A stretch of 64,000 nt of DNA from Lentibacter sp. XHP0401 (GTDB taxonomy: Bacteria > Pseudomonadota > Alphaproteobacteria > Rhodobacterales > Rhodobacteraceae), in the NCBI RefSeq assembly GCF_025751535.1, contig NZ_JAOWLC010000005.1, positions 124,001 to 188,000 of the forward strand. The letters are read 5' to 3'. The position numbers and the translations under genes were made by a program. Shown in pieces: positions 1 through 64,000 of the stretch. How positions within the stretch are numbered: the stretch's first letter is position 1; each line of letters begins with the position of its first letter. The notes under the pieces were generated by a model, which did no database searches, was not told the DNA's origin, and saw nothing but the letters and a program-made list of their open reading frames with translations.

Positions 1-32
1 GCACGGCCGTGTCCAAAGACGCCGCCGAATAA
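1..32 (+). CDS. C-terminal tail of an upstream gene (partial)
   Basis: The third frame reads TAVSKDAAE and then TAA at 30-32, an alanine/charged ending usual for a cytoplasmic protein. The acyl-CoA dehydrogenase follows 33 bases later with its own strong ribosome binding site, so an upstream gene in the same direction is likely. Too little remains to name it, and another frame also stops nearby (TAA at 38-40). Confidence 0.35.
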   Translation, partial: TAVSKDAAE

Positions 33-65
33 GCCGATAACAAGACCACTAGGGAGAGAGACCAC

Positions 66-1841
66 ATGCCAACCTACACCGCCCCCGTCAAAGACCTTCA
101 GTTCGTCCTGCACGAAGTTCTCAAAGCCAGCGCCTCCGATATTCCGGGCTACAGCGAGCTTGAGCCCGATTTCACATCTGCCGTGCTGGAAGAAGCAGGC
201 AAAATCTGCTCCGATGTTCTTGCCCCCCTCAATGTGGTTGGCGATAACGAGGGCTGCTCGCTTGAAAATGGGGTGGTCCGCGTGCCGACAGGCTTCAAGG
301 AAGCCTTTGATCAGGTCCGCGAAGGTGGCTGGACAGGTCTGGATATGCCCGAACAATACGGCGGCCAAGGTATGCCCTATGTGCTCGGCACGGCTGTCGG
401 TGAAATGTTCTCGGCCGCCAATCAGGCCTTCACCATGTATCAAGGCCTCACGCACGGCGCGGCCTCGGCCATCCTTGCCCACGGAACAGACGCCCAAAAA
501 GACACTTATCTGCCCAAGATGGTCTCTTGCGAGTGGACCGGCACGATGAACCTGACAGAGCCACACTGCGGAACCGATTTGGGCCTCATGCGCACCAAAG
601 CGGAGCCACAGGACGATGGCAGCTTCAAAATCTCCGGCCAGAAAATCTTTATCTCCTCAGGTGAACACGAGATGGCCGACAACATCATCCACCTGGTCCT
701 CGCCAAAATCCCGGGCGGCCCCGATGGCATCAAAGGTGTGTCGCTCTTCATCGTGCCCAAATTCATAGTCAAGGACGACGGCTCTCTGGGCAATCGTAAC
801 GGCGTGGTTTGCGGCAAGCTCGAAGAAAAGATGGGGATTCACGGCAACTCGACCTGCGTGATGGATTATGACGGTGCCACAGGCTACCTGCTCGGAACCG
901 AGCACAAAGGCATGCGCGCCATGTTCACCATGATGAACGAAGCCCGCATCGGCGTTGGCATGCAAGGCCTCGCCCAAGCCGAAGCCGCTTATCAAAACGC
1001 TGTTTTCTACGCCAAAGACCGCCTTCAAGGCCGCGATGTCACAGGCGTGAAAAACCCCGATGGCCCCGCCGATCCGCTCATCGTGCACCCCGATGTGCGC
1101 CGCATGTTGATGGATCAGAAAAGCTTCGTCGAAGCGGGCCGCGCCTTTATTCTCTGGGGTTCGTCGCTCATTGATGCCGCCCACCGCGCCGATGACAAAG
1201 ACGCCGACGGCCTCATCTCGCTGATGACCCCGGTGGTCAAAGGCTTCCTCACCGATATGGGCTACGCCATGACAGTCGAGGCGCAGCAGGTTTACGGCGG
1301 TCACGGCTACATTGAGGAATGGGGCATGTCGCAGTTTACCCGCGATGCCCGCATCGCCATGATCTACGAGGGCGCCAATGGCGTTCAGGCCCTCGATCTG
1401 GTGGGTCGCAAGCTGGCGCAAGACGGTGGCAAACATGTCATGGCCTTCTTTGATATGGTCAAATCCTTCTGCGCCGAGCAAAAAGATGTCAAAGGCATGG
1501 AGCCCTTTGTCGAGCCGCTCAAGAAAGCATCGAAGGACCTTCAGGCAGCAGGCATGTTCTTCATGCAAAACGGCATGAAGAACCCCAACGCAGCACTGGC
1601 TGGCTCAACCGACTTCATGCACATGATGGGCCATGTCTGCCTTGGCCTCATGTGGGCCCGCATGGCGCGCGCCTCGCTTGATGCCCTCGCCGCAGGTGCC
1701 TCTGACGCAGCGTTTTACGAGACCAAACTGGCAACAGGCCGCTACTATATGGCACGCCGCCTGCCCGCCACAGCCTTGCACCTTGCAAGAATCGAAAGCG
1801 GAGCAGATCCTGTCATGGCACTGAGCGAGGACCAGTTTTAA
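66..1841 (+). CDS. Acyl-CoA dehydrogenase with C-terminal extension (FadE/DmdC type)
   Basis: Flavoprotein expected to introduce the 2,3-trans double bond into an acyl-CoA, passing electrons to ETF. At 591 aa it belongs to the long subfamily with an extra C-terminal domain rather than the 380-aa classical one. Visible are the middle-domain motif [13 protein letters not shown] (about residue 158), the segment [30 protein letters not shown] (about 410-440, shown here only as a landmark) and the NGVQALDL stretch after it. The start is supported by AGGGAGAGAG just upstream. It heads a run of acyl-CoA oxidation genes. The same subfamily includes DmdC, the methylmercaptopropionyl-CoA dehydrogenase of DMSP demethylation in roseobacters; sequence alone does not separate DmdC from a general FadE. 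Confidence 0.9.
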
Positions 1842-1855
1842 GCACCGAGGAACCG

Positions 1856-2071
1856 ATGAACAGCCTGCGAGAACTTGTCCTGATCCTGTCCTGCTTTACA
1901 TGGCTTGGCGCAGCGATCTACATGGCCCTTGGCGTCGTCTCTCTTGAGGTCGCCAAAGGCACAGAGGCCGCCGAACACGCAGGCATGGGCAAAAGCCCCT
2001 ACTTGTTCTTCGCAGGCCTCGCGCTGTTCATCCTCACTTCGCTACTCTGGAAAAACAAGAAAGACGCCTGA
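1856..2071 (+). CDS. Small membrane protein, two predicted helices
   Basis: A 71-aa protein with two hydrophobic stretches (about residues 5-27 and 49-64) joined by a polar loop and ending in a basic tail (WKNKKDA), suggesting a two-helix inner-membrane protein. It begins 14 bases after the acyl-CoA dehydrogenase with a GAGGAACCG ribosome binding site and its stop codon overlaps the next start (TGATG). No family is recognised. Its position points to co-translation with the acyl-CoA dehydrogenases. Confidence 0.6.
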   Translation: MNSLRELVLILSCFTWLGAAIYMALGVVSLEVAKGTEAAEHAGMGKSPYLFFAGLALFILTSLLWKNKKDA

Positions 2072-2283
2072 TGCCCAAACGCTTCCGCCTCACCCGCCGC
2101 TTCCCTGCCGCCATGACAGAAGACGGTTACCGCAGGCTCAAGAAGTTCGCACAAGAGGCGGGGCTTGATGAGGGCGAGGCGCTTTCATTCCTGTTCGAGA
2201 ACTTTGAAAGCGTGATGAACCACGAAAACCTGACAGCCCGCCTCAGGCTCTTCAATTCCGAGCTTGATGCGCGCAAACGCTAA
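2071..2283 (+). CDS. Small charged hypothetical protein
   Basis: A 70-aa basic, helical protein with no membrane segment. The N-terminus (MPKRFRLTRRF) is very basic, followed by a helix-turn-helix-sized segment (YRRLKKFAQEAGLDEGEALSFL, residues about 19-40) and an acidic/aromatic middle. It could be a small ribbon-helix-helix or HTH-like regulator, but I see no diagnostic motif. The ATG overlaps the previous stop by one base, implying translational coupling, and the second acyl-CoA dehydrogenase follows after 24 bases. Confidence 0.55.
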   Translation: MPKRFRLTRRFPAAMTEDGYRRLKKFAQEAGLDEGEALSFLFENFESVMNHENLTARLRLFNSELDARKR

Positions 2284-2307
2284 ATTCTTCTGGGGAGGAG
2301 ACACGAT

Positions 2308-3447
2308 ATGGCTTCCGCATGGATGACCGAAGAACACCAAATGATCGCCGACATGACGCAGAAGTTCATCACCGAGGAATGGATGCCTCAGTATGACAAA
2401 TGGCGCAAACAGGGAGAGATGGACCGCTCCACATGGCAGCAAGCCGGTGAACTTGGCCTGCTCTGTCCGTCGATCCCCGAAGAATACGGCGGCGCTGGCG
2501 GCGATTTCGGCCATGAAGCCGCCATTCTCATCGAGGCTTCCCGCGCCAATCTGGCAAGCTGGGGCAATGGCATTCACTCGGGCATCGTCGCGCATTACAT
2601 CCTTGCCTATGGCTCTGAAGAGCAAAAAAAGCGCTGGCTGCCCAAAATGGTCTCGGGCGAAATGGTCGGCGCACTGGCCATGACCGAGCCGTCAGGCGGC
2701 TCCGATGTGCAAGGCCTCAAAACCCGCGCCATCAAAGACGGCAACGCCTACCGCCTCACAGGCTCCAAGACGTTCATAACCAACGGCCAACACGCCGATC
2801 TCATCATCGTCGCGGCCAAGACCGACCCCAAGGAAGGGTCCAAAGGCACCTCGCTGATTGTGGTCGAAACCGCGAAAGCGGAAGGCTTCAAACGCGGCCG
2901 TAATCTTGAAAAAGTCGGCTGCCACGCCGCCGACACCTCCGAGCTCTTCTTTGACAATGTCGAAATCCCGCCCGAAAACCTGCTCGGCGGCGAAGAGGGG
3001 CAAGGCTTCTACCAGATGATGAAACAGCTCCCCCAGGAGCGCCTCATCATCGGCTGCGGCGCGGTCGGTGCCATGCAGGGCGCGGTCGAACGCACCATTG
3101 AATACTGCAAAGAGCGTGAGGCCTTCGGCGGCCCGATCATGCAGTTCCAGAACACCCGCTTCAAGCTGGCCGAGTGCAAAACCAAACTCACAGTCGCCCG
3201 CGCCTTCCTCGATGACTGCATGGTCGAGCACCTGCGCGGCGAACTTACCGTCGAAAAAGCCGCCATGGCCAAATACTGGCTCACCGACACCCAAGGCGAA
3301 GTGCTTGACGAATGCGTCCAGCTCTTCGGCGGTTACGGCTTTATGATGGAATACCCCGTCGCCGAAATGTGGGCCGACGCCCGCGTGCAGCGCATATACG
3401 GCGGAACCAATGAAATCATGAAAGAGTTGATCTCCAGAACCCTCTAG
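2308..3447 (+). CDS. Acyl-CoA dehydrogenase (classical 380-aa type)
   Basis: A 379-aa ETF-linked flavoprotein of standard family length. Diagnostic stretches are [18 protein letters not shown] (about residues 122-139, FAD/substrate binding), [12 protein letters not shown] (about 154), the hinge [36 protein letters not shown] (about 270-289) and the C-terminal [23 protein letters not shown], followed by [16 protein letters not shown]. The start has GGGGAGGAG upstream. With the longer dehydrogenase at 66-1841, the operon carries two of these enzymes, presumably with different chain-length or branched-chain preference. Confidence 0.93.
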
Positions 3448-3457
3448 GCTCTTTTTT

Positions 3458-3510
3458 ATTGCCACAAATATCCTGCGGGGGTCCGGGGGTGCACCCCCCC
3501 CCGGCCGCCA
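3458..3510 (+). repeat. GC-rich end-of-transcript repeat, copy 1
   Basis: Contains CAAATATCCTGCGGGGGTCC followed by a G5/C-run hairpin (CCGGGGG, then CCCCCGG). The same consensus (AAATATC-TGGGGGT then a C/G-run stem) recurs at 12199, 17341 and, inverted, at 20755. All four sit directly after stop codons, so a terminator or 3'-end stabiliser is likely. Confidence 0.7.
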
Positions 3511-3528
3511 GCCACAAAGGAACAAGAC

Positions 3529-4161
3529 ATGACACTCAAACTCCACTGCTTCGGCGAGTCAGGCAACGCCTACAAAGCCGCCCTTGCCCTCGAATTGTCA
3601 GGCCTGGAATGGGAGCCCGTTTACGTCGACTTTTTCGGCGGCGAAGCCCGATCGCCCGAGTATCGCGAAAAAAATGTCATGGGCGAAGCGCCCTTGCTTG
3701 TGGATGGTGATTTTCGCCTCACCCAGTCAGGCGCTATCCAGCAATACATTACGGATAAATCAGGCAAATTCGGCGGCGCGCCGGAGGACAAATACGAAGT
3801 CCTCCGCTGGGTGCTCTGGGACAATCACAAAATGTCCTCGCAAGCCGGCGTCACCCGTTTCCTGATGAATTTTCTCCCCGAAGAAAAACGCCCCCAAGAG
3901 GTCATCGCCTTCCTCCAAGGCCGCCTCAAAGCCGCCTACGCAACCCTTGATACACATCTTGAGGGCCGCAACTATATCGTCGGCGACAGCCTCACAAACG
4001 CCGATATCTCCAACTGCGGCTATCTGTTTTACCCGGAACCTTTCGGGTTCACCCGCACCGACTGGCCCAACATCGACCGTTGGCTGAGCAACATCCAGGA
4101 CACCAACGGCTGGAAAGCCCCCTATGACCTTATGCCCGGCAGCCCCGCTGACCGCGCCTAA
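3529..4161 (+). CDS. Glutathione S-transferase family protein
   Basis: A 210-aa two-domain GST of usual length. The N-terminal thioredoxin-like domain (about residues 1-80) has the GESGNAYKAALAL start of helix 1, the cis-Pro region GEAPLLVDGD and the glutathione-binding TQSGAIQQYI. The helical C-terminal domain carries the GDSLTNADIS N-capping motif (about 152). The start has AAAGGAACA upstream. It lies between the repeat and the thiolase gene on the same strand. The physiological substrate is unknown; in this context it may conjugate reactive acyl or aldehyde products, which is inference. Confidence 0.88.
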   Translation: MTLKLHCFGESGNAYKAALALELSGLEWEPVYVDFFGGEARSPEYREKNVMGEAPLLVDGDFRLTQSGAIQQYITDKSGKFGGAPEDKYEVLRWVLWDNHKMSSQAGVTRFLMNFLPEEKRPQEVIAFLQGRLKAAYATLDTHLEGRNYIVGDSLTNADISNCGYLFYPEPFGFTRTDWPNIDRWLSNIQDTNGWKAPYDLMPGSPADRA

Positions 4162-4191
4162 CCCTCTCATCCGAACGTAAGGAGACACACC

Positions 4192-5403
4192 ATGACCGAA
4201 GCCTATATCTACGACGCTGTGCGCACACCGCGCGGCAAGGGCCGCAAAGACGGCGCCCTGCACGAAGTCACAGCCGCGCGGCTCTCCGCCGTGGCGCTCA
4301 ATGCGCTCAAAGAGCGCAACAACCTCGAAGGCCACGCCGTCGAAGATGTGATCTGGGGCAATGTCACACAGGTCGCCGAGCAAGGCGCATGTCTTGCTCG
4401 CACAGCCGTTCTGGCCTCCGATCTCGATGAAAGCATCCCGGGCCTCTCCATCAACCGCTTCTGCGCCTCGGGCCTTGAGGCCGTCAACGTGGCCGCCAAC
4501 CAGGTCCGCGGCGGCGCGGGCAACGGCTATATCGCAGGCGGCGTCGAGTGCATGTCGCGCGTGCCCATGGGCTCTGACGGCGGCGCCATCGCCGTTGATC
4601 CAAGCATCGCGATCGACAACTACTTCGTGCCACAAGGCATCTCCGCCGACATTATCGCAACCAAATACGGCTTCACCCGCGACATGGCCGATGCCATGGC
4701 CGTCGAAAGCCAGCGCCGCGCCAAAGCGGCTTGGGATGCGGGGCACTTCTCGCGCTCCATCGTGCCTGTGTATGATGTAAACGGTCTGCCTATCCTGACT
4801 CATGATGAATACATGCGCCCCGAAACCGATATGCAAAGCCTCGGCGCTCTGAACCCCTCGTTCAAGCAAATGGGCGAGGTCATGCCCGGCTTTGATAAAA
4901 TCGCGATCCTCAAATATCCGGAGCTTGAACGCGTGAACCACATTCACCATGCAGGCAACTCGTCAGGCATCGTTGATGGCGCATCAGCCGTGCTCATCGG
5001 CAACAAGGAACTGGGCGAGCAGCTCGGCCTCAAGCCCCGCGCGCGCATCCGCGCCACCGCCAAAATCGGCACAGACCCGACAATCATGCTCACAGGCCCC
5101 GTGCCCGTGACCGAAAAAATCATGCGCGACAGCGGTATGCAGGTGAGCGACATCGACCTCTTTGAAGTCAACGAAGCCTTCGCCTCGGTCGTCATGCGCT
5201 TTGAGCAGGCCTTCAACGTCGATCACGACAAGGTCAACGTCAACGGTGGCTCGATCGCGATGGGCCACCCGCTCGGCGCAACCGGCGCAATGATCATCGG
5301 CGCATTGCTCGACGAGCTTGAACGCAGCGACAAAGAGCTTGGCCTTGCCACGCTCTGCATCGGCTCGGGTATGGGCGCCGCCACAATCATCGAACGCGTG
5401 TAA
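4192..5403 (+). CDS. fadA: Acetyl-CoA acyltransferase (thiolase)
   Basis: A 403-aa thiolase that cleaves 3-oxoacyl-CoA with CoA to acetyl-CoA and a shortened acyl-CoA. The nucleophilic Cys is Cys91 in [11 protein letters not shown]. The C-terminal active-site blocks are [24 protein letters not shown] (catalytic His) and CIGSGMGAA (second Cys), all intact. The ribosome binding site is AAGGAGA. The FadB-type partner starts 23 bases downstream, as expected for a beta-oxidation fadA-fadB pair, here in thiolase-first order. Confidence 0.94.
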
Positions 5404-5426
5404 GCGACTACGACAGGATAAAAAAC

Positions 5427-7625
5427 ATGACCGATTTCACACTGAATAAAGACGCCGAAGGCATCGCCACAATCACATGGGATACCGAAGGCAAGTCCAT
5501 GAACGTGATGAGCATTCAGGGCTTCTCCGACCTCTCCGATATGGTTGATGATGCACTGGCCGACGACGCCGTCAAAGGCATTATCATCACCTCGGGCAAA
5601 GAGGGTTCTTTTGCCGGCGGGATGGACCTTAACGTCATCGCCAAAATGAAAGACGATGCAGGCGACGACCCCGCAAAAGGCCTCTTCGACGGCGTCATGA
5701 ACATGCACGCCGTCCTGCGCAAGATCGAGCGCGCAGGCATGGACCCGAAAACAAACAAAGGCGGCAAACCCATCGCTTGCGTCATGCCGGGCACAGCACT
5801 TGGCATCGGCTTTGAAATTCCGCTGTCTTGCCACCGCACATTCGTCGCCAACAACCCGAAGGCAAAGATCGGCCTGCCCGAAATCATGGTTGGCATCTTC
5901 CCGGGCGCTGGCGGCACAACCCGCCTTGTGCGCAAGCTCGGCGCAATGGCAGCCGCGCCGTTCCTGCTGCAAGGCAAGCTCTCTGATCCCGCAAAAGCCA
6001 AGCAAGCCGGCCTCATCGACGAGGTCTCCGATGACCCCATGGCAGACGCCCGCGCATGGGTGCTTTCAGAGCCGAACATCGTCAAACCATGGGATGAAAA
6101 GGGCTACAAAATGCCCGGCGGCGCACCCTATCACCCCGCAGGCTTCATGACTTTCCTTGGCGCCTCTGTCATGGTGCACTCGGAAACCCAAGGCGCATTC
6201 CCTGCCGCCAAAGCGCTGCTCTCCGCTGTTTACGAAGGCGCGCTCGTGCCGTTTGATACAGCACTCAAAATCGAGACACGCTGGTTTGTTCACACCCTGC
6301 TCAACCCAAGTTCAAGCGCCATGATCCGCTCGCTTTTCATCAACAAGGAAGCGCTCGAAAAAGGCGCTGTCCGCCCCGCCGATGTGCCTGATCAGAAGGT
6401 CAGGAAAATAGGTGTCCTCGGTGCGGGTATGATGGGTGCAGGTATCGCTCTTGTCTCCGCGCAAGCGGGTATGGAAGTTGTGTTGATCGACCGTGACCAA
6501 GCCGCAGCCGACAAGGGCAAAGCCTACACCGCCACCTACATGGACAAAGGCATCGCCCGCAAAAAGGCGACCCCTGAAAAGAAAGAAGAGATGCTCGCAC
6601 GCATCACGGCCACGCCTGATCTCGATGCGCTTAAAGGCTGCGACCTTATCATCGAGGCGGTGTTCGAAGACCCCGCCGTAAAAGCCGAGATGACCAAGAA
6701 GGTCGAAGCCGTCATCCCCGAGGATTGCATCTTCGCCTCCAACACCTCGACCTTGCCGATCACCGATCTGGCCAAAGCAAGCGCGCGCCCCGAGCAGTTC
6801 ATCGGCATTCACTTCTTCTCGCCCGTCGAGAAAATGTTGCTGGTTGAAATCATCAAGGGCGAAAAGACAGGCGACCGTGCCGTCGCCAAAGCGCTCGACT
6901 ATGTGCGCCAGATCCGCAAAACACCCATCGTCGTCAACGATGCGCGCTTCTTCTACTGCAACCGCTGCATCATTCCCTACATCAATGAAGGCCTGCGCAT
7001 GATCACCGAAGGGGTCTCCCCCTCGCTCATCGACAACGCTGCGCGCCAGCTTGGCTTCCCGGTCGGACCATTGCAGCTCAACGATGAAACCTCGATTGAT
7101 CTGGGCGCCAAGATCGCCCGCGCCACCAAAGCGGCCATGGGCGATGACTACCCCGATAGCCCCGGCGATGATCTCATCTTCTGGATGGAAGCCGAAGGCC
7201 GCTTGGGCCGTAAAGCCAACGCAGGCTTCTATGAGTATGACGACAAGGGCAAGCGCACAGGCTTCTGGCCGGGCTTGGGCGAGAAATACCCCCTCGCCGA
7301 AGACCAGCCCGACCTCATCGAAGTGCAAGAGCGCCTGATGTTCTCACAAGTGCTCGAAGCCGTCCGCGCGCTCGAAGAAGGCGTTGTCATGGATATCCGC
7401 GAAGCTGATGTCGGCGCAATCCTGGCCTGGGGCTTTGCGCCATGGTCGGGCGGCCCGCTCTCATGGCTCGACATGATCGGCACACCCTATGCCGCCGAGC
7501 GCACAGCCGCGCTCGCCGCCAAATATGGCACGCGTTTTGAAACGCCCGCGCTGCTTAAGGAAATGGGCGACAAAGGCCAAAGCTTCTACACACGCTTTGC
7601 GCCCGAGGCCGAAAAAGCCGCCTGA
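5427..7625 (+). CDS. fadB: 3-hydroxyacyl-CoA dehydrogenase / enoyl-CoA hydratase (FadB/FadJ type)
   Basis: A 732-aa bifunctional beta-oxidation enzyme. The N-terminal crotonase domain has the oxyanion-hole region [14 protein letters not shown] (about residue 62) and the [19 protein letters not shown] block with the catalytic acidic residues (about 150). The NAD-binding domain starts at [16 protein letters not shown] (about 329). The HAD signature [18 protein letters not shown] follows, then the C-terminal 3HCDH domain. A perfect hairpin terminator follows the stop, ending the beta-oxidation transcription unit. Confidence 0.95.
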
Positions 7626-7646
7626 GGCAAGTAACCCTAAAAAACG

Positions 7647-7680
7647 AAAGGGTGCGCTTTGCGGCGCACCCTTTCTTCTG
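7647..7680 (+). terminator. Rho-independent terminator after the fadAB block
   Basis: A perfect 11-bp stem (AAAGGGTGCGC at 7647-7657 pairing with GCGCACCCTTT at 7664-7674) closes a TTTGCG loop and runs into TTTCTTCTG. It begins 21 bases after the fadB stop. Confidence 0.88.
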
Positions 7681-8000
7681 TTTCCGGCGGTCTTCCCACG
7701 CATGACTCTTGCAAGTCGGGGATTGGTACACGAGGCAACCGACCAGAAACAGATATCTGCCGAATGCCGCGAACCTCATGGGAAAGCGCCCTCCAAGCGC
7801 TTGTTGTCATCAGGCCCGACGCGCTCTCTCTTCGCTCAGACCTGCTTCCCCAAGTGTTCGACTGCTGGCAGACAGCCTTGTTCAGCAAGTCAAATTTGGG
7901 CTTAAAAATAGCCCGCTATGAGGCCGAATTAAGGCAAGTTTTAGGCACTGTTTCCACAGGCCAAACAATCCTGCTTTTTTCGGATCATTGCTGCAGAACG
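7681..8000. other. Intergenic stretch with no recognised gene
   Basis: About 320 bases between two convergent terminators. Short open frames exist on both strands, but none has a convincing start, composition or family. There is a small GGGCT-7-AGCCC hairpin near 7900-7916. I looked for a tRNA cloverleaf and found none. A decayed gene or small RNA cannot be excluded. Confidence 0.4.
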
Positions 8001-8030
8001 CAAAACGCCCCCGAAATTACGGAGGCGCTT
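8001..8030 (-). terminator. Terminator of the minus-strand Hint gene
   Basis: Read on the minus strand, CGCCTCCG (8027-8020), loop TAATTT, CGGGGGCG (8013-8006, one G-T wobble) runs into TTTTG. It lies 22 bases beyond the stop of the Hint-domain gene. Confidence 0.75.
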
Positions 8031-8051
8031 GGGGGCCATATCAAAGCACAC

Positions 8052-8684
8052 TCAAGCGTAGGCGTATCCATCCTGCACAAGCTGCGCCGCAAAAAGCTCG
8101 GGCAGAATACTGTAAGGCCCCTGCCCCTGCGCTTTGCCGCTGGCATAATCCAGAAGATCGCCCCCCGCCGGGCAAAACAGCAGCGCACCCTGTTCGGCAA
8201 AAACAACCTGCGCACTATCAAAGTGAAGCGTAACAACGGTCATATCATCCTGCGGAAACACCCGCTCGATCCCGTGTGCCCCGTCCAGTGTTCCGGCAAG
8301 GATAAGCGCAAACGGGTCACCCAGCGTTTTCTCTGCCGCATCGCTTTCCAGCATCACGCCCTGACGCGGCAAAAGGGTCATCGCAGCCTCATTCTCCAAC
8401 ACGCCCGCAGGAACCAGCAGCGGCCAGAAGGCTGTAGGGCAAGACCCCGCCCCGCTCCAGAGCGGCGTGCGGCTGATCCGTTTCACAGGCTGTAGCCCCG
8501 CATCAAATGTCAGAACCATGTCGCCCTCTTGCAGCGAGTTCACATCGCGCCAGCCAAGCGCCGTCGCCACTTTCGTTCCCGAGACGAGGCCCGACATAAC
8601 ACCCGTTTTGGTGCCGTTGCCGCCTTCTGCGCCGTCTGGTGCACGATAAGTTTTCTGACGCTTTGCGCCCTTCCATCCAAACAT
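8052..8684 (-). CDS. Small Hint-domain protein lacking the nucleophilic Cys
   Basis: A 210-aa protein from the ATG at 8684 (MFGWKGAKRQ); the frame stays open upstream to 8828, but that N-terminus looks non-coding. From about residue 33 it resembles the bacterial Hint_2 (hedgehog/intein) fold: SGTKVATALGWRDVNSLQEG followed by DMVLTFDAGLQPVKRI matches the usual pattern in which a Cys-Phe-x-x-Gly-Thr precedes the strand and PVE-L-GD. Aligning on G-W-R-D-V places Gly where the splicing/cleavage Cys would be. A role in autoprocessing is therefore doubtful. It shares the fold with the two Hint proteins at 25333-27984. No signal peptide is visible. Function unknown. Confidence 0.7.
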   Translation of the reverse strand: MFGWKGAKRQKTYRAPDGAEGGNGTKTGVMSGLVSGTKVATALGWRDVNSLQEGDMVLTFDAGLQPVKRISRTPLWSGAGSCPTAFWPLLVPAGVLENEAAMTLLPRQGVMLESDAAEKTLGDPFALILAGTLDGAHGIERVFPQDDMTVVTLHFDSAQVVFAEQGALLFCPAGGDLLDYASGKAQGQGPYSILPELFAAQLVQDGYAYA

Positions 8685-8873
8685 TTCTTCGTCCCCAGGC
8701 TTTTCTCTATCCGCTGGCAGGCGGCCTATCGTTGGCAGTGAACCTATAAAAAGTGATTCCCTTGCAAGTTGTGGGGCAGGTTTGCGGCCACTTCTGGGCA
8801 TTGTCGCCACACCGGCAACAGACCGCACCCACAGCCGGGACTATTCACAATTCAGGCAGAATAGTTAGGCAAC

Positions 8874-9521
8874 TCAGTCGAAACTGTAGTTAAACTTTTC
8901 GATATCTTCCGCGCAGGTTTCGGCCACAGCCTTTGTATCTTGCGCGTTGTAATAACTGCGATAGTCGCGCCGGCGCGCGCTCTCGTTCACCCATGGCATA
9001 TCAAGCTCAAAGCCCAAATGTTCAGCAAGTGGCGCCGCATCTTGGGCAAAATGCTCCAGCCTGATGTAAAGCGCCTCATGCGCGCTCCCGTCACTTGCCC
9101 GCATATAGCTTGCGTAAGGGTGCAACTTCACCGGCCCCCACACCGCAGGCGCGCGCAGAAACTCGCTAAAGCCAAGCGTCTTCGCCGTAGCCACCGCCGG
9201 ATGATCAAAGCTCTGCTCCTTGAGCCAGTGATAATAACTCACCATCCTGTCCCAAGGGTTGCGCACCAGCGTAAAACGCAGCATTCCCTGCATTTCCTCA
9301 CGGCTCACCAGCCCCTCAATGTCGGCAAGCGTTGAATGTTTCCAAAGCCGCCCGCGTGCCTCGGCCTTTTTCAACTTCCTGCGCTGCTTAAGTGCTTTCG
9401 GCGTATCGCCCAGTATCAGATCGTCGCCCATCATCCGCGCTTCCAGCGCAAGAGCAAGCGAGGTTCCTCCCGTCTTGGGAATATGCACAAAAATATAGGA
9501 GCGCCCGCGCGAAATGATCAT
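8874..9521 (-). CDS. Sulfotransferase family 2 protein
   Basis: A 215-aa PAPS-dependent sulfotransferase-like protein. The 5'-phosphosulfate loop FVHIPKTGGTSLALAL (about residues 11-26) and the 3'-phosphate motif LVRNPWDRMVSYYHW (about 84-98) are both complete. No membrane anchor is seen, which suggests a cytoplasmic enzyme acting on a polysaccharide precursor or small metabolite. It lies 9 bases from the end of the EamA exporter gene and may be co-transcribed with it. The acceptor cannot be told from the sequence. Confidence 0.85.
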   Translation of the reverse strand: MIISRGRSYIFVHIPKTGGTSLALALEARMMGDDLILGDTPKALKQRRKLKKAEARGRLWKHSTLADIEGLVSREEMQGMLRFTLVRNPWDRMVSYYHWLKEQSFDHPAVATAKTLGFSEFLRAPAVWGPVKLHPYASYMRASDGSAHEALYIRLEHFAQDAAPLAEHLGFELDMPWVNESARRRDYRSYYNAQDTKAVAETCAEDIEKFNYSFD

Positions 9522-9530
9522 GCCTTCAAG

Positions 9531-10436
9531 CTAGCCCCGCCCCGAGCGCAAAGCAATCACCGCGCCTGCCGCAATAATCAGCCCCACACCGGCCATCTGC
9601 ACCGCGCTCAGGCTCTGTCCGAACCAGACAAAGGCAAAAGCTGGCCCGAACACCATGATCGAATACTCAAACACCGCCACATGCGAGGCCTCGCCCAGCT
9701 GATACGCGCGCGTCAAGGCAAACACCCCCACAATCGAGCCAAGCACATGCCCCACCAGAAGCAGGCTCACACCCTCCATCGGCCAGCCCCAACCACGGGT
9801 CACAAAAGCCAGCGGCCCGCTCACTTCCTCAATCCCGAATAAAGCAATCGCACCAAGCCCGAGGATGCCCAAAATACCCTGCATCCCCATGGTTCCCGCC
9901 AGAAGCGTGCAGGTGCTCTCTCCCCCACACATCCTCCGCGTGATCACCGCGTTCAGCGCATAAAGCACCCCGCCAATCACAGGCACAATCACCAAGGGGC
10001 TGAAGTTTCCGGGGCTCACCTGAAGCACAATCAACGTGCCGACAAATCCTGCAATCACCGCGCCAATCCGGTACGCCCCGATTTTCTCGCGCAGAAACAG
10101 CGCCGTGATGGTCACAACAATGATAGGCGAGGTAAACAGCCCCGCAAGAGACTGCGCAATCGGCAAAAAAGCCAGCGAGGCAAAGTAAAAAAGCATCGCC
10201 GAGGCAAAGAGAAAACTGCGCAACAGGACTGGCCCCCAGTTCACTGGCAAAAACCGCTGCCTCAACAGCCTTGCGGCAAGGTAAATCACAGGCAGCGCAA
10301 TGCACAGGCGGATGAAATACATCTGCCAAACGCTGATCACCTCGGCCACCACAACAATGAAGTTGTCAATCACCCCGAGGATCAGCATCGCCGCCAGCAT
10401 CCACAATGCCGCAGCCATTGGTCTTGTCTCGGTCAC
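9531..10436 (-). CDS. DMT-superfamily (EamA) permease
   Basis: About 301 aa from a GTG at 10436, which has AAAGG upstream; a farther GTG at 10463 lacks one. The protein has about ten hydrophobic helices in two repeats, each an EamA domain: the first ends near FLREKIGAYRIGAVIAGF, the second near FVWFGQSLSAVQMAGVGLII, both matching the conserved end of the fold. Family members export amino acids, nucleosides or other small metabolites across the inner membrane. It is divergent from the acyl-CoA synthetase at 10542, with a shared promoter region of about 105 bases. Confidence 0.85.
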   Translation of the reverse strand: MTETRPMAAALWMLAAMLILGVIDNFIVVVAEVISVWQMYFIRLCIALPVIYLAARLLRQRFLPVNWGPVLLRSFLFASAMLFYFASLAFLPIAQSLAGLFTSPIIVVTITALFLREKIGAYRIGAVIAGFVGTLIVLQVSPGNFSPLVIVPVIGGVLYALNAVITRRMCGGESTCTLLAGTMGMQGILGILGLGAIALFGIEEVSGPLAFVTRGWGWPMEGVSLLLVGHVLGSIVGVFALTRAYQLGEASHVAVFEYSIMVFGPAFAFVWFGQSLSAVQMAGVGLIIAAGAVIALRSGRG

Positions 10437-10541
10437 GTCATTTTCACCTTTAACTGGTCGCACATGGGCTTTTCAAAACTGCCCACATGGCGCTAGTCTT
10501 TCCCGACTGCGACATAAGTTCGCAAATGAGGGAGGAAGACA

Positions 10542-12173
10542 ATGGGCCAGATGCGTGATGAAACAGGTTTGGACAAAGCCGCCGCCAATTATGTGCCGCT
10601 CACACCGCTTTCGCACCTGAAGCGCGCGTCCTATATCTTCCCCGACCGCCTCGCCGTCGCCTACGGCACGCAGCACCGTAAAACCTATGCCCAGTATCAC
10701 GCCCGCGTCAGCCGGCTCGCCTCGGCACTGGCTCAGGCAGGCATCCGGCCGGGTGATGTGGTGGCCACCCTCCTGCCCAACATCCCGGCCCACGCCGAGG
10801 CGCATTTCGCCGTGCCCGCCGCCGGGGCCGTGCTCAACGCTGTGAACACACGTCTTGATGTCGAAACCATTCGCTACATCTTTGAACATGGCGAGGCGAA
10901 GATGGTGCTGGTGGATACCGAGTTTTTGCCGTCTGTCGAAGCCGCCATCGCCGCGATGGAAGGTCAAGGCCCGCAGATCATCGAAGTCGCCGACCCTTCG
11001 GCAAATCATCCCGCCACAGGGCGGTACCCCGAGTATGAAAACTTTCTTGCAAGCGGCAACCCCGCCTTCAACTGGATCATGCCAGAGGACGAGTGGGAAA
11101 GCCTCGCGCTCAACTATACCTCAGGCACAACAGGCCGCCCCAAAGGCGTGGTTTATCATCATCGCGGCGCTTATCTCATGACAATGGGAACTGTGGTCAG
11201 CTGGCAACTCACCCTGCGCCCGATCTACCTTACAATCGTGCCGCTGTTTCACTGCAACGGCTGGAACCACACATGGATGATGCCATTGCTTGGCGGCACA
11301 ATTATCTGCTGCCGCAACATCACCGCCAAGGCAATCTACGATGCCATCGCCGATGAAGGCGTCACCCACTTCGGCGGCGCGCCCATCGTGCTCAACTCGC
11401 TGGTCAACTGCGAGGATGAAGACAGGCGCGGCTTTGACCACACCGTTCAGGTCTTTACCGCAGGCGCGCCGCCGCCCGCCGCCACACTGGCGGCAATCGA
11501 GCCGCTGGGCTTCAACGTCACGCAGGTCTACGGGCTCACAGAAACTTACGGCCACATCACAGAATGCCTCTGGCGCGCCCGCTGGGATGACCACCCCGAG
11601 GAAGAACGCTATGCCATCAAGGCCCGCACGGGTGTGCTGATGCCGATGATGGACGAAGCCGTGGTGCTTGATCCCGAAACAATGGCCCCCGTTCCGCATG
11701 ATGGCAAAACCCAGGGCGAAATCATGATCCGGGGTCATACGGTCATGAAAGGATACTACAAAAACCCCGAGGCCACCGCCGAAGCCTTCAAAGGCGGTTA
11801 CTTTCATTCAGGCGATATCGCGATCCAACACCCGGATACCTACCTGCAAATCATGGACCGCTCCAAAGATATCATCATCTCGGGAGGAGAAAATGTCAGC
11901 TCCGTCGAAGTCGAAGGCGTGCTCGCCGCCCACCCCGCTGTCTTGCTCTGCGCCGTGGTGGCGATGCCCGATGACAAATGGGGCGAAGTTCCCTGCGCCT
12001 TTGTCGAGCTGAAACCAAAGGCCAGCGCCACCGAAGAAGAGCTCATCACCTTCGCCCGCTCAAAACTCGCTGGCTTCAAAACCCCCAAGAAAGTCGTCTT
12101 TCAAGAGCTTCCCAAAACGTCCACAGGCAAAATCCAGAAATTCGAACTCCGCAAAACCGCAGCCACCCTCTAG
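10542..12173 (+). CDS. Acyl-CoA synthetase (AMP-binding; DmdB-like)
   Basis: A 543-aa ANL-superfamily ligase forming acyl-AMP and then acyl-CoA. The P-loop LNYTSGTTGRPKGVVYHHRG (about residues 188-207), the YGLTETYG block (about 330), the hinge YLQIMDRSKDIIISGGENV and the C-terminal catalytic Lys region PKTSTGKIQKFELR are intact. The start follows GGAGGAAGACA. By eye it resembles the roseobacter methylmercaptopropionate/medium-chain acid ligases (DmdB). With the acyl-CoA dehydrogenase at 66-1841 the window would hold DmdB- and DmdC-like enzymes, but no DmdA is present, so general fatty-acid activation is equally likely. Confidence 0.88.
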   Translation: MGQMRDETGLDKAAANYVPLTPLSHLKRASYIFPDRLAVAYGTQHRKTYAQYHARVSRLASALAQAGIRPGDVVATLLPNIPAHAEAHFAVPAAGAVLNAVNTRLDVETIRYIFEHGEAKMVLVDTEFLPSVEAAIAAMEGQGPQIIEVADPSANHPATGRYPEYENFLASGNPAFNWIMPEDEWESLALNYTSGTTGRPKGVVYHHRGAYLMTMGTVVSWQLTLRPIYLTIVPLFHCNGWNHTWMMPLLGGTIICCRNITAKAIYDAIADEGVTHFGGAPIVLNSLVNCEDEDRRGFDHTVQVFTAGAPPPAATLAAIEPLGFNVTQVYGLTETYGHITECLWRARWDDHPEEERYAIKARTGVLMPMMDEAVVLDPETMAPVPHDGKTQGEIMIRGHTVMKGYYKNPEATAEAFKGGYFHSGDIAIQHPDTYLQIMDRSKDIIISGGENVSSVEVEGVLAAHPAVLLCAVVAMPDDKWGEVPCAFVELKPKASATEEELITFARSKLAGFKTPKKVVFQELPKTSTGKIQKFELRKTAATL

Positions 12174-12198
12174 GTCCCGATCACCCGGCGTCTTTCTT

Positions 12199-12270
12199 AT
12201 TGCCCTAAATATCCTGGGGGTCCGGGGGCGAAGCCCCCGGCGGAGCGACGCGCGAAGCGCGGCGCAATCC
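12199..12270 (+). repeat. GC-rich end-of-transcript repeat, copy 2
   Basis: Begins TAAATATCCTGGGGGTCCGG and forms the perfect stem CCGGGGGC (12222-12229) / GCCCCCGG (12233-12240) with loop GAA. A second short hairpin follows (CGCGC-GAA-GCGCG). It starts 25 bases after the acyl-CoA synthetase stop. Confidence 0.75.
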
Positions 12271-12333
12271 CTCTTTCCACGGGGCGCGCCCCCATGCTAC
12301 CCTTTCCCAAAGAGGCAGGAGCAGCCCCACAGT

Positions 12334-13359
12334 ATGACGGCCCTAAAAGAATACGACCGCATCGAGGCCACAGGTCTCTGGCGCGCAACCCCGCAGGCCC
12401 AGCGCCGCGAGGTTATCGTCTCGATAGGCAATGCCACCCTCACAATCACCGATCACAACGATTCCGCTTTGGCGCATTGGTCCCTGCCCGCCATAGTGCG
12501 CGCCAATGCAGGCTCCCGCCCGGCGATTTTTCACCCCGATGGCGACACAGGCGAAACACTCGAACTTGGCGAAGACGAAGGCCAGATGATCGACGCCATC
12601 GAAAAGCTGCGCGCCCGCATCGAACGCGCCCGCCCGCACCCGGGCCGCCTCAGGCTCTGGGTCAGCCTCGGCGTGGTCGCCGCTGTCGTGGCGCTCGGCG
12701 TCTTCTGGCTGCCTTCCGCCGCACGCGATCATGCCCTGCGCGTTGTTCCCGATGTAAAGCGTGCCGAAATCGGCTCCGCCCTTCTGGCCCGCATCAGCCG
12801 CGTCACGGGCCTGCCCTGCACCGCCCCCGAAGGCGCACGCACCCTGCGCAAACTCGGCGCGCGCCTGCCTTCGCCCGACGGGGCCGCGCGTCTTGTCGTT
12901 CTGCCCGGCGGTGTGCTCGAGGCCGCGCATCTGCCGGGGGGTGTCATCCTGCTGGGCCGCGCGCTTATTGAGGACTACGAGGAGCCCGATGTCGTCGCAG
13001 GCTATATCATCGCCGAGCACCTCGCCGCCGAACTCAGCGATCCCCTGCGCGATTTCCTTGATCACGCAGGCCTCGTCGCCACACTCCAGCTTCTCACCAC
13101 AGGCGCCGTCAGCGATGCCGCACAAGATGCCTACGCCGAGCACCTGCTCACCCGCCCGCGCGCCAACGTGCCCGATGCCACGCTGCTGGCAGGCTTCAAG
13201 GCATGGTCTGTCCGCGCCCGCCCCTACGCCTACGCCCGCGATATCACAGGCGAGGAAACCCTCACGCTCATCGAGGCCGATCCGTTTGTCACGGACACCC
13301 CCGAACCGCTCTTGTCAGACAATGACTGGCTCCGCCTGCAAGGCATCTGCGGCAGCTGA
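12334..13359 (+). CDS. Membrane-anchored protein resembling a degenerate M48 peptidase
   Basis: A 341-aa protein: an N-terminal beta-rich cytoplasmic part (about residues 1-100), one transmembrane helix (about 109-130, LWVSLGVVAAVVALGVFWL) and a large C-terminal part outside the membrane. The stretch LPGGVILLGRALIEDYEEPD followed by VVAGYIIAEHLAAEL (about 205-240) parallels the M48 pattern in which an LPGG strand and helix precede HExxH. Here the helix reads AEHLAAE, so the zinc-binding HExxH is absent. I infer a pseudo-peptidase; the fold call is tentative. The start has AGGCAGGAG upstream. The Mo-hydroxylase operon follows 134 bases later. Confidence 0.6.
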   Translation: MTALKEYDRIEATGLWRATPQAQRREVIVSIGNATLTITDHNDSALAHWSLPAIVRANAGSRPAIFHPDGDTGETLELGEDEGQMIDAIEKLRARIERARPHPGRLRLWVSLGVVAAVVALGVFWLPSAARDHALRVVPDVKRAEIGSALLARISRVTGLPCTAPEGARTLRKLGARLPSPDGAARLVVLPGGVLEAAHLPGGVILLGRALIEDYEEPDVVAGYIIAEHLAAELSDPLRDFLDHAGLVATLQLLTTGAVSDAAQDAYAEHLLTRPRANVPDATLLAGFKAWSVRARPYAYARDITGEETLTLIEADPFVTDTPEPLLSDNDWLRLQGICGS

Positions 13360-13493
13360 TTTCCCGCGCATGCCACATCTTGTCGCGCACTGCCCTTGCC
13401 AAGCCCAAATACATTGGCGAAGGTATGGCCAAAGGGCAGCGCTGAGTCTTGCCCCGTAGAACACCCAGACACATTGACCCAAGGGAGACGGGT

Positions 13494-14357
13494 ATGAAAT
13501 TTGAAACCCCACAGACCATTGAAGCCGCCACAGCGCTTCTCGCCGCCGATGCGGGCGCGCGTGTGCTGGCAGGCGGAACCGACCTTCTCGTGCGCTTGCG
13601 TGCAGGGCAGATCGAGCCCTCCGCCGTTATTGATATCAAACGCATCAAAGGCATGAGTGACATAACGCAGGAAGATGGCGGCTGGCGCATCGGCGCGGCT
13701 GTGCCCTGCTCTGTCATGGGCGAGCATGACGGCCTTAAGGCCGCCTACCCCGGCGTCGTCGAAGGCGCCGAGCTGATCGGCTCCACTCAGGTTCAGGGCC
13801 GCTGCACCATGGTCGGGAACCTCTGCAATGCCGGCCCCGCAGGCGATAGCGTCCCCGCTATGGTCGCCGCTGGCGCAAGCGTGCGCATCGCTGGCCCCGA
13901 AGGCACGCGCGATGTCCCCGTCATCGACATTCCTCTCAGCCCCGGAAAAACCTCGCTCGCCAAAGGCGAGTTCGTCACCTCGGTTTTCCTGCCCGCCCGG
14001 CCTGCGCGCAGCAGTGACGCCTACCTGCGCTTCATCCCCCGAACCGAGATGGATATCGCCGTGGTCGGCTGCGCGGTAAACCTCAGCCTCAACGAAGATG
14101 GAACCGTCAAGGAAGCCCACGTTTCCCTCGGTGCCGTCGCGCCCAAAGTGCTCGATGTGCCAGAAGCCGCCGCCGCGCTGATCGGAAGCAAATGCGAAGA
14201 CGCAGCCCTTGAAGCGCTTGCGACTGCCGCAACAGCCGCCGCCACCCCGATTGATGACAAGCGCGGCACAGTGGCCTTCCGCAAGGATGTGTCGGGCGTC
14301 CTCGCCCGCCGCGCCGCCAAGCTTGCCTACACCCGCGCAATGGGAGAAAAATCATGA
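13494..14357 (+). CDS. Mo-hydroxylase FAD-binding subunit (CoxM/XdhB type)
   Basis: A 287-aa FAD subunit of the xanthine oxidase/CO dehydrogenase family. The FAD contacts AGGTDLLVRLRAG (about residues 32-44) and the second loop TMVGNLCNAGPAGDSVPAM (about 105-123, matching the family TIGGN-ASP-D) are clear. The chosen ATG has AAGGGAGACGGGT upstream and gives the normal family N-terminus; an earlier ATG at 13449 would add an unlikely arginine-rich leader. The stop overlaps the next start by four bases. It transfers electrons from the [2Fe-2S] subunit to an acceptor. Confidence 0.9.
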   Translation: MKFETPQTIEAATALLAADAGARVLAGGTDLLVRLRAGQIEPSAVIDIKRIKGMSDITQEDGGWRIGAAVPCSVMGEHDGLKAAYPGVVEGAELIGSTQVQGRCTMVGNLCNAGPAGDSVPAMVAAGASVRIAGPEGTRDVPVIDIPLSPGKTSLAKGEFVTSVFLPARPARSSDAYLRFIPRTEMDIAVVGCAVNLSLNEDGTVKEAHVSLGAVAPKVLDVPEAAAALIGSKCEDAALEALATAATAAATPIDDKRGTVAFRKDVSGVLARRAAKLAYTRAMGEKS

Positions 14358-14833
14358 GCCGTATCCACGTCAACACAACCATCAATGGCGATGCCACAGA
14401 CTATCTCTGCGAAGCCGAGGACACGCTCCTTGATGTGCTCCGCGACCAGCTTGATATGACAGGCTCCAAAGAAGGCTGCGCCTCGGGCGATTGCGGCGCA
14501 TGCACCGTGCGGCTCGATGGCCGCCTCGTCTGCTCCTGCCTTGTGCTCGGCGCCGAAGCCGAGGGCCGCACAGTCGAAACCATCGAAGGCATGGCCGATG
14601 GTGAAACGCTTCACCCCCTGCAAAAAAACTTCATCGACAAGGCCGCGCTCCAGTGCGGTATCTGCACACCCGGTATCCTCGTGGCCGCGAAAGACCTGCT
14701 CGAGCGCAACCCCGACCCGACCGAGGAAGAAGTCCGCTACTGGCTCGCAGGCAATCTCTGCCGCTGCACGGGCTATGATAAAATCATCCGCACGGTTCTT
14801 GAAACCGCTGCCGAAATGCGAGGAGCAGCCTGA
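14354..14833 (+). CDS. Mo-hydroxylase [2Fe-2S] subunit (CoxS type)
   Basis: A 159-aa small subunit with two [2Fe-2S] clusters. The plant-type N-terminal cluster is in GCASGDCGACTVRLDGRLVC, with its four Cys. The C-terminal four-helix cluster is formed by QCGICTPGILVAA and NLCRCTGYDKI. Length and order fit the family exactly. It overlaps the FAD gene by ATGA and the large-subunit gene by one base (TGATG), so the three subunits are translated together. Confidence 0.93.
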   Translation: MSRIHVNTTINGDATDYLCEAEDTLLDVLRDQLDMTGSKEGCASGDCGACTVRLDGRLVCSCLVLGAEAEGRTVETIEGMADGETLHPLQKNFIDKAALQCGICTPGILVAAKDLLERNPDPTEEEVRYWLAGNLCRCTGYDKIIRTVLETAAEMRGAA

Positions 14834-17076
14834 TGGCCAAAGACGAGTTCACCCCCCGCACCTTCAAAGTTGTCGGCACACGCCCGCCCCGTCCCGACGG
14901 GCTGGATAAAGTCACAGGCCGCGCACGCTACGGCGCGGATATGTCTGCCCCCGGAATGCTGATCGGCCTCTGCCTCCGCAGCCCCCATGCCCACGCGCGG
15001 ATCAAGTCTATCGACACCTCGGCCGCCGAGGCCATGAAAGGCGTGAAAGCGGTCGTCACCCGTGCCGACTTCACAACAACCCCCGAAGATCAGGGCACAC
15101 GCGATATCCTTGATAATGTCATGGCAGGCGAAAAGGCACTCTATGATGGCCACACCGTCGCGGCCGTCGCCGCCACCTCGCGCTCCGTGGCCCGTGCCGC
15201 GCTCAAGGCAATCAAGGTTGAGTATGAAGTGCTGCCTCATGTCGTTGACGTTGACGAGGCCATGAAGCCCGATGCCCCCGTGCTCCACGAAGGCCGCCAG
15301 CAAGAGAGCGTGCCAAAGGGCTACAGCCAGAACGTGCTTGCGCGCTCACAATACGGCCACGGCGACATTGAAGCAGGCTTCAAAAAAGCCGACATCATCG
15401 TCGAACGCAGCTTTACAACAGCCGCAACGCATCAGGGCTATATCGAGCCGCACGCCTGCCTCGCGACAATGGGCAACGATGGCCAGGGCGATCTCTGGTG
15501 CTGCACCCAAGGGCACTACATGGTCCGCAACACCTGCTCCGCCATTCTGGGCATGGACGCAGGCCGCCTCAAGGTGACGGCGTCTGAGATCGGCGGTGGC
15601 TTTGGCGGCAAAACAACCGTGTTCCTCGAACCTGTCGCGCTTATGCTCTCTAAAAAGGCGGGCAAACCCGTAAAGATGACCATGTCGCGTGATGAAGTTC
15701 TGCGCGCTTCGGGGCCGACGGCCTCCACCTCGATTGATATCAAAATCGGCATGACCAAAGAGGGAAAGATCACTGCCGCCCAAGGTGAGTTCCGCTATCA
15801 GTCAGGCGCGTTCTACGCAATGAACGGCGCGCTCGGCGCCATGTGCGGCTTTGCACCCTATGATCTGGAAAACCTCCAGTCCGTCGGCTGGGAAGTTGTG
15901 ACAAACCGCCCCAAAGCCGCCGCCTACCGCGCCCCCGGCGCGCCCATGGCCGCCTTCGCGGTTGAAAGTGTGATGGACGAGTTGGCGAAAGAACTCGACA
16001 TGGACCCGATCGAGCTGCGCCTCAAGAACGCCGCCGAGGAAGGCACCAAATCAGCCTATGGTCCGACCTATCCCGCCATCGGCCTCAAAGCCACGCTTGA
16101 GGCGGCCAAGGCACATCCGCATTGGTCCGCACCCTTGGGCAAAAATCAGGGTCGCGGCCTCGCCTGCGGCTTCTGGTTCAACTTCGGTGGCGACACTTGT
16201 GTCTCCCTGATGATCAATCCCGACGGAACGGTGAGCTTGTCAGAAGGCAACCCCGATATCGGCGGCTCCCGTGCCGCGATGACAATGATGGCCGCCGAAG
16301 AGCTCGGCATCCCTTACGAGCATGTCCGCACCGTCATCGCCGATACGGCAACGCTCGGCCAGAACGAGGTCACAGACGGCTCCCGCGTCACTTTCGCGGT
16401 GGGCCTGGCCACAATCAAAGCCGCCCGCCACGCGATCGAAATCATGAAGACCCGCGCCGCCGCCACTTGGGGCATCGAGCCTGACGCTGTCGAATGGGTC
16501 GACGGAGCCGCACAACCGGCAGGGCCGAACGCGGGCAAATTCCCTCCAATGACCCTGAAGGAAATCGCCGCAATCGCCTCAAACACAGGCGGTCCCATCG
16601 CGGGCCACCACGAAGTCAACGCCGAAGGCGCAGGCGTCAGTTTCGGCACACATATCGCCGACACAGAGGTCGATCCCGAAACAGGCGCGGTGAAGGTTGT
16701 CCGCTACACCGTATTCCAGGACGCAGGCAAGGCCGTCCACCCCGACTATGTCGAAGGCCAGCTTCAGGGTGGCGCTGTGCAAGGCATCGGCTGGGCACTC
16801 AACGAGGAATACATCTACGGCAAAGACGGGACCCTGCAAAACGCAGGCTACCTCGATTACCGCATCCCCGTCGCATCAGATTTGCCGATGATCGAGCCTG
16901 TCATCCTCGAAATCCCCAACCCCGGTCACCCCTACGGCGTCCGTGGCGTTGGCGAAACAGGCATCGTCCCGCCGCTGGCCACACTGGCCAACGCCGTCAG
17001 CCGCGCCGCAGGCGTGCGTATGACAAGCCTGCCGATGTCCCCGCCCAAGCTCTTGGCGGCCATCAAGGCCAGCTAA
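14833..17076 (+). CDS. Mo-hydroxylase molybdopterin-binding large subunit (xanthine dehydrogenase family)
   Basis: A 747-aa catalytic subunit. It has the N-terminal aldehyde oxidase a/b hammerhead domain (about residues 18-130) and the Mo-cofactor domain with EIGGGFGGKTTVFLEP (about 253) and the loop AAYRAPGAPMAAFAVE (about 358). The C-terminal GVRGVGETGIVPPLATLANA contains the catalytic Glu. The loop reads AYRAPGAP, not the AYxCSFR of true (form I) CO dehydrogenase, so CO oxidation is not supported. It is closer to the aldehyde- or aromatic/purine-hydroxylating members. Substrate unknown. Confidence 0.9.
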   Translation: MAKDEFTPRTFKVVGTRPPRPDGLDKVTGRARYGADMSAPGMLIGLCLRSPHAHARIKSIDTSAAEAMKGVKAVVTRADFTTTPEDQGTRDILDNVMAGEKALYDGHTVAAVAATSRSVARAALKAIKVEYEVLPHVVDVDEAMKPDAPVLHEGRQQESVPKGYSQNVLARSQYGHGDIEAGFKKADIIVERSFTTAATHQGYIEPHACLATMGNDGQGDLWCCTQGHYMVRNTCSAILGMDAGRLKVTASEIGGGFGGKTTVFLEPVALMLSKKAGKPVKMTMSRDEVLRASGPTASTSIDIKIGMTKEGKITAAQGEFRYQSGAFYAMNGALGAMCGFAPYDLENLQSVGWEVVTNRPKAAAYRAPGAPMAAFAVESVMDELAKELDMDPIELRLKNAAEEGTKSAYGPTYPAIGLKATLEAAKAHPHWSAPLGKNQGRGLACGFWFNFGGDTCVSLMINPDGTVSLSEGNPDIGGSRAAMTMMAAEELGIPYEHVRTVIADTATLGQNEVTDGSRVTFAVGLATIKAARHAIEIMKTRAAATWGIEPDAVEWVDGAAQPAGPNAGKFPPMTLKEIAAIASNTGGPIAGHHEVNAEGAGVSFGTHIADTEVDPETGAVKVVRYTVFQDAGKAVHPDYVEGQLQGGAVQGIGWALNEEYIYGKDGTLQNAGYLDYRIPVASDLPMIEPVILEIPNPGHPYGVRGVGETGIVPPLATLANAVSRAAGVRMTSLPMSPPKLLAAIKAS

Positions 17077-17077
17077 G

Positions 17078-17323
17078 GTGGTCACGGTAACACTCTGGGG
17101 CTCCCTCGCCGATCTGGCGGGGGGCCAACGTAACATTGAAGTCGAGGCGAAAAACCTGCGCGAGCTTCTCACCGCGCTCGACAAAGACTACCCCGCCCTG
17201 CGTCCCCAGCTCGAGCGCGGCGTATCCGTCTCCATCGACGGTAAAATCTACAACGACAGCTGGTTTCAGCCGATCACGGAATCAAGCGAAGTCGTCCTCC
17301 TCAACCGCCTCGAAGGCGGCTGA
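17078..17323 (+). CDS. MoaD/ThiS-like sulfur-carrier protein
   Basis: An 81-aa beta-grasp protein starting with GTG one base after the Mo-hydroxylase stop. The AAGGTG just before it overlaps the upstream stop. The sequence has the ubiquitin-like pattern (VTLWGSLADLAGG, then a helix LRELLTALDKDYP) and ends in Gly-Gly (NRLEGG), the adenylated/thiocarboxylated terminus of MoaD and ThiS. A carrier fused into a Mo-hydroxylase operon may supply the sulfido ligand or pyranopterin dithiolene sulfur to this enzyme; that link is inference. Confidence 0.82.
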   Translation: MVTVTLWGSLADLAGGQRNIEVEAKNLRELLTALDKDYPALRPQLERGVSVSIDGKIYNDSWFQPITESSEVVLLNRLEGG

Positions 17324-17340
17324 AAAGCGCCCTGCTTCTT

Positions 17341-17415
17341 CTGTTCCAAAATACCTTGGGGGTCTGGGGGCAAAGCCCCCAGCCGGTCGGATTTTCGCGC
17401 AGCGGAAATTCGAAA
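17341..17415. repeat. GC-rich end-of-transcript repeat, copy 3
   Basis: Perfect stem CTGGGGGC (17364-17371), loop AAA, GCCCCCAG (17375-17382), preceded by CAAAATACCTTGGGGGT and followed by CCGGTCGGATTTTCGCG, a tail shared with copy 4. It sits between two convergent genes and can serve both strands. Confidence 0.75.
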
Positions 17416-17420
17416 TCAGA

Positions 17421-18797
17421 CTACCGCCGCTTCACATGCTGCAACAATGCTTCCGAAGCATAGCCATCCGCCGTCAAACCATTGCGGCTCTGATACGCCT
17501 TGATCTGCGCCTTGGTGTTTGGCCCGATCTTGCCGTCGACTTTCTCAAGCGCATACCCCTTACGCTTCAAAAGCCGTTGCAAATCCTTGGTCTCTTCTTC
17601 GCTCAAAGGCCGCTCGCCGGGGCCGAAATTGCCCTGCAAGGGAATCCCCCCTCTCAAACGGTCCGCCAGATGCCCCACACCGATCACATAGGCATCTGCC
17701 GCATTATACCGCTCGATCGCGCGGAAGTTCTTCTCGAAGATCATAAGCGCCAAACCGCGTCCGCCCTCGGGAAACAGGATCGACGCCGAGCCATAGTCGC
17801 GCACCGCGCGGCCCTGCACATCCGTCACCCCGAGTCTGGCCCAGTCAGACGGCATCTTGAGTGTTTTACGGCTCGCAAGCCCGCGGTTAAAGCCCTGAGG
17901 CAAGCGCACTTCCACACCCCACGGCATCCCCTTCTGCCACCCCGAGCGCGCAAGGTATGCAGCCGTCGAGGCCAAGGCATCACTCGGATCGTTGCTCCAG
18001 ATGTCGCGCTTTCCATCGCCGGTGAAATCCACAGCAAACAGCTCGTAAGACGTGGGGATAAACTGCGTATGCCCCATCGCCCCTGCCCATGAGCCTTTCA
18101 TCTTGGCAGGCGTGGTATCACCGCGCTGCAAAATCTTGAGTGCCGCAATCAACTGCTTGGAAAAAAAGTCGCGCCGCCGCCCGTCATAGGCCAGCGTCGC
18201 CATCGCCTCGATCACATTGTAATCGCCCTTGATGTCTCCATAAAAGCTCTCAAGCCCCCAGACAGCCGTGACAATCTCTTTTTCCACGCCATATTTGCGC
18301 TCGATCGCCTCAAGCGTGCGGCGGTGCTTGCGCAACATCCGCTTGCCATCGGCCACCCGCTTGTCCGAGGTGGCGTTGGAGAGATATTCCCAAATCGTCT
18401 TGCTAAACTCGGCCTGATTGCCGTCACTCGCAACCACATCAGTGTTGTAGCGAATGCCGCGAAACGCCTGATTGATCACACTCTGGCTGATGCCTGCATT
18501 GGCCGCGCGCGGCTTGAAGCTTTCCACCCAGCGCTCAAAGCCCGCATTGCGCGGATAGCTCTTCACCTCGACAAGCGAAGCCGAGGGGGCGGCATCAAGC
18601 TGCAGATCAGCAGGCCGCACCACAGGCCGCAGCGTGGGCGCAATCGCACTCACCCGCATTACTGAGACAACCTCGCCGCCCGTGCCGGAGCCGGGCCGCA
18701 AGACAGGGCGCAGTGAAGTATCCACCGTGCCGCTCGCCGCCACAGAACCCGAAAGCCCGGCTGTCAAAACCGAAAGTCCTAAAAATCTTCGAAGCAT
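17421..18797 (-). CDS. Lytic murein transglycosylase with peptidoglycan-binding domain (MltB family)
   Basis: A 458-aa exported enzyme cleaving the MurNAc-GlcNAc bond to 1,6-anhydro-MurNAc ends. The N-terminal signal peptide is about residues 1-21 (SVLTAGLSGSVAASG). The SLT/MltB catalytic Glu is in VTAVWGLESFYGDIKGDYNV (about residue 177). MGHTQFIPTSY and the substrate-groove stretch FTGDGKRDIW follow. The last about 60 residues are a peptidoglycan-binding_1 domain (LQRLLKRKGYALEKVDGKIG). No lipobox Cys is visible, so it is probably soluble in the periplasm. Confidence 0.92.
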   Translation of the reverse strand: MLRRFLGLSVLTAGLSGSVAASGTVDTSLRPVLRPGSGTGGEVVSVMRVSAIAPTLRPVVRPADLQLDAAPSASLVEVKSYPRNAGFERWVESFKPRAANAGISQSVINQAFRGIRYNTDVVASDGNQAEFSKTIWEYLSNATSDKRVADGKRMLRKHRRTLEAIERKYGVEKEIVTAVWGLESFYGDIKGDYNVIEAMATLAYDGRRRDFFSKQLIAALKILQRGDTTPAKMKGSWAGAMGHTQFIPTSYELFAVDFTGDGKRDIWSNDPSDALASTAAYLARSGWQKGMPWGVEVRLPQGFNRGLASRKTLKMPSDWARLGVTDVQGRAVRDYGSASILFPEGGRGLALMIFEKNFRAIERYNAADAYVIGVGHLADRLRGGIPLQGNFGPGERPLSEEETKDLQRLLKRKGYALEKVDGKIGPNTKAQIKAYQSRNGLTADGYASEALLQHVKRR

Positions 18798-18876
18798 GTT
18801 AGCCTCTTTTTTACTGCCCGCATTTTTTTTTGCATTTATAACCTAGCGCGAAACAGTCGTTTCTGAAAGAGCAGTC

Positions 18877-19587
18877 TCAGTCACTTTTCCCCGGTGCAGG
18901 CGGATACCCGCCCCTTATCTTCGCGATATGTTCGCGCAATAGCGGCACACGCTCGGGGCGAAAGCTCTGCCCGCTCACGACAAGCTCCGCCATACGATCC
19001 AGCCGGAACGCACGAAAATCCCTCCGCAGCAGACACCACGCCAAAAGCACATGCGCATCACTCATATAGACAATGCCCAAAGGTTTCACCGAGCGCTCGC
19101 TTTCTCGGCCCTCCGCATCCTTATAGGCAAAGCTCACAACCAACTCCTCCCAAGCCGCGCTGCGCAAGGCAGCCACATCCACTCCCGGCGCAGTAGGCTT
19201 GCGAAACCGCCGCGCACTCAAAACAGCGTGCTCAAGGCGGCGCGCCTGCCCTGCAGGCACACGCGCACGGATCTTTGACAAAGCGCTCATCGCCGCCTTG
19301 CCCAACGCAGGGTCGGCAATCTCGGCAACTTCCTTAAGGCCCAGAACCAGCGCTTCCAGTTCGTCGGGCTCAAAGCCCAAAGGTGGTAGGGCAGCATCCT
19401 CTCGCAAGGTGTAGCCAAAGCCCGCCTCGCCCTCGATGACAGCACCCAAAGCGCGCAGTTCGTCTATGTCACGGTAGATCGTGCGCAGGCTCACGCCCGT
19501 CTCCTGCGCAAGGCTCTCGGCGCGCACAGGCGGGGCCGCGCTGCGCAAGGCTTGCATGAGCTGAAAGAGGCGCGCGGTGCGAGACAT
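18877..19587 (-). CDS. WYL-domain transcriptional regulator (YafY/DeoR-like HTH)
   Basis: A 236-aa regulator from the ATG at 19587, which has GGAAGG upstream (an upstream frame extension to 19662 runs into the neighbouring promoter and is rejected). It has an HTH_11 domain at residues 1-60 (AQETGVSLRTIYRDIDELR is the recognition part) and a WYL ligand-binding domain (about 130-215). The GST gene at 19675 is divergent with an 87-base gap, so this protein probably controls that promoter. The ligand is unknown; WYL proteins often sense nucleotides or nucleic acids. Confidence 0.88.
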   Translation of the reverse strand: MSRTARLFQLMQALRSAAPPVRAESLAQETGVSLRTIYRDIDELRALGAVIEGEAGFGYTLREDAALPPLGFEPDELEALVLGLKEVAEIADPALGKAAMSALSKIRARVPAGQARRLEHAVLSARRFRKPTAPGVDVAALRSAAWEELVVSFAYKDAEGRESERSVKPLGIVYMSDAHVLLAWCLLRRDFRAFRLDRMAELVVSGQSFRPERVPLLREHIAKIRGGYPPAPGKSD

Positions 19588-19674
19588 ATCTGACCTTCCC
19601 ATAAGCTGCTGCCATATTTTGTCAGCATTTCTCTCTATAGCTTGCTCAACAAAGTTCAGCAAAGGACAGCTTTC

Positions 19675-20376
19675 ATGATCACTCTCATCACCTTTCCCGA
19701 AACCTTCGGTGAATTCGCCGCCTCACCGTTTTGCACCAAAGCGGCCTACCTGTTGCAAATGTCAGGCCAACCTTGGAAGCGCGAAGACACACTCGATCCG
19801 CGCCCTTTCAAATATGGCAAACTCCCCGCCATCCGCTTGGCATCCGGCGACCTGATCTGCGACAGCGAAAACATTCGCGTACATCTGGAGGCGCTGGGCG
19901 CTGACTTCTTCAAAGGCCTGTCCGCAGACGACCGCGCCTGCGCCCGCGCCTTTACGGTGATGGCGGAAGAACACATGTATTTTCATCAGGTGCTTGACCG
20001 ATGGGCAAATGACGAGATCTTCAAAATCCTCCAGATCGAGTTTTTCAGCATGATCCCCACGCTGCTGCGCGGCTTTGTAACAGGCAAACTGCGCAAAAGC
20101 CTCCTGCACGGGATGAATGCCCAAGGCCTCGGCCGCTTCACACCCGAAGAGCGCCTCGCACGGCTGGAGGGCGATTTGCAGGCCATCTCTGCGCGACTTT
20201 CCACGCGGCCTTTCCTCTTTGGCAACACCCCCGGCGCCGCCGATGCTTCTGTCGCGGCGATGCTCGGCGGCATGCGCGCCAGCCCTGTAGAAACCTTGCA
20301 ATCCAAACGTGTTGGCAGCGATACTGCACTCATGGATTATGTAAACCGCATGGAAACCACGGTGGCGATAAGGTGA
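19675..20376 (+). CDS. Glutathione S-transferase-like protein
   Basis: A 233-aa protein from the ATG at 19675 with AAAGGA upstream. The thioredoxin-fold N-terminal part has SPFCTKAAYLLQMSGQPW (a Cys-containing active-site helix of the metaxin/omega-like GST type) and DPRPFKYGKLPAIRL, followed by CDSENIRVHLE. The C-terminal helical part ends near residue 200 with FLFGNTPGAADASVAAML. Divergent from the WYL regulator, so probably its target, and overlapping the next gene by GTGA. Confidence 0.82.
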   Translation: MITLITFPETFGEFAASPFCTKAAYLLQMSGQPWKREDTLDPRPFKYGKLPAIRLASGDLICDSENIRVHLEALGADFFKGLSADDRACARAFTVMAEEHMYFHQVLDRWANDEIFKILQIEFFSMIPTLLRGFVTGKLRKSLLHGMNAQGLGRFTPEERLARLEGDLQAISARLSTRPFLFGNTPGAADASVAAMLGGMRASPVETLQSKRVGSDTALMDYVNRMETTVAIR

Positions 20377-20750
20377 GACCTTTCGCAAGCCCTGAAGTGG
20401 AAGCCGCTTTCGCCGCCTTCCCTCCCGAAGCGCGGGCCGGGCTGATGCACCTGCGCGCGCTGATCTTTGACGTCGCGGGCGACCTTGAAGTGCGCGAAGA
20501 ACTCCGCTGGGGCCAACCCGCATACCTCGCGCCCAAGGGAAGCACGCTCAGACTTGCCGCGCCAAAGGCGGGCGGCTTTGCGCTTTACGCCCATTGCCAG
20601 AGCACCGTGATTTCAGACTATGCGGCGGCCTTTGCAGGGCAAGACCGCATCGAAGGCAACCGAGCGGTTCTGTTTGACGATGTGAGCGAAATCGATGCCG
20701 CGCGGCTTGGCCAGCTGATCGCCCATGCGCTGAGGTATCACGAAGCTTAG
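20373..20750 (+). CDS. DUF1801 domain protein (YdhG/YjbR-like)
   Basis: A 125-aa protein starting at GTG that overlaps the GST stop (GTGA). The core LRALIFDVAGDLEVREELRW followed by GQPAYLAPKGSTLRLAAPK fits the DUF1801 frataxin-like fold, a family with no settled activity. It is probably translated with the GST and under the same WYL regulator. Confidence 0.78.
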   Translation: MRPFASPEVEAAFAAFPPEARAGLMHLRALIFDVAGDLEVREELRWGQPAYLAPKGSTLRLAAPKAGGFALYAHCQSTVISDYAAAFAGQDRIEGNRAVLFDDVSEIDAARLGQLIAHALRYHEA

Positions 20751-20754
20751 GGAT

Positions 20755-20830
20755 CGAATTTTGCTTCGCAAAATCCGACCGAGGCGGGGGCTTTGCCCCC
20801 GCACCCCCAAGATATTTGTGAGCAGAAGAA
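20755..20830. repeat. GC-rich end-of-transcript repeat, copy 4 (inverted)
   Basis: Inverted relative to copies 1-3: GCGGGGGC (20784-20791), TTT, GCCCCCGC (20795-20802), then CCCCCAAGATATTTG. A second perfect hairpin ATTTTGC-TTC-GCAAAAT lies at 20758-20774. It separates two convergent genes (DUF1801 and RNase R). Confidence 0.78.
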
Positions 20831-20832
20831 GC

Positions 20833-23100
20833 CTATTTGCGCTTGCGTTCAATCTTGCGTTTGGTTTTGGCGGCTTTGGTTTTGGCTTTGCTTTGGGCGC
20901 GTTTGGGCGGCTTGCCACGGGCGCGGCCACGAGGGCCTCCGCGGCCCTGCTCTACAGGTTTGCCATCCATCTCGAGCAATTCAAGCACAATGCCACCTGT
21001 CACAGGCGCGGCCTCGGCGAGCTTCACTTTCACCCGCAGACCAAGGTTGATCTCGCGGCGGGTCTCGGAGCCTATAAGCACCCCGCGATCGGCATCGTAA
21101 TTGAAATACTCGCGCCCCAGCTCGCGCATCGGCACAAGGCCGTCAGCGCCTGTTTCGTCGAGCTTCACAAAGATACCGAAACGCGCGATACCACTGACTT
21201 TGCCTTCAAATGCCTCGCCCACACGTTTGTTGAGATAGGAGGCGAGGTAGCGGTCTGTCGTGTCGCGCTCGGCCAGCATGGAACGCCGTTCTGTCGCCGA
21301 GATATGCTGCGCTGTTTCTTCCAAGCCGGCTTCATCCTCAGCTGTCAGGCCGTCATTGCCCCAACCATGCGCTGAAACCAGAGCGCGGTGCACGATCAGG
21401 TCGGCGTAGCGGCGGATTGGCGAGGTAAAGTGCGAATAGGCCTGAAGCGCCAGCCCAAAGTGGCTGAAATTCTGCGGCGAATAATAAGCCTGCGTCATGG
21501 CACGCAGGGTGCTCATGTTGATCAGCTCGGCCTCTTCCATGCCCTCGGCCTGCGCCAGAAGGCGGTTGAGGTGCATCGTTTTAAGCACCTGCCCCTTGGC
21601 CAAAGTCAGCCCCGAGGCCTGCGCTACCTCTCGCAGGGCATCAAGCTTTTCAACGCTTGGCTCTTCGTGCACGCGGAAAAGCTGCACCGATTTGCGCGCA
21701 ATAAGTTCCTCGGCGGCGGCGACATTGGCCAGCACCATGAACTCCTCGATCATCCGGTGCGCATCAAGCCGCTCGGCATAATCAATCGAGACAACCTCGC
21801 CCTCGTCATTCAGCACAATCTTGCGCTCCGGCAAGTCAAGCTCAAGCGGCTGGCGCACCGAGCGCGCGTGGCGCAGGGCATAGTAGGCCTCATACAACGG
21901 CGCGATCACATCGCCCATCAAAGGCGCGCATTTCTCGTTTGGCGCGCCGTCTTGCGCCGCCTGCACTTCCTTGTAATTCAACGAAGCATCCGAGCGCATG
22001 AGCCCGCGCACAAACCTGTGGGACAGCTTGTGTCCCTTTGCATCAATCTGCATCCGCACGGCAATACAAGCGCGCGGCACGCCTTCGTGCAAAGAGCACA
22101 AATCGCCCGATAAACGATCAGGCAACATCGGCACAACGCGGTCGGGGAAGTAGCTTGAGTTGCCGCGCTTCCTTGCCTCGCGGTCAAGTGCCGTGCCCGC
22201 GCGCACATAATGCGCCACATCGGCAATCGCGACCCAGATGATATGGCCGCCCTCGTTTTTCGGGTCCGTATCAGGCTCGGCATAGCAAGCATCGTCATGG
22301 TCACGCGCATCATGCGGATCAATCGTGATCAGAGGCATCTCGCGCAAGTCTTCGCGTCCCTTGAGGCCCGCAGGCTTCATGCTGTCCGCCTCGGCAATCA
22401 CCGCATCGGGGAAGCGGTCGGGAATCCCGTGCTGATGGATCGCAATCAGGCTCACGGCCCTCGGCTGCGAGGGGTCGCCCAAGCGGTTGACGATCCGCGC
22501 CTTGGGCAGCCCCATGCGCGCCTTGGGGCCAATCGCGGCCCCTTCCACAAGCTCGCCGTCTTTGGCACCATTCACCTCGCCCGCGCCGACCGTCCATTCC
22601 TTCTGCTCGCCCTTGTCGATCGGCACAATCCGCCCGCCATCGGAGCCAGCACGGTAAATCCCGAGCACAAGCGAAGGGTTGGTCCCGATGCGGCGGATAA
22701 GGCGGCCCTCATAGCCATGTGGCTCGCCCGTCACCTGCGTGAGCCGTGCCAGAATCTGGTCACCCGCGCCAAGCGCAGGGTCGGAAGCCTTCACAATCAT
22801 CAGAACAAGCGGCGCTTCGCCCTCGCCCTGCCATTCCATCGGCTCCGCCATCGGGTCACCGTCACTCGTCGGCTGGACCATCCGCAAAACCGATACAGGC
22901 GGCAGTTTGTCGGCCTCGCGATAGGTCTTTTTGCGCCGCTTCAAATGCCCCTCGTCTTCGAGCTCTTTCATCATGCGCTTCAGATCGATCCGCGCAGCGC
23001 CCTTGATGCCAAAAGCCTTGGCAATATCGCGTTTTGCGGTCTGGGTCGGGTTCTCGGAAATCCATGTGAGGATTTCGTCTTTTGATGGCAATCTATTCAT
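20833..23100 (-). CDS. rnr: Ribonuclease R
   Basis: A 755-aa 3'-5' exoribonuclease of the RNB family, acting on structured RNA. The N-terminal winged-helix/cold-shock region (about 1-220) is followed by the RNB domain with the Mg-binding ITIDPHDARDHDDACYAEPD block (about residue 260). An S1 domain (about 635-715, GEAFEGKVSGIARFGIFVKL) and a Lys/Arg-rich tail typical of RNase R complete it. The ATG at 23100 (MNRLPSKDEI) gives the usual N-terminus; a TTG 24 bases upstream is possible. Neither has a clear ribosome binding site. Confidence 0.94.
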   Translation of the reverse strand: MNRLPSKDEILTWISENPTQTAKRDIAKAFGIKGAARIDLKRMMKELEDEGHLKRRKKTYREADKLPPVSVLRMVQPTSDGDPMAEPMEWQGEGEAPLVLMIVKASDPALGAGDQILARLTQVTGEPHGYEGRLIRRIGTNPSLVLGIYRAGSDGGRIVPIDKGEQKEWTVGAGEVNGAKDGELVEGAAIGPKARMGLPKARIVNRLGDPSQPRAVSLIAIHQHGIPDRFPDAVIAEADSMKPAGLKGREDLREMPLITIDPHDARDHDDACYAEPDTDPKNEGGHIIWVAIADVAHYVRAGTALDREARKRGNSSYFPDRVVPMLPDRLSGDLCSLHEGVPRACIAVRMQIDAKGHKLSHRFVRGLMRSDASLNYKEVQAAQDGAPNEKCAPLMGDVIAPLYEAYYALRHARSVRQPLELDLPERKIVLNDEGEVVSIDYAERLDAHRMIEEFMVLANVAAAEELIARKSVQLFRVHEEPSVEKLDALREVAQASGLTLAKGQVLKTMHLNRLLAQAEGMEEAELINMSTLRAMTQAYYSPQNFSHFGLALQAYSHFTSPIRRYADLIVHRALVSAHGWGNDGLTAEDEAGLEETAQHISATERRSMLAERDTTDRYLASYLNKRVGEAFEGKVSGIARFGIFVKLDETGADGLVPMRELGREYFNYDADRGVLIGSETRREINLGLRVKVKLAEAAPVTGGIVLELLEMDGKPVEQGRGGPRGRARGKPPKRAQSKAKTKAAKTKRKIERKRK

Positions 23101-23225
23101 AAGATCAGCGCTACCACGGCGCAAATCGGAATGGAATATTTACCTTCTGTTCAGAGATCGGTTAACGCACCGCGCGGCGCACGCTGGCTTAGCTAATTTT
23201 TCCTACCACAAACCCCGTTTTGGCG

Positions 23226-23267
23226 GTGCACGGGGGGTGCACGCATTGTGCACGCTTATCACCCCCC
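23226..23267. promoter_or_regulatory. Three phased GTGCAC palindromes upstream of rnr
   Basis: GTGCAC occurs at 23226-23231, 23237-23242 and 23248-23253, each exactly 11 bases after the last. GGGGGGTG (23232-23239) can pair with CACCCCCC (23260-23267). The site is about 130 bases upstream of rnr and could be an operator array or a structured leader. Confidence 0.4.
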
Positions 23268-23312
23268 TGGAATCAGCACAGTTTTGAGCCGTTAACCATG
23301 CGGAACGAAGGC

Positions 23313-23903
23313 CTAGGCTTTCGGTAAGTCGCGGGCCGTGTCCACATCTGAAAGCTCGGCCACAAGCGCATGGGACTGCCCCGAAAGCGTGGCCAGACTG
23401 TCGGCCAAAGCGTGCGCGCTTGACCAGCGCACATCTCTGAAAAGCCCGCGTGGCAGAGGGCGGCTGCGCTTGAACCCTGTCAGCCAGAAGCCCCCGTCAG
23501 TTGCAGGCCCAAACACCGCATCACAGCTCCCAAGGACTGCAAAAGCCTCGGCAATCTCGCGCTTGGTCACAGCCGGAATATCTCCGCCAATCAGGCAAGC
23601 GCGCCCCTTGGGCAGCGCCTCAAAGGCCGCGGTCATACGCTGCCCCAAGTCGCCCTGCCCTTGTGAAATGCGCGGTAAATGCGCGGGCCAGACAGAGCTT
23701 TCCAAAGCTGTGTCTGGCGCCACACTCAGCCATATCTGCCAGCGCGGATCAGACAGCCGCCGCAACAATCGCCGCACAGAATGGCGAAACCACCACGCCG
23801 CCGCAACAGAGCCGATATCTCTCGCCAACCGTGTTTTCACCCGCCCTGCGGCAGGAAATTTCACCATCACAATCAAATGCTGCACAGGCGTCTGACTAGC
23901 CAA
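23313..23903 (-). CDS. DUF2064 / TIGR04282 glycosyltransferase-like protein
   Basis: About 197 aa of a GT-A-fold nucleotidyl/glycosyltransferase-like family. Landmarks: [20 protein letters not shown] at the start, the nucleotide-binding [10 protein letters not shown] (about residue 104) and [18 protein letters not shown] (about 127). The start is uncertain: a TTG at 23903 overlaps the dapE stop, and a GTG at 23885 sits three residues before the LIVMVK strand. It follows dapE directly. Some relatives work in arsenosugar biosynthesis, but no partner for that is nearby, so the product is unassigned. Confidence 0.8.
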
Positions 23904-25044
23904 AATAGTCGCCCAAAATACGCTTATAAATCGCCTTAAGCTGATGGATCTGGGCGGTTTCGACCCGCTCGTCCACCTGATGCATCGTCTTGCCCACAAG
24001 GCCAAACTCAACCACAGGGCAATGCTTCATCACAAAGCGCGCATCCGATGTGCCGCCCGTTGTCGACATTTCAGGCACACGCCCCGTCTCGGCCTGAACA
24101 CTTTTTGCAATCAGCGAAGAAAGCTCCCCCGGCGGAGTGATAAAGCTCTCGCCTGAAATTTTCACTTTCAGATCAATGCCTACGCCGAAAGCCTCACGCA
24201 CCTTCGCCGCCTCCTCCTCAAGCCATGCACTCAAGGATGCGCCCGAATGGCTGTCATTGAAGCGGATGTTCACACAAGCCTTGCTCTGTGCAGGGATCAC
24301 GTTGGTTGCGGCATTGCCCGTGTCAATCGTCACAACGGCAAGGGTCGAGGCATCAAAGTGTTCTGTGCCTTGGTCAAGCTCGGCGCTGGCCAGCGTGTCC
24401 ATCAACCGCACCATGGCGTTAAGCGGGTTGTTGGCGCGGTGCGGATAGGCCGAATGGCCCTGCACGCCCGTCACGGTAAACCAGGCCGAAAGCGAGCCGC
24501 GCCGCCCGATCTTCATCATCTCACCCATCTCGTTCGGACAGGTCGGCTCACCCACAAGGCACACATCCATGCGCTCGCCCGCTTCGGCCATATAATCCAG
24601 AAGCGCAGTTGTGCCGTCAATCGCATCGCCCTCCTCATCCCCCGTGATGGTGAGGATCACTGCGCCGTCAGGGGGCATGTCTTGCACAAATTCGATGGCA
24701 GCGGCGGCAAAGGCGGCCACGCCTGATTTCATATCCGTCGCGCCACGACCCCAGATCATCCCGTCTTTTTCCACGGCCCCAAAGGGCGGCACGCTCCAGG
24801 CAGCCTCATCCCCCACAGGCACAACATCAGTATGGCCGTTGAAACCGAAGGATTTATTCGCGCCTTTTGTGCCCCAGCGCGCAAAGAGGTTACACACCTC
24901 GCCACGGTCCACCCGTGTGCACTCAAACCCCGCCTCTGTCAGCAGTTTGTCGAGCAACGACAGTGCGCCGCCTTCAACGGGTGTTACTGATGCACATTGT
25001 ATAAGTGATTTCGTCAGTTCTGCCGCATCAACCTGAGGAGCCAT
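23896..25044 (-). CDS. dapE: Succinyl-diaminopimelate desuccinylase
   Basis: A 382-aa M20 metallopeptidase hydrolysing N-succinyl-LL-2,6-diaminopimelate to LL-DAP and succinate in lysine/peptidoglycan precursor synthesis. The di-zinc ligands are in [23 protein letters not shown] and [13 protein letters not shown] (the catalytic Glu is in EEGD). The dimerisation domain starts near residue 180 and ends with [11 protein letters not shown]. The ATG at 25044 ([10 protein letters not shown]) has AAAGGCAG upstream; the 30-residue extension beyond it has the composition of a leader and is rejected. Confidence 0.95.
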
Positions 25045-25332
25045 TTTTCTGCCTTTCGCCGTTTCCGTGCACATACCACTACATATCGTGGCACAGAGGC
25101 CTTCGCAAACAAGAGACCGCCGCAATTTTGCCACGTTTCCGCTGAGTCAATTCCATAATCCCTTAACAGCGTGGATTCTTTAGTGTTAACGTTTCGGTAA
25201 TAATAAACCAGAGGCAGAGCAGGTGCGCGGGGTTACACCAACCCCGATCATCCAAAGAGCGAAAATCGCCAACGATATCTGTAACTTACAGGTCCGTGCC
25301 GGTCGCTTTGCCCTGAATGAGGCAGTAGTAGA

Positions 25333-26925
25333 ATGGTCGCGGCGTCAGAATTGCCGATCAACACAAATGCGTCTGCTATGCAGATGGCTCAAGCAATCTT
25401 CGGAGACGGAGTAACCATTGAGGGCGCGTCCTACTTTGGCAGCAACAACTCGTCCGGCATTTACTCCAATGGCGACAGCGTCACCTCTGGCGTAACCCCT
25501 TCGGATACAGGGGTCATTCTCTCTACAGGCGATGCACGAGACTTCACAAACTCATCGGGCAGTTCAAACCAAAGCAACAGCACAAGCTCCTCGACAAACG
25601 CTGGCCGGAACAGCAACGACAACCTGTCCAGCTTCAACTCTGCCGCTGGCGCACGTACCTACGACGCCGCCTACCTCGATGTTGATTTCACGCCAACTGG
25701 CGACACTCTGACAATGCAATTTGTCTTCTCGTCCGAGGAATACCCCGAGTTCACCAACTCGCAGTATCAGGATTTTATCGGCGTCTGGGTCAATGGCAGC
25801 TTTGTTGATGTCAGCGTCGGATCGGGCAGTGTGAACCCCTCCAACCTGAACAACAGCGACAACGAAAACCTCTTTTTCAACAACGCCAACGATGACTACA
25901 ACACTGAGATGGATGGCTTCACCGTCACCATGACGCTCACTATGAATGTCATCCCGAATGCCACCAATACGATCCGCATCGGCATCGCCGACGTGCTTGA
26001 CAGCAGCTATGATTCCAACCTGCTTATCGCCGCCGACAGCCTGCAAACCGTGCTTATTGCACATGATGACAGGTTCTCGCTGCCCGACCCGAACCAAGTC
26101 AAAACCATTGATGTTCTCAGCAATGATGTAGGCCCTAACGGCTCCACGCTCACCATCACGCACATCAATGGCGTGGCCGTCACAGCAGGTAGCACAGTTA
26201 CGCTCAACACTGGCCAGACTGTCACGCTCAATGCCGATGGCACCTTCACACTTGTGGGCGACAACGCGGCCGAAGACTTCAACTTCACTTATACAATCGA
26301 CGACGGAACCAACACCGATGTCGCTTACGTTATCGTGGATTCAGTGCCTTGCTTCGTGCGCGGCACCCGCATTCTGACAGAACGCGGACATGTCCCTGTT
26401 GAAGAACTCACCCTCGATGATCTCGTCCAGACCCGTGACAACGGTTTCCAGCCTCTGCGCTGGATAGGCAATCGAGTCATCGCCGCACAGGGCAAACACG
26501 CTCCGATCCGCATCAGAGCAGGCACCTTTGGAGCGCACAACGAGCTCTGGGTTTCCCCCTTGCACCGCGTCCTCATTCGCGACTCTCTGGCAGAACTGCT
26601 CTTTGGCGAATACGAAGTGCTCGTCACTGCGCGCGATCTGGTCAATGACAACTCTGTCACCGTGGTTGAAGGCCGTGAAGTCGAGTATTTCCACCTGCTC
26701 TTTGATCAACATGAGGTAATCTATTCCGAAGGCCTGCCGACCGAAAGTTTCCTGCCCGGTCCGCAGCTTGCCAACAGCTTCGAAGAAGAAGTGGCCGCCG
26801 AAATCTATGATCTTTTCCCCGAAATCGACCCGGCAACAGGCCTCGGTTACAGCCCTGCGGCACGGCGCACACTCAAGCCCTTCGAGGCGCAGCTGCTCTG
26901 CGCTTTCGAAGCTCAAGTGGCCTGA
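25333..26925 (+). CDS. Choice-of-anchor-L / cadherin-like / Hint-domain secreted protein
   Basis: A 530-aa modular protein. Residues about 15-230 are a Ser/Asn/Thr-rich choice-of-anchor-L-type domain (VVFSSEEYPEFTNSQ-like core FVFSSEEYPEFTNSQYQDFI). Residues about 245-335 are a beta-sandwich repeat (IDVLSNDVGPNG, then TFTLVGDNAAEDFNFTYTID). From 338 comes a Hint_2 domain with an intact nucleophile, Cys340 in PCFVRGTRILTERGHVPVEE, and the His of SPLHRVLI. There is no classical signal peptide, consistent with C-terminally directed type I secretion, which is not proven here. The Hint part may cut or ligate the preceding domain. The next Hint gene follows after six bases. Confidence 0.85.
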   Translation: MVAASELPINTNASAMQMAQAIFGDGVTIEGASYFGSNNSSGIYSNGDSVTSGVTPSDTGVILSTGDARDFTNSSGSSNQSNSTSSSTNAGRNSNDNLSSFNSAAGARTYDAAYLDVDFTPTGDTLTMQFVFSSEEYPEFTNSQYQDFIGVWVNGSFVDVSVGSGSVNPSNLNNSDNENLFFNNANDDYNTEMDGFTVTMTLTMNVIPNATNTIRIGIADVLDSSYDSNLLIAADSLQTVLIAHDDRFSLPDPNQVKTIDVLSNDVGPNGSTLTITHINGVAVTAGSTVTLNTGQTVTLNADGTFTLVGDNAAEDFNFTYTIDDGTNTDVAYVIVDSVPCFVRGTRILTERGHVPVEELTLDDLVQTRDNGFQPLRWIGNRVIAAQGKHAPIRIRAGTFGAHNELWVSPLHRVLIRDSLAELLFGEYEVLVTARDLVNDNSVTVVEGREVEYFHLLFDQHEVIYSEGLPTESFLPGPQLANSFEEEVAAEIYDLFPEIDPATGLGYSPAARRTLKPFEAQLLCAFEAQVA

Positions 26926-26931
26926 GCCACA

Positions 26932-27984
26932 ATGACATGGCTCGCCATATCCGATGCCGACCGCCAGTATTTTTCCGCGCCAGATCCGCAGTCTTTCCTG
27001 CCCCGTGGCAGCCTTGTTGTCGAAACACGCCTTTCCCCTGATGATCGTCCTCAGACCCTGCTCGCCTACCGCGAGCGCTACCCATGGGAGCGGAGTCTTT
27101 CGCTTCAAGCCATACCTGGCGGCGGCATTGTTCTGATCACAAGCCAGAACGGTGAGAGCGCACATGTGGCCTTATCGCTCGAAGATTCCGAGCGCGCCGA
27201 TCTTTTGCGCATTACCTATAGCTGGGATGCGCCTGCCCGCTGGGGCAGGCTGGCGATAGAGCGCCCCGAACGCGGCTCCGTGCGCACGGTTCTGGCCCTG
27301 CGCCCACGCCCTCTCTGGCTTGGAGATATCGAAGCAATGGCCACCTCGCGAGGCCTGATCCAGCTTGATGACGATGTAGAGTTCTTCGCTTTTTCCGATA
27401 CAGTCGAGCCACTTGGCCCGATGCCCAGCCTTACAGCAAATGTGCCACTTATGGCGCAGGAGGGATACCGCCCTGTCGACAAGCTCGCGCGCGGAGATCT
27501 CGTTGAGACGGTAGAGCATGGCCCCGTGCCCGTGCTGGCCCATGTATCGCGCACCGTGCCTGCACGTGGCAGCTTCCGCCCTGTGCGACTTCGTGCACCT
27601 TACTTCGGCTTGCAAAAAGATATCATCGTAGCTCCCGACCAGAAGCTCGTGGTGAGCAAGCCGATGGTTGAATATATGTTCGGCTGCGAGGCGGTGCTCG
27701 TTCCTGCCCGCCACCTTGTCAACGGCACCTCGGCAATCTGGCAGGACCTTGACCTGACAACAACCTATCATCAGCTTGTGCTGCCCGAACACGAAACGCT
27801 CATTGCCGCAGGCTCGGCACTTGAAAGCCTGTTCATCGGCCGCATCCGCCGCAAGCCCGAAAACCATGCACAGAGCCTTCTCAGTAAGCTTCCACGCAAC
27901 CAGCTGCCCGAGCACTTGCGCTCGGCTCACCCTGTTTTACGCCCTTTTGAGGCGATCACACTGGTTGAACAGTCAGCAGCCTAA
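26932..27984 (+). CDS. Hint-domain protein with altered catalytic residue
   Basis: A 350-aa protein starting six bases after the larger Hint gene, so probably co-translated. Residues about 25-120 look like a jelly-roll (LamG-like) sheet (SLSLQAIPGGGIVLIT, WGRLAIERPERGS). The C-terminal half has Hint_2 landmarks: QEGYRPVDKLARGDLVETVEHGPVPV, VRLRAPYFG, VVSKPMVEYMFG. Aligning G-Y-R-P-V with the neighbour puts Ser166 at the nucleophile position, so splicing would need Ser or is lost. Its TAA overlaps the convergent livF stop. Confidence 0.8.
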   Translation: MTWLAISDADRQYFSAPDPQSFLPRGSLVVETRLSPDDRPQTLLAYRERYPWERSLSLQAIPGGGIVLITSQNGESAHVALSLEDSERADLLRITYSWDAPARWGRLAIERPERGSVRTVLALRPRPLWLGDIEAMATSRGLIQLDDDVEFFAFSDTVEPLGPMPSLTANVPLMAQEGYRPVDKLARGDLVETVEHGPVPVLAHVSRTVPARGSFRPVRLRAPYFGLQKDIIVAPDQKLVVSKPMVEYMFGCEAVLVPARHLVNGTSAIWQDLDLTTTYHQLVLPEHETLIAAGSALESLFIGRIRRKPENHAQSLLSKLPRNQLPEHLRSAHPVLRPFEAITLVEQSAA

Positions 27985-28667
27985 ACGCCCACATAATCAT
28001 GTGTAATTTCATCTGTCAGCTCGCTCATCGCACCGCGCCAGACAGAACGGCCCCGCTCAAGAATGACCGCGCTGTCACAGACACCGCGAAGCTCTTTCAC
28101 CGACTTGTCTATTACCAGAATAGACATCCCCGTCTTGGCCTTCAGTTCAGCCACGGCCGCCCAGATTTCTTGTCTGATTATCGGCGCTAAGCCTTCTGTT
28201 GCCTCATCCAGAATAAGCAGGCGTGGGTTGGTCATGAGAGCACGCCCGATCGCCAGCATTTGCTGCTCGCCCCCCGAAAGCGAGGCCGAAAGCTGATGCT
28301 TGCGCTCGGCCAAGCGCGGGAAAAGCCCCGCCACTTTGGCCAAATCCCACTCGCCTGCGCGCGCAGCGGCCATCAGATTTTCTTGCACTGTCAGAGAGGC
28401 AAAACAACGTCGCCCCTCCGGCACAAGTCCGATCCCGAGTCGCGCTGTACGGTGGCTCGGCAGATGCGTTAGGTCATGCCCGTCAAAAACAATCTGCCCC
28501 TGTGCGGGCAACATACGGCAAATGCACTTCACGGTCGTGCTTTTGCCCATCCCGTTGCGCCCCATAAGCGCCATCACTTCGCCTTCGGCAAGCTTGAGCG
28601 ACACACCAAACAACGCCTGACTGGCCCCATATGAAGCCGAGACCTTGGAGAGCGTCAAAAGGCTCAT
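27981..28667 (-). CDS. livF: Branched-chain-amino-acid-type ABC transporter ATPase (LivF)
   Basis: A 228-aa ATPase: Walker A ALMGRNGMGKSTTVKC (about residues 32-47), signature LSASLSGGEQQMLAIGRAL (about 130-148) and Walker B RLLILDEATEGLAP. It is the last gene of the livKHMGF-like operon and overlaps livG by four bases (ATGA). LivF-type ATPases serve HAAT importers for branched amino acids, amides and aromatic acids. With the aromatic cluster adjacent, the cargo may be a catabolic substrate. Confidence 0.93.
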   Translation of the reverse strand: MSLLTLSKVSASYGASQALFGVSLKLAEGEVMALMGRNGMGKSTTVKCICRMLPAQGQIVFDGHDLTHLPSHRTARLGIGLVPEGRRCFASLTVQENLMAAARAGEWDLAKVAGLFPRLAERKHQLSASLSGGEQQMLAIGRALMTNPRLLILDEATEGLAPIIRQEIWAAVAELKAKTGMSILVIDKSVKELRGVCDSAVILERGRSVWRGAMSELTDEITHDYVGV

Positions 28668-29413
28668 TCTTCCTCCCCCAAATAAGCTTCTCTCACGTCA
28701 GGGTTCGCGCGGATTTCATCAACTGTCCCGGTCGCGATAATCCGGCCATAAACAAGCACACTGATACGGTCGGCCAATGCAAACACCGCGTCCATATCAT
28801 GCTCGACAAGTAGGATCGGTGCCTCTTGCTTGAGTTTGGCCAGAAAATCCGTAAGCCGCAGGCTGCCTTCAGTTCCAAGCCCCGCCATCGGCTCGTCCAT
28901 CACGAAGGCCTTGGGCCTCAGCGTCAGCGCCACGGCCACTTCAAGCTGGCGGCGCTGCCCGTGGCTCAGTTCAGCGGTGCGCATATTGCGAAAGTCTTCG
29001 AGCCCCACCCGCGCCAAAGCTTCATCAGCCCGAGCCACAAGGGCTTCATCCTTGAGCGCAGGAGCCCAGAACCGCCACGGACGGCCAGTGGCCCCAAGCG
29101 CGCCCAGCACCGCGTTTTGCAAGACAGTATCTTCCATCGCCAGCGCCGATATCTGGAAAGTCCGCCCCATCCCCTTGCGCGCCCGCGCACGTGCGGTGAG
29201 CGCAGTGATGTCTTTCCCCATCAACTCCACACGCCCCTCATCAGGAGCAAGCGTGCCGCAAATTTGCGCTATGAGCGTCGACTTCCCCGCACCGTTGGGG
29301 CCAATGATAGCGTGAATTTCACCGGCCTTCAGATCGAGCGAAATATCCGAACTCGCCTTGAGGGCCCCGAAAGATTTGCTGATCCCGCGCGTTGCTAGAA
29401 CTGTCTCAACCAT
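28664..29413 (-). CDS. livG: Branched-chain-amino-acid-type ABC transporter ATPase (LivG)
   Basis: A 249-aa ATPase from the ATG at 29413 (MVETVLATRG), with GGGAGCAG upstream; it overlaps the livM stop by eight bases. Walker A is IIGPNGAGKSTLIAQICGTL (about 37-56), the signature is ELSHGQRRQLEVAVAL (about 150) and Walker B is KAFVMDEPMAGLG. Members with this LSHGQ signature are the LivG partner of a LivFG pair. Confidence 0.93.
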   Translation of the reverse strand: MVETVLATRGISKSFGALKASSDISLDLKAGEIHAIIGPNGAGKSTLIAQICGTLAPDEGRVELMGKDITALTARARARKGMGRTFQISALAMEDTVLQNAVLGALGATGRPWRFWAPALKDEALVARADEALARVGLEDFRNMRTAELSHGQRRQLEVAVALTLRPKAFVMDEPMAGLGTEGSLRLTDFLAKLKQEAPILLVEHDMDAVFALADRISVLVYGRIIATGTVDEIRANPDVREAYLGEEE

Positions 29414-30389
29414 CGCTCTGCTCCCGCCCTGCAAGCATCCCGATCACCCCGCCGCGCCCGAACAGAACGATGAGCAACAAAAGCAGGCCAAGGTAAATAT
29501 GCCAGAACTCGCTGAGCCCCCCCAGCCGGTGCTCAAGCCCGACAAACACAAGCGCCCCCGCCACAGGCCCGAAGAGCCGCCCGACCCCGCCAATGATGAT
29601 AAACACCATGATCTCACCCGAAAGCTGCCAGCTAAACATCGTCGGACTGACAAAGCGATTGAGATCGGCAAACAGTGCACCCGCAAGGCCCGTTATGGCC
29701 CCCGAAACAACAAACGCTACAAGCTTGAGGCGCATACCATCAAGCCCCACAGTTTCCACCCTCTGCGGCACTTGCCGCACCGCGCCAAGCGCGAGGCCGA
29801 AAGGCGATTTCGCCAGCCTGTGCGAGACAAATAATGCGGCACTGAGGATGACGAGGCAGAGCCCGTAATACTGGATCGGATCAAGCGTGTTCAGCCCGGG
29901 AAAGCCGTTGCGCACGTAGATGGACAACCCGTCTTCACCGCCATAAGCCGACCAGCTGATCGCGAAGTAGTAAAACATCTGGCCGAAAGCGAGCGTAATC
30001 ATGATGAAATAAACACCGCCAGTGCGCAGCGAAAGCACCCCGATCAGAAGAGCCGCCAAGGTAGACACAAACACCGCTACAAGCCAGATCACTGGCATCG
30101 ACTTTGTGCCTTCAATGAGCAATGGCACTTCCATGACAGGCGTAAACGTCTGTGCATGATAGGCCAGAATACCCATGGAATAACCACCAAGACCAAAGAA
30201 AACCGCATGTCCAAAGCTCACCAGCCCACCAAGGCCAAGGGCAATATTAAGGCCCACAGCCGCAAGAGCAAAGACAGCCGCGCGCGTCATGAGGGTGATG
30301 GTAAAAGGCTCTTCCGCCCAAAGCGCCCAAGCCGGAACGGCGATGAAAATCGCAAAAATCAAAGCATTAAGGTGAGCTTCCTTCATCAT
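29406..30389 (-). CDS. livM: ABC transporter permease (LivM)
   Basis: A 327-aa inner-membrane permease with about nine hydrophobic helices and the LivM signature around VGLNIALGLGGLVSFGHAVF followed by FGLGGYSMGI (about residues 42-70). The coupling-helix region near residue 215 (ALGAVRQVPQRVETVGLDGM) contacts the ATPases. It overlaps livH by ATGA and livG by eight bases, all in one operon on the minus strand. Confidence 0.92.
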   Translation of the reverse strand: MMKEAHLNALIFAIFIAVPAWALWAEEPFTITLMTRAAVFALAAVGLNIALGLGGLVSFGHAVFFGLGGYSMGILAYHAQTFTPVMEVPLLIEGTKSMPVIWLVAVFVSTLAALLIGVLSLRTGGVYFIMITLAFGQMFYYFAISWSAYGGEDGLSIYVRNGFPGLNTLDPIQYYGLCLVILSAALFVSHRLAKSPFGLALGAVRQVPQRVETVGLDGMRLKLVAFVVSGAITGLAGALFADLNRFVSPTMFSWQLSGEIMVFIIIGGVGRLFGPVAGALVFVGLEHRLGGLSEFWHIYLGLLLLLIVLFGRGGVIGMLAGREQSDG

Positions 30390-31306
30390 GCGCGCGCACC
30401 ATAGAGGCCCGTTGGCCGCCAGATCAGCACCGCCCCCATCAGAATGTAAATCGCCATTGAAGCCAATGAGGAGCCGACAGATGAGGCCGCCGAAGGCTCC
30501 ATGAAGAGGCCGAAGAATTGCGGCAGAAATACCCCGCCGAGGGTGTCCGTCAGCCCCACCAGAAGCGCGCCCACAAGCGCACCCTTGATCGACCCTATCC
30601 CACCGATCACGATTACCACGAAGGCCAGAATCAGCACCGGCTCGCCCATCCCGACCTGCACCGACTGGATCGCTCCGACAAGCGCACCAGCCAAGCCTGC
30701 CAAGGCTGCGCCAAGCGCAAAGATCAGCGTGTAAAGTTTTGAGATATCAACGCCCAAAGCAGCAATCATCTCACGGTCATTCTCGCCCGCGCGAATCTGA
30801 ATGCCGATGCGCGTGCGGGTAATCATAAGTCCCAAGCCAGCCGCCACAACAAGGCCCACAATGATGAGAACAAGGCGGTAAATCGGATACTCGATCCCGC
30901 CAGGCAGGCTCACCGGACCGCTTAAATAGGGGGGGATTTGCAGAAACAACGGAAATGACCCGAAGAGCCAGCGCGTTCCTTCCGAGAAAATCAGGATCAG
31001 CGCAAAAGTCGCCAGAACCTGATCAAGATGGTCCTTGTCATAAAGCCGTCGGATCACCAGAAGCTCGACCAATGCCCCCGCCAGGGCCGCTGCCGCCATC
31101 GCAGCCGCAAGCGCGAGTACGAACGAGCCTGTCGCCCCTGCCACAGCCGCAGCCGCAAACGCGCCAACCATGTAAAGCGAGCCATGGGCAAGGTTGATCA
31201 GCCCCATCACCCCGAAAATGAGGGTAAGGCCCGCCGCCATGAGAAACAGCATGATACCGAACTGAAGCCCGTTCAGCACCTGCTCTGCTATGAGAATAAA
31301 AGACAT
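30386..31306 (-). CDS. livH: ABC transporter permease (LivH)
   Basis: A 306-aa membrane protein with about eight helices. Landmarks are the N-terminal LNGLQFGIMLFLMAAGLTLI and GVMGLINLAHGSLYMVGAF, characteristic of LivH, and the coupling region IRAGENDREMIAALGVDISKL (about residue 180). It forms the heterodimeric channel with LivM. Its start lies 46 bases downstream of the substrate-binding protein stop, with a hairpin between. Confidence 0.92.
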   Translation of the reverse strand: MSFILIAEQVLNGLQFGIMLFLMAAGLTLIFGVMGLINLAHGSLYMVGAFAAAAVAGATGSFVLALAAAMAAAALAGALVELLVIRRLYDKDHLDQVLATFALILIFSEGTRWLFGSFPLFLQIPPYLSGPVSLPGGIEYPIYRLVLIIVGLVVAAGLGLMITRTRIGIQIRAGENDREMIAALGVDISKLYTLIFALGAALAGLAGALVGAIQSVQVGMGEPVLILAFVVIVIGGIGSIKGALVGALLVGLTDTLGGVFLPQFFGLFMEPSAASSVGSSLASMAIYILMGAVLIWRPTGLYGARA

Positions 31307-31324
31307 GTGCTTTGCAAACCGGCC

Positions 31325-31340
31325 GCGCCTCGAAAGGCGC
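31325..31340 (-). other. Intercistronic hairpin after the substrate-binding gene
   Basis: GCGCCT (31325-31330), loop CGAA, AGGCGC (31335-31340), 13 bases beyond the binding-protein stop and before livH. There is no T-run after it on the minus strand, so it is more likely an mRNA-stabilising stem than a strong terminator. Confidence 0.5.
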
Positions 31341-31352
31341 AGCCATGATCAA

Positions 31353-32495
31353 TTACATTTTACAGTCAGCCGCATAGGCATCCGCATGGTTTTCAAGCGC
31401 AGGGCCGATCAGCTTGTTGGTGTAGACATCGCCTTCTTTAACAACTTCGCGCGCATAGATTGTCTGGATCGGGTGATGGTTGTTGCCAAACTTGAAATCA
31501 CCTCGCGTGCTTTCAAAGTCGGCCGCTTTAAGCGCTGCACGGAAGGCATCGGCATCACTTACATCAGCTTTTTCAAGCGCCGAAATCAACAGGTTTGCCG
31601 TGTCAAATCCTTGGCTCGCGTAAAGCGAAGGCAAGCGTCCAAACTCGGCTTGGAAGGTTTCAACAAAAGCCACGTTTGCAGCATTGTCGAGGTCTTTATT
31701 CCACTGTGATGTGTTCACAACGCCAAGCGCAGCGTCGCCAACCGCTTGCAAAATACCTTGGTCAAACGAGAAGGCCGGCCCGACAACGGGAAGATCAACG
31801 CCTGAGTCTGCATATTGCTTCAGAAACGCAATCCCCATGCCACCTGGCAGGAAGAAGAAAACCGAATCTGCCCCGCTTGCGCGGATTTGAGCGATTTCGG
31901 CGGCGTAATCTGTCTGGCCAAGCTTGGTGTAAATCTCGCCCGCCAGCTCGCCTTTGAAGAAGCGTTTGTAGCCTGTCAGCGCATCCTGCCCGGCAGGGTA
32001 GTTGGGCGCAAGAATGAAAGTTTTTCCATATCCCGCCGAATTGGCGTAAGCACCCGCCGCTTCATGCAGGTTGTCGTTCTGCCATGCCACGTTGAAGTAA
32101 TTGGCTTGGCACCCCTTGCCTGCAAGAGCGGATGGCCCAGCGTTGGGCGACAGGTAGAACTTGCCCTGCGCCGTCACCGAAGGAACCACGGCCATGGCAA
32201 GGTTTGACCAGATGATGCCTGTCATGACATCGACCTTTTCAGACTGCACCATTTTGTCGGCGAGCTGCACGGCAATATCAGGTTTCCGCTGGTCATCCTC
32301 TATGACAACTTCGATATCGTCGCGTCCCGATTGCTTGATGGCAAGCATAAAGCCATCGCGCACATCAATACCAAGGCCCGCACCGCCGCCGGACAGCGTT
32401 GTAATCATACCAACTTTGGTGTCGGCCATCGCTACGCCCGCAAGGCTGAGACCAGCCGCAAGGGCTACGCCCAGTTTTGTCGTTGAAAGTTTCAT
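31353..32495 (-). CDS. ABC transporter substrate-binding protein (LivK/HAAT family)
   Basis: A 380-aa periplasmic binding protein from the ATG at 32495, which has GGGAGA upstream; the signal peptide is about residues 1-24 (LGVALAAGLSLAGVAMA). The two-lobed ANF-receptor fold is recognised from VGMITTLSGGGAGLGIDVRD at the start, VIEDDQRKPDIAVQLADKMV (about 66) and VFFFLPGGMGIAFLKQYADS (about 210). This gene leads its operon. Its ligand is not visible; the adjacent aromatic cluster makes an indole or aromatic carboxylate plausible, while relatives also bind benzoates and amides. Confidence 0.88.
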   Translation of the reverse strand: MKLSTTKLGVALAAGLSLAGVAMADTKVGMITTLSGGGAGLGIDVRDGFMLAIKQSGRDDIEVVIEDDQRKPDIAVQLADKMVQSEKVDVMTGIIWSNLAMAVVPSVTAQGKFYLSPNAGPSALAGKGCQANYFNVAWQNDNLHEAAGAYANSAGYGKTFILAPNYPAGQDALTGYKRFFKGELAGEIYTKLGQTDYAAEIAQIRASGADSVFFFLPGGMGIAFLKQYADSGVDLPVVGPAFSFDQGILQAVGDAALGVVNTSQWNKDLDNAANVAFVETFQAEFGRLPSLYASQGFDTANLLISALEKADVSDADAFRAALKAADFESTRGDFKFGNNHHPIQTIYAREVVKEGDVYTNKLIGPALENHADAYAADCKM

Positions 32496-32642
32496 ACCGT
32501 TCTCCCGTTTTTCCCTGTGACCGCCGCACATCTTATGGTGCCGATCTTTTTCACAGAGATTGATTCATCTACACAGCTTCTCGCCAAAGCCTACCAAAGG
32601 AAAGCTTTTTCTCAAACTCTCATACAGAAGGTTTAGGCGCGC

Positions 32643-32831
32643 CTAAGCGCGGACCAAGATATACTCCGGGTCTTCGGACAACTCTTTGTAGAGGTTGATC
32701 GAATATGTTTTGAGGCCCACCATCTTCTGGGTCATGGCAATGCTTGCCATTTGCGCCGCCAATCACCCTCCAACTCCGCCACCGATAACAACGACACGTT
32801 TTTGAGAGTTCGTTTTTCGAGCACCTTACAT
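32643..32831 (-). pseudogene. Remnant of a sarcosine/dimethylglycine-dehydrogenase-like FAD oxidoreductase
   Basis: Read on the minus strand, the segment translates SQKRVVVIGGGVGG, a stop, then LAAQMASIAMTQKMVGLKTY and SINLYKELSEDPEYILVRA, then a stop, all in one frame. The first part is the N-terminal FAD dinucleotide-binding strand. The second matches the region after the STWHAAAQ motif of roseobacter DMGDH-like oxidoreductases. The residues between them are missing, and an in-frame TAA precedes the first part, so this is a deleted, truncated N-terminus. The rest of the gap 32496-32921 shows no other gene. Confidence 0.65.
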
Positions 32832-32921
32832 CATATCCGCACCATAAATTCGTGCGGAAGAAATCTCTTTAGGAAACCGGACAATCCAACTGAAGTTTAG
32901 TCAGTTTTCAGAGCGCGCAAA

Positions 32922-34460
32922 TCAGGCAAACGATTTAATAGTTTCGATTGCCCCGTCCAAGGCTTTGCCTTCCGGATCTTGCAACGCCGCCTCACGTAAG
33001 CGTGCCATCCACTCGGCAGCATCTTCACGCCCTTGGAGCAATTCGGCGCTTTTCATCAGCTTGTCAAATTTACCAAGGCCGCGCGTGTGGGTGTCAGAAT
33101 ATCCTTTGATCAGCCTGCGGTTCTTCAAAAGCTCGATGCAAAGCCCGTAGTCGGTATCAAGCGAAGCCAGCGATGCCGAGAGCCATTTTTCCAAATGCTG
33201 GAGTTCGACGGCGTGGCGATGGGTCTTGAGACGGTAAGATTTCATCCCCCCGAGCACATGTAGCATAGCAAAGGCGCGCAACGTATCAGTGCGCAGGCGA
33301 CGCCCCTTCCCGAACCAACGTGTTAGCCGTTCCATGGCTTTCGGATTTGCCTCCAGACGCGCGCCCATTTTTGCGGGCAGCATTCCAGTGATCTCTTCGG
33401 CACGCGGATGAAAATACTCCGTCAGTTGCATAACATTTTCATCACGAACACCCATTTCACGACGAATCCTCATCATACGTGGCGCGCGGGTTTTCAAATC
33501 GGCAACACGGATGATGTCATCATAGCACATGGCATTTGCGATATACTTGGCAGCCGTTTGAGAGAGCATCCAGCCTTGAGCCGCACTGTCGCGGGCGACA
33601 ATTTTGTCAAGGTGATCAAGGTAGGCTGCACCATATATACAGTCTTGATAGTCTACTGTTTTCGCTAGCCCTGCCTCGGCAATTTCACGCACTTCGGCCG
33701 GTAATTCTAACAGGCGCGCTACGAGGTTATGCCATGCGTCCAGTTGCTTTTCTGGCCCAACAATCTGGCGTGGCTCCGGAGCTTTGTCTGTGACCACAGG
33801 AACGGCCGCGCCCTGTGTCGCAGCCTCAAAGCCCGCATTAAAAGCTCTCAACGAAGCCTCGACACCCTTTCCCGAAGCACGGATCGCATCTTCAAATGCC
33901 GCCCGCTCAAATGGCAAGGCGCCCGAGCCGGCCAACGCACCAAACAACGAGGACGAAATAACCGAGCCTTGCTCGGTTGCCAAACGGTCCATATCCGCGA
34001 GGATTAATCTTTGTGCAGCAATTTCCGCACCCGCACGCACTTCATCACTGTCAGCCATACCGTTTCCTGGGGCGGCCTTCTCACTGTATGCGAGTGAACG
34101 GTGCGTCGACCCGATCAGTGTCGTCCGATCAGGCGTCACAAATCCGCGCATGATAGAACGGCCGACTTCCATCATCTCGGAGGCGATGAGCACATCCACA
34201 TCTCCCCCTGATGGTGCGAGGGCAAACACAGGTTGCTGCTCAGATACAGGCGTCATTTCCACATAGTAGACCGTAGATCCAGTGCGCTGGGCGACACCTG
34301 CCACAGAGGTGGCCTGGCAAGCATAGCCTTGCGACCGTGCCAAAGCCTCTATCCACGATGTCAGGACCCCGCCGCCCTGTCCGCCGACCGCCATAATGGC
34401 AAGCTTCAGGATAGCAGCGGTTTGGGCATCAGGCCCACGGTCTGGTAAAAGAGCGTTCAT
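32922..34460 (-). CDS. iorB: 2-oxoacid:acceptor oxidoreductase beta subunit (IorB-like, with DUF6537-type extension)
   Basis: A 512-aa partner of IorA, from the ATG at 34460, overlapping the iorA stop by ATGA; an upstream extension in frame is rejected. The N-terminal POR gamma-type domain has LAIMAVGGQGGGVLTSWIEA (about 18-37) and ATSVAGVAQRTGSTVYYVEM. It is longer than archaeal IorB (about 200 aa): from about residue 215 there is a helical extension of the kind seen in bacterial aerobic IorAB (motif RMMRIRREMGVRDENV). The pair would oxidatively decarboxylate an aryl 2-oxoacid to its CoA ester. Proposed substrate here is 2-aminophenylglyoxylate (isatinate), which is inference. Confidence 0.82.
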   Translation of the reverse strand: MNALLPDRGPDAQTAAILKLAIMAVGGQGGGVLTSWIEALARSQGYACQATSVAGVAQRTGSTVYYVEMTPVSEQQPVFALAPSGGDVDVLIASEMMEVGRSIMRGFVTPDRTTLIGSTHRSLAYSEKAAPGNGMADSDEVRAGAEIAAQRLILADMDRLATEQGSVISSSLFGALAGSGALPFERAAFEDAIRASGKGVEASLRAFNAGFEAATQGAAVPVVTDKAPEPRQIVGPEKQLDAWHNLVARLLELPAEVREIAEAGLAKTVDYQDCIYGAAYLDHLDKIVARDSAAQGWMLSQTAAKYIANAMCYDDIIRVADLKTRAPRMMRIRREMGVRDENVMQLTEYFHPRAEEITGMLPAKMGARLEANPKAMERLTRWFGKGRRLRTDTLRAFAMLHVLGGMKSYRLKTHRHAVELQHLEKWLSASLASLDTDYGLCIELLKNRRLIKGYSDTHTRGLGKFDKLMKSAELLQGREDAAEWMARLREAALQDPEGKALDGAIETIKSFA

Positions 34461-36607
34461 GATACATTCCCCGATAGGCGCAGGCGCTTGGCGTCGCGGC
34501 GGGTTTGTAGAGCTGTAACAATACGTGCACGCAATCCGGAGCGCCACTTTTCAAAACCGCTTGGGTTATGCACAACATCCGCCTGATAAAAGGAAGGGCA
34601 GAGCACTGCCGTATCGGCAACTTCTCCACAGTTGCCGCAGCCCACACAAGTTTGGTCAATGTGCGCGACAGGATCATCGCGCAGCGGATCATCCAGCGTT
34701 TTGAGCGACAAGGACGGGCAGCCAGACAACCGCATACAGGCGTGATCACCTGTGCAAACATCGCTATCCACACCAAAACGCGGCACGTCCACACGGCGGC
34801 CATCCTTGATCGCTTTGGCACGCAAAGGCTTTTCTCGGCGCTGTTTGTTGAGCATACACTCAGAGGAAGCCACAATCACTTTGGGGCCGTCATAATCTGT
34901 TGTCAGGGCTTCGTGCAGAACTTCGCGTAGCTTGCCCACATCATAGGTGCGATCAATCTGACGAATCCACTTCACGCCAACTCCCTCAAGCGCTTTGGAA
35001 ATCGGATTGTTCGTCGATTTGGTGTCGTTGTCTGCACGCGATGACAACACGTCCTGACCGCCTGTCGCCGCCGAGTAATAATTATCAACAATAACGGCAA
35101 CAGAATCCGATTTGTTGAACACCATATTACCGATCGAGCTACTAAGCCCGTTGTGCCAAAAACCGCCATCACCCAACATGGAAATCGCGCGTCGTTCACC
35201 ACCGCCGTCAAATGCGGCGTTGGATGCGGGGCCGAGCCCGTAACCCATCGTTGCGCCGCCAATTTCAAACGGGGGCAAAGAACCGAACAAATGACAGCCA
35301 ATATCACCGGTAATTTGGTGCTTGCCCAACTCTTCTTGGGTTAATTTCATCGCAGCAAAAATAGGCCGCTCAGGACACCCGGTGCAGAACCCGGGCGGGC
35401 GGATCGGCACGGTTTTACTTAGGTCGGGAATTGCAGGAGCGTCCATATTCGGTGCGCGGATGTGATCTGGCAGCATATCTGGCGCTGCTTGTTTGAGAAA
35501 TGCAGTCACCCCGTCAAGCATCACTTGCCCCGTGTATTCACCGGCCATTGGCAATACATCTTTGCCATGTAGCTTAACACTCCGCCCGGCCTTGTAGAGA
35601 AAGCTGCCAAGCTGCTGTTCGATGTGGTCAGGCTGGCCTTCTTCCACAATCATCACATGATCCTTGCCCTCGCAGAAGGCATCAAACTCGGATTGAACGA
35701 TCGGATAGGTAACATTCAGCACATAAAGTGGGATGTCAGTATTTCCGAAAGCATCTGCAAGGCCAAGGCGCTGCAACGCACGGATTACGCCGTTGTACAT
35801 GCCTCCTTGCAGGACGATGCCAATCGGGGCATCTGCGGGGCCGAAATGTTCGTTCAATTTATTATCAACAATAAATTTTTCAGCATCGGGCCAGCGGTTG
35901 TTGATCTTGTCCTGTTCGTGAACATAGCTCCATGGCGGCAAAACCACCCGTTTAAAATCACTCTGCGGATTGGCAGCAGCATCCTTCACCGTCAGTTTCG
36001 GACGCTGGTTGTCTTTAGTTTGAAAACTGCCTGTCACATGACAAGCGCGAATGCGCACCATTAGCATGACAGGCGTGTTGGACGCTTCTGACAGCTCAAA
36101 CCCGTCTTTCACTGCCTTCGTGATCGAAGGCAAGTTGGGACGCGGATCAAGCATCCAGAACTGCGATTTCATAGCAAATCCGTGGCTGCGCTCCTGCATA
36201 ATGGACGAGCCCTCACCATAATCCTCACCCACAATAATCAGAGCGCCACCTGTCACACCGGAAGAGCTTAGGTTGGCAATGGCATCAGAGGCAACGTTGA
36301 CGCCAACGGGGCCTTTGAAGGTTACGGCGCCGCGGATTGGATAATGCACGGAGGCCGCCAGCATGGCCGCCGCCGCGGCTTCAGATGCGTTGGCTTCGAA
36401 CCGTACGCCAAGTTCTCCCATCAAATCCTCTGCATCGGCCAGAACGTCCATCAGATGCGAAATCGGTGCGCCCTGATACCCCCCCACATAACCAACGCCA
36501 TTTTCCAAAAGCGCTTTGGTGATTGCGAGAATACCCTCGCCAGTGAACGTGTCGCCGTCACCTTTACGCAGATGTTCGACTTCGGCTTTAAATGATCGTT
36601 CTGCCAT
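34457..36607 (-). CDS. iorA: Indolepyruvate ferredoxin oxidoreductase-type alpha subunit (IorA-like)
   Basis: A 716-aa TPP-dependent oxidoreductase. The N-terminal pyrimidine-binding domain (about 30-200) begins with VGYVGGYQGAPISHLMDVL. The central TPP domain has GFCTGCPERPIF (about 390) and the GDGGFWHNGLSSSIGNM TPP/Mg motif (about 480). The C-terminal part holds two [4Fe-4S] ferredoxin motifs, CTGDHACMRLSGCP and CVGCGNCGEVADTAVLCP (about 625-680). It is led by the marR gene nine bases upstream on the same strand. The substrate is inferred from the operon across the promoter, which ends in isatin hydrolysis. Confidence 0.88.
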   Translation of the reverse strand: MAERSFKAEVEHLRKGDGDTFTGEGILAITKALLENGVGYVGGYQGAPISHLMDVLADAEDLMGELGVRFEANASEAAAAAMLAASVHYPIRGAVTFKGPVGVNVASDAIANLSSSGVTGGALIIVGEDYGEGSSIMQERSHGFAMKSQFWMLDPRPNLPSITKAVKDGFELSEASNTPVMLMVRIRACHVTGSFQTKDNQRPKLTVKDAAANPQSDFKRVVLPPWSYVHEQDKINNRWPDAEKFIVDNKLNEHFGPADAPIGIVLQGGMYNGVIRALQRLGLADAFGNTDIPLYVLNVTYPIVQSEFDAFCEGKDHVMIVEEGQPDHIEQQLGSFLYKAGRSVKLHGKDVLPMAGEYTGQVMLDGVTAFLKQAAPDMLPDHIRAPNMDAPAIPDLSKTVPIRPPGFCTGCPERPIFAAMKLTQEELGKHQITGDIGCHLFGSLPPFEIGGATMGYGLGPASNAAFDGGGERRAISMLGDGGFWHNGLSSSIGNMVFNKSDSVAVIVDNYYSAATGGQDVLSSRADNDTKSTNNPISKALEGVGVKWIRQIDRTYDVGKLREVLHEALTTDYDGPKVIVASSECMLNKQRREKPLRAKAIKDGRRVDVPRFGVDSDVCTGDHACMRLSGCPSLSLKTLDDPLRDDPVAHIDQTCVGCGNCGEVADTAVLCPSFYQADVVHNPSGFEKWRSGLRARIVTALQTRRDAKRLRLSGNVS

Positions 36608-36616
36608 GACTGCCCC

Positions 36617-37078
36617 TTAAAAATCGTGTTTACGGATATTGCGCAACATTTTCTGCAAAGTGCCAATCAGCGCCGCCCGTTCGCTGTCTGAAATACCTTT
36701 GAACATCGCTTCGCTAGCGATGGCCATATGCGGCCATAAACGCGTATGAGCCGCGCGGCCGGCTTCGGTTAGAAAGACATGAAAAGCGCGGCCATCATCT
36801 TGGTTTGCCTTGCGCACAATCAACCCGTCTTTCTCCAGGCCATCCAGCGCACGACTAAGGGTGGACTGCTCCACCACCGCATACACCGCCAACTCACGGA
36901 TCAAGATACCATCATGAACCGACAGCACCGCAAGCGCCCGAAGTTTTGGCGTTGTCAGGCCCAGTGCTATGACCTCTGTGTGAAGCGCAGAATTGTAGCG
37001 CCCCATGATGCGGTTCATCAAGTATGGGACAAAGTTTTCGAGGCCGAGGGCATCGAGGTTTCTCGGTTCATTGCTCAT
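36617..37078 (-). CDS. MarR-family regulator 1
   Basis: A 153-aa winged-helix regulator. The recognition region is IRELAVYAVVEQSTLSRALD, followed by the wing IVRKANQDDGRAFHVFLTEAG with the family Asp-Gly-Arg tip; helices at both ends form the dimer. It is the first gene of a unit with iorA (gap of nine bases) and iorB. MarR proteins of this type are usually repressors released by an aromatic ligand. The adjoining site at 37100-37116 is a candidate operator. Confidence 0.9.
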   Translation of the reverse strand: MSNEPRNLDALGLENFVPYLMNRIMGRYNSALHTEVIALGLTTPKLRALAVLSVHDGILIRELAVYAVVEQSTLSRALDGLEKDGLIVRKANQDDGRAFHVFLTEAGRAAHTRLWPHMAIASEAMFKGISDSERAALIGTLQKMLRNIRKHDF

Positions 37079-37099
37079 GCAATTGGATTACCTAAAACA

Positions 37100-37116
37100 A
37101 TATGCGTTTGCAAATA
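37100..37116. promoter_or_regulatory. Candidate MarR operator in front of marR-iorAB
   Basis: ATATGCGTTTGCAAATA contains the imperfect palindrome TGC-GTTT-GCA. Its first ten bases (ATATGCGTTT) and a nearby GCAAA are shared with the site at 40109-40127 upstream of the TRAP operon. It lies 22 bases before the marR start. Confidence 0.45.
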
Positions 37117-37131
37117 AAATCAGCAAACCAC

Positions 37132-38445
37132 TTACATTTGTGAAGGCAGGAACAGAACGAGTGTCGGAAAGGCGAGCAGTAAAATCAATCTCAAAATATC
37201 CATTAACCAGAACGGTGTCACACCTTTAAAAATCGTACCGGTTGTCACGTCTCCGACAACACCTTTTAGCACAAAGACATTCAAACCGACGGGAGGTGTA
37301 ATGAGGCTGATTTCGGTCACCACGACAACAATGATACCAAACCAGACCGGATCAAACCCGAGACTGGTAACCAACGGAAAAAAGATTGGCACGGTCAGCA
37401 GCAACATTGACATACTCTCGAAAATACACCCCAGCGCAATGTAGATAAGGAGGATCAACCCCATCACGACCCAAGGCCCCATATCTAAAGCGGTCACAGC
37501 GGCCAAAAGCCCCTCGGGCAAGCCTGCAAGATTAACGAAGTTAGAGAATATCCAAGCCCCTATGAGCACCGCAAAAAGTGAGGCCGAGGTCAACGTCGTT
37601 TCTTCCATCACTTCGCGCATCCCGCGCCAACTGAGGCCACCACGTGCCAACGCAATCAGGAAGGCGCCTGCTGCACCCATTCCTGCGGCCTCCGTTGGAG
37701 AAAACGCCAAGTGAATTGGCCAGAAGTCCAATGCCCCGTAGAGACCGCCAATGACAAGCCCAAACAAAAGCAAGACTGCCCAAACATGACTGAGCGCGCC
37801 AAATCGGTCGCTCCAGCTTGACCGCGGGCCAGCAGGCCCGGCTTCAGGGTTGCGTACCACGGTAATTTTCACGGCGACCAGATACAGCAAGATTCCGAGG
37901 AACCCCGGAATAATGCCCGCGACAAAAAGCTGGCCAATAGAGGTTTCGGTCAATAGGCCGTAAATCACGAGAATAACTGACGGTGGTATCAGGATACCTA
38001 GTGTGCCACCTGCGGCAATAGAGGCTGTCGAAAGACTATCGGCGTAACCGTATTTACGCATTTCAGGCATCGCTACCTTGGACATGGTCGCCGCTGTCGC
38101 CAACGATGACCCACAGATCGCGGCAAAGCCACCACAGGCCACAATCGTTGCCATTGCCAATCCGCCGCGAAAATGCCCCAGAAAAGCGTTTGAAACGTTG
38201 TAAAGTTCGCGGCTGATACCTCCTTTGTTCACAAATAGTCCCATAAGGATAAAAAGCGGAATGACTGAAAGTCCGTAATCTTGTGAGGTGTCTATGATCA
38301 AACGACCTACTACCGATATGGCGGCTCGATAGCTGGTTTCATAAGCAAGGCCGACCATACCGACAAAACCCATAGCAAAGGCGATGGGAATACGCAGCAA
38401 CACGAGCAGGAAAACGGCGACAAAGCCGATGGCTGATTCAATCAT
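37132..38445 (-). CDS. dctM: TRAP transporter large permease (DctM)
   Basis: A 437-aa inner-membrane permease with about 12 hydrophobic helices. Family landmarks: FAMGFVGMVGLAYETS, VIPLFILMGLFVNKGGISRE, the CGGFAAICGSSLATAATMSKVAMPEM block (about residues 96-121; only quoted in part: GSSLATAATMSKVAMPEM) and ISLITPPVGLNVFVLKGV near the C-terminus. It overlaps dctQ by eight bases and lies downstream of dctP. TRAP carriers import carboxylates, using a sodium gradient; aryl acids fit the neighbourhood. Confidence 0.93.
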   Translation of the reverse strand: MIESAIGFVAVFLLVLLRIPIAFAMGFVGMVGLAYETSYRAAISVVGRLIIDTSQDYGLSVIPLFILMGLFVNKGGISRELYNVSNAFLGHFRGGLAMATIVACGGFAAICGSSLATAATMSKVAMPEMRKYGYADSLSTASIAAGGTLGILIPPSVILVIYGLLTETSIGQLFVAGIIPGFLGILLYLVAVKITVVRNPEAGPAGPRSSWSDRFGALSHVWAVLLLFGLVIGGLYGALDFWPIHLAFSPTEAAGMGAAGAFLIALARGGLSWRGMREVMEETTLTSASLFAVLIGAWIFSNFVNLAGLPEGLLAAVTALDMGPWVVMGLILLIYIALGCIFESMSMLLLTVPIFFPLVTSLGFDPVWFGIIVVVVTEISLITPPVGLNVFVLKGVVGDVTTGTIFKGVTPFWLMDILRLILLLAFPTLVLFLPSQM

Positions 38446-38944
38446 ATTGGGAAACCAGAGTTTGTGGAGCGAAAATATGTAGAAATGCGCGCCCGATCAG
38501 CGCGACAGCCGTAAGATATGTCATCACAGCAACGAAATAAGCAACGTAATATGTGGGAATTTGAAGATACTCGGTAACATCACCATAGCTTTTGGCACGC
38601 ACCGCTAGATCAACAATGCGCCCCGCAGGCCACCAGAGCATTGCAGCACATGCAAGAGCTACGAGTGCATCACGCACACGCTCAAGCCGGAATTTCCGAA
38701 ACGGTCCATCGAGCAAATCAACTGCAATATGTTGGTTTCTGGCAGACAAAACCGGCAACGCGGCAAAGACAATCAATGCGATCCCCATGCGGATCAATTC
38801 TGTCGCGGCCTCGATCGGTGCATTGAAGATCGAACGCATCAGTACGTCGGCAAAGGTCAGGCACATCAGGGCAAAAAGCGCCATCGACGCGATAAACATC
38901 GGCAACTGCGATAGTGCTTTTAGAAACAGTATGACAGGCGGCAT
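38438..38944 (-). CDS. dctQ: TRAP transporter small permease (DctQ)
   Basis: A 168-aa four-helix membrane protein. The ATG at 38944 (MPPVILFLKAL) has AAGGATAG upstream, and earlier in-frame starts are not preferred. Motifs: FADVLMRSIFNAPIEAATEL (about residues 28-47) and HIAVDLL, both typical of the DctQ family. It bridges the binding protein and DctM. Confidence 0.85.
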   Translation of the reverse strand: MPPVILFLKALSQLPMFIASMALFALMCLTFADVLMRSIFNAPIEAATELIRMGIALIVFAALPVLSARNQHIAVDLLDGPFRKFRLERVRDALVALACAAMLWWPAGRIVDLAVRAKSYGDVTEYLQIPTYYVAYFVAVMTYLTAVALIGRAFLHIFAPQTLVSQYD

Positions 38945-38977
38945 AGAGCTATCCTTACGGGTAATGATGTAAAGAAA

Positions 38978-39005
38978 CAGGCGTGCCATTGACGCGACAC
39001 GCCTG
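38978..39005 (-). terminator. Hairpin between dctP and dctQ
   Basis: CAGGCGTG (38978-38985) pairs with CACGCCTG (38998-39005) across a 12-base loop; on the minus strand it is followed by TTTCTTTACA. A weak terminator or attenuator that would leave dctP mRNA in excess. Confidence 0.6.
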
Positions 39006-39020
39006 AATATCATGTGAGCC

Positions 39021-40043
39021 TCAGTTGCCGGATTCGGCCGCCATGTCCTTAACGATCATCTCATAAGCCGCTTGCCCATCGACGCCAGCTTCAGTCACTT
39101 CGCCAATAATTTTGGCGCGCACTTTTTCGGCAATCAACGCAAAAGCAGCTTGGTCTTCAGCGCTGGCAGTAACGATTTTGTTGTCGCCCGCTTCCAAGGT
39201 TAGTTTGCGCGCAGCGACATCGCTATCATCCCATACAGCACCCATCATCCGCGAGGCCGTTTCGCCAAAAACCTTACTATCGAGGGCTGTTTGCACATCT
39301 GCCGGCAGGCTATCAAACTTTTCCTGGCTCATGATCACAGAAAAAGACCCCCGATAAAAACCGCCAGGCATTTCATAAACGTTCTTGGCAACCTCGTTCA
39401 GCTTAAAACTGATCCGTTCGCCAAGGTTCATCGCAACAGCATCAGCTGCTCCAGAATCAAGTGTCTCATAGACCTTAGGGGCTGGCACCTGAATACCCAC
39501 CAAGCCGAGCTCTGCGCCAACATCCGCGGAAACACCACCACCTAGGCGTGTCTTCAAGCCGTTTAGGTCGGCCAAAGTATCCACCGCTTTATTAGAGTGT
39601 ATCTGGCCGGGGCCGTGTGTTGTCAAAGCAATAACTTTAACACCGCGATGCTCGTTCAAATCTTTCAGCATCGCATCATGAACGCGCCAATGGGCGACAG
39701 ATGCAGCTTCCGCATTTCCCTCATAGCCCGGGATTTCGATCAGCTTTGTTCCGACAAAACGTCCTGGTGTGTAACCATGGAATAGAATAGCGATATCTGC
39801 CACGCCATCAAGAACCAGATCCATCTGCGCAGGCGGAGAGGCCAACCCGTTTTTCAGCTCGGTTGTGATGCCACCGTCAGTTGCTTCGGCCATCATCGTA
39901 GTGAGCTGTGTAAACATCTCGGTATTAACAGGGTGGCTTGGCGGCAACCAAGTTGAAATAACGAGGTTGTCAGCAGCAAAGGCGCTGGACGCAGTTGTGA
40001 CCGCCAACGCAGCGCTGCCTAGAAAATTCGTAAGTTTGCCCAT
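39021..40043 (-). CDS. dctP: TRAP transporter substrate-binding protein (DctP)
   Basis: A 340-aa periplasmic protein from the ATG at 40043 with GGGAGA upstream. Signal peptide about residues 1-23 (ALAVTTASSAFA, cleaved before ADN). The family domain follows: VISTWLPPSHPVNTEMFTQL, LHTHG-equivalent IALTTHGPGQIHSN (about 152) and LNGLKTRLGGGVSADVGAEL, where the Arg that grips the carboxylate is expected. It leads the dctPQM operon. Confidence 0.9.
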   Translation of the reverse strand: MGKLTNFLGSAALAVTTASSAFAADNLVISTWLPPSHPVNTEMFTQLTTMMAEATDGGITTELKNGLASPPAQMDLVLDGVADIAILFHGYTPGRFVGTKLIEIPGYEGNAEAASVAHWRVHDAMLKDLNEHRGVKVIALTTHGPGQIHSNKAVDTLADLNGLKTRLGGGVSADVGAELGLVGIQVPAPKVYETLDSGAADAVAMNLGERISFKLNEVAKNVYEMPGGFYRGSFSVIMSQEKFDSLPADVQTALDSKVFGETASRMMGAVWDDSDVAARKLTLEAGDNKIVTASAEDQAAFALIAEKVRAKIIGEVTEAGVDGQAAYEMIVKDMAAESGN

Positions 40044-40108
40044 AAGATCGTTCTCCCGTTGATCATTCTCTGCCCTATCAGGCCGTTCGCCGGACTCAGC
40101 AGAAATTA

Positions 40109-40127
40109 TATGCGTTTTCATGCAAAC
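40109..40127. promoter_or_regulatory. Candidate regulator site upstream of dctP
   Basis: ATATGCGTTTTCATGCAAAC carries a near-perfect inverted repeat, GTTTTCATGCAAAC (40114-40127), in which GTTT-x-CATG-x-AAAC is symmetric except for one pair. It shares ATATGCGTTT with the site before marR-iorAB, suggesting one regulator for both units. Confidence 0.45.
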
Positions 40128-40172
40128 ACATCTTTTTGCTTTTGCAAACTGTTTTCTTTTCAGAAACGAAGT

Positions 40173-40652
40173 TCAGTTTTTCCCGTCGCGCTTTACTTCG
40201 AGTGCTTCGAGCAGAGAATGCAAAGCCGTTTTTAAATGCCTGCCATCACTGTCATTGAGCTGTGCAAGCAAATATGTTTCATGGCGCCGGGCGTCGGGAA
40301 CAAGACTGCTGACCAGAGAGCGTCCTTCATCGCTGAGATAGACCCGGACACGGCGGCCATCATTCGGATCACCTTTACGGGAGACCAGACCCCGTTCTTC
40401 CATCTGTATAATGATGCGAGTGAGACGGGACTGCTCCGCCAAGGCAATACGCGCAAGCTGGGTGATCATCGCTCCATCGTTGTCATACAAGCAAGCAAGA
40501 ACACGCCACTCAGGAACTCGCAGCCCTGCCTGACGCACCTGTGCGTGAAACTGGGCGCTCGCAGCTTCACTGGCAGCAGCCAAGAGATAAAGCAGATAAT
40601 CGTCAACAAACCCGGTCTCGGTGTCGATACTTTGCGTCTTAGATTGCTTCAA
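40173..40652 (-). CDS. MarR-family regulator 2
   Basis: A 159-aa winged-helix protein with recognition part LARIALAEQSRLTRIIIQME and the wing LVSRKGDPNDGRRVRVYLSD. It is divergent from the oxygenase operon with a 135-base gap holding a palindrome, and it also lies just upstream of the TRAP genes. In iad-type auxin loci a MarR protein represses the operon until IAA binds; here there are two MarR proteins, and which one binds the inducer is open. Confidence 0.9.
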   Translation of the reverse strand: MKQSKTQSIDTETGFVDDYLLYLLAAASEAASAQFHAQVRQAGLRVPEWRVLACLYDNDGAMITQLARIALAEQSRLTRIIIQMEERGLVSRKGDPNDGRRVRVYLSDEGRSLVSSLVPDARRHETYLLAQLNDSDGRHLKTALHSLLEALEVKRDGKN

Positions 40653-40751
40653 TGGCTTCCCTCGATCTGACCCCGATTTCGTCAGAACATGTCATGGCAG
40701 GTGCAAGTAAAGTCAATAAACTGCTTTATAAAAAACTTCTTGACCGAAACT

Positions 40752-40767
40752 ATATGAAAATTCATAT
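40752..40767. promoter_or_regulatory. Palindrome in the divergent marR2/oxygenase promoter
   Basis: ATATGAAAATTCATAT: seven-base half-sites (ATATGAA / TTCATAT) around an AA spacer, a perfect inverted repeat of the size bound by MarR dimers. It lies 20 bases before the reductase start, where a repressor would block transcription. The GGGAGG ribosome binding site follows. Confidence 0.6.
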
Positions 40768-40787
40768 TAATTGCGGGAGGTGACGAA

Positions 40788-41732
40788 ATGGCAAAAATTC
40801 AGGGTGTGATTCTGGCGGTAGAGCCTTTGACAGACCGCATAACGTCGCTGCACATTGGTGCAGTACAGGATGGGGCTCTGCCAAGCTACGAAGCTGGTGC
40901 ACATCTGGAGTTTGATTTGCCTAATGGGGAAACAAGAGCCTATTCGCTTGTTTCTTTCGATGCCAAATTTGATACGCCCGACAGCTACCTCGTTGCCGTC
41001 CAACGTGAATATGACGGCAAAGGCGGATCAAAATACATGCACGGGCTCCGTGTTGGTGATGTTGTCACCTTTAGTCCACCCAAAAATGATTTTCCGCTCA
41101 ACACATCTGCTCCCGCGGTTCTTCTGGCGGGCGGTATTGGCATCACTCCGATGATCTCGATGGCCAGCGCCCTAAAAGTTGCGGAACAAGACTTCTCACT
41201 GATTTTCGCAGGGCGGACCGAGGCCGACATGGCCTTTTGCAGCAGACTGCGCGATGCGCTTGGAGACAAACTTCACCTTCATTTTGATGATCAATCGGGC
41301 ATCATCGATCTCGACAGCATCATTTCCAAACTTGGCGATGCACATCTCTATGTCTGCGGCCCTCGCAAAATGATCGATGTCGCGCGCGCCAAAGCAGATG
41401 GCGCGGATATCGCGCCGGAGCGCATCCACTTCGAGCTTTTCGAGGCTGCTGAAGCCGCAAGCGGAGACGTTCCATTTGAAGTGCAGATTAACGATGGAAC
41501 GGTATTCACAATCCCGGTTGGCAAAACAATTGTCGAGGTTCTGGAAGAAAACGACATTGATGTGATGTATGATTGCCAGCGTGGCGATTGTGGGATTTGT
41601 CAGTGCGATGTCTTGGCGGGAGTGCCCGATCACCGCGATGTTGTGTTGTCTCAAGCAGAGCGTGACGCAGGTGAGATCATGCAAATTTGCGTCAGCAGGG
41701 CAAAGTCCCCACGGCTGGTTCTGGATATTTAG
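40788..41732 (+). CDS. Oxygenase reductase (flavin / NAD / C-terminal [2Fe-2S])
   Basis: A 314-aa reductase of the phthalate-dioxygenase-reductase type, passing NAD(P)H electrons to the Rieske oxygenase. Order: flavin-binding barrel (RAYSLVS at 50-56), NAD domain (LLAGGIGITPMISM at 112-125; CGP at 200-202), plant-type [2Fe-2S] domain with Cys263, Cys268, Cys271 and Cys301 (CX4CX2CX29C). It is the first gene of the operon, with GGGAGG upstream. It lies next to the alpha and beta subunits, so a two-component (class IA) system without a separate ferredoxin is likely; its place in an iad-type set is inference. Confidence 0.9.
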   Translation: MAKIQGVILAVEPLTDRITSLHIGAVQDGALPSYEAGAHLEFDLPNGETRAYSLVSFDAKFDTPDSYLVAVQREYDGKGGSKYMHGLRVGDVVTFSPPKNDFPLNTSAPAVLLAGGIGITPMISMASALKVAEQDFSLIFAGRTEADMAFCSRLRDALGDKLHLHFDDQSGIIDLDSIISKLGDAHLYVCGPRKMIDVARAKADGADIAPERIHFELFEAAEAASGDVPFEVQINDGTVFTIPVGKTIVEVLEENDIDVMYDCQRGDCGICQCDVLAGVPDHRDVVLSQAERDAGEIMQICVSRAKSPRLVLDI

Positions 41733-41744
41733 GGAGAAGCGAGA

Positions 41745-43085
41745 ATGGCTAACTACACTGGAAATCCGACTGCAGCCGCAGCATTAGTGCAACCTCATCA
41801 AGTGCACCGCGATATCTATATAAATCAAGACATTTACGCGCTCGAAATGAAGCATGTGTTCGCAAATTCCTGGGTTTTTGTCGGACATGAAAGCCAGACA
41901 CCTGAAAAAGGCGATTACTTCGCCACGCAAATCGGCGATCAGCCCGTAATCCAAGTCCGCCATAAGCCTGACGACATTCATGTTCTGTATAACCGCTGCC
42001 CGCACAAAGGCACCAAGATCGTGATTGACCGGCAAGGCAATACTGGAAAATTCTTCCGCTGCCCTTATCACGCATGGTCGTTCAAGACTGACGGCTGTCT
42101 GCTCGCCATCCCTTTGAAAAAGGGCTATGAAGGCACGGGGCTTGAAAAAACCGACAGCGGAAAAGGCATGAAAGCCGTTGGTGCCGTGAAAAACTATCGC
42201 GGCTTTATTTTTGCACGTCTGGCAGAAGAAGGCATCAGCTTTGAAGATTTCTTCGGCGATAGCCTCAGTTCGCTTGATAACATGGTGGACCGCTCGCCCG
42301 AAGGGAGGCTCGAGGTTGTCGGCCAGCCGCTACGCTACTTGCATTATTGCAACTGGAAGATGCTGGTAGAGAACCAGACAGACACTTGCCATCCTATGGT
42401 AGCACATGAATCAAGCGCAGGCACGGCTGTCAAAATATATGAGGATTTAGACCTCCCCGCAGGCACGCCCAAGCCGGCCGCCATGGAGATCATCGCGCCA
42501 TTCATGTCACCCTATGAATTCTTCGAGGACATGGGCATCCGCACTTGGCCAAACGGGCATGGCCATACTGGCGTTCATCACTCAATCCACTCAGATTACT
42601 CTGCCATTCCCGGCTATGTTGAAGCAATGAGTGAGACCTACGGTGAGGAGAAGGCCAAAGCCATTCTGGACGAGAACCGGCACAACACGGTCTACTTCCC
42701 CAACATCATGATCAAGGGCCCGATCCAACAGTTACGCAACTTTATCCCACTGGCCGCCGACAAAACCATTGTGGAAAGCTATATCTACCGCCTTGTCGGC
42801 GCGCCAGATGAACTGACCGCGCGCACGGCAATGTATAACCGCATGATCAATGCTCCCACATCAATCGTCGGCCATGACGATTTGGAAATGTACGAACGTG
42901 CTCAAGAAGGTCTGCACGTCAATGGCATCGAATGGGTGAACATCCAGCGCCTGCTGGAAGAGAATGAGGACTTCTCGGAGGAAGCCGTATTGAACGGCAC
43001 GACCGAACGCCAGATGCGCAATCAATTCGACGCATGGCGCAAGTTTATGACATACGATTCAGAAAAACAGGAGGCAGCGGAATGA
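41745..43085 (+). CDS. iadD: Rieske ring-hydroxylating dioxygenase alpha subunit (IadD-like)
   Basis: A 446-aa catalytic subunit. Rieske cluster ligands are Cys85-Pro-His87 (CPHKGTK) and Cys106-x-x-His109 (CPYHAWSF). The mononuclear iron site has the His216-x4-His221 pair (CHPMVAHESS) with Asp213 nearby; the third ligand should be near DDLEMYERAQEGL late in the chain. Only 12 bases separate it from the reductase. Proposed reaction: cis-dihydroxylation of the indole C2-C3 bond of indole-3-acetate. Alpha-subunit families take many aromatic acids, so the substrate rests on the neighbours. The symbol follows published iadDE usage and is provisional. Confidence 0.88.
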   Translation: MANYTGNPTAAAALVQPHQVHRDIYINQDIYALEMKHVFANSWVFVGHESQTPEKGDYFATQIGDQPVIQVRHKPDDIHVLYNRCPHKGTKIVIDRQGNTGKFFRCPYHAWSFKTDGCLLAIPLKKGYEGTGLEKTDSGKGMKAVGAVKNYRGFIFARLAEEGISFEDFFGDSLSSLDNMVDRSPEGRLEVVGQPLRYLHYCNWKMLVENQTDTCHPMVAHESSAGTAVKIYEDLDLPAGTPKPAAMEIIAPFMSPYEFFEDMGIRTWPNGHGHTGVHHSIHSDYSAIPGYVEAMSETYGEEKAKAILDENRHNTVYFPNIMIKGPIQQLRNFIPLAADKTIVESYIYRLVGAPDELTARTAMYNRMINAPTSIVGHDDLEMYERAQEGLHVNGIEWVNIQRLLEENEDFSEEAVLNGTTERQMRNQFDAWRKFMTYDSEKQEAAE

Positions 43086-43555
43086 GCATTTCGAAAGACC
43101 AACTGATTGACTTCATCTACGATGAGGCGCGTATGCTCGATGAAGGTCGCTACTCCGAGTGGCTCGCACTTTGGTTGCCAGATGGGCATTACTGGATGCC
43201 TCTTGACTACAAACAAAGTGATCCGATCAACCAAACCTCACTACTCTACGAAGACCTTTTCATGCTCAACCTGAGAGTGGAGCGCCTGAACGGTGCACGC
43301 ACTTTCAGCCAAAAACCCAAAAGTCGCTGCCACCATGTTATCCAGCGCCCCTTTGTGGATGAAATGAACGGAGACAGCTTTGTGACCAATACCGCGATGC
43401 ATTACGTCGAGACGCGACTTGACGAGCAGCAATTGCTTGCCCTCACCGCGCGTCATGATTTGAAGCTGGTGGAAGGTAAGCTACGGATTGCAAACAAGCG
43501 CGTAGATATCCTCAACTGCGATGCAGCGTTCCGTAATATCCAGTTATTGCCATGA
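43082..43555 (+). CDS. iadE: Ring-hydroxylating dioxygenase beta subunit (IadE-like)
   Basis: A 157-aa structural subunit of the SnoaL/NTF2 fold, starting with an ATGA overlap on the alpha gene; the longer frame back to 43034 lies inside alpha. Landmarks: LIDFIYDEARMLDEGRYSEW (residues about 8-27), LALWLPDGHYWMPL, and RCHHVIQRP in the middle. It forms the alpha3-beta3 holoenzyme. Its stop overlaps the CoA ligase start by ATGA. Confidence 0.88.
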   Translation: MSISKDQLIDFIYDEARMLDEGRYSEWLALWLPDGHYWMPLDYKQSDPINQTSLLYEDLFMLNLRVERLNGARTFSQKPKSRCHHVIQRPFVDEMNGDSFVTNTAMHYVETRLDEQQLLALTARHDLKLVEGKLRIANKRVDILNCDAAFRNIQLLP

Positions 43556-45156
43556 TTTCATCTGACACTGTTTTTGGTGCTTTTTCCGATAGTGCTGCGC
43601 GCTGGCCTGAACGGCCCTTTCTAAATGTCATGCCAGAAACGGCAAACATCTACGAAATTGAAGCTGGAGAGATAACTTATGGCGATGCACTGGCTCAGGT
43701 GCAAAGCTACGCGACCCAAATTAGCGCGGCAGGCTACCGCAAGGGCCAGCGGGTAATGCTCCTGCTCGAAAACCGCCCGAGCTATTTTTTGTGGTGGCTT
43801 GCTTTCAACAAGATTGGTATTTCGGTCGTTCCGATCAATCCCGATTTGCGCGCCGCCGAGCTGTCGTACATGATAGGCCACGCAGAGCCAGTTCTGGCAA
43901 TCGCGCTCGAAAACAGATGTGATGAGCTACGCGAAGCTGCTAGGAATGCTGGAACTCCTCTGAATGTCATCCAGTTTGGTGACCCTTTGCCCAACGCCAA
44001 AACGACCGTCTGCATCGCAACCAGAGAAGGCGACCCTGAGGCTGCATTGCTCTATACCTCTGGCACAACAGGCAACCCCAAGGGTTGCATACTGACCAAC
44101 GAGTATTTCATTGAAGCAGGCCGCTGGTATTCCTCGGCAACTGGCATTTGCGCACTCAACACAGATGGCGAGCGGATGATCACCCCGCTGCCTATCTTCC
44201 ACATGAACGCGATGGCATTTTCTTTCATGGCGATGATTGCGGTGGGGGGATGTCTCACTGCTCTAGACCGCTTTCATCCCCGCTCCTGGTGGACGTCTGT
44301 ACGTGAAAGCAAGGCAACTTGCCTTCACTATCTGGGAGTCATGCCCTCAATGTTGATGAGTGCTGTTGCTTCTGACGAAGACAAAAACCATACGGTAAGG
44401 TTTGGTTTCGGCGCGGGTATTGACCCAAAACTCCACGCTTCATTCGAAGAGCGCTTCGGCTTTCCCCTCAGCGAAGGGTGGGCAATGACCGAAACAGGCG
44501 CTGGCGGCACGATCTGCGCAAACCGCGAACCCCGAGTAATAGGCAAAAGCTCGATCGGCTCACCCGATGAAAAAGTCGAGGCGCGTTTGGTTGATGACAC
44601 TGGCAACGATTGCGAGCATGGCGAATTGTTGGTGCGCGCAGTTGGGCCAAACCCTCGCAAAGGCTTCTTTGCAGGCTACTTCAAAAATGAAGTAGCCACT
44701 GACGAAGCTTGGCAAGGCGGTTGGTTTCACACGGGCGACATTGTGCGCCGTGAAGCTGACGGGATGATGTATTTTGTAGATCGTAAGAAAAACGTGATCC
44801 GCCGCTCGGGAGAAAATATCGCTGCCGTGGAAGTGGAAAGCGCACTGGCCAAACATCCTGCAATCGCGGGCGTTGCTGTGGCTGCGGTTCCCGATGAAAT
44901 CCGAGGCGACGAAGTCTTCGCGTGCATCATCCCGAAAATGGGTGCATCTCGGGAGTTGGCTTATGAAATCACCCAGTGGTGTCTTACACAACTCGCTTAC
45001 TACAAAGCGCCCGGGTATATTGCTTTTGTAGACAACCTTCCCGTCACTGCCACTCAGAAATTACAGCGCGCCACACTGAAAACCCTGGCGAACGATCTTT
45101 TGGGCGACTCAAATACAATTGACACCAGACATTTGAAAAAGCGGTCGGCAGCATGA
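43552..45156 (+). CDS. AMP-forming CoA ligase of the cluster
   Basis: A 534-aa ANL ligase with P-loop LLYTSGTTGNPKGCIL (about residues 165-180), the ATP/hinge region EGWAMTETGAGG (about 310), WFHTGDIVRREADG and RKKNVIRRSGENIAAVEVES (about 405-430), and the catalytic Lys near LPVTATQKLQRATLK. It overlaps both neighbours by ATGA. Expected job: form the CoA ester of the oxygenated acid (proposed: 3-hydroxy-2-oxindole-3-acetate) so the next enzymes can remove the acetyl unit. Other aryl acids cannot be excluded. Confidence 0.88.
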   Translation: MISSDTVFGAFSDSAARWPERPFLNVMPETANIYEIEAGEITYGDALAQVQSYATQISAAGYRKGQRVMLLLENRPSYFLWWLAFNKIGISVVPINPDLRAAELSYMIGHAEPVLAIALENRCDELREAARNAGTPLNVIQFGDPLPNAKTTVCIATREGDPEAALLYTSGTTGNPKGCILTNEYFIEAGRWYSSATGICALNTDGERMITPLPIFHMNAMAFSFMAMIAVGGCLTALDRFHPRSWWTSVRESKATCLHYLGVMPSMLMSAVASDEDKNHTVRFGFGAGIDPKLHASFEERFGFPLSEGWAMTETGAGGTICANREPRVIGKSSIGSPDEKVEARLVDDTGNDCEHGELLVRAVGPNPRKGFFAGYFKNEVATDEAWQGGWFHTGDIVRREADGMMYFVDRKKNVIRRSGENIAAVEVESALAKHPAIAGVAVAAVPDEIRGDEVFACIIPKMGASRELAYEITQWCLTQLAYYKAPGYIAFVDNLPVTATQKLQRATLKTLANDLLGDSNTIDTRHLKKRSAA

Positions 45157-46322
45157 CGCGTCAATCATATGAAGGTGTTGTTCTAACAGCGCCGATTTCG
45201 GTTCCTTATGTGCGGTACACAAACGAAACTGCACATTGGTGGATTGCCAGAGCTCTGCGTGAGGCATTGATCAAGATCAAGATGACCCCGCAAGAGATTG
45301 ACGGCTTATCCGTGTCTAGCTTCACGCTTGCACCAGATACACCTGTTGGCCTGACGCAGCATCTTGGCATCTCGCCTCGCTGGCTTGACACTGTGCCCAT
45401 GGGCGGTGCTTGCGGTGTTGCAGCCATACGCCGCGCTGCGCGAGCGATACAGGCGGGAGATGTTGATGTTGTCGCCTGCGTCTCGGGTGACACCAATCGC
45501 ATCGACAGTTTTCGTAATCTGCTCAGCGCCTTTTCCCGCTTCGCCATGGACGCTACGTTTCCCTATGGTTTTGGCGGGCCCAACGCCAGCTTTGCGCTGC
45601 TCCAAGATGCCTATATGCAAGAGTTCGGCGCAACACGGGAAGACTTCGGCCGCATCGCAGTTGCCCAACGTGTCAATGCATTGAGTAACCCTCAAGCGAT
45701 AATGAAAAACCCATTGACGCTTGAACAATACATGGGCGCGCGGATGATTTCAGATCCCATCGGACTGTTTGATTGCGTCATGCCTTGTGCTGGTGCGGAA
45801 GCGTTTGTGATGATGCGTGAAGAAACGGCAGTTGCTAAAGGTCTGCCGTTTGCTCGCATTTCATCAACGATCGAGCGCACCAATGCGTTTCCAGATGATC
45901 CGATCCAGCTGCGCGGCGGTTGGGCCGTTGATATTGATGACCTTTGGGCGATGGCAGGACATGGTCCAGAAGCCATTGATTTGTTGCAAACATATGATGA
46001 CTACCCCGTGATTTGTATGATGCAATTCGAAGACCTGGGCTTTTGCGCCAAGGGCGAAGGCCCAGATTTTGTGCGCAAACACGACCTTACGAACGGGGGT
46101 GACTTCCCGCATAATACTTCTGGTGGCCAACTCTCTGTAGGACAAGCGGGTGCTGCAGGTGGCTATCTAGGACTTGTCGAAGCGATCCGCCAAGTCACGG
46201 GGCAAGCGGGCGGCACACAGGTTGAGAATGCAAGGCGTGCTTTGGTTTCGGGCTTTGGAGTGATCAACTATGATCGCGGCCTATGTTCCTCCGCAGCAAT
46301 CATTACAGGGGAAACCGTATGA
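45153..46322 (+). CDS. SCP2/Ltp2-type thiolase-like protein (candidate retro-aldolase)
   Basis: A 389-aa thiolase-superfamily member of the lipid-transfer-protein class. The N-terminal Cys is present (Cys87 in GGACGVAA), but the usual GHP motif reads GQA (Gln331 in NTSGGQLSVGQAGAAGG, residues 321-337), so the canonical thiolase His is gone. YDDYP (281-285) and MQFEDLGFCAKGEG are SCP2-thiolase landmarks. In actinobacterial steroid degradation Ltp2 with a DUF35 protein does retro-aldol cleavage of a tertiary beta-hydroxyacyl-CoA. The DUF35 partner is the next gene here, so I propose cleavage to isatin plus acetyl-CoA. Confidence 0.82.
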   Translation: MTRQSYEGVVLTAPISVPYVRYTNETAHWWIARALREALIKIKMTPQEIDGLSVSSFTLAPDTPVGLTQHLGISPRWLDTVPMGGACGVAAIRRAARAIQAGDVDVVACVSGDTNRIDSFRNLLSAFSRFAMDATFPYGFGGPNASFALLQDAYMQEFGATREDFGRIAVAQRVNALSNPQAIMKNPLTLEQYMGARMISDPIGLFDCVMPCAGAEAFVMMREETAVAKGLPFARISSTIERTNAFPDDPIQLRGGWAVDIDDLWAMAGHGPEAIDLLQTYDDYPVICMMQFEDLGFCAKGEGPDFVRKHDLTNGGDFPHNTSGGQLSVGQAGAAGGYLGLVEAIRQVTGQAGGTQVENARRALVSGFGVINYDRGLCSSAAIITGETV

Positions 46323-47569
46323 CAAGCGCCCTTCCTTTCCCCTCAAAGAAAGACCCGCAGAAACACACCCCTGTTCCCGTTTTGCCACCCGTATCACGCT
46401 CGCGCGCTTCCCTCGGGTTGGGTGTCATGGCTGCACAAGGGCGCTTTGGTTTGCAAGTCTGCGTCGAATGCGAAGCTGTGCAATACCCACCACGCGATGC
46501 ATGTCTAAAATGTCTCTCGAGCGAACTAAACTGGCAGGATGTCTCTCCTTACGGGACCATACTGGCTGAAACGACAATCCGTGTCTCACCCGAACCCTAC
46601 TTTCGCGAACGAATGCCATGGCGCATGGGATTGGTGAAGCTAAACGCCGGACCAATGTTGAACTGTCATTTGCACGGCGAGGTCGGCCGCGGCAATAATG
46701 TCCAAATGGCGCTCAAACTAGATAAAGCTGGGCAAGGTGTGTTGATCGCGCTCCCACTGGAAGGAAGCGAGAACATGCAAGATGACCCGACGTTGCGCGC
46801 CATGTCGTGTAACCCAAAGCGACGGCGCATTCTGATCAGCGATGCGCGTGCCCCTATAGCACTGGCGTTAACCGAAGCCTTGCTCAAAGCTGGAGCAAGT
46901 CACGTTTTTCTCGGAGAGCCGGAAGCATGGCGTGCGTGGCCAGAACGCAAGGCTTTTGAGGGGCGGGAGAATGTTTCGCTGTTGCCGCTTGATGCCACCG
47001 ATACCAGTTCAATCGCCAAATTGAGTGCTGAAATTGGCGGCAAAGTCGATATCCTGATCAACACGGCCAGCTTCGTCCGCTCAGGCGGTGTTCTGGGCAA
47101 CGATACAACATTTGCACGGGACTGTTTTGATGTGAACACTCTGGGTTTAATGCGGCTGGCGCAAGGTTTTGGTCCGGGCATGGCCGCTCGTGCGCAGGAC
47201 GGCATAAATTCAGCCACAGCTATTGTAAGTATCCTTTCGGTTCAGTCCCTTATGCCTGACAAAAACTACAGCGCCTACGCTGCAAGCCAAGCAGCCGCGC
47301 ACTCGATCACCCAGAGCTTGCGAGCAGAGTTTCGTGGATCAGGATTACGTTTGGTAAACGTATACATCGGGCCTATCGAGGGGGATCCTTGGTTTCAACA
47401 CCTTCCGCCTCCAAAAGTGACACCAAACGCCGTAGCCCGTGCAACTGTAAACAGCTTGATTGAAGGGCTTGAAGAAGTCCCCTGCGGCGACATTGCGAAA
47501 GACATTTACGCACGGTGGCGCGCAGATGCGCTGCTACTCGAGCGGGAAATCACCGGAGAAGCCCCATGA
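46319..47569 (+). CDS. DUF35 (zinc-ribbon/OB-fold) fused to an SDR-like domain
   Basis: A 416-aa fusion. Residues about 40-155 are a DUF35 ChsH2-like domain with a rubredoxin-type zinc ribbon (Cys48, Cys51, Cys62, Cys65 in CVECEAVQYPPRDACLKC) and an OB-fold. From about 168 comes an SDR-like Rossmann domain, but its dinucleotide loop reads ISDARAPIALAL instead of TGxxxGIG, NNAG is NTAS, and the catalytic Tyr-x3-Lys is Tyr320-x3-Gln324. The redox function therefore appears lost, so the second half may be a scaffold. ATGA overlaps on both sides. DUF35 partners an Ltp2-like thiolase; see the gene before. Confidence 0.82.
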   Translation: MTSALPFPSKKDPQKHTPVPVLPPVSRSRASLGLGVMAAQGRFGLQVCVECEAVQYPPRDACLKCLSSELNWQDVSPYGTILAETTIRVSPEPYFRERMPWRMGLVKLNAGPMLNCHLHGEVGRGNNVQMALKLDKAGQGVLIALPLEGSENMQDDPTLRAMSCNPKRRRILISDARAPIALALTEALLKAGASHVFLGEPEAWRAWPERKAFEGRENVSLLPLDATDTSSIAKLSAEIGGKVDILINTASFVRSGGVLGNDTTFARDCFDVNTLGLMRLAQGFGPGMAARAQDGINSATAIVSILSVQSLMPDKNYSAYAASQAAAHSITQSLRAEFRGSGLRLVNVYIGPIEGDPWFQHLPPPKVTPNAVARATVNSLIEGLEEVPCGDIAKDIYARWRADALLLEREITGEAP

Positions 47570-48339
47570 GCGACAGTATCGCAAATGTGACCGATGCACT
47601 GGCTAGCGGAGCGGCGCGGATCATAGATTTGACCCACACACTAGACCCCGATTTTCCAGTGATTATTCTTCCGCCAGAGTTTGGCCAATGCGCCCGCTTT
47701 CGTATGGAAGAGGTCAGCGCCTATGACCATCGCGGACCTGCTTGGAAGTGGCATAACCTGACATTGAACGAGCATACAGGCACGCATTTTGATGCCCCCA
47801 TCCATTGGATTTCAGGTAAAGATGTGCCCAACGGTGCAGTAGATGAGATTGACCCCGCGGCCTTCATTGGTCCTGTAGTGGTGATTGATTGTTCGGCTGG
47901 CGCAGCTACGGACGATGACTTTGAGCTAACGCCCGAGACTATTGAGGCATGGGAAACCGAGCACGGCATGATCCCTGCGGATACATGGGTGTTGATGCGA
48001 ACCGATTGGTCTAAACGCAGCGGAACGGATTATCTCAATATGGCACCGGATGGTCCACATTCACCGGGGCCGACGCCAGCGGCGGTAGAGCTTCTGTTAA
48101 AGCGTAATATTCGCGGCTTTGGCACAGAAACTGTCGGCACTGACGCGGGGCAAGGCATGCATTACGTGCCGCCATATCCTGCACACTATTTGCTGCATGG
48201 AGCCGGAAAATTCGGGCTGCAATGCTTACGCAATCTGGATCAAATGCCCCCTACAGGTGCGCTTTTGATAGCGCCCCCACTCAAGATAAAGGGCGGCACG
48301 GGTAGTCCGCTCCGTGTCTTGGCGATGGTGACAAGATGA
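47566..48339 (+). CDS. Isatin hydrolase-like cyclase-family protein
   Basis: A 257-aa metal-dependent amidohydrolase (PF04199 cyclase family). The metal motif is HTGTHFDAPIH (residues 70-80; His70, His74, Asp76, His80). The long insertion with TDWSKRSGTDY, the SPGPTPAAVELLL block and DAGQGMHYVPPYPAHYLLH resemble the characterised Labrenzia isatin hydrolase rather than kynurenine formamidase, which is shorter. Expected reaction: isatin to isatinate (EC 3.5.2.20), manganese-dependent. Overlaps the neighbours by ATGA on both sides. This gene is the strongest single clue to the pathway. Confidence 0.82.
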   Translation: MSDSIANVTDALASGAARIIDLTHTLDPDFPVIILPPEFGQCARFRMEEVSAYDHRGPAWKWHNLTLNEHTGTHFDAPIHWISGKDVPNGAVDEIDPAAFIGPVVVIDCSAGAATDDDFELTPETIEAWETEHGMIPADTWVLMRTDWSKRSGTDYLNMAPDGPHSPGPTPAAVELLLKRNIRGFGTETVGTDAGQGMHYVPPYPAHYLLHGAGKFGLQCLRNLDQMPPTGALLIAPPLKIKGGTGSPLRVLAMVTR

Positions 48340-49061
48340 GCAATTACACTGCAATTATTACTGGCGGCAGCAAAGGCATTGGAGCCGACTTGGGCCAGCG
48401 CCTAATCGAGAAGGGTTATACAGTCATTTCCCTATCGCGCGGTGCGCCCGAATGGAACAACTCAAAGCTCGTGCATGTGGAAGTCGACCTACTCAGCGCA
48501 CAAGCAACTGCGCAAGCCGCTGCCGAAATCGTGGCTCAGCATGAAGTATCACATCTGGTGCACAACGCCGGGATGATCTTGCCTAGTTTAGTTGAGGACG
48601 CCAAGCAAAGCGACCTTACAGATCTAACGCAACTACATCTTGGGTGCGCACTTACTTTGCTGCAAGCCTGCCTTCCCTCGATGAAGGAAAAACACTTCGG
48701 CCGCGTATTGTTCAACGGCTCGCGGGCTGCACTTGGAGTGCCGACGCGCACAGCATACTCGGCCACAAAAGCAGGCATAATTGGCATGGCGCGCACTTGG
48801 GCGTTAGAGTTGGCGCAGTATGGAATAACTGTAAACGTTGTCGCGCCGGGTCCAGTCCAAACCGATAACTTTTGGGGCATTATCGAAAAAGGTAGCGCAC
48901 GAGAAGAAGAACTCGCAAAGCGTATTCCAGTCGGTAGACTCGGCACTGTACGTGATATCTCCAACGCGTTTCTTTACTTCTGTGACCCGGAGAACGGTTT
49001 TGTAACCGGCCAAACGCTATACGTCTGCGGAGGTGGTAGCGTCGGAACGCTTACCCTTTAG
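48336..49061 (+). CDS. Short-chain dehydrogenase/reductase
   Basis: A 241-aa classical SDR, with intact dinucleotide loop ITGGSKGIGADLG (residues 8-20), HNAG (about 89), a catalytic Ser in NGSRAALG and Tyr-x3-Lys in AYSATKAG. The C-terminus ends with YVCGGGSVGTLTL, as in FabG-like enzymes. It is the last gene of the operon, overlapping by ATGA. Best guess: dehydrogenation of the 2-hydroxyl of the cis-dihydrodiol, giving the 2-oxo group of dioxindole-3-acetate. That assignment comes only from pathway need. Confidence 0.88.
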   Translation: MSNYTAIITGGSKGIGADLGQRLIEKGYTVISLSRGAPEWNNSKLVHVEVDLLSAQATAQAAAEIVAQHEVSHLVHNAGMILPSLVEDAKQSDLTDLTQLHLGCALTLLQACLPSMKEKHFGRVLFNGSRAALGVPTRTAYSATKAGIIGMARTWALELAQYGITVNVVAPGPVQTDNFWGIIEKGSAREEELAKRIPVGRLGTVRDISNAFLYFCDPENGFVTGQTLYVCGGGSVGTLTL

Positions 49062-49478
49062 ACAGCGAAACTGAAGAGGTTTTGACAGAAGAGACGTTTG
49101 GCAAAATAGGATTTTGGCGAAGAAACTACTGCGATTCAAAGTTTCGGCTGCAAGTGTCGCTACACATCCAATTGACCACACCTTCCCCACTTGCAAAGTG
49201 TCGAGCTTAGCAAAGAAAGGCTATCTCGACCGTTCATTTCAGTCCTTACCAACATCATGAGTGTTCTTGCCACTCATCCAATAAACCTGAGGGTAAACCG
49301 CTCCTACCAGCCGACAGTACTAGAGACATAACCCCACCCTCTGTCAGGTTAAGATCGCCTTCTAGAGAAATATACTCAACAACAGCGTTGAGAAAACGAA
49401 TAGAGAAACTCACCCTCTCTTTTGAACGAGTTTCAAGCAGACTGTTTTTGCGCTTGAAGTATTTGAAATTTCGAATAA
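49062..49478. other. AT-richer intergenic stretch
   Basis: About 420 bases with no gene I can support. It holds a six-base inverted repeat CTCAAC-AACAGC-GTTGAG (49375-49392). No T-run terminator follows the operon end clearly. The stretch could carry remnants or the promoter of the TetR-RND operon. Confidence 0.45.
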
Positions 49479-49519
49479 GTTATAATCCTATAACCTATTG
49501 CAAAAATATTAATTTTTGC
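49479..49519. promoter_or_regulatory. Two inverted repeats upstream of tetR (candidate operators)
   Basis: GTTATA-ATCC-TATAAC (49479-49494) and GCAAAAAT-ATTA-ATTTTTGC (49500-49519) are both perfect, with four-base spacers, and lie 40-80 bases before the tetR start. TetR proteins commonly bind such pairs in their own promoter. Confidence 0.6.
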
Positions 49520-49559
49520 GCCACATAAGCCATAAGAAAAAGTCGCGAGTATAACTGCC

Positions 49560-50165
49560 ATGATTGCGCGTAAATCTTCGGAAGATCGCAAGGTTGAAAT
49601 ACTAAATACAACGCTTGATCTGATATTCGAGGTCGGGGCGGACCATGTAACCACAAGTATGATTGCTGCGCGGCTTGGCTTGACACAACCGGCAATTTAC
49701 AAGCATTTTCCCAAGAAAGAAGATATCTGGCACGCAATCACCAGTTCTCTGTGCGTGCAAATACGGGACAATGTAGCGCGTTCAACACAGGCAAAAGCCC
49801 CCCTCTTAGCCCTAAAGCGGCTTATCCTCGGTCATCTGAACCTCGTCTACACCACACCCGCTTTGTCCGAGATCATGGCAACACGCGATCCGGGTGGCAA
49901 TCTGAACGACATTCGCCGCCACATCCACGAAGCCATGGGCGAACTTCGTGCGGCACTACACAGCAACCTCAGCGCAGCCAAAGCCGCTGGCCAATTGCGC
50001 ACAGGGATTACCACTGAAGATGGTGTAATGCTTTTCTTCGGGATCATTCAAAGCCTTGTATTACGCCTTATCGTGACGCGGAATCCGTCGATTATCGCAA
50101 AAGACGCCGAACGATTATTCGATCTGCAACTGGCACTCGTTACACATGAAGGAGACAGCGCATGA
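49560..50165 (+). CDS. TetR-family regulator of the RND efflux operon
   Basis: A 201-aa regulator; the HTH is SMIAARLGLTQPAIYKHFPK (about residues 35-54), then an all-helical ligand domain. It overlaps the periplasmic adaptor gene by ATGA and so is part of the operon it probably represses. It lies just behind the aromatic cluster, so its ligand could be a pathway intermediate such as isatin; that is inference. Start ATG at 49560 has no strong ribosome binding site. Confidence 0.9.
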   Translation: MIARKSSEDRKVEILNTTLDLIFEVGADHVTTSMIAARLGLTQPAIYKHFPKKEDIWHAITSSLCVQIRDNVARSTQAKAPLLALKRLILGHLNLVYTTPALSEIMATRDPGGNLNDIRRHIHEAMGELRAALHSNLSAAKAAGQLRTGITTEDGVMLFFGIIQSLVLRLIVTRNPSIIAKDAERLFDLQLALVTHEGDSA

Positions 50166-51520
50166 AAACAGGCTTCAAACTGATCTTGATCACCTTGCCG
50201 CTTGCCGCCATCGGGCTCGGCATTCTGGCCTATGTGGTATCCAGCAGTCCTCCGCCAGAACGCCTTGAAGTTGCAGAACGCGCAGCGGCAGTACGAGTAA
50301 TCACAGCGCAATCAATGACGGTCACGCCCTACATCACAGGGTTTGGCATAGTAGCACCCGAGCGCACATTTGAAGCCATCGCCGAGGTTGGCGGACGGAT
50401 CGATTATGTAAACCCCGCCCTGCGCGACGGGCAAATCCTACCAGCGGGAGATGTCTTGTTCCGCCTCTCGCCTGCCGATTTCAACCTTGCCATTGCGCAG
50501 GCCAAGGCCAATATTCGCGCCGCCGAGGCCCGTTTGGTCGAGATTGACGTCTCCGAGCAAAACCAGCGTAACGCACTGGAGATAGAGCGCGAGGCACTGA
50601 CCGTCAAAACCTCTGATCTTGAGCGGGCGGAAGCATTGTTCAGCGCAGGAACCATGTCGCAGGGCAACCGCGACGTGACCCGTGCCGCGCATCTGGCACA
50701 ACGCCAAAAAGTGCAGGGTATCGAAAGTACACTCGCCCTTTTCCCAACCCAGCGCGCTGTCCAGATCGAACAAATCGCTGTATATAAAGCAAGCCTTGCT
50801 ACAGCAGAATTAAATATGGCCCGCAGCGAAATCACCTTACCTTTTGCGGCGCGCGTGGCGTCTCATTCAATTGAAGTCGGACAATATCTAAAGGCAGGAC
50901 AGACGGCAGCCACACTTGATGGAATAGAGCGTGCAGAGGTTGTTGTGCAACTGTCGATGGAGAGCTTTCGCGGCCTCGTCCGTTTGAGCCAAACCTCCCC
51001 ACCGGAATTATTGTTGGACCCTTCCCAAATGATGCAGGCATTGCGCGGCTTGGGCATTGTCGCAGAACTGCAATTGAGGTTAGGCGCAGAAGTGGTGACT
51101 TGGCCCGCCACGGTTGACAGGATCAGCGACGGAATCAACCAGCAATCTGGCACCGTAGGCGTTGTGGTGGTGGTGGAAAACGCCTATGGCCGCACGGGAG
51201 AGAATATCCGCCCGCCCCTGACAAAAGGCATGTTCGTTGAGGCCGTGCTCAGTGCGACAGCTGTTCAGGGCGTAGTTTTGCCGCGCAGCGCCCTACGCGA
51301 CGGCAAGGTTTTCATGGCCGACGCCGAAAACCGTCTGCAAAGCACTTCCGCAACACCGCAATTTGAACAAGGCGAGATCGCCGTTTTCACTAATAAAATT
51401 GCCGAAGGAAGCCGTATTGTGCTTGTCCCGCCAGTACCCGTCATTGAGGGGCAGTTGCTTGATCCTCACACCGATGAAGCCGCTATGATGCGGCTTTTGG
51501 CAGGGGATGCGCAGCAATGA
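50162..51520 (+). CDS. RND efflux periplasmic adaptor subunit (HlyD/AcrA type)
   Basis: A 452-aa membrane-fusion protein. N-terminal anchor helix about residues 5-28 (LILITLPLAAIGLGILAYVV). It has a biotinyl-lipoyl-like hairpin (VGGRIDYVNPALRDGQILPA, about 75-94), a coiled-coil alpha-hairpin rich in Glu/Ala/Arg (about 110-205), then beta-barrel and membrane-proximal domains. No lipobox Cys. Overlaps tetR and the RND gene by ATGA. The outer-membrane channel is not encoded here. Confidence 0.9.
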   Translation: MKTGFKLILITLPLAAIGLGILAYVVSSSPPPERLEVAERAAAVRVITAQSMTVTPYITGFGIVAPERTFEAIAEVGGRIDYVNPALRDGQILPAGDVLFRLSPADFNLAIAQAKANIRAAEARLVEIDVSEQNQRNALEIEREALTVKTSDLERAEALFSAGTMSQGNRDVTRAAHLAQRQKVQGIESTLALFPTQRAVQIEQIAVYKASLATAELNMARSEITLPFAARVASHSIEVGQYLKAGQTAATLDGIERAEVVVQLSMESFRGLVRLSQTSPPELLLDPSQMMQALRGLGIVAELQLRLGAEVVTWPATVDRISDGINQQSGTVGVVVVVENAYGRTGENIRPPLTKGMFVEAVLSATAVQGVVLPRSALRDGKVFMADAENRLQSTSATPQFEQGEIAVFTNKIAEGSRIVLVPPVPVIEGQLLDPHTDEAAMMRLLAGDAQQ

Positions 51521-54500
51521 TCCGTTTTTTTGCGGCCCACCCCACAATCGCCAATCTTCTGATGATCCTTTTTCTTGCTGCGGGTTTGCTCACAACTCCG
51601 ACCTTGCTGCGCGAAACCTTTCCCCGAAAGGCACTGAGCGAAGTCGAAATCAGCGTGCCTTACCCTGGTGCGCGGCCAGAGGAGGTGGAAACCGCAATTT
51701 GCGAGAGAATCGAGAATGCCTTAGATGCCATAACAGGCGTTGACCGTCAGTCCTGTGAAGCACGTGAAAACCTGGGCCGTGCCGTCGTTAAAATGCGCGA
51801 AGGCGACAACTTCCAGACCTTCTCTAACGATGTCAAAACCGAAATTGACGCGATAACCGATTTCCCCGAACGGGCCGAAGCAGCAACGATCAAACCGCTG
51901 GGGCGCACCGATTTTGTCGCCTCGGTGGCTATCACCGGCCCACAGACACGCACTGATCTATACAGCTATGCCGAAGATATACGCACCAAGATGTTGCGGT
52001 GGGGAGGCATCCCCAAGGTCGATATTCGTGGCTTCTCCACACGCGAATTCCAGATCAACTTGCGTCCTGAAGACTTACAGAAATTCGGCGTCTCAGTTTT
52101 GGATGTTGCGCGTTCCGTGCAAGCCAGAAGCCTCGATTTACCCGCAGGCAGCATTGAGACTGCGACAGAAACCCTATTGGTGCGCGTAGCAGAAGAACGG
52201 CAGGACACTGCATCACTTGCCGCCTTGATCGTGCGATCCTCGGCCCAAGGCGGGCAAGTAAGGCTGAGCGATATCGCCAATATCTCGGCTGGTTTCGCGC
52301 AGGACGACGACGTCATTTTGTTCGACGGTCAACCTGCCGCCATTCTTGACGTGACCAAGCCTCCATCTGACGACAGCTTACGCACGCTGGACGCGCTGCA
52401 AGCCTTTTTGGAGGCTGAACGCATGCAGGCTCCTTCTAAAGTGACGCTGACTATTACTGCAGATGGCGTATCAGTTGTGCGTGAACGTCTGGCGCTGGTG
52501 GTGGTCAACGGGCTGCAAGGACTGGCTCTGGTATTTGCCGTTCTGTGGCTCTTCTTTGGCTTTCGCTTTTCCTTCTGGGTGGCGATGGGGCTGCCGGTTG
52601 CCTTTATGGGGGGCGTCGCGCTGATGTCGCTCGTCGGCTATTCGCTCAACCTAATGACATCGCTGGGCCTACTAATTGTGATCGGATTGTTGATGGATGA
52701 TGCCATCGTGATCGCCGAAAACATAGCCCGCCAGCGCGAGAAAGGGCTTAGCCCGCTTGAAGCGGCTGTTAAGGGAGCGGAGCAGGTCTTTCCCAATGTG
52801 CTCGCATCCTTCGGGACTACGGCAATGATTTTTGGCTCCCTCGCCTTCTTGTCAGGTGATCTGGGTGCAGTTCTGCGAGTTGTGCCAGTGGTCATGCTGT
52901 TCGTGCTTTTGGTTTCGCTCGTTGAAGCTTTCCTGATTTTGCCGCATCACCTCATTCATGCACTGGGAGAGACAAACAACGCCACAGGTCTGCGCGCACG
53001 AGTCGAAGCAGCCGTGGACTGGACCCGCGAAGGCCTTGTCGGGCCGCTGGTCGATCTCACTATCCGTTGGCGCTATGCCGTTGCCGGACTGAGCCTCACG
53101 GTGCTTCTCCTATCGGTTAGCATGCTGGCGGGTGGATACCTCAAGTTCACCGCCTTCCCCGAACTGGATGGGGATACCATCGTGGCACGGGTTTTGCTGC
53201 CGCAAGGCACGCCACTGGCCCGCACCAATGAGGTTGTCGCGCAGCTAGAAACAGGGCTGGACGAGGTAAACGCCACACTCAGCCCCAAGCAACCCGATAG
53301 CGCCAATTTGGTGCGGCATGTTTCGATTTTTCACGGCGTAAACAGCGATGCTTTCGAGACTGGCGCACATGTTGTCACAATCAGCGTTGATCTGCTGCCC
53401 TCGGCCGAACGGATCAACAGCCCCGACGATATCATGGAGTTATGGCGCGATACCGTTGGCCCCGTACCCGATGTGATCAGCCTCAAATATGCCGAAAGCA
53501 CGATCGGTCCCGCAGGCATCGCGATTGATCTGCGCTTGAAAGGCGATGATCTGGGCGCGCTTAAGGCCGCATCCGTCGAGTTGCAGGACTGGCTTTGGCA
53601 ATATCAGGGGGTGACATCGGTTCTTGATGATTTGCGCCCGGGCAAACGAGAGCTGCGCATAACCCTCAAAGACATTGCAGGACCAATGGGCATTACTGCA
53701 GCAACAGTCGCTGATCAACTGCGCGCCGCCTATATCGGGAGCACCATCAGCGAGATGCAGGACGCTGGCAATTTGGTCGAGCTTACCGCACAGTTTGGCT
53801 TGTCAGATCGAAGTGATCGTGATGTCTTTGAATACTTCACAATTAAGCGCGCCGATGGCACCTATGTGCCGTTAAATGTCGTGGCCAATATCGAGACAAG
53901 TCAAGGCTACAGCCGGATCAACCACGAGAACGGTATCCGCACTGTGACAGTCCAAGGTTCTATCGACACCCGCATTGCCAATGCAAACGCCATTGTAAGC
54001 GACACGATGGCGCGGTTTTTACCTGAATTACTGAAGCGCCATCCGAGTGTTACGCTGGATGTCGAAGGACAGAATGCAGAAGCAGGCAAAACCCAAAAGT
54101 CCATGCTCAAAGGCTTCCTCATCGGCCTCTTGGGCGTGTTTCTACTGCTCAGTTTTTTGTTCCGCTCCTATGTTGAGCCACTAGTGGTAATGCTGGTGAT
54201 CCCTCTCTCATTACCCGGCGCAATTTTCGGACATATGGCTATGGGTCTCGATTTCTCCATGCCAAGCATGCTGGGCTTTGTGGCGCTAGCCGGCGTCGTA
54301 GTTAATAATTCCATCCTGCTGGTCGATTTTGTGAAACATGAGCACGCCGATGCAGAATCGGTTTCAATCGCCGCAGCGCGCGCTGCACGGGCGCGGTTTC
54401 GGGCAATCTTCCTGACAACCACAACAACCACCGCTGGCTTGCTACCGATACTTACAGAAACGAGTTTGCAAGCACAGATTCTAATCCCTCTCGTCGCCAG

Positions 54501-54606
54501 TCTGGTCTTCGGGCTACTCGCTGCTAGCCTTGTGGTGTTATTCGTGTTGCCCGCGATCTACTCAATTCTGGACGATTTAGGCCTGAGCACACTTAACGAA
54601 AGATAA
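51517..54606 (+). CDS. RND efflux permease (AcrB type)
   Basis: A 1029-aa inner-membrane pump of normal length with 12 expected helices and two large periplasmic loops. The proton-relay pair lies in GLLMDDAIVIAENIARQREK (TM4, about residues 393-412). The N-terminal start MIRFFAAHPTIANLLMIL and YPGARPEEVETAICERIENA (porter domain) and the C-terminal SMPSMLGFVALAGVVVNNSI are standard for the family. Belongs to a tetR-adaptor-pump operon; substrates of this branch (toxic organics, indoles, dyes) cannot be read from the sequence. Confidence 0.93.
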   Translation: MIRFFAAHPTIANLLMILFLAAGLLTTPTLLRETFPRKALSEVEISVPYPGARPEEVETAICERIENALDAITGVDRQSCEARENLGRAVVKMREGDNFQTFSNDVKTEIDAITDFPERAEAATIKPLGRTDFVASVAITGPQTRTDLYSYAEDIRTKMLRWGGIPKVDIRGFSTREFQINLRPEDLQKFGVSVLDVARSVQARSLDLPAGSIETATETLLVRVAEERQDTASLAALIVRSSAQGGQVRLSDIANISAGFAQDDDVILFDGQPAAILDVTKPPSDDSLRTLDALQAFLEAERMQAPSKVTLTITADGVSVVRERLALVVVNGLQGLALVFAVLWLFFGFRFSFWVAMGLPVAFMGGVALMSLVGYSLNLMTSLGLLIVIGLLMDDAIVIAENIARQREKGLSPLEAAVKGAEQVFPNVLASFGTTAMIFGSLAFLSGDLGAVLRVVPVVMLFVLLVSLVEAFLILPHHLIHALGETNNATGLRARVEAAVDWTREGLVGPLVDLTIRWRYAVAGLSLTVLLLSVSMLAGGYLKFTAFPELDGDTIVARVLLPQGTPLARTNEVVAQLETGLDEVNATLSPKQPDSANLVRHVSIFHGVNSDAFETGAHVVTISVDLLPSAERINSPDDIMELWRDTVGPVPDVISLKYAESTIGPAGIAIDLRLKGDDLGALKAASVELQDWLWQYQGVTSVLDDLRPGKRELRITLKDIAGPMGITAATVADQLRAAYIGSTISEMQDAGNLVELTAQFGLSDRSDRDVFEYFTIKRADGTYVPLNVVANIETSQGYSRINHENGIRTVTVQGSIDTRIANANAIVSDTMARFLPELLKRHPSVTLDVEGQNAEAGKTQKSMLKGFLIGLLGVFLLLSFLFRSYVEPLVVMLVIPLSLPGAIFGHMAMGLDFSMPSMLGFVALAGVVVNNSILLVDFVKHEHADAESVSIAAARAARARFRAIFLTTTTTTAGLLPILTETSLQAQILIPLVASLVFGLLAASLVVLFVLPAIYSILDDLGLSTLNER

Positions 54607-54744
54607 TGTCAGCGTAAAAACACTGTCACACCGCGCCACCCGTTAGCCCCTTTGATGACCTTGCCAGCAGGCTGGTCCTCTATATACTTTTGGTTGACCA
54701 CAACATAAACGCGGGTGTGAATTATGCCCATGTCATCCTGAAGA

Positions 54745-56118
54745 ATGGACACAGCCATGCCCCGCACTCTCAGTTTTGAAGAGCTCAAGAAGCACGCCAT
54801 AGATGGAATCATTGATACCGTTCTCGTCTGTATGGTGGACATGCAAGGCCGTTTGATGGGCAAGCGTTTTCATGCAGTGAATTTCGTGGAAACTTCATAT
54901 CGCGAAACCCATTGCTGCAACTATCTTTTAGCCACCGATCTCACGATGGCCACCCCGTCGGGATATGCCTCTACCTCGTGGCAGTCTGGCTATGGTGACT
55001 ACGTCATGAAACCCGATCTGGGCACTATCCGTCTGGTTCCATGGCTTGAAGGCACCGTAATGGTGCTCTGCGATGTGCTCGACCACCATGAGAACCCAGT
55101 GCAGCATTCGCCCCGCGCTGTTTTGAAAAAACAGATCGCACGACTGGCCGAACTTGGATTTGAAGCGATGATGGCGACAGAACTGGAGTTTTTCCTCTTC
55201 GCTGATACCCTCGATACAATTCGCGAAAACGGTTTTCACAATCTCAAGCCGCTCAGCGCCTACAACGAAGACTATCATATTTTCCAGACCACCAAGGAAG
55301 AGAACGTGATGCGTCCGATCCGCAATCACCTTTTCGCCGCCGGTTTACCCGTTGAAGGCAGCAAGGGCGAAGCCGAAGCAGGGCAAGAAGAGTTGAACAT
55401 CCGTTACTCTCCCGCGCTCAACTGCGCCGACCATCACACGATCGCCAAACATGCGATCAAAGAAATCGCGTGGCAGCAGGGCCATTCAGCTACATTCGTG
55501 GCAAAGTGGCATCACGACAAGGTCGGCTCATCCAGCCATGTGCATCAATCGCTTTGGGCCGATGGAAAGCCAATGTTTGCTGACAGTTATGACAAACTGG
55601 GCATGTCCGATCTCATGAAAAGCTACATGGCCGGGCTGATTGAATACGCCCCTGATTACACTTATTTTCTCGCCCCCTATATCAACAGTTACAAGCGCTT
55701 TGCAAAAGGAACCTTTGCACCCACTAAAACCGTCTGGTCCGTTGACAATCGCACTGCCGGCTTCAGGCTTTGCGGAGCCGGAACCAAAGGTGTGCGAGTT
55801 GAATGCCGCATTGGCGGCTCCGATATCAATCCCTATCTTGCTCAAGCCGCAATGCTGGCCGCTGGTATCAAGGGAATCGAGGAAAAGATGAAATTATCGT
55901 CGCCCACCAAAGGCGATGTTTACAAAGACGAAAAGGCGGGGGATATCCCGCAAACTCTACGCGATGCGATTGATAAACTCCGTAACTCTGTATTTTTACG
56001 CGAAGCAATGGGCAATGATGTTATTGATCACTACATTCGCTGCGCCGAATGGGAACAGGAAGAGTTTGATCGCATCGTAACCGATTGGGAAGTCGCGCGC
56101 GGCTTTGAACAAGCCTGA
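54745..56118 (+). CDS. Glutamine synthetase-like ligase (GlnA3/PuuA type)
   Basis: A 457-aa ATP-dependent gamma-glutamyl-amine ligase candidate, or a second ATG at 54757 (MPRTLSFEEL). Active-site segments of the GS fold: MATELEFFLF (about 141-150), GEAEAGQEELNIRY (about 211), GSSSHVHQSLW (about 257) and GAGTKGVRVECRIGGSDINP. It lacks the adenylylation loop and is shorter than GSI housekeeping enzymes. Next genes are an iron-ADH and, convergent, a Pot-type polyamine transporter, so gamma-glutamylation of an amine or alkanolamine for catabolism is likely; the amine is unknown. A minus-strand frame of unknown value covers the 138-base gap before it. Confidence 0.85.
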   Translation: MDTAMPRTLSFEELKKHAIDGIIDTVLVCMVDMQGRLMGKRFHAVNFVETSYRETHCCNYLLATDLTMATPSGYASTSWQSGYGDYVMKPDLGTIRLVPWLEGTVMVLCDVLDHHENPVQHSPRAVLKKQIARLAELGFEAMMATELEFFLFADTLDTIRENGFHNLKPLSAYNEDYHIFQTTKEENVMRPIRNHLFAAGLPVEGSKGEAEAGQEELNIRYSPALNCADHHTIAKHAIKEIAWQQGHSATFVAKWHHDKVGSSSHVHQSLWADGKPMFADSYDKLGMSDLMKSYMAGLIEYAPDYTYFLAPYINSYKRFAKGTFAPTKTVWSVDNRTAGFRLCGAGTKGVRVECRIGGSDINPYLAQAAMLAAGIKGIEEKMKLSSPTKGDVYKDEKAGDIPQTLRDAIDKLRNSVFLREAMGNDVIDHYIRCAEWEQEEFDRIVTDWEVARGFEQA

Positions 56119-56146
56119 ATCCTATCACCTCAAGAAAGCCCGAGAC

Positions 56147-57292
56147 ATGACCCTAAGAGCCAACTGGTCCTACCCAACCGCCATCCGCTTTGGCGCGGGA
56201 CGCATTTCCGAGCTCGCCGACGCCTGTACATCTGCCGGCATTGCTAAGCCCTTACTTGTCACCGACAAAGGGCTGGCAAATCTTCCTATCACGCAGACTA
56301 CACTTGACCTAATGGAAGCAGCTGGCCTTGGCCGCTCAATGTTCTCTGATGTGGACCCAAACCCAACCGAGCAGAACGTCGAAGCAGGTGTGCTGGCCTA
56401 TAAGACTGGCGGCCACGATGGTGTAATCGCCTTTGGCGGCGGCTCTGGTCTTGATCTGGGCAAGGCCGTGGCTTTCATGGCAGGACAAACCCGTCCTCTG
56501 TGGGATTTTGAGGATATCGACGACTGGTGGACGCGCGCAGATGCCAATGCCATTGCGCCCATAGTAGCAGTGCCGACCACGGCAGGAACCGGTTCCGAAG
56601 TCGGGCGTGCCAGTGTCATCACAAATTCGCAGACCCATGAGAAAAAGATCATCTTCCACCCTAAGTTTCTGCCTACCGTAGTCATTTGTGACCCAGAGCT
56701 GACAGTCGGCATGCCTGCCGCCATTACAGCGGGCACGGGAATGGATGCGTTTGCCCATTGTCTTGAAGCATTCTGTTCGCCGCATTACCACCCGATGTCC
56801 CAAGGCATTGCGCTGGAAGGCATGCGGCTGGTGAAGGACTACCTGCCCCGCGCCTACGCCGATGGAACCGACATTGCCGCGCGGGCACATATGATGTCTG
56901 CCGCCGCCATGGGAGCCACGGCCTTCCAGAAAGGTCTCGGAGCGATCCACGCCCTTAGCCATCCGATTGGCGCAGTCCATCACACGCACCACGGCACCAC
57001 CAATGCGGTCTTGATGTTACCGGTTCTGAATTTCAACCGTCCCAAGATCAGAAAGCCTTTGGCGCGAGCGGCAAATTATCTGGGTATTTCAGGCGGCTTC
57101 GATGGCTTCTGTGCATTTGTCAGTAATCTCAACACAAGCCTGTCGATCCCTGCGAACCTGACGGAACTCGGCGTCGCAAACCCTGACATCGATGCACTGA
57201 TTGCCTCGGCCTTGCGCGACCCCTCTGTGGGTGGCAATCCTGTTGCGATGACAGAGCACAATACCAAAGCGCTGCTGTTATCGTGCTTCTAG
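56147..57292 (+). CDS. Iron-containing alcohol dehydrogenase
   Basis: A 381-aa Fe-ADH from the ATG at 56147; a TTG at 56105 would overlap the previous gene but is unlikely. The NAD-binding part has GVIAFGGGSGLDLGKAVAFM (about 92-111) and VPTTAGTGSEVGRASVI (about 138). The metal ligands lie in DAFAHCLEAFCSPHYHPMS (about 200) and IHALSHPIGAVHHTHHGTTN (about 262-281). In an operon-like arrangement with the GS-like gene, a role in oxidising an alcohol of a gamma-glutamyl alkanolamine, or of a polyamine-derived alcohol, is plausible. Confidence 0.9.
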   Translation: MTLRANWSYPTAIRFGAGRISELADACTSAGIAKPLLVTDKGLANLPITQTTLDLMEAAGLGRSMFSDVDPNPTEQNVEAGVLAYKTGGHDGVIAFGGGSGLDLGKAVAFMAGQTRPLWDFEDIDDWWTRADANAIAPIVAVPTTAGTGSEVGRASVITNSQTHEKKIIFHPKFLPTVVICDPELTVGMPAAITAGTGMDAFAHCLEAFCSPHYHPMSQGIALEGMRLVKDYLPRAYADGTDIAARAHMMSAAAMGATAFQKGLGAIHALSHPIGAVHHTHHGTTNAVLMLPVLNFNRPKIRKPLARAANYLGISGGFDGFCAFVSNLNTSLSIPANLTELGVANPDIDALIASALRDPSVGGNPVAMTEHNTKALLLSCF

Positions 57293-57379
57293 GCTCAGCA
57301 TCATTTCGATGAAAGCACTACCTATGCGCGGTCACCCAAATGTGGAAGCCGTGCATTACAGTCCGTTTTCAAGTGCAGG

Positions 57380-58234
57380 CTAATCCTCCCGTTTCTGAAG
57401 CAGAAGTGACGCCAGCCCCAATAAAGCCGAAACCACAATTAGCAACAGAGACACCGCGTTCAACACGGGTGTCGAGCCAAGCTTGAGGCGGTCGAACATG
57501 GTGATTGTCAGCGGCGCATCGGAGCCAACAAGCATCAGCGTGGTGTTGAAGTTCTCAAAACTCATCAACACAGCGACCACCCCTGCCGCCGCCATCGCTG
57601 GAAACAGAAACGGTAGCGTCACCGCTCGCACTGCGCCCCAATGCGTCGCGCCAAGGTTCAGTGCGGCTTCTTCAAGAGAGGGGTCAAACTTTTGTAAACG
57701 CGCCGAAATGACCAGCGTAGCAAAGGTGGTGATAAATGAGAACTGCCCCAATACCACAAGGATCAAACCAGGGCGCAGCCCGTCAAACCAAAGGCCCGTT
57801 GCATCTTCTAAGAAATTGGCAGCCGAGGATGAAAACACCAAAATAGAAATTCCCAAAATAATGCCTGGGATGATGAGGGGGAGCAGCATCAAAATATATA
57901 GAAATCCCTTACCGCGAAATTCGTGTCGCACAAACAAGAAGGCGTTGCAGGTGCCTACAAACACGGCCAAGAGCGACACCCAGAACGCGACTATGCCAGA
58001 AGTTACAATAGACCGCAGGATCGGCCTCTCGTGAAACACCCCGATGTAAGGCGCGTCATTGCCAAAAAACCACGCCCATGTGAATCCCTCCCAAGGCAGC
58101 GATGGAAATACAGAATCGTTAAAAGCAAAGACACAAACGGTGGCGAGGGGTAACGCGAGATAGATGAAAAACAACGTCACGTAGGCTTTATAAGCCCATT
58201 TGAAACCAGTGCTTTGCGGAATACCCGTGATCAT
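57380..58234 (-). CDS. potC: Polyamine-type ABC transporter permease (PotC)
   Basis: A 284-aa permease with six helices; EAA loop EEAALNLGATHWGAVRAVTL followed by PFLFPAM (about residues 190-216), ATPase coupling. It overlaps potB by ATGA and ends 87 bases from the convergent Fe-ADH. Last gene of potDABC on the minus strand. The cargo is inferred to be a polyamine or similar amine from family and the adjacent GS-like gene. Confidence 0.92.
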   Translation of the reverse strand: MITGIPQSTGFKWAYKAYVTLFFIYLALPLATVCVFAFNDSVFPSLPWEGFTWAWFFGNDAPYIGVFHERPILRSIVTSGIVAFWVSLLAVFVGTCNAFLFVRHEFRGKGFLYILMLLPLIIPGIILGISILVFSSSAANFLEDATGLWFDGLRPGLILVVLGQFSFITTFATLVISARLQKFDPSLEEAALNLGATHWGAVRAVTLPFLFPAMAAAGVVAVLMSFENFNTTLMLVGSDAPLTITMFDRLKLGSTPVLNAVSLLLIVVSALLGLASLLLQKRED

Positions 58235-59094
58235 TGCGCCATCGTCTTTCCTAGAGATTGACGTGAAAGCTTAAGTCCGACAAATACGATTAGCGAGGAC
58301 AGGCCCAAGAGCAAGAAGCCAAAGGCCGACCCAAGCTCCCAGTTAAACCTTGTGATAAACTGGCTGTAAATCAGCCCTGTAAACCACAAGCTGTCTTTAC
58401 CGCCCAGTAGGATCGGGGTGAGATAATTCCCCAAGGACAGCATGAACACCACAATACAGCCAGAAACGATACCGGGCATGGCATGCGGAATGACAATTTC
58501 GCGAAGTATGGAAAACCCGCTGGCACCAAGATCGTAGCCCGCCTCTATCAGGCTGTCATCAAGACTGTCGAGCGTCGTAATCAGTGGAACAACCATGAAC
58601 AACATCGAGGTGTAAACCAGCCCCGTCATGATCGCTGCATCGTTGTAAAGCATCTCGACAGGCCCACCGATTAGGCCCAAGTACTGCAACACATTAGAAA
58701 TAACACCCGTCTCCCGCAGCAAGATCATCCAACCGAATGTGCGTACTAGTTCGCTCACCCAGAAGGGAATAAGACACATCAGAAACAGCGTAGTTTTCGT
58801 GCGCCCTCGTGTCAGTTTGGCAATGTAATAGGCAATCGGAAACCCGATCAGAAGCGTCAGAACTGTTGACGCAATCGACATATACGCGGTGCGCGCAAAG
58901 GTGTTCCAATAGAGAGGCTCGTTAAAAAAGACAGCATAATTGGCAAAGCTCGTCTCGTATTCACGCACACCCACTTTTTCCCGAAGTGAAACCAGAAACA
59001 TACCGACATGCGGTAATATGATCAGCGTTACGAGCCAGATCAGCAGGGGAGCCATCAACAACCAGAAAGCAAGTTTGGAGCGATCTGAACTCAT
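58231..59094 (-). CDS. potB: Polyamine-type ABC transporter permease (PotB)
   Basis: A 287-aa six-helix permease: N-terminal LAFWLLMAPLLIWLVTLIIL, a conserved middle RTKTTLFLMCLIPFWVSELV, and the EAA loop IEAGYDLGASGFSILREIVI (about 189-208) followed by PHAMPGI. It overlaps potA and potC by four bases each, so the three are translationally coupled. It pairs with PotC in the inner membrane. Confidence 0.92.
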   Translation of the reverse strand: MSSDRSKLAFWLLMAPLLIWLVTLIILPHVGMFLVSLREKVGVREYETSFANYAVFFNEPLYWNTFARTAYMSIASTVLTLLIGFPIAYYIAKLTRGRTKTTLFLMCLIPFWVSELVRTFGWMILLRETGVISNVLQYLGLIGGPVEMLYNDAAIMTGLVYTSMLFMVVPLITTLDSLDDSLIEAGYDLGASGFSILREIVIPHAMPGIVSGCIVVFMLSLGNYLTPILLGGKDSLWFTGLIYSQFITRFNWELGSAFGFLLLGLSSLIVFVGLKLSRQSLGKTMAQ

Positions 59095-60200
59095 TTTTCA
59101 ATCCCAGCCCTGTAGCAGCGGGTTTGCTGCGAAGCCCAGCCGAAAGAGATTACATCACCACGCTTCAGATCTCGAAACTCCCCAGTCTGCGGCAGCGCCA
59201 CATTCATTTCCGCACCAGTCATCTGATCACGCAAAATCAGCTGGCTGTTGGCGCCGTTGAACAGCACGTTTTCGACCAGACCTTGCCCGCTATTTTCCAT
59301 TCCGGCCACGTCAGAAGACTTGCGCGACAGTCGCACCGCCTCGGGTCGCACGAAGACATCAATCTTGTCACCCTTTGACAGCCCATGCCCTGCATTCAAA
59401 CCCAGTAAGGTCTGGCCATAGGAAGTGACCATGTGAACGGCGTCACCAGTTTTACCATCAACGGTCGCTCCAAAGCGGTTTGCCTCGCCCACAAAACCAG
59501 CAACAAAGGCTGTATTCGGCTCGTAGTATAGTTCTTTGGCAGTGCCGACCTGCTCAAACACACCATGGTTCATTACTGCAATCTGATCACTCATCACCAA
59601 GGCTTCAGACTGGTCGTGCGTGATGTAAACAAACGTCGTATTGAACTCGGATTGTAACTGCTTGAGTTCAACTTTCATGTGTTCACGCAATTTCAAATCA
59701 AGCGCTCCAAGAGGCTCATCCAATAGCAGAACATCCGGCTCCAGCACCATGCACCGGGCAATCGCCACACGTTGCTTCTGTCCACCAGAAAGCGAGCTGA
59801 CGGGGCGGTCCGCTACGCCGCCCAGGCCAACACGCTCTAGCACTCGCTCGACTTGTTTCGTGACATCTGTCTTGTTCACGCCGCGCTGGCGCAAGCCGAA
59901 ACCTACGTTGGCCCCGATGTTCATCATCGGAAAAAGAGCGAGATGCTGAAACACCATCGAAACTGGCCGCTTATTGGGCGGCACATCCAACACCGATTTG
60001 CCCTTGATCAGCAAATCTCCTCCGCTGGGTTTCTGAAACCCTGCAATCATACGCAAAAGCGTGGTCTTACCACAGCCAGACGGCCCTAAAATGGAAAAGA
60101 ACGTGCCTTGCGGAACGCTGAAACTAACGTCTCTAACGGCTTTGAACGTATCAAAGCTCTTGGAAATCGAGCGGCATTCCAGATCGGGGATATCAGACAT
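59091..60200 (-). CDS. potA: Polyamine-type ABC transporter ATPase (PotA)
   Basis: A 369-aa ATPase: Walker A ILGPSGCGKTTLLRMIAGFQ (about residues 37-56), signature SSLSGGQKQRVAIARCM (about 135), Walker B VLLLDEPLGALDLKLR and a C-terminal TOBE domain of about 130 residues (DKIDVFVRPEAVRLSRK). The order potD-A-B-C on the minus strand differs from the E. coli order. A stem-loop separates it from potD. Confidence 0.93.
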   Translation of the reverse strand: MSDIPDLECRSISKSFDTFKAVRDVSFSVPQGTFFSILGPSGCGKTTLLRMIAGFQKPSGGDLLIKGKSVLDVPPNKRPVSMVFQHLALFPMMNIGANVGFGLRQRGVNKTDVTKQVERVLERVGLGGVADRPVSSLSGGQKQRVAIARCMVLEPDVLLLDEPLGALDLKLREHMKVELKQLQSEFNTTFVYITHDQSEALVMSDQIAVMNHGVFEQVGTAKELYYEPNTAFVAGFVGEANRFGATVDGKTGDAVHMVTSYGQTLLGLNAGHGLSKGDKIDVFVRPEAVRLSRKSSDVAGMENSGQGLVENVLFNGANSQLILRDQMTGAEMNVALPQTGEFRDLKRGDVISFGWASQQTRCYRAGIEK

Positions 60201-60217
60201 TGAAGCAGACCTTAAAT

Positions 60218-60248
60218 GAAAACAGGAAGCGCGGCGAGCGCGCTTCCT
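60218..60248 (-). terminator. Attenuating hairpin between potD and potA
   Basis: AGGAAGCGCG (60224-60233), loop GCGAG, CGCGCTTCCT (60239-60248): a perfect 10-bp stem, followed on the minus strand by TGTTTTCATTTA. It lies 18 bases after the potD stop and would keep potD above potABC. Confidence 0.75.
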
Positions 60249-60266
60249 GAATGTGTCTCACCAAAT

Positions 60267-61325
60267 TTATTTGGCGGCGTTGATCCGGTCCAAAGCGGCA
60301 CCTTCCAGTGCTTCAAGCCCTGCGGGAACCGTTGGATACCACTTGATGTTATCAATCGCCTCCTGAGAAAAGCTTGCCTGATACTTGGCTTTGAGAGCAT
60401 CATCGACACCGGCATCCCCCCCTTTGGAAGCGGTGAAGTTGCCTGCCGAGGTGGTGATCATGGCTGCAATTTCGGGTTTTGAAACAAAATTTATCCATGC
60501 ATAGGCCGCATCGTCGGCCCGACCCCGCGCTGGCAATACGAACGTATCGATCCAACCTAGCGCGCCAGATGTTGGTGCAACAAACGTGATGTCTTTATTG
60601 TCGTCGTTCAACTGCCAGCCGCCCGTATCCCAAGCCATCGCCGCAACGATTTCACCAGAGCGGATCAGGTTTTTCAACTCGTCCCCACCGTCCCAATATG
60701 TTTTCACATTGGGTTTGCACTCGACAAGCTTCGCTTCGACTTGGTCGAGTATCTCTTTATAGGCCGCTTCATCGCCATAGGCCGCAAAGGGATCTAGACC
60801 CATTGAAAAAGCAAATCCGATCAAAGTCGGGCGCTTGAGGCGGTAAGACACTTTGCCAGCATAAGTCGCGCTGCAGAGGTCGGTGTAATCCTTTACATCG
60901 CCAGCTTCGGCAGTGTTTACAACCAAACCGGATGTGCCCCAGATATGTGGAACGGCATAAACTTCGCCATCAACCGTGGTGTTGCCCGCGGTCGCGGCAA
61001 GCATCGAAGGGATGAATAGAGATGCATCAATCTTGGACATATCCAACGGCTTGTAGATGCCGAACTCTGCCTGCGGCCCCGCGATGCGGTCCTGGCTCGG
61101 CTGAGCGAGGTCAAACCCTCCACCATTGGTAGCACGCAGCTTGGCAATCATTTCTTCGTTGTTGGATTTTGTAACTTCAACAGTGTGGCCAGTCTCTGCC
61201 TCAAACAATGCAATCACATCCTCCGGCGCATAGCCGCCCCAAGTGAGCAGCCGTAGTGTTTCTGCTTGCGCGGCAGATGTCAGCGCCATGAAAGCGACTG
61301 TCGGTAGAACAAATCTCGTGGTCAT
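60267..61325 (-). CDS. potD: Polyamine-type substrate-binding protein (PotD/PotF)
   Basis: A 352-aa periplasmic protein from the ATG at 61325 with GGAGA upstream; a 14-residue upstream extension is unlikely. Signal peptide about residues 1-21 (VAFMALTSAAQA). The mature start ETLRLLTWGGYAPEDVIALF and the later pattern VPHIWGTSGLVVNTAEA and VAAMAWDTGGWQL fit PotD/PotF-like solute-binding proteins. It leads the operon, and the preceding 110 bases carry its promoter. Confidence 0.9.
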   Translation of the reverse strand: MTTRFVLPTVAFMALTSAAQAETLRLLTWGGYAPEDVIALFEAETGHTVEVTKSNNEEMIAKLRATNGGGFDLAQPSQDRIAGPQAEFGIYKPLDMSKIDASLFIPSMLAATAGNTTVDGEVYAVPHIWGTSGLVVNTAEAGDVKDYTDLCSATYAGKVSYRLKRPTLIGFAFSMGLDPFAAYGDEAAYKEILDQVEAKLVECKPNVKTYWDGGDELKNLIRSGEIVAAMAWDTGGWQLNDDNKDITFVAPTSGALGWIDTFVLPARGRADDAAYAWINFVSKPEIAAMITTSAGNFTASKGGDAGVDDALKAKYQASFSQEAIDNIKWYPTVPAGLEALEGAALDRINAAK

Positions 61326-61435
61326 CTTTTTCTCCAATTTATACTGGCTACGGCTGTACCGCACCAAACTTCCCCGTCGGTAGCGTTTACGTATGACACT
61401 GACGTGACAAATAATGACTATTCATTGCAGTAATA

Positions 61436-62437
61436 TCAGCACCGTCTGCCCTGCGAGTCAAAGAATAATCGGTCACCAGCATCCCAATCCAGATGCACCA
61501 CCGCTCCCTCGCTTGGCACAGGCCCTGCGGCATTCTGACGGATGGTGGCACTCGCGCCCTGCTTCAGCTCGACATGCACCAGTGTTTCAGCTCCGAGAGC
61601 TTCGGTGTAAATTACAGTGGCCTCTTTTCCAGTCCGTGCAAACCGCATATGCTCAGGCCGGATACCGAGCGTTTTCGCTCCGCCTGGTGCATCATTGGCC
61701 ATTTCAGAGGGCAGAAAATTCATCGGCGGCGACCCGATAAAGCCTGCAACAAACTGCGTCTGCGGATTGGCATAAACTTCGAGCGGCGCACCGATCTGAT
61801 CAGCCTTTCCCGCGTTCATCACGATCATTCGGTCCGCCAGCGTCATCGCCTCAACCTGATCATGGGTCACATACAAGGATGTGACTCCCAGGCGACGCTG
61901 TAACTGCTTGATCTCCAGTCGCATCTGCACCCGCAGCTTTGCATCAAGGTTTGACAGCGGTTCATCAAAAAGGAACACTGATGGTTTACGCACAATCGCC
62001 CGCCCCATCGCAACCCGCTGCCTTTGTCCACCAGATAGTTCACGCGGGCGGCGTTTCAGGTAACTTTCCAGTTGCAAGAGTTTTGCTGCCTCATGCACCC
62101 GCTCGACAATCTCCGCCTTCGGCTTCCCTGCAATTTTCAACCCGTAGGCCATATTATCAAACACCGTCATATGTGGGTAAAGTGCGTAGTTCTGGAACAC
62201 CATCGCTATGTCCCGTTCCATCGGCTCACTATCGTTGACCCGCTCACCCCCAATCTGGACTTCACCGTCCGTGACAGTTTCTAGCCCTGCCACCATGCGC
62301 AGCAATGTCGACTTGCCACACCCAGAAGGACCGACAATCACGATGAACTCACCATCCAGAACCTCCAGATCGATCCCGTGTATCACTTGCGTTTTTCCAA
62401 AGCTCTTTTTGAGCTCTTTAAGAGTCACTGTCGCCAT
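61436..62437 (-). CDS. ugpC: UgpC/MalK-type ABC transporter ATPase
   Basis: A 333-aa ATPase from the ATG at 62437. Walker [21 protein letters not shown] (about residues 34-53), signature [20 protein letters not shown] (about 133-152), Walker [17 protein letters not shown], and a C-terminal TOBE region ([16 protein letters not shown]). With UgpE and UgpA upstream on the same strand it would energise uptake of sn-glycerol-3-phosphate or its diesters. The frame extends upstream into ugpE but that part is not used. Confidence 0.9.
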
Positions 62438-62439
62438 GT

Positions 62440-63285
62440 CTATTTCTCGCTGTCTACAAGGCCGCGGATGAACAGCTTTTGCATGCTGATCACCACAATC
62501 ACAGGCGGGATCATCGCCAAAATCGAGGTTGCCATGATAACCGGCCAATCCGCCGTATCATCGCCGCTCGGAAACATCTGTTTGATACCCATAACAATGG
62601 TGTTCATCGAGGGGTCCGTAGTAATCAGTAGCGGCCACAGATACTGGTTCCAGCCATATATGAACAAAATCACAAAAAGCGCAGCAACATTTGTGCGGCT
62701 CATTGGAAGCAGGATATCCCAGAAGAAACGCATTGGCCCCGCGCCATCGACACGCGCGGCCTCGGTCAACTCGTCTGGAACGGTCATAAAAAACTGACGA
62801 AACAAGAACGTCGCGGTGGCTGACGCGATCAGTGGAAATATCAGGCCTGAATAGCTGTTGAGCATACCAAAATTCGCAGCAACTTCGTAAGTTGGAACAA
62901 TTCGCACTTCAACAGGCAACATTAGGGTCATAAAAATCAACCAGAAGAAAAGCCGCCGCCCGGGGAACTTGAAATACACGATAGCAAATGCGGACAGCAG
63001 TGAGATCACAATCTTGCCCACAGCGATACCCATCGCCATCACCAGAGAGTTAAGCATCATCCAGCCAACAGGCGCATTTACGCCCGAGATCAAAGCCCTG
63101 CGATAATTCTCGAAAAACTGGTCCCCTGGCAATAGTGGCATCGGTGGTTTTACGATTTCAGGTTGCGTCACTGTCGAGGCGACAAACGCAAGCCAGATCG
63201 GAAAAAAGATAAACAGCAGCCCAACAATCAGGCCCAGATGCGTCATCCAGCGTCCGACACCGCGTCTTTCCACCATGCCAGCCAT
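62440..63285 (-). CDS. ugpE: Glycerol-3-phosphate-type ABC transporter permease (UgpE)
   Basis: A 281-aa six-helix permease: N-terminal helix [20 protein letters not shown], the middle [20 protein letters not shown] (about 114-133) and the EAA loop [20 protein letters not shown] (about 178-197). The near-end motif [13 protein letters not shown] is typical for UgpE. It overlaps ugpA by one base and stops two bases before ugpC. Confidence 0.92.
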
Positions 63286-64000
63286 CAGTAGTGCACCCGG
63301 CGCTCGATAAACTTAAACTGTACAATAGTCAGGATGCCGACAATCACCAGCAAGATCACTGATTGGGCGGCAGAGGAGCCAAGATCCTGCCCCACGAAGC
63401 CGTCCTTGAACACCTTGTACACAAGGATCGTAGTCGTTTGCTGCGGTCCGCCACTAGTAATCGTATGGATCACCCCGAAGGTTTCAAAGAAGGCATAGAC
63501 AATGTTGACCACCAGCAAAAAGAACGTAACGGGCGACAAGAGCGGCCAGACGATGGTGCGGAACCGTGTCCAGAACTTTGCTCCATCAATCGCCGCCGCT
63601 TCAATCACGCTGCGCGGAATAGCCTGAAGCCCCGCAAGGAAGAACAGGAAGTTATAACTGATCCGGCCCCATGCAGAAGCGACCACGACAAGGCCCATCG
63701 CCTCCTCGCCGTTCAGAACATGGTTCCAGTCATACCCAAGCTGGCCCAGATACCAAGTTACAACCCCGACGCGAGTGTTGAACATGAAAAGCCACAAGAC
63801 CCCTGCCACAGCAGGAGCCACAGCGTAGGGCCAGATCAGCAAGGTGCGGTAAACACCCGAGCCTTTGATCAATCGGTCTGCCAGCACGGCGAGGTAAAGT
63901 GCCACACCCATAGACACGAGCGTCACCAATATGGAAAATATGGCTGTCGTCACAAACGACGCGCGATAATAGGCGTTCCCCAACAGGTATTCAAAGTTGC
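63285..64000 (-). CDS. ugpA: Glycerol-3-phosphate-type ABC transporter permease (UgpA), partial
   Basis: The C-terminal about 238 residues of a permease whose N-terminus lies beyond the window end. The frame is open to base 64000 ([15 protein letters not shown] is the most upstream visible sequence), so a TTG at 63983 is not its start. EAA loop [20 protein letters not shown] followed by [25 protein letters not shown] is a UgpA landmark. Family length is about 293 aa. Confidence 0.9.

Follow-up and report, generated by a model that had tools for sequence, protein, structure and literature searches.

Does the gene cluster at positions 32922–49061 of a 64,000-nucleotide stretch of Lentibacter sp. 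XHP0401 (contig NZ_JAOWLC010000005.1; we designate the whole stretch the window) encode the degradation of the auxin indole-3-acetate (IAA), and by which steps? Auxin exchange between marine bacteria and algae has been reported. The interpretation that the window holds a complete iad-type IAA locus, consisting of iadCDEFGHIJ, 2 MarR genes, a TRAP transporter, and iorAB (Table 1), is largely supported by the protein sequences, and it is probable that this is an aerobic IAA catabolic locus of a roseobacter operating through the steps set out below. All gene families named in the original prediction are present as open frames, which were confirmed by family models or solved relatives. The TRAP transporter, an inverted repeat, and the altered active sites of IadG and of the SDR half of IadH lie outside the list given in that prediction.

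Table 1. Features of the locus and its flank, in window coordinates.
Feature	Position	Strand	Basis
livFGMH and substrate-binding protein (SBP), ABC cassette beside iorB; membership uncertain	27981–32495	-	Pfam
iorB/iadB, 2-oxoacid oxidoreductase beta subunit (PRK08312, POR + DUF6537), proposed isatinate oxidoreductase	32922–34460	-	NF006179, Pfam; start inferred from frame
iorA/iadA, TPP-binding alpha subunit with ferredoxin-like Cys motifs	34457–36607	-	IOR_alpha, TPP_enzyme_C
Second MarR regulator, 3CJN type, IadR2-like by position and missing IAA contacts	36617–37078	-	58.5% identity to 3CJN
TRAP transporter dctM, dctQ, dctP, candidate IAA uptake system	37132–40121	-	Pfam DctM, DctQ, DctP
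iadR-type MarR repressor (predicted)	40173–40652	-	60.6% identity to 3CDH
Inverted repeat, candidate IadR operator	40751–40768		TATATGAA-AA-TTCATATT, 7 of 8 base pairs
iadC, oxygenase reductase	40788–41732	+	Fer2 and NAD_binding_1 (Pfam)
iadD, Rieske oxygenase alpha subunit	41745–43085	+	Solved relatives, pocket residues, tree
iadE, Rieske oxygenase beta subunit	43082–43555	+	Ring_hydroxyl_B (Pfam)
iadF, acyl-CoA ligase	43552–45156	+	AMP-binding and AMP-binding_C (Pfam)
iadG, thiolase-fold protein, proposed retro-aldolase	45153–46322	+	Active-site residues, fold
iadH, DUF35 (zf-ChsH2 + OB_ChsH2_C) fused to degenerate SDR domain	46319–47569	+	Pfam
iadI, isatin hydrolase A	47566–48339	+	80.3% identity to LaIHA 5nnb
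iadJ, SDR dehydrogenase	48336–49061	+	Intact catalytic residues

With the inferred start codons, the genes from iadD to iadJ overlap by 4 bases at 6 junctions (D/E, 43082–43085; E/F, 43552–43555; F/G, 45153–45156; G/H, 46319–46322; H/I, 47566–47569; I/J, 48336–48339), and iorA and iorB also overlap (34457–34460). Comparison with the best 80 of 572 confirmed IadD loci, a sample that is biased to close relatives, revealed the complete set of 8 genes from iadC to iadJ in 55 of the 80 loci and in 49 of the 60 that span at least 20 kb; this conserved gene order disfavours a chance grouping. IadG, IadI, and IorA were all absent from the available sequence of 17 of the best 80 loci, in some cases because the contig ends. 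Among 6 loci found phylum-wide, 5 had the G-H-I genes without IadD within the stretch read, which indicates that G-H-I can serve other upstream enzymes.

The first step would be the oxygenation of IAA by IadCDE, a reaction demonstrated by others on relatives. The closest solved relatives of IadD are the Variovorax IadD structures 9o71 and 7yls/8h2t (E about 1e-169), and the next family is represented by the 3-phenylpropionate dioxygenase 8k0a (E 2.6e-39). All metal ligands and 8 of the 9 residues of the IAA pocket of Variovorax IadD are kept; the sole pocket difference, Leu211 to Gln, occurs in all of the best 80 loci, in which relatives of IadC and IadE were found in 76 and 80 cases, respectively. 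In the tree, the alpha subunit did not fall into a clade of another substrate and clusters with iad-context proteins, including that of Ruegeria pomeroyi; Variovorax IadD adjoins this cluster, where it meets 4 other long branches, so that the join may be false. A Pantoea locus encodes an IadDE-like pair (54%) with all 9 pocket positions as in the window, and F–J and iorAB are absent from the stretch read there; the pocket alone is thus no proof of the whole pathway. The cis-2,3-diol that the original prediction assigned to this oxygenase does not match a 2025 preprint, in which IadCDE is reported to be a monooxygenase whose reaction probably passes through an epoxide (PMC12633357). The product would be dehydrogenated to dioxindole-3-acetate by IadJ, in which the TG...GIG motif, Ser129, Tyr141, and Lys145 are kept in 71/71 relatives; this step has likewise been demonstrated by others on relatives.

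IadF would then form the CoA ester of dioxindole-3-acetate, on which IadG and IadH should act. The Cys nucleophile of thiolases is replaced by Gly85 in IadG, and this residue together with the base Tyr281, Asp283, and Gln331 is found in 63/63 relatives and in 17/17 of a second set that partly overlaps the first. In the column of Gly85, Cys is present in all 5 thiolases that scored over the cut-off in this genome, a control that is partly built in because its frames were chosen via thiolase motifs. The top fold matches of IadG are the Sal-Shy and Ltp2-ChsH2 aldolases, the catalytic residues of which are known (PMC12329534). Comparison with these DUF35-partnered retro-aldolases revealed that (i) IadG shares the thiolase fold, the lack of the Cys nucleophile, the Tyr of the YDxF/Y motif, and a DUF35 partner; (ii) IadG has neither of the proven aldolase acids (Cys304 of Sal and Tyr344 of Ltp2), its own acid being Asp283 or another residue, and therefore would work like Ltp2 and Sal but belongs to neither subfamily; and (iii) the DUF35 of IadH is fused to an SDR-fold domain, whereas that of the Ltp2 and Sal systems is found with a MaoC hydratase fusion. 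The zinc Cys4 site of IadH is kept in 62/62 relatives. Its SDR half retains the SDR fold, and the SDR Lys and the first Gly of TGxxxGxG are each kept in 0/62; in a second set, one divergent IadH had the Lys and 6/18 had the Tyr.

Judged from these residues and from the aldolase analogy, IadG and the DUF35 half of IadH should cleave dioxindole-3-acetyl-CoA into isatin and acetyl-CoA by a retro-aldol reaction, in which Tyr281 would act as the base and Asp283 probably as the acid. The SDR-fold half, which appears to have lost its cofactor and catalytic motifs, would have an inert, structural role. A thiolase mechanism for IadG was rejected because the nucleophile is missing, and redox activity of the SDR-fold domain was rejected in view of the lost motifs. 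The SCP2-type thiolase of the original prediction has the thiolase fold; its chemistry looks like retro-aldol cleavage, not thiolysis. The compound that built up behind IadI in Variovorax was C8H7NO2 and not isatin (C8H5NO2), a result interpreted by the authors as a sign that the side chain is removed reductively (PMC12633357).

Isatin would be hydrolysed to isatinate by IadI. The predicted isatin-hydrolase-like cyclase is borne out by the close relation of IadI to LaIHA, a proven isatin hydrolase of Labrenzia (Roseibium) aggregata (PMC6117287), and by the metal motif of IadI: HTGTHFDAPxH, found in 64/64 relatives, fits the isatin hydrolase pattern HxG[T/A]HxDxPxH. The LaIHA gene itself is part of an iad locus in Roseibium aggregatum IAM 12614 (254/254 residues), a setting that PMC6117287 seems not to discuss, as the word “operon” is absent from its main text. 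No NCBIfam family matched the cyclases.

What IorAB contributes was approached through co-occurrence in 394 genomes, reported as raw counts that ignore kinship. IorB scored 654 bits against NF006179 (cut-off 348) and has the Pfam POR and DUF6537 domains; IorA scored 272 bits against IOR_alpha, below the cut-off of 651, and a CxxCxxC motif was read from its sequence. IorB was present in 34 of the 35 IadD genomes (1/35 was without it) and in 56 of the 359 genomes without IadD; hence, its presence does not mark iad genomes alone. Isatin hydrolase was found in 75/90 IorB genomes (absent in the other 15) versus 3/304 without IorB, and in the IadD-lacking genomes alone the counts were 41/56 versus 2/303. 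IorB and a B-type hydrolase lie within 10 kb in 49 of the 64 genomes with both, 36 of these 49 being without IadD, and the IorAB-linked hydrolase copies are of the LaIHB type. One of 8 IadD-lacking module loci (G251) comes from a genome with no isatin hydrolase at the threshold used, and, in another locus (L111), 2 long frames that precede the isatin module gave no Pfam match and may not be real genes. A 2-aminobenzoyl-CoA-type monooxygenase cluster (ACMR) lies within 20 kb of IorB in 21/74 genomes with both. Because IorAB tracks isatin hydrolase, sometimes beside ACMR and also without IadD, it is probably an isatinate oxidoreductase that makes 2-aminobenzoyl-CoA.

IorAB would accordingly be a decarboxylating enzyme that oxidatively converts isatinate to 2-aminobenzoyl-CoA, and the monooxygenase cluster elsewhere in the genome, where ACMR is over its cut-off, would degrade this product. 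NCBIfam names the ACMR family salicylyl-CoA 5-hydroxylase. ACMR is absent in 4/35 IadD genomes; within the flanks of the best 80 IadD loci it was found in 3 and IorA in 12, and in 2 of the 6 phylum-wide loci (L149 and L151) IadG-H-I adjoins an ACMR relative. Anthranilate 1,2-dioxygenase was rejected as the exit because none is over the cut-off in the Lentibacter genome. Of the 2 end products originally considered, 2-aminobenzoyl-CoA is thus more likely and free anthranilate less so; dioxindole-3-acetyl-CoA, isatin, and isatinate, the intermediates of the original route, fit the enzymes, and its first step and side-chain chemistry are amended as described above.

The IadR-type MarR keeps 5 of the 7 contact residues of Variovorax MarR_73 (Tyr15, Ser28, His32, Trp45, and Arg46), the other 2 being Tyr and Ile versus Tyr and Leu in 3CDH. 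The Ser, His, and Arg contacts to the IAA carboxylate are among those kept. IAA binding by IadR has been demonstrated by others on a relative: 3CDH binds IAA at 0.237 μM (PMC9613470). The inverted repeat sits between the IadR-type gene and iadC. Its 8-mer TATATGAA or the complement occurs in 34/43 iadR–iadC intergenic regions, the window included, and with up to 2 mismatches the repeat has one site in the window and 0 in 100 shuffles, the pattern having been derived from that same site. The locus would be repressed by IadR, probably at this candidate operator, and released by IAA. By contrast with IadR, the second MarR has Asn and Leu at the equivalents of Ser28 and Trp45, and its second-best solved relative is 7KYM, a Bradyrhizobium japonicum reference for which an IAA site is identified (PMC11630574).

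IAA uptake is predicted to proceed via the TRAP transporter, since DctP and DctM occur together in 57 of the best 80 IadD loci and in 51 of the 60 that span at least 20 kb. Aromatic-acid uptake is possible for the neighbouring livFGMH cassette; as the usual importer of the locus it is tentatively disfavoured, as its SBP (31353–32495) has a relative in 0 of the best 80 loci and none of its 16 solved relatives is entered as IadK2. IadK2 itself belongs to a class of aromatic-acid SBPs, which tempers this rejection. In locus L120, a 45% relative of this SBP adjoins an ACMR cluster.

The iad locus of Variovorax paradoxus CL14 (Conn 2022; Ma 2023; Jiang 2025 preprint) shares IadCDE, F–J, and 2 MarRs with the window, IadG and IadH being compared by name; it has the ABC binding protein IadK2, whereas the window has the TRAP transporter in the locus. 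Both iorA and iorB, described as exclusive iad markers (Conn 2022), are present in the window. All 15 genes are found in the same order and on the same strands in R. pomeroyi SZCCDBG043 (L079), the MarRs of which correspond to 3CDH (143/145 residues for the first) and 3CJN; sequence divergence, with 78% identity between the IadD proteins, is the only difference. All tested strains with IAA loci, R. pomeroyi among them, degraded IAA (PMC9613470). Because of this identical gene order and this reported activity, the marine iad locus is not new: the roseobacter version originally proposed is present, and it was already in print. The iac loci of Pseudomonas putida 1290 and the marine Marinomonas likewise combine aerobic IAA degradation, a MarR regulator, and a Rieske oxygenase. 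They start with IacA and end in catechol, whereas none of the 16 locus-region proteins scanned with Pfam has an IacA-type, acyl-CoA dehydrogenase-like domain. The retro-aldol role of IadG, the motif loss in IadH, and the isatinate role of IorAB, as we infer them, go beyond the iad literature consulted for comparison.

These observations can be joined in one reading, which we hold to be somewhat better than an even bet, that the iad pathway consists of 2 joined modules. A side-chain module, IadC–J, would yield isatin and acetyl-CoA through a retro-aldolase whose YDDY active site is kept in place by the DUF35-pseudo-dehydrogenase scaffold. A separate isatin module of isatin hydrolase, IorAB, and the 3CJN-type MarR, which is also found without IadD on roseobacter plasmids and chromosomes, would yield 2-aminobenzoyl-CoA; IorAB would then be an isatinate oxidoreductase and not an indolepyruvate enzyme, and isatin or isatinate would be the signal perceived by the second MarR.

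It is quite unlikely that IadG works as a genuine thiolase and that IadH is an active dehydrogenase, with IadH oxidizing or reducing the CoA ester and IadG cleaving it thiolytically, although their thiolase and SDR folds would suit these roles. A tertiary alcohol beta to a CoA thioester cannot be oxidized to a ketone by ordinary chemistry, and a thiolase needs this ketone. The missing Cys of IadG, with its partly built-in control, and the missing Lys and Gly of IadH point the same way, against the names used in the Variovorax preprint (PMC12633357). An unlikely, if less remote, account accepts the iad locus and lets IorAB act on indolepyruvate or another arylpyruvate, feeding IAA-related compounds in, while isatinate gives anthranilate without it. 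The family names do read indolepyruvate oxidoreductase, and 15 of the 90 IorB genomes are without isatin hydrolase. Moreover, the Variovorax segment iadC–K2, without iadA/B, restored anthranilate (PMC12633357), which means that anthranilate can form there without IorAB. Set against this are the association of IorB with isatin hydrolase and its proximity to the B-type copies, largely in genomes without IadD.

That the locus degrades another indole-3-carboxylic acid or aryl-acetate instead of IAA itself is very improbable. The invariant Gln at the pocket position of Leu211, together with the TRAP system and the lack of an IadK2 entry among the relatives of the neighbouring SBP, would agree with another substrate. 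The conserved IAA contacts of IadR and the IAA degradation and IadR–IAA binding reported for R. pomeroyi (PMC9613470), which holds the same ordered locus, argue for IAA, although R. pomeroyi DSS-3 has a second, divergent iad locus on its megaplasmid and either locus may underlie the reported degradation.

The 2-module pathway would bring auxin carbon into central metabolism as a CoA thioester and not as free anthranilate. The comparison of 394 genomes bears on 3 open points of the iad system: the loss of the acetyl side chain, the role of IorAB, and the ligand of the second MarR. If the latter is of the IadR2 (MarR_50) type, isatin or isatinate would supply the ligand sought in vain in PMC9613470. 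If IorAB makes 2-aminobenzoyl-CoA, anthranilate, the accepted end product, would in these organisms be overflow or a by-product, and the predicted cross-feeding between auxin degraders and tryptophan/kynurenine metabolism would be altered. For a marine bacterium, an iad-type locus would provide the means to silence or consume the auxin signal that passes between algae and bacteria.

The window (contig C24, 124001-188000) carries iadC-J on the plus strand, with 4-base overlaps at six junctions from D to J given the inferred start codons, and iorAB, a MarR gene, a TRAP transporter, and a second MarR gene on the minus strand. Open frames and family models recovered every gene family listed in the original prediction, and the candidate that it had proposed is a real, complete iad locus. 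The host genome (3.71 Mb, 28 contigs, 100% complete) contains a single IadD copy, two other matches reaching 27-28% identity; the nearest relatives among the best 80 of 572 come from uncultured Sulfitobacter (91%) and Planktotalea (90%), which makes a roseobacter host likely. The TetR-type regulator and RND-type adaptor that follow iadJ had no match in the 80 other IadD loci (best 80 of 572).

Coordinates of the iad locus and of features in and around related loci
Stretch	Coordinates	Feature
Window	32922-49061	iad locus
Window	49560-54606	TetR-type regulator, RND-type adaptor, and RND-type pump after iadJ (named by eye from frames)
L099 (Sulfitobacter indolifex plasmid pDSM14862_c)	5655-6707	M20-type metallo-hydrolase adjoining the iad TRAP transporter
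L100 (Pantoea sp. Nvir plasmid)	8039-13813	IadDE-like oxygenase (54%) whose IAA-pocket residues match those of the window; amidase and FAD enzyme in place of F-J
L130 (host contig C11)	9512-11953	Second isatin hydrolase, B type, then a 520-residue frame where plasmid units have the FAD oxidoreductase

The best matches of the alpha subunit were the Variovorax IadD structures (9o71 and 7yls/8h2t, E ~1e-169), the next family following at 2.6e-39. Measured against the metal ligands and the nine residues lining the IAA pocket in the IadD structure paper (PMC10374108), window IadD retains all metal ligands and 8 of the 9 pocket residues; Leu211 of the Variovorax protein is Gln in the window and in 80/80 relatives (best 80 of 572). 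Phe251 and Lys322 differ in plasmid homologues without iad neighbors (L101, L102, L103, L107, and L108). The alpha-subunit phylogeny, proposed beforehand as a check, places window IadD with iad-context proteins including that of Ruegeria pomeroyi, with Variovorax adjoining, in a 41-row tree that includes no named IacC and whose long Variovorax branch is possibly joined falsely (tool warning). Most other-context proteins fall further out, Pantoea L100 falls inside the iad-context group on a long branch, and five loci inside that group had no IadG, IadI, or IorA in the stretch read. Three loci (L008, L009, and L059) have IadDE, with F-J undetected in the flanks read.

The R. pomeroyi SZCCDBG043 locus (L079) has the same 15 genes as the window in identical order and orientation; one of its MarRs matches 3CDH at 143/145 residues and the other 3CJN at 143/149. 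Conn et al. (2022; PMC9613470) reported that every tested strain with an IAA locus, including R. pomeroyi, degraded IAA, and that R. pomeroyi MarR 3CDH binds IAA with a KD of 0.237 uM. Iad-like operons were counted in 2 of 304 marine MAGs (PMC11630574). A marine iad locus is thus already in print. The megaplasmid of DSS-3, the replicon of that strain covered here, also bears a divergent iad locus that has iorAB and MarR genes of its own; thus, the published R. pomeroyi activity is not assignable to one locus. This iad-like locus (L122 and L123; IadD 62%, IadH 45%), found besides the window-like locus of L079, has its iorAB, a thioesterase, and two MarRs ~20 kb away.

Out of the seven IAA-contact residues of MarR_73, window IadR retains Tyr15, Ser28, His32, Trp45, and Arg46; the 2 remaining positions are Tyr and Ile in window IadR and Tyr and Leu in 3CDH. 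An inverted repeat, TATATGAA-AA-TTCATATT (7/8 pairs), which ends 19 bases upstream of iadC, is a candidate IadR operator. It is the single site in the window at <=2 mismatches and was absent from 100 shuffles, the pattern being taken from the site itself; of 43 intergenic regions between iadR and iadC, window counted, 34 contain the 8-mer TATATGAA or its complement. Where the Variovorax locus encodes IadK2, an ABC binding protein, the window locus has a TRAP system (DctP and DctM), a candidate for IAA uptake that recurs in 57 of the best 80 of 572 IadD loci (51/60 among loci of at least 20 kb). Enzymes of the M20 metallo-hydrolase type, which is represented beside the TRAP transporter in L099, can free IAA from amino-acid conjugates.

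IadG had been described as an SCP2-type thiolase; the thiolase fold holds, and the Cys nucleophile does not. In an alignment of 63 relatives with 6ok1, 4u4e, 9myr, and five TIGR01930 thiolases of the host genome (over cut-off, frames chosen by thiolase motifs), the thiolase Cys is Gly in 63/63, Gln replaces the GHP His and Ala the second Cys, and YDDY stands in place of the NEAF motif. The catalytic residues are Tyr294 and Tyr344 in TcLtp2 and Tyr302 and Cys304 in CtSal, which has Gln352 at the Tyr344 position (PMC12329534). IadG keeps the base Tyr (281); its residue in the Tyr344/Gln352 column is Gln331, and Asp283 occupies the column of Cys304. Gly85, Tyr281, Asp283, and Gln331 likewise recur in the 17 IadG copies of a second set, mostly from other lineages and partly overlapping the 63 (e.g., L099 and L106). 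The first three structural matches of the predicted IadG model (pLDDT 79, pTM 0.87) were chains of the steroid retro-aldolases 9myr and 6ok1, whose known partner domain, DUF35, is present in IadH as a zinc ribbon (four Cys in 62/62 relatives) and OB fold. The other half of IadH has SDR-fold structural matches (predicted model, pLDDT 83); here, the cofactor motif lacks its first glycine in 62/62, the catalytic Lys is kept in 0/62, and Phe replaces the catalytic Tyr in 52/62. Among 18 IadH copies of the second set, Tyr and Lys never occur together (Lys in one, L141; Tyr in six). IadJ keeps the cofactor motif and catalytic residues in 71/71.

Because dioxindole-3-acetyl-CoA is a thioester with a beta-hydroxyl group, its retro-aldol cleavage, which IadG would perform with the DUF35 domain of IadH, yields isatin and acetyl-CoA without redox chemistry. 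This proposal conflicts with the reductive side-chain removal proposed in PMC12633357 from the build-up of C8H7NO2, a compound that may have arisen through cellular reduction of isatin. The word "aldolase" is absent from the available main text of PMC12633357 and PMC11630574. In Sagittula, Pukyongiella, and Agrobacterium plasmids (L133, L135, and L136), iadG-iadH-iadI lies beside an aspartate/glutamate racemase-family gene, and no Rieske oxygenase was found in these stretches, which suggests a different substrate as isatin source.

Window IadI is 80.3% identical to LaIHA, for which isatin hydrolysis is established (PMC6117287) and which is encoded in the Roseibium aggregatum IAM 12614 iad locus (254/254 residues). 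The same 394 genomes of the family, each carrying its own genus code, were searched four times, at E cut-offs of <=1e-80 (IadD), <=1e-100 (IorB, NF006179), <=1e-40 (isatin hydrolase of either type), and <=1e-200 (ACMR, the fused monooxygenase/ene-reductase NF006101); the counts are raw, uncorrected for shared ancestry. IadD occurred in 35/394 genomes and IorB in 34 of these 35 versus 56/359 others. Isatin hydrolase occurred in 75/90 IorB genomes versus 3/304 without IorB and, among genomes without IadD, in 41/56 versus 2/303. IorB lies within 10 kb of a B-type hydrolase in 49 of 64 genomes with both, 36 of the 49 lacking IadD. On a Tritonibacter plasmid (L125), the B-type hydrolase is related to LaIHB (4j0n, E 5e-167), and the gene unit on named plasmids is cyclase-FAD oxidoreductase-MarR-iorA-iorB or cyclase-MarR-iorA-iorB. 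One 201 kb repABC plasmid (L099 and L124), non-mobilizable by PLSDB prediction, carries both the side-chain genes and a cyclase-MarR-iorAB unit. The host genome has one IorB copy at the threshold used.

Two-oxoacid oxidoreductases with an IorAB-type fold form acyl-CoA, which makes isatinate to 2-aminobenzoyl-CoA a natural reaction, and IorAB would catalyze this step. Azoarcus work points to 2-aminobenzoyl-CoA as the substrate of ACMR, whose NCBIfam family name is salicylyl-CoA 5-hydroxylase. This substrate fits the surroundings of ACMR in the host genome, where it adjoins a benzoate-CoA-ligase-type gene and one for tryptophan 2,3-dioxygenase. Together with its beta-oxidation neighbor genes, ACMR accompanies the genes above and occurred in 31/35 IadD genomes versus 112/359 others (raw counts). 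Of the 74 genomes with ACMR and IorB, 21 have the two no more than 20 kb apart, and 14 of the 21 lack IadD; eight of those 14 loci were read, and iorAB, a 3CJN-type MarR, and ACMR with its neighbors were present in 8/8 and a B-type hydrolase in 7/8 (two stretches extended). IadG through ACMR forms one continuous stretch in L120, and iorAB-iadCDEF-J is joined to ACMR in Azospirillum L105. In the stretches read for six phylum-wide iadG-iadH-iadI loci, an ACMR relative (48-52%) was present in two and IadD was absent from five. The published end product is anthranilate (PMC12633357 and PMC9613470), which Variovorax reaches without iadA/B (PMC12633357); the available text of PMC9613470 and PMC12538310, figures aside, does not assign isatinate to IorAB.

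The iad locus type itself is already known, and the window adds another member; the parts that deserve specialist attention are how the side chain is removed, the probably inert half of IadH, and what IorAB does.
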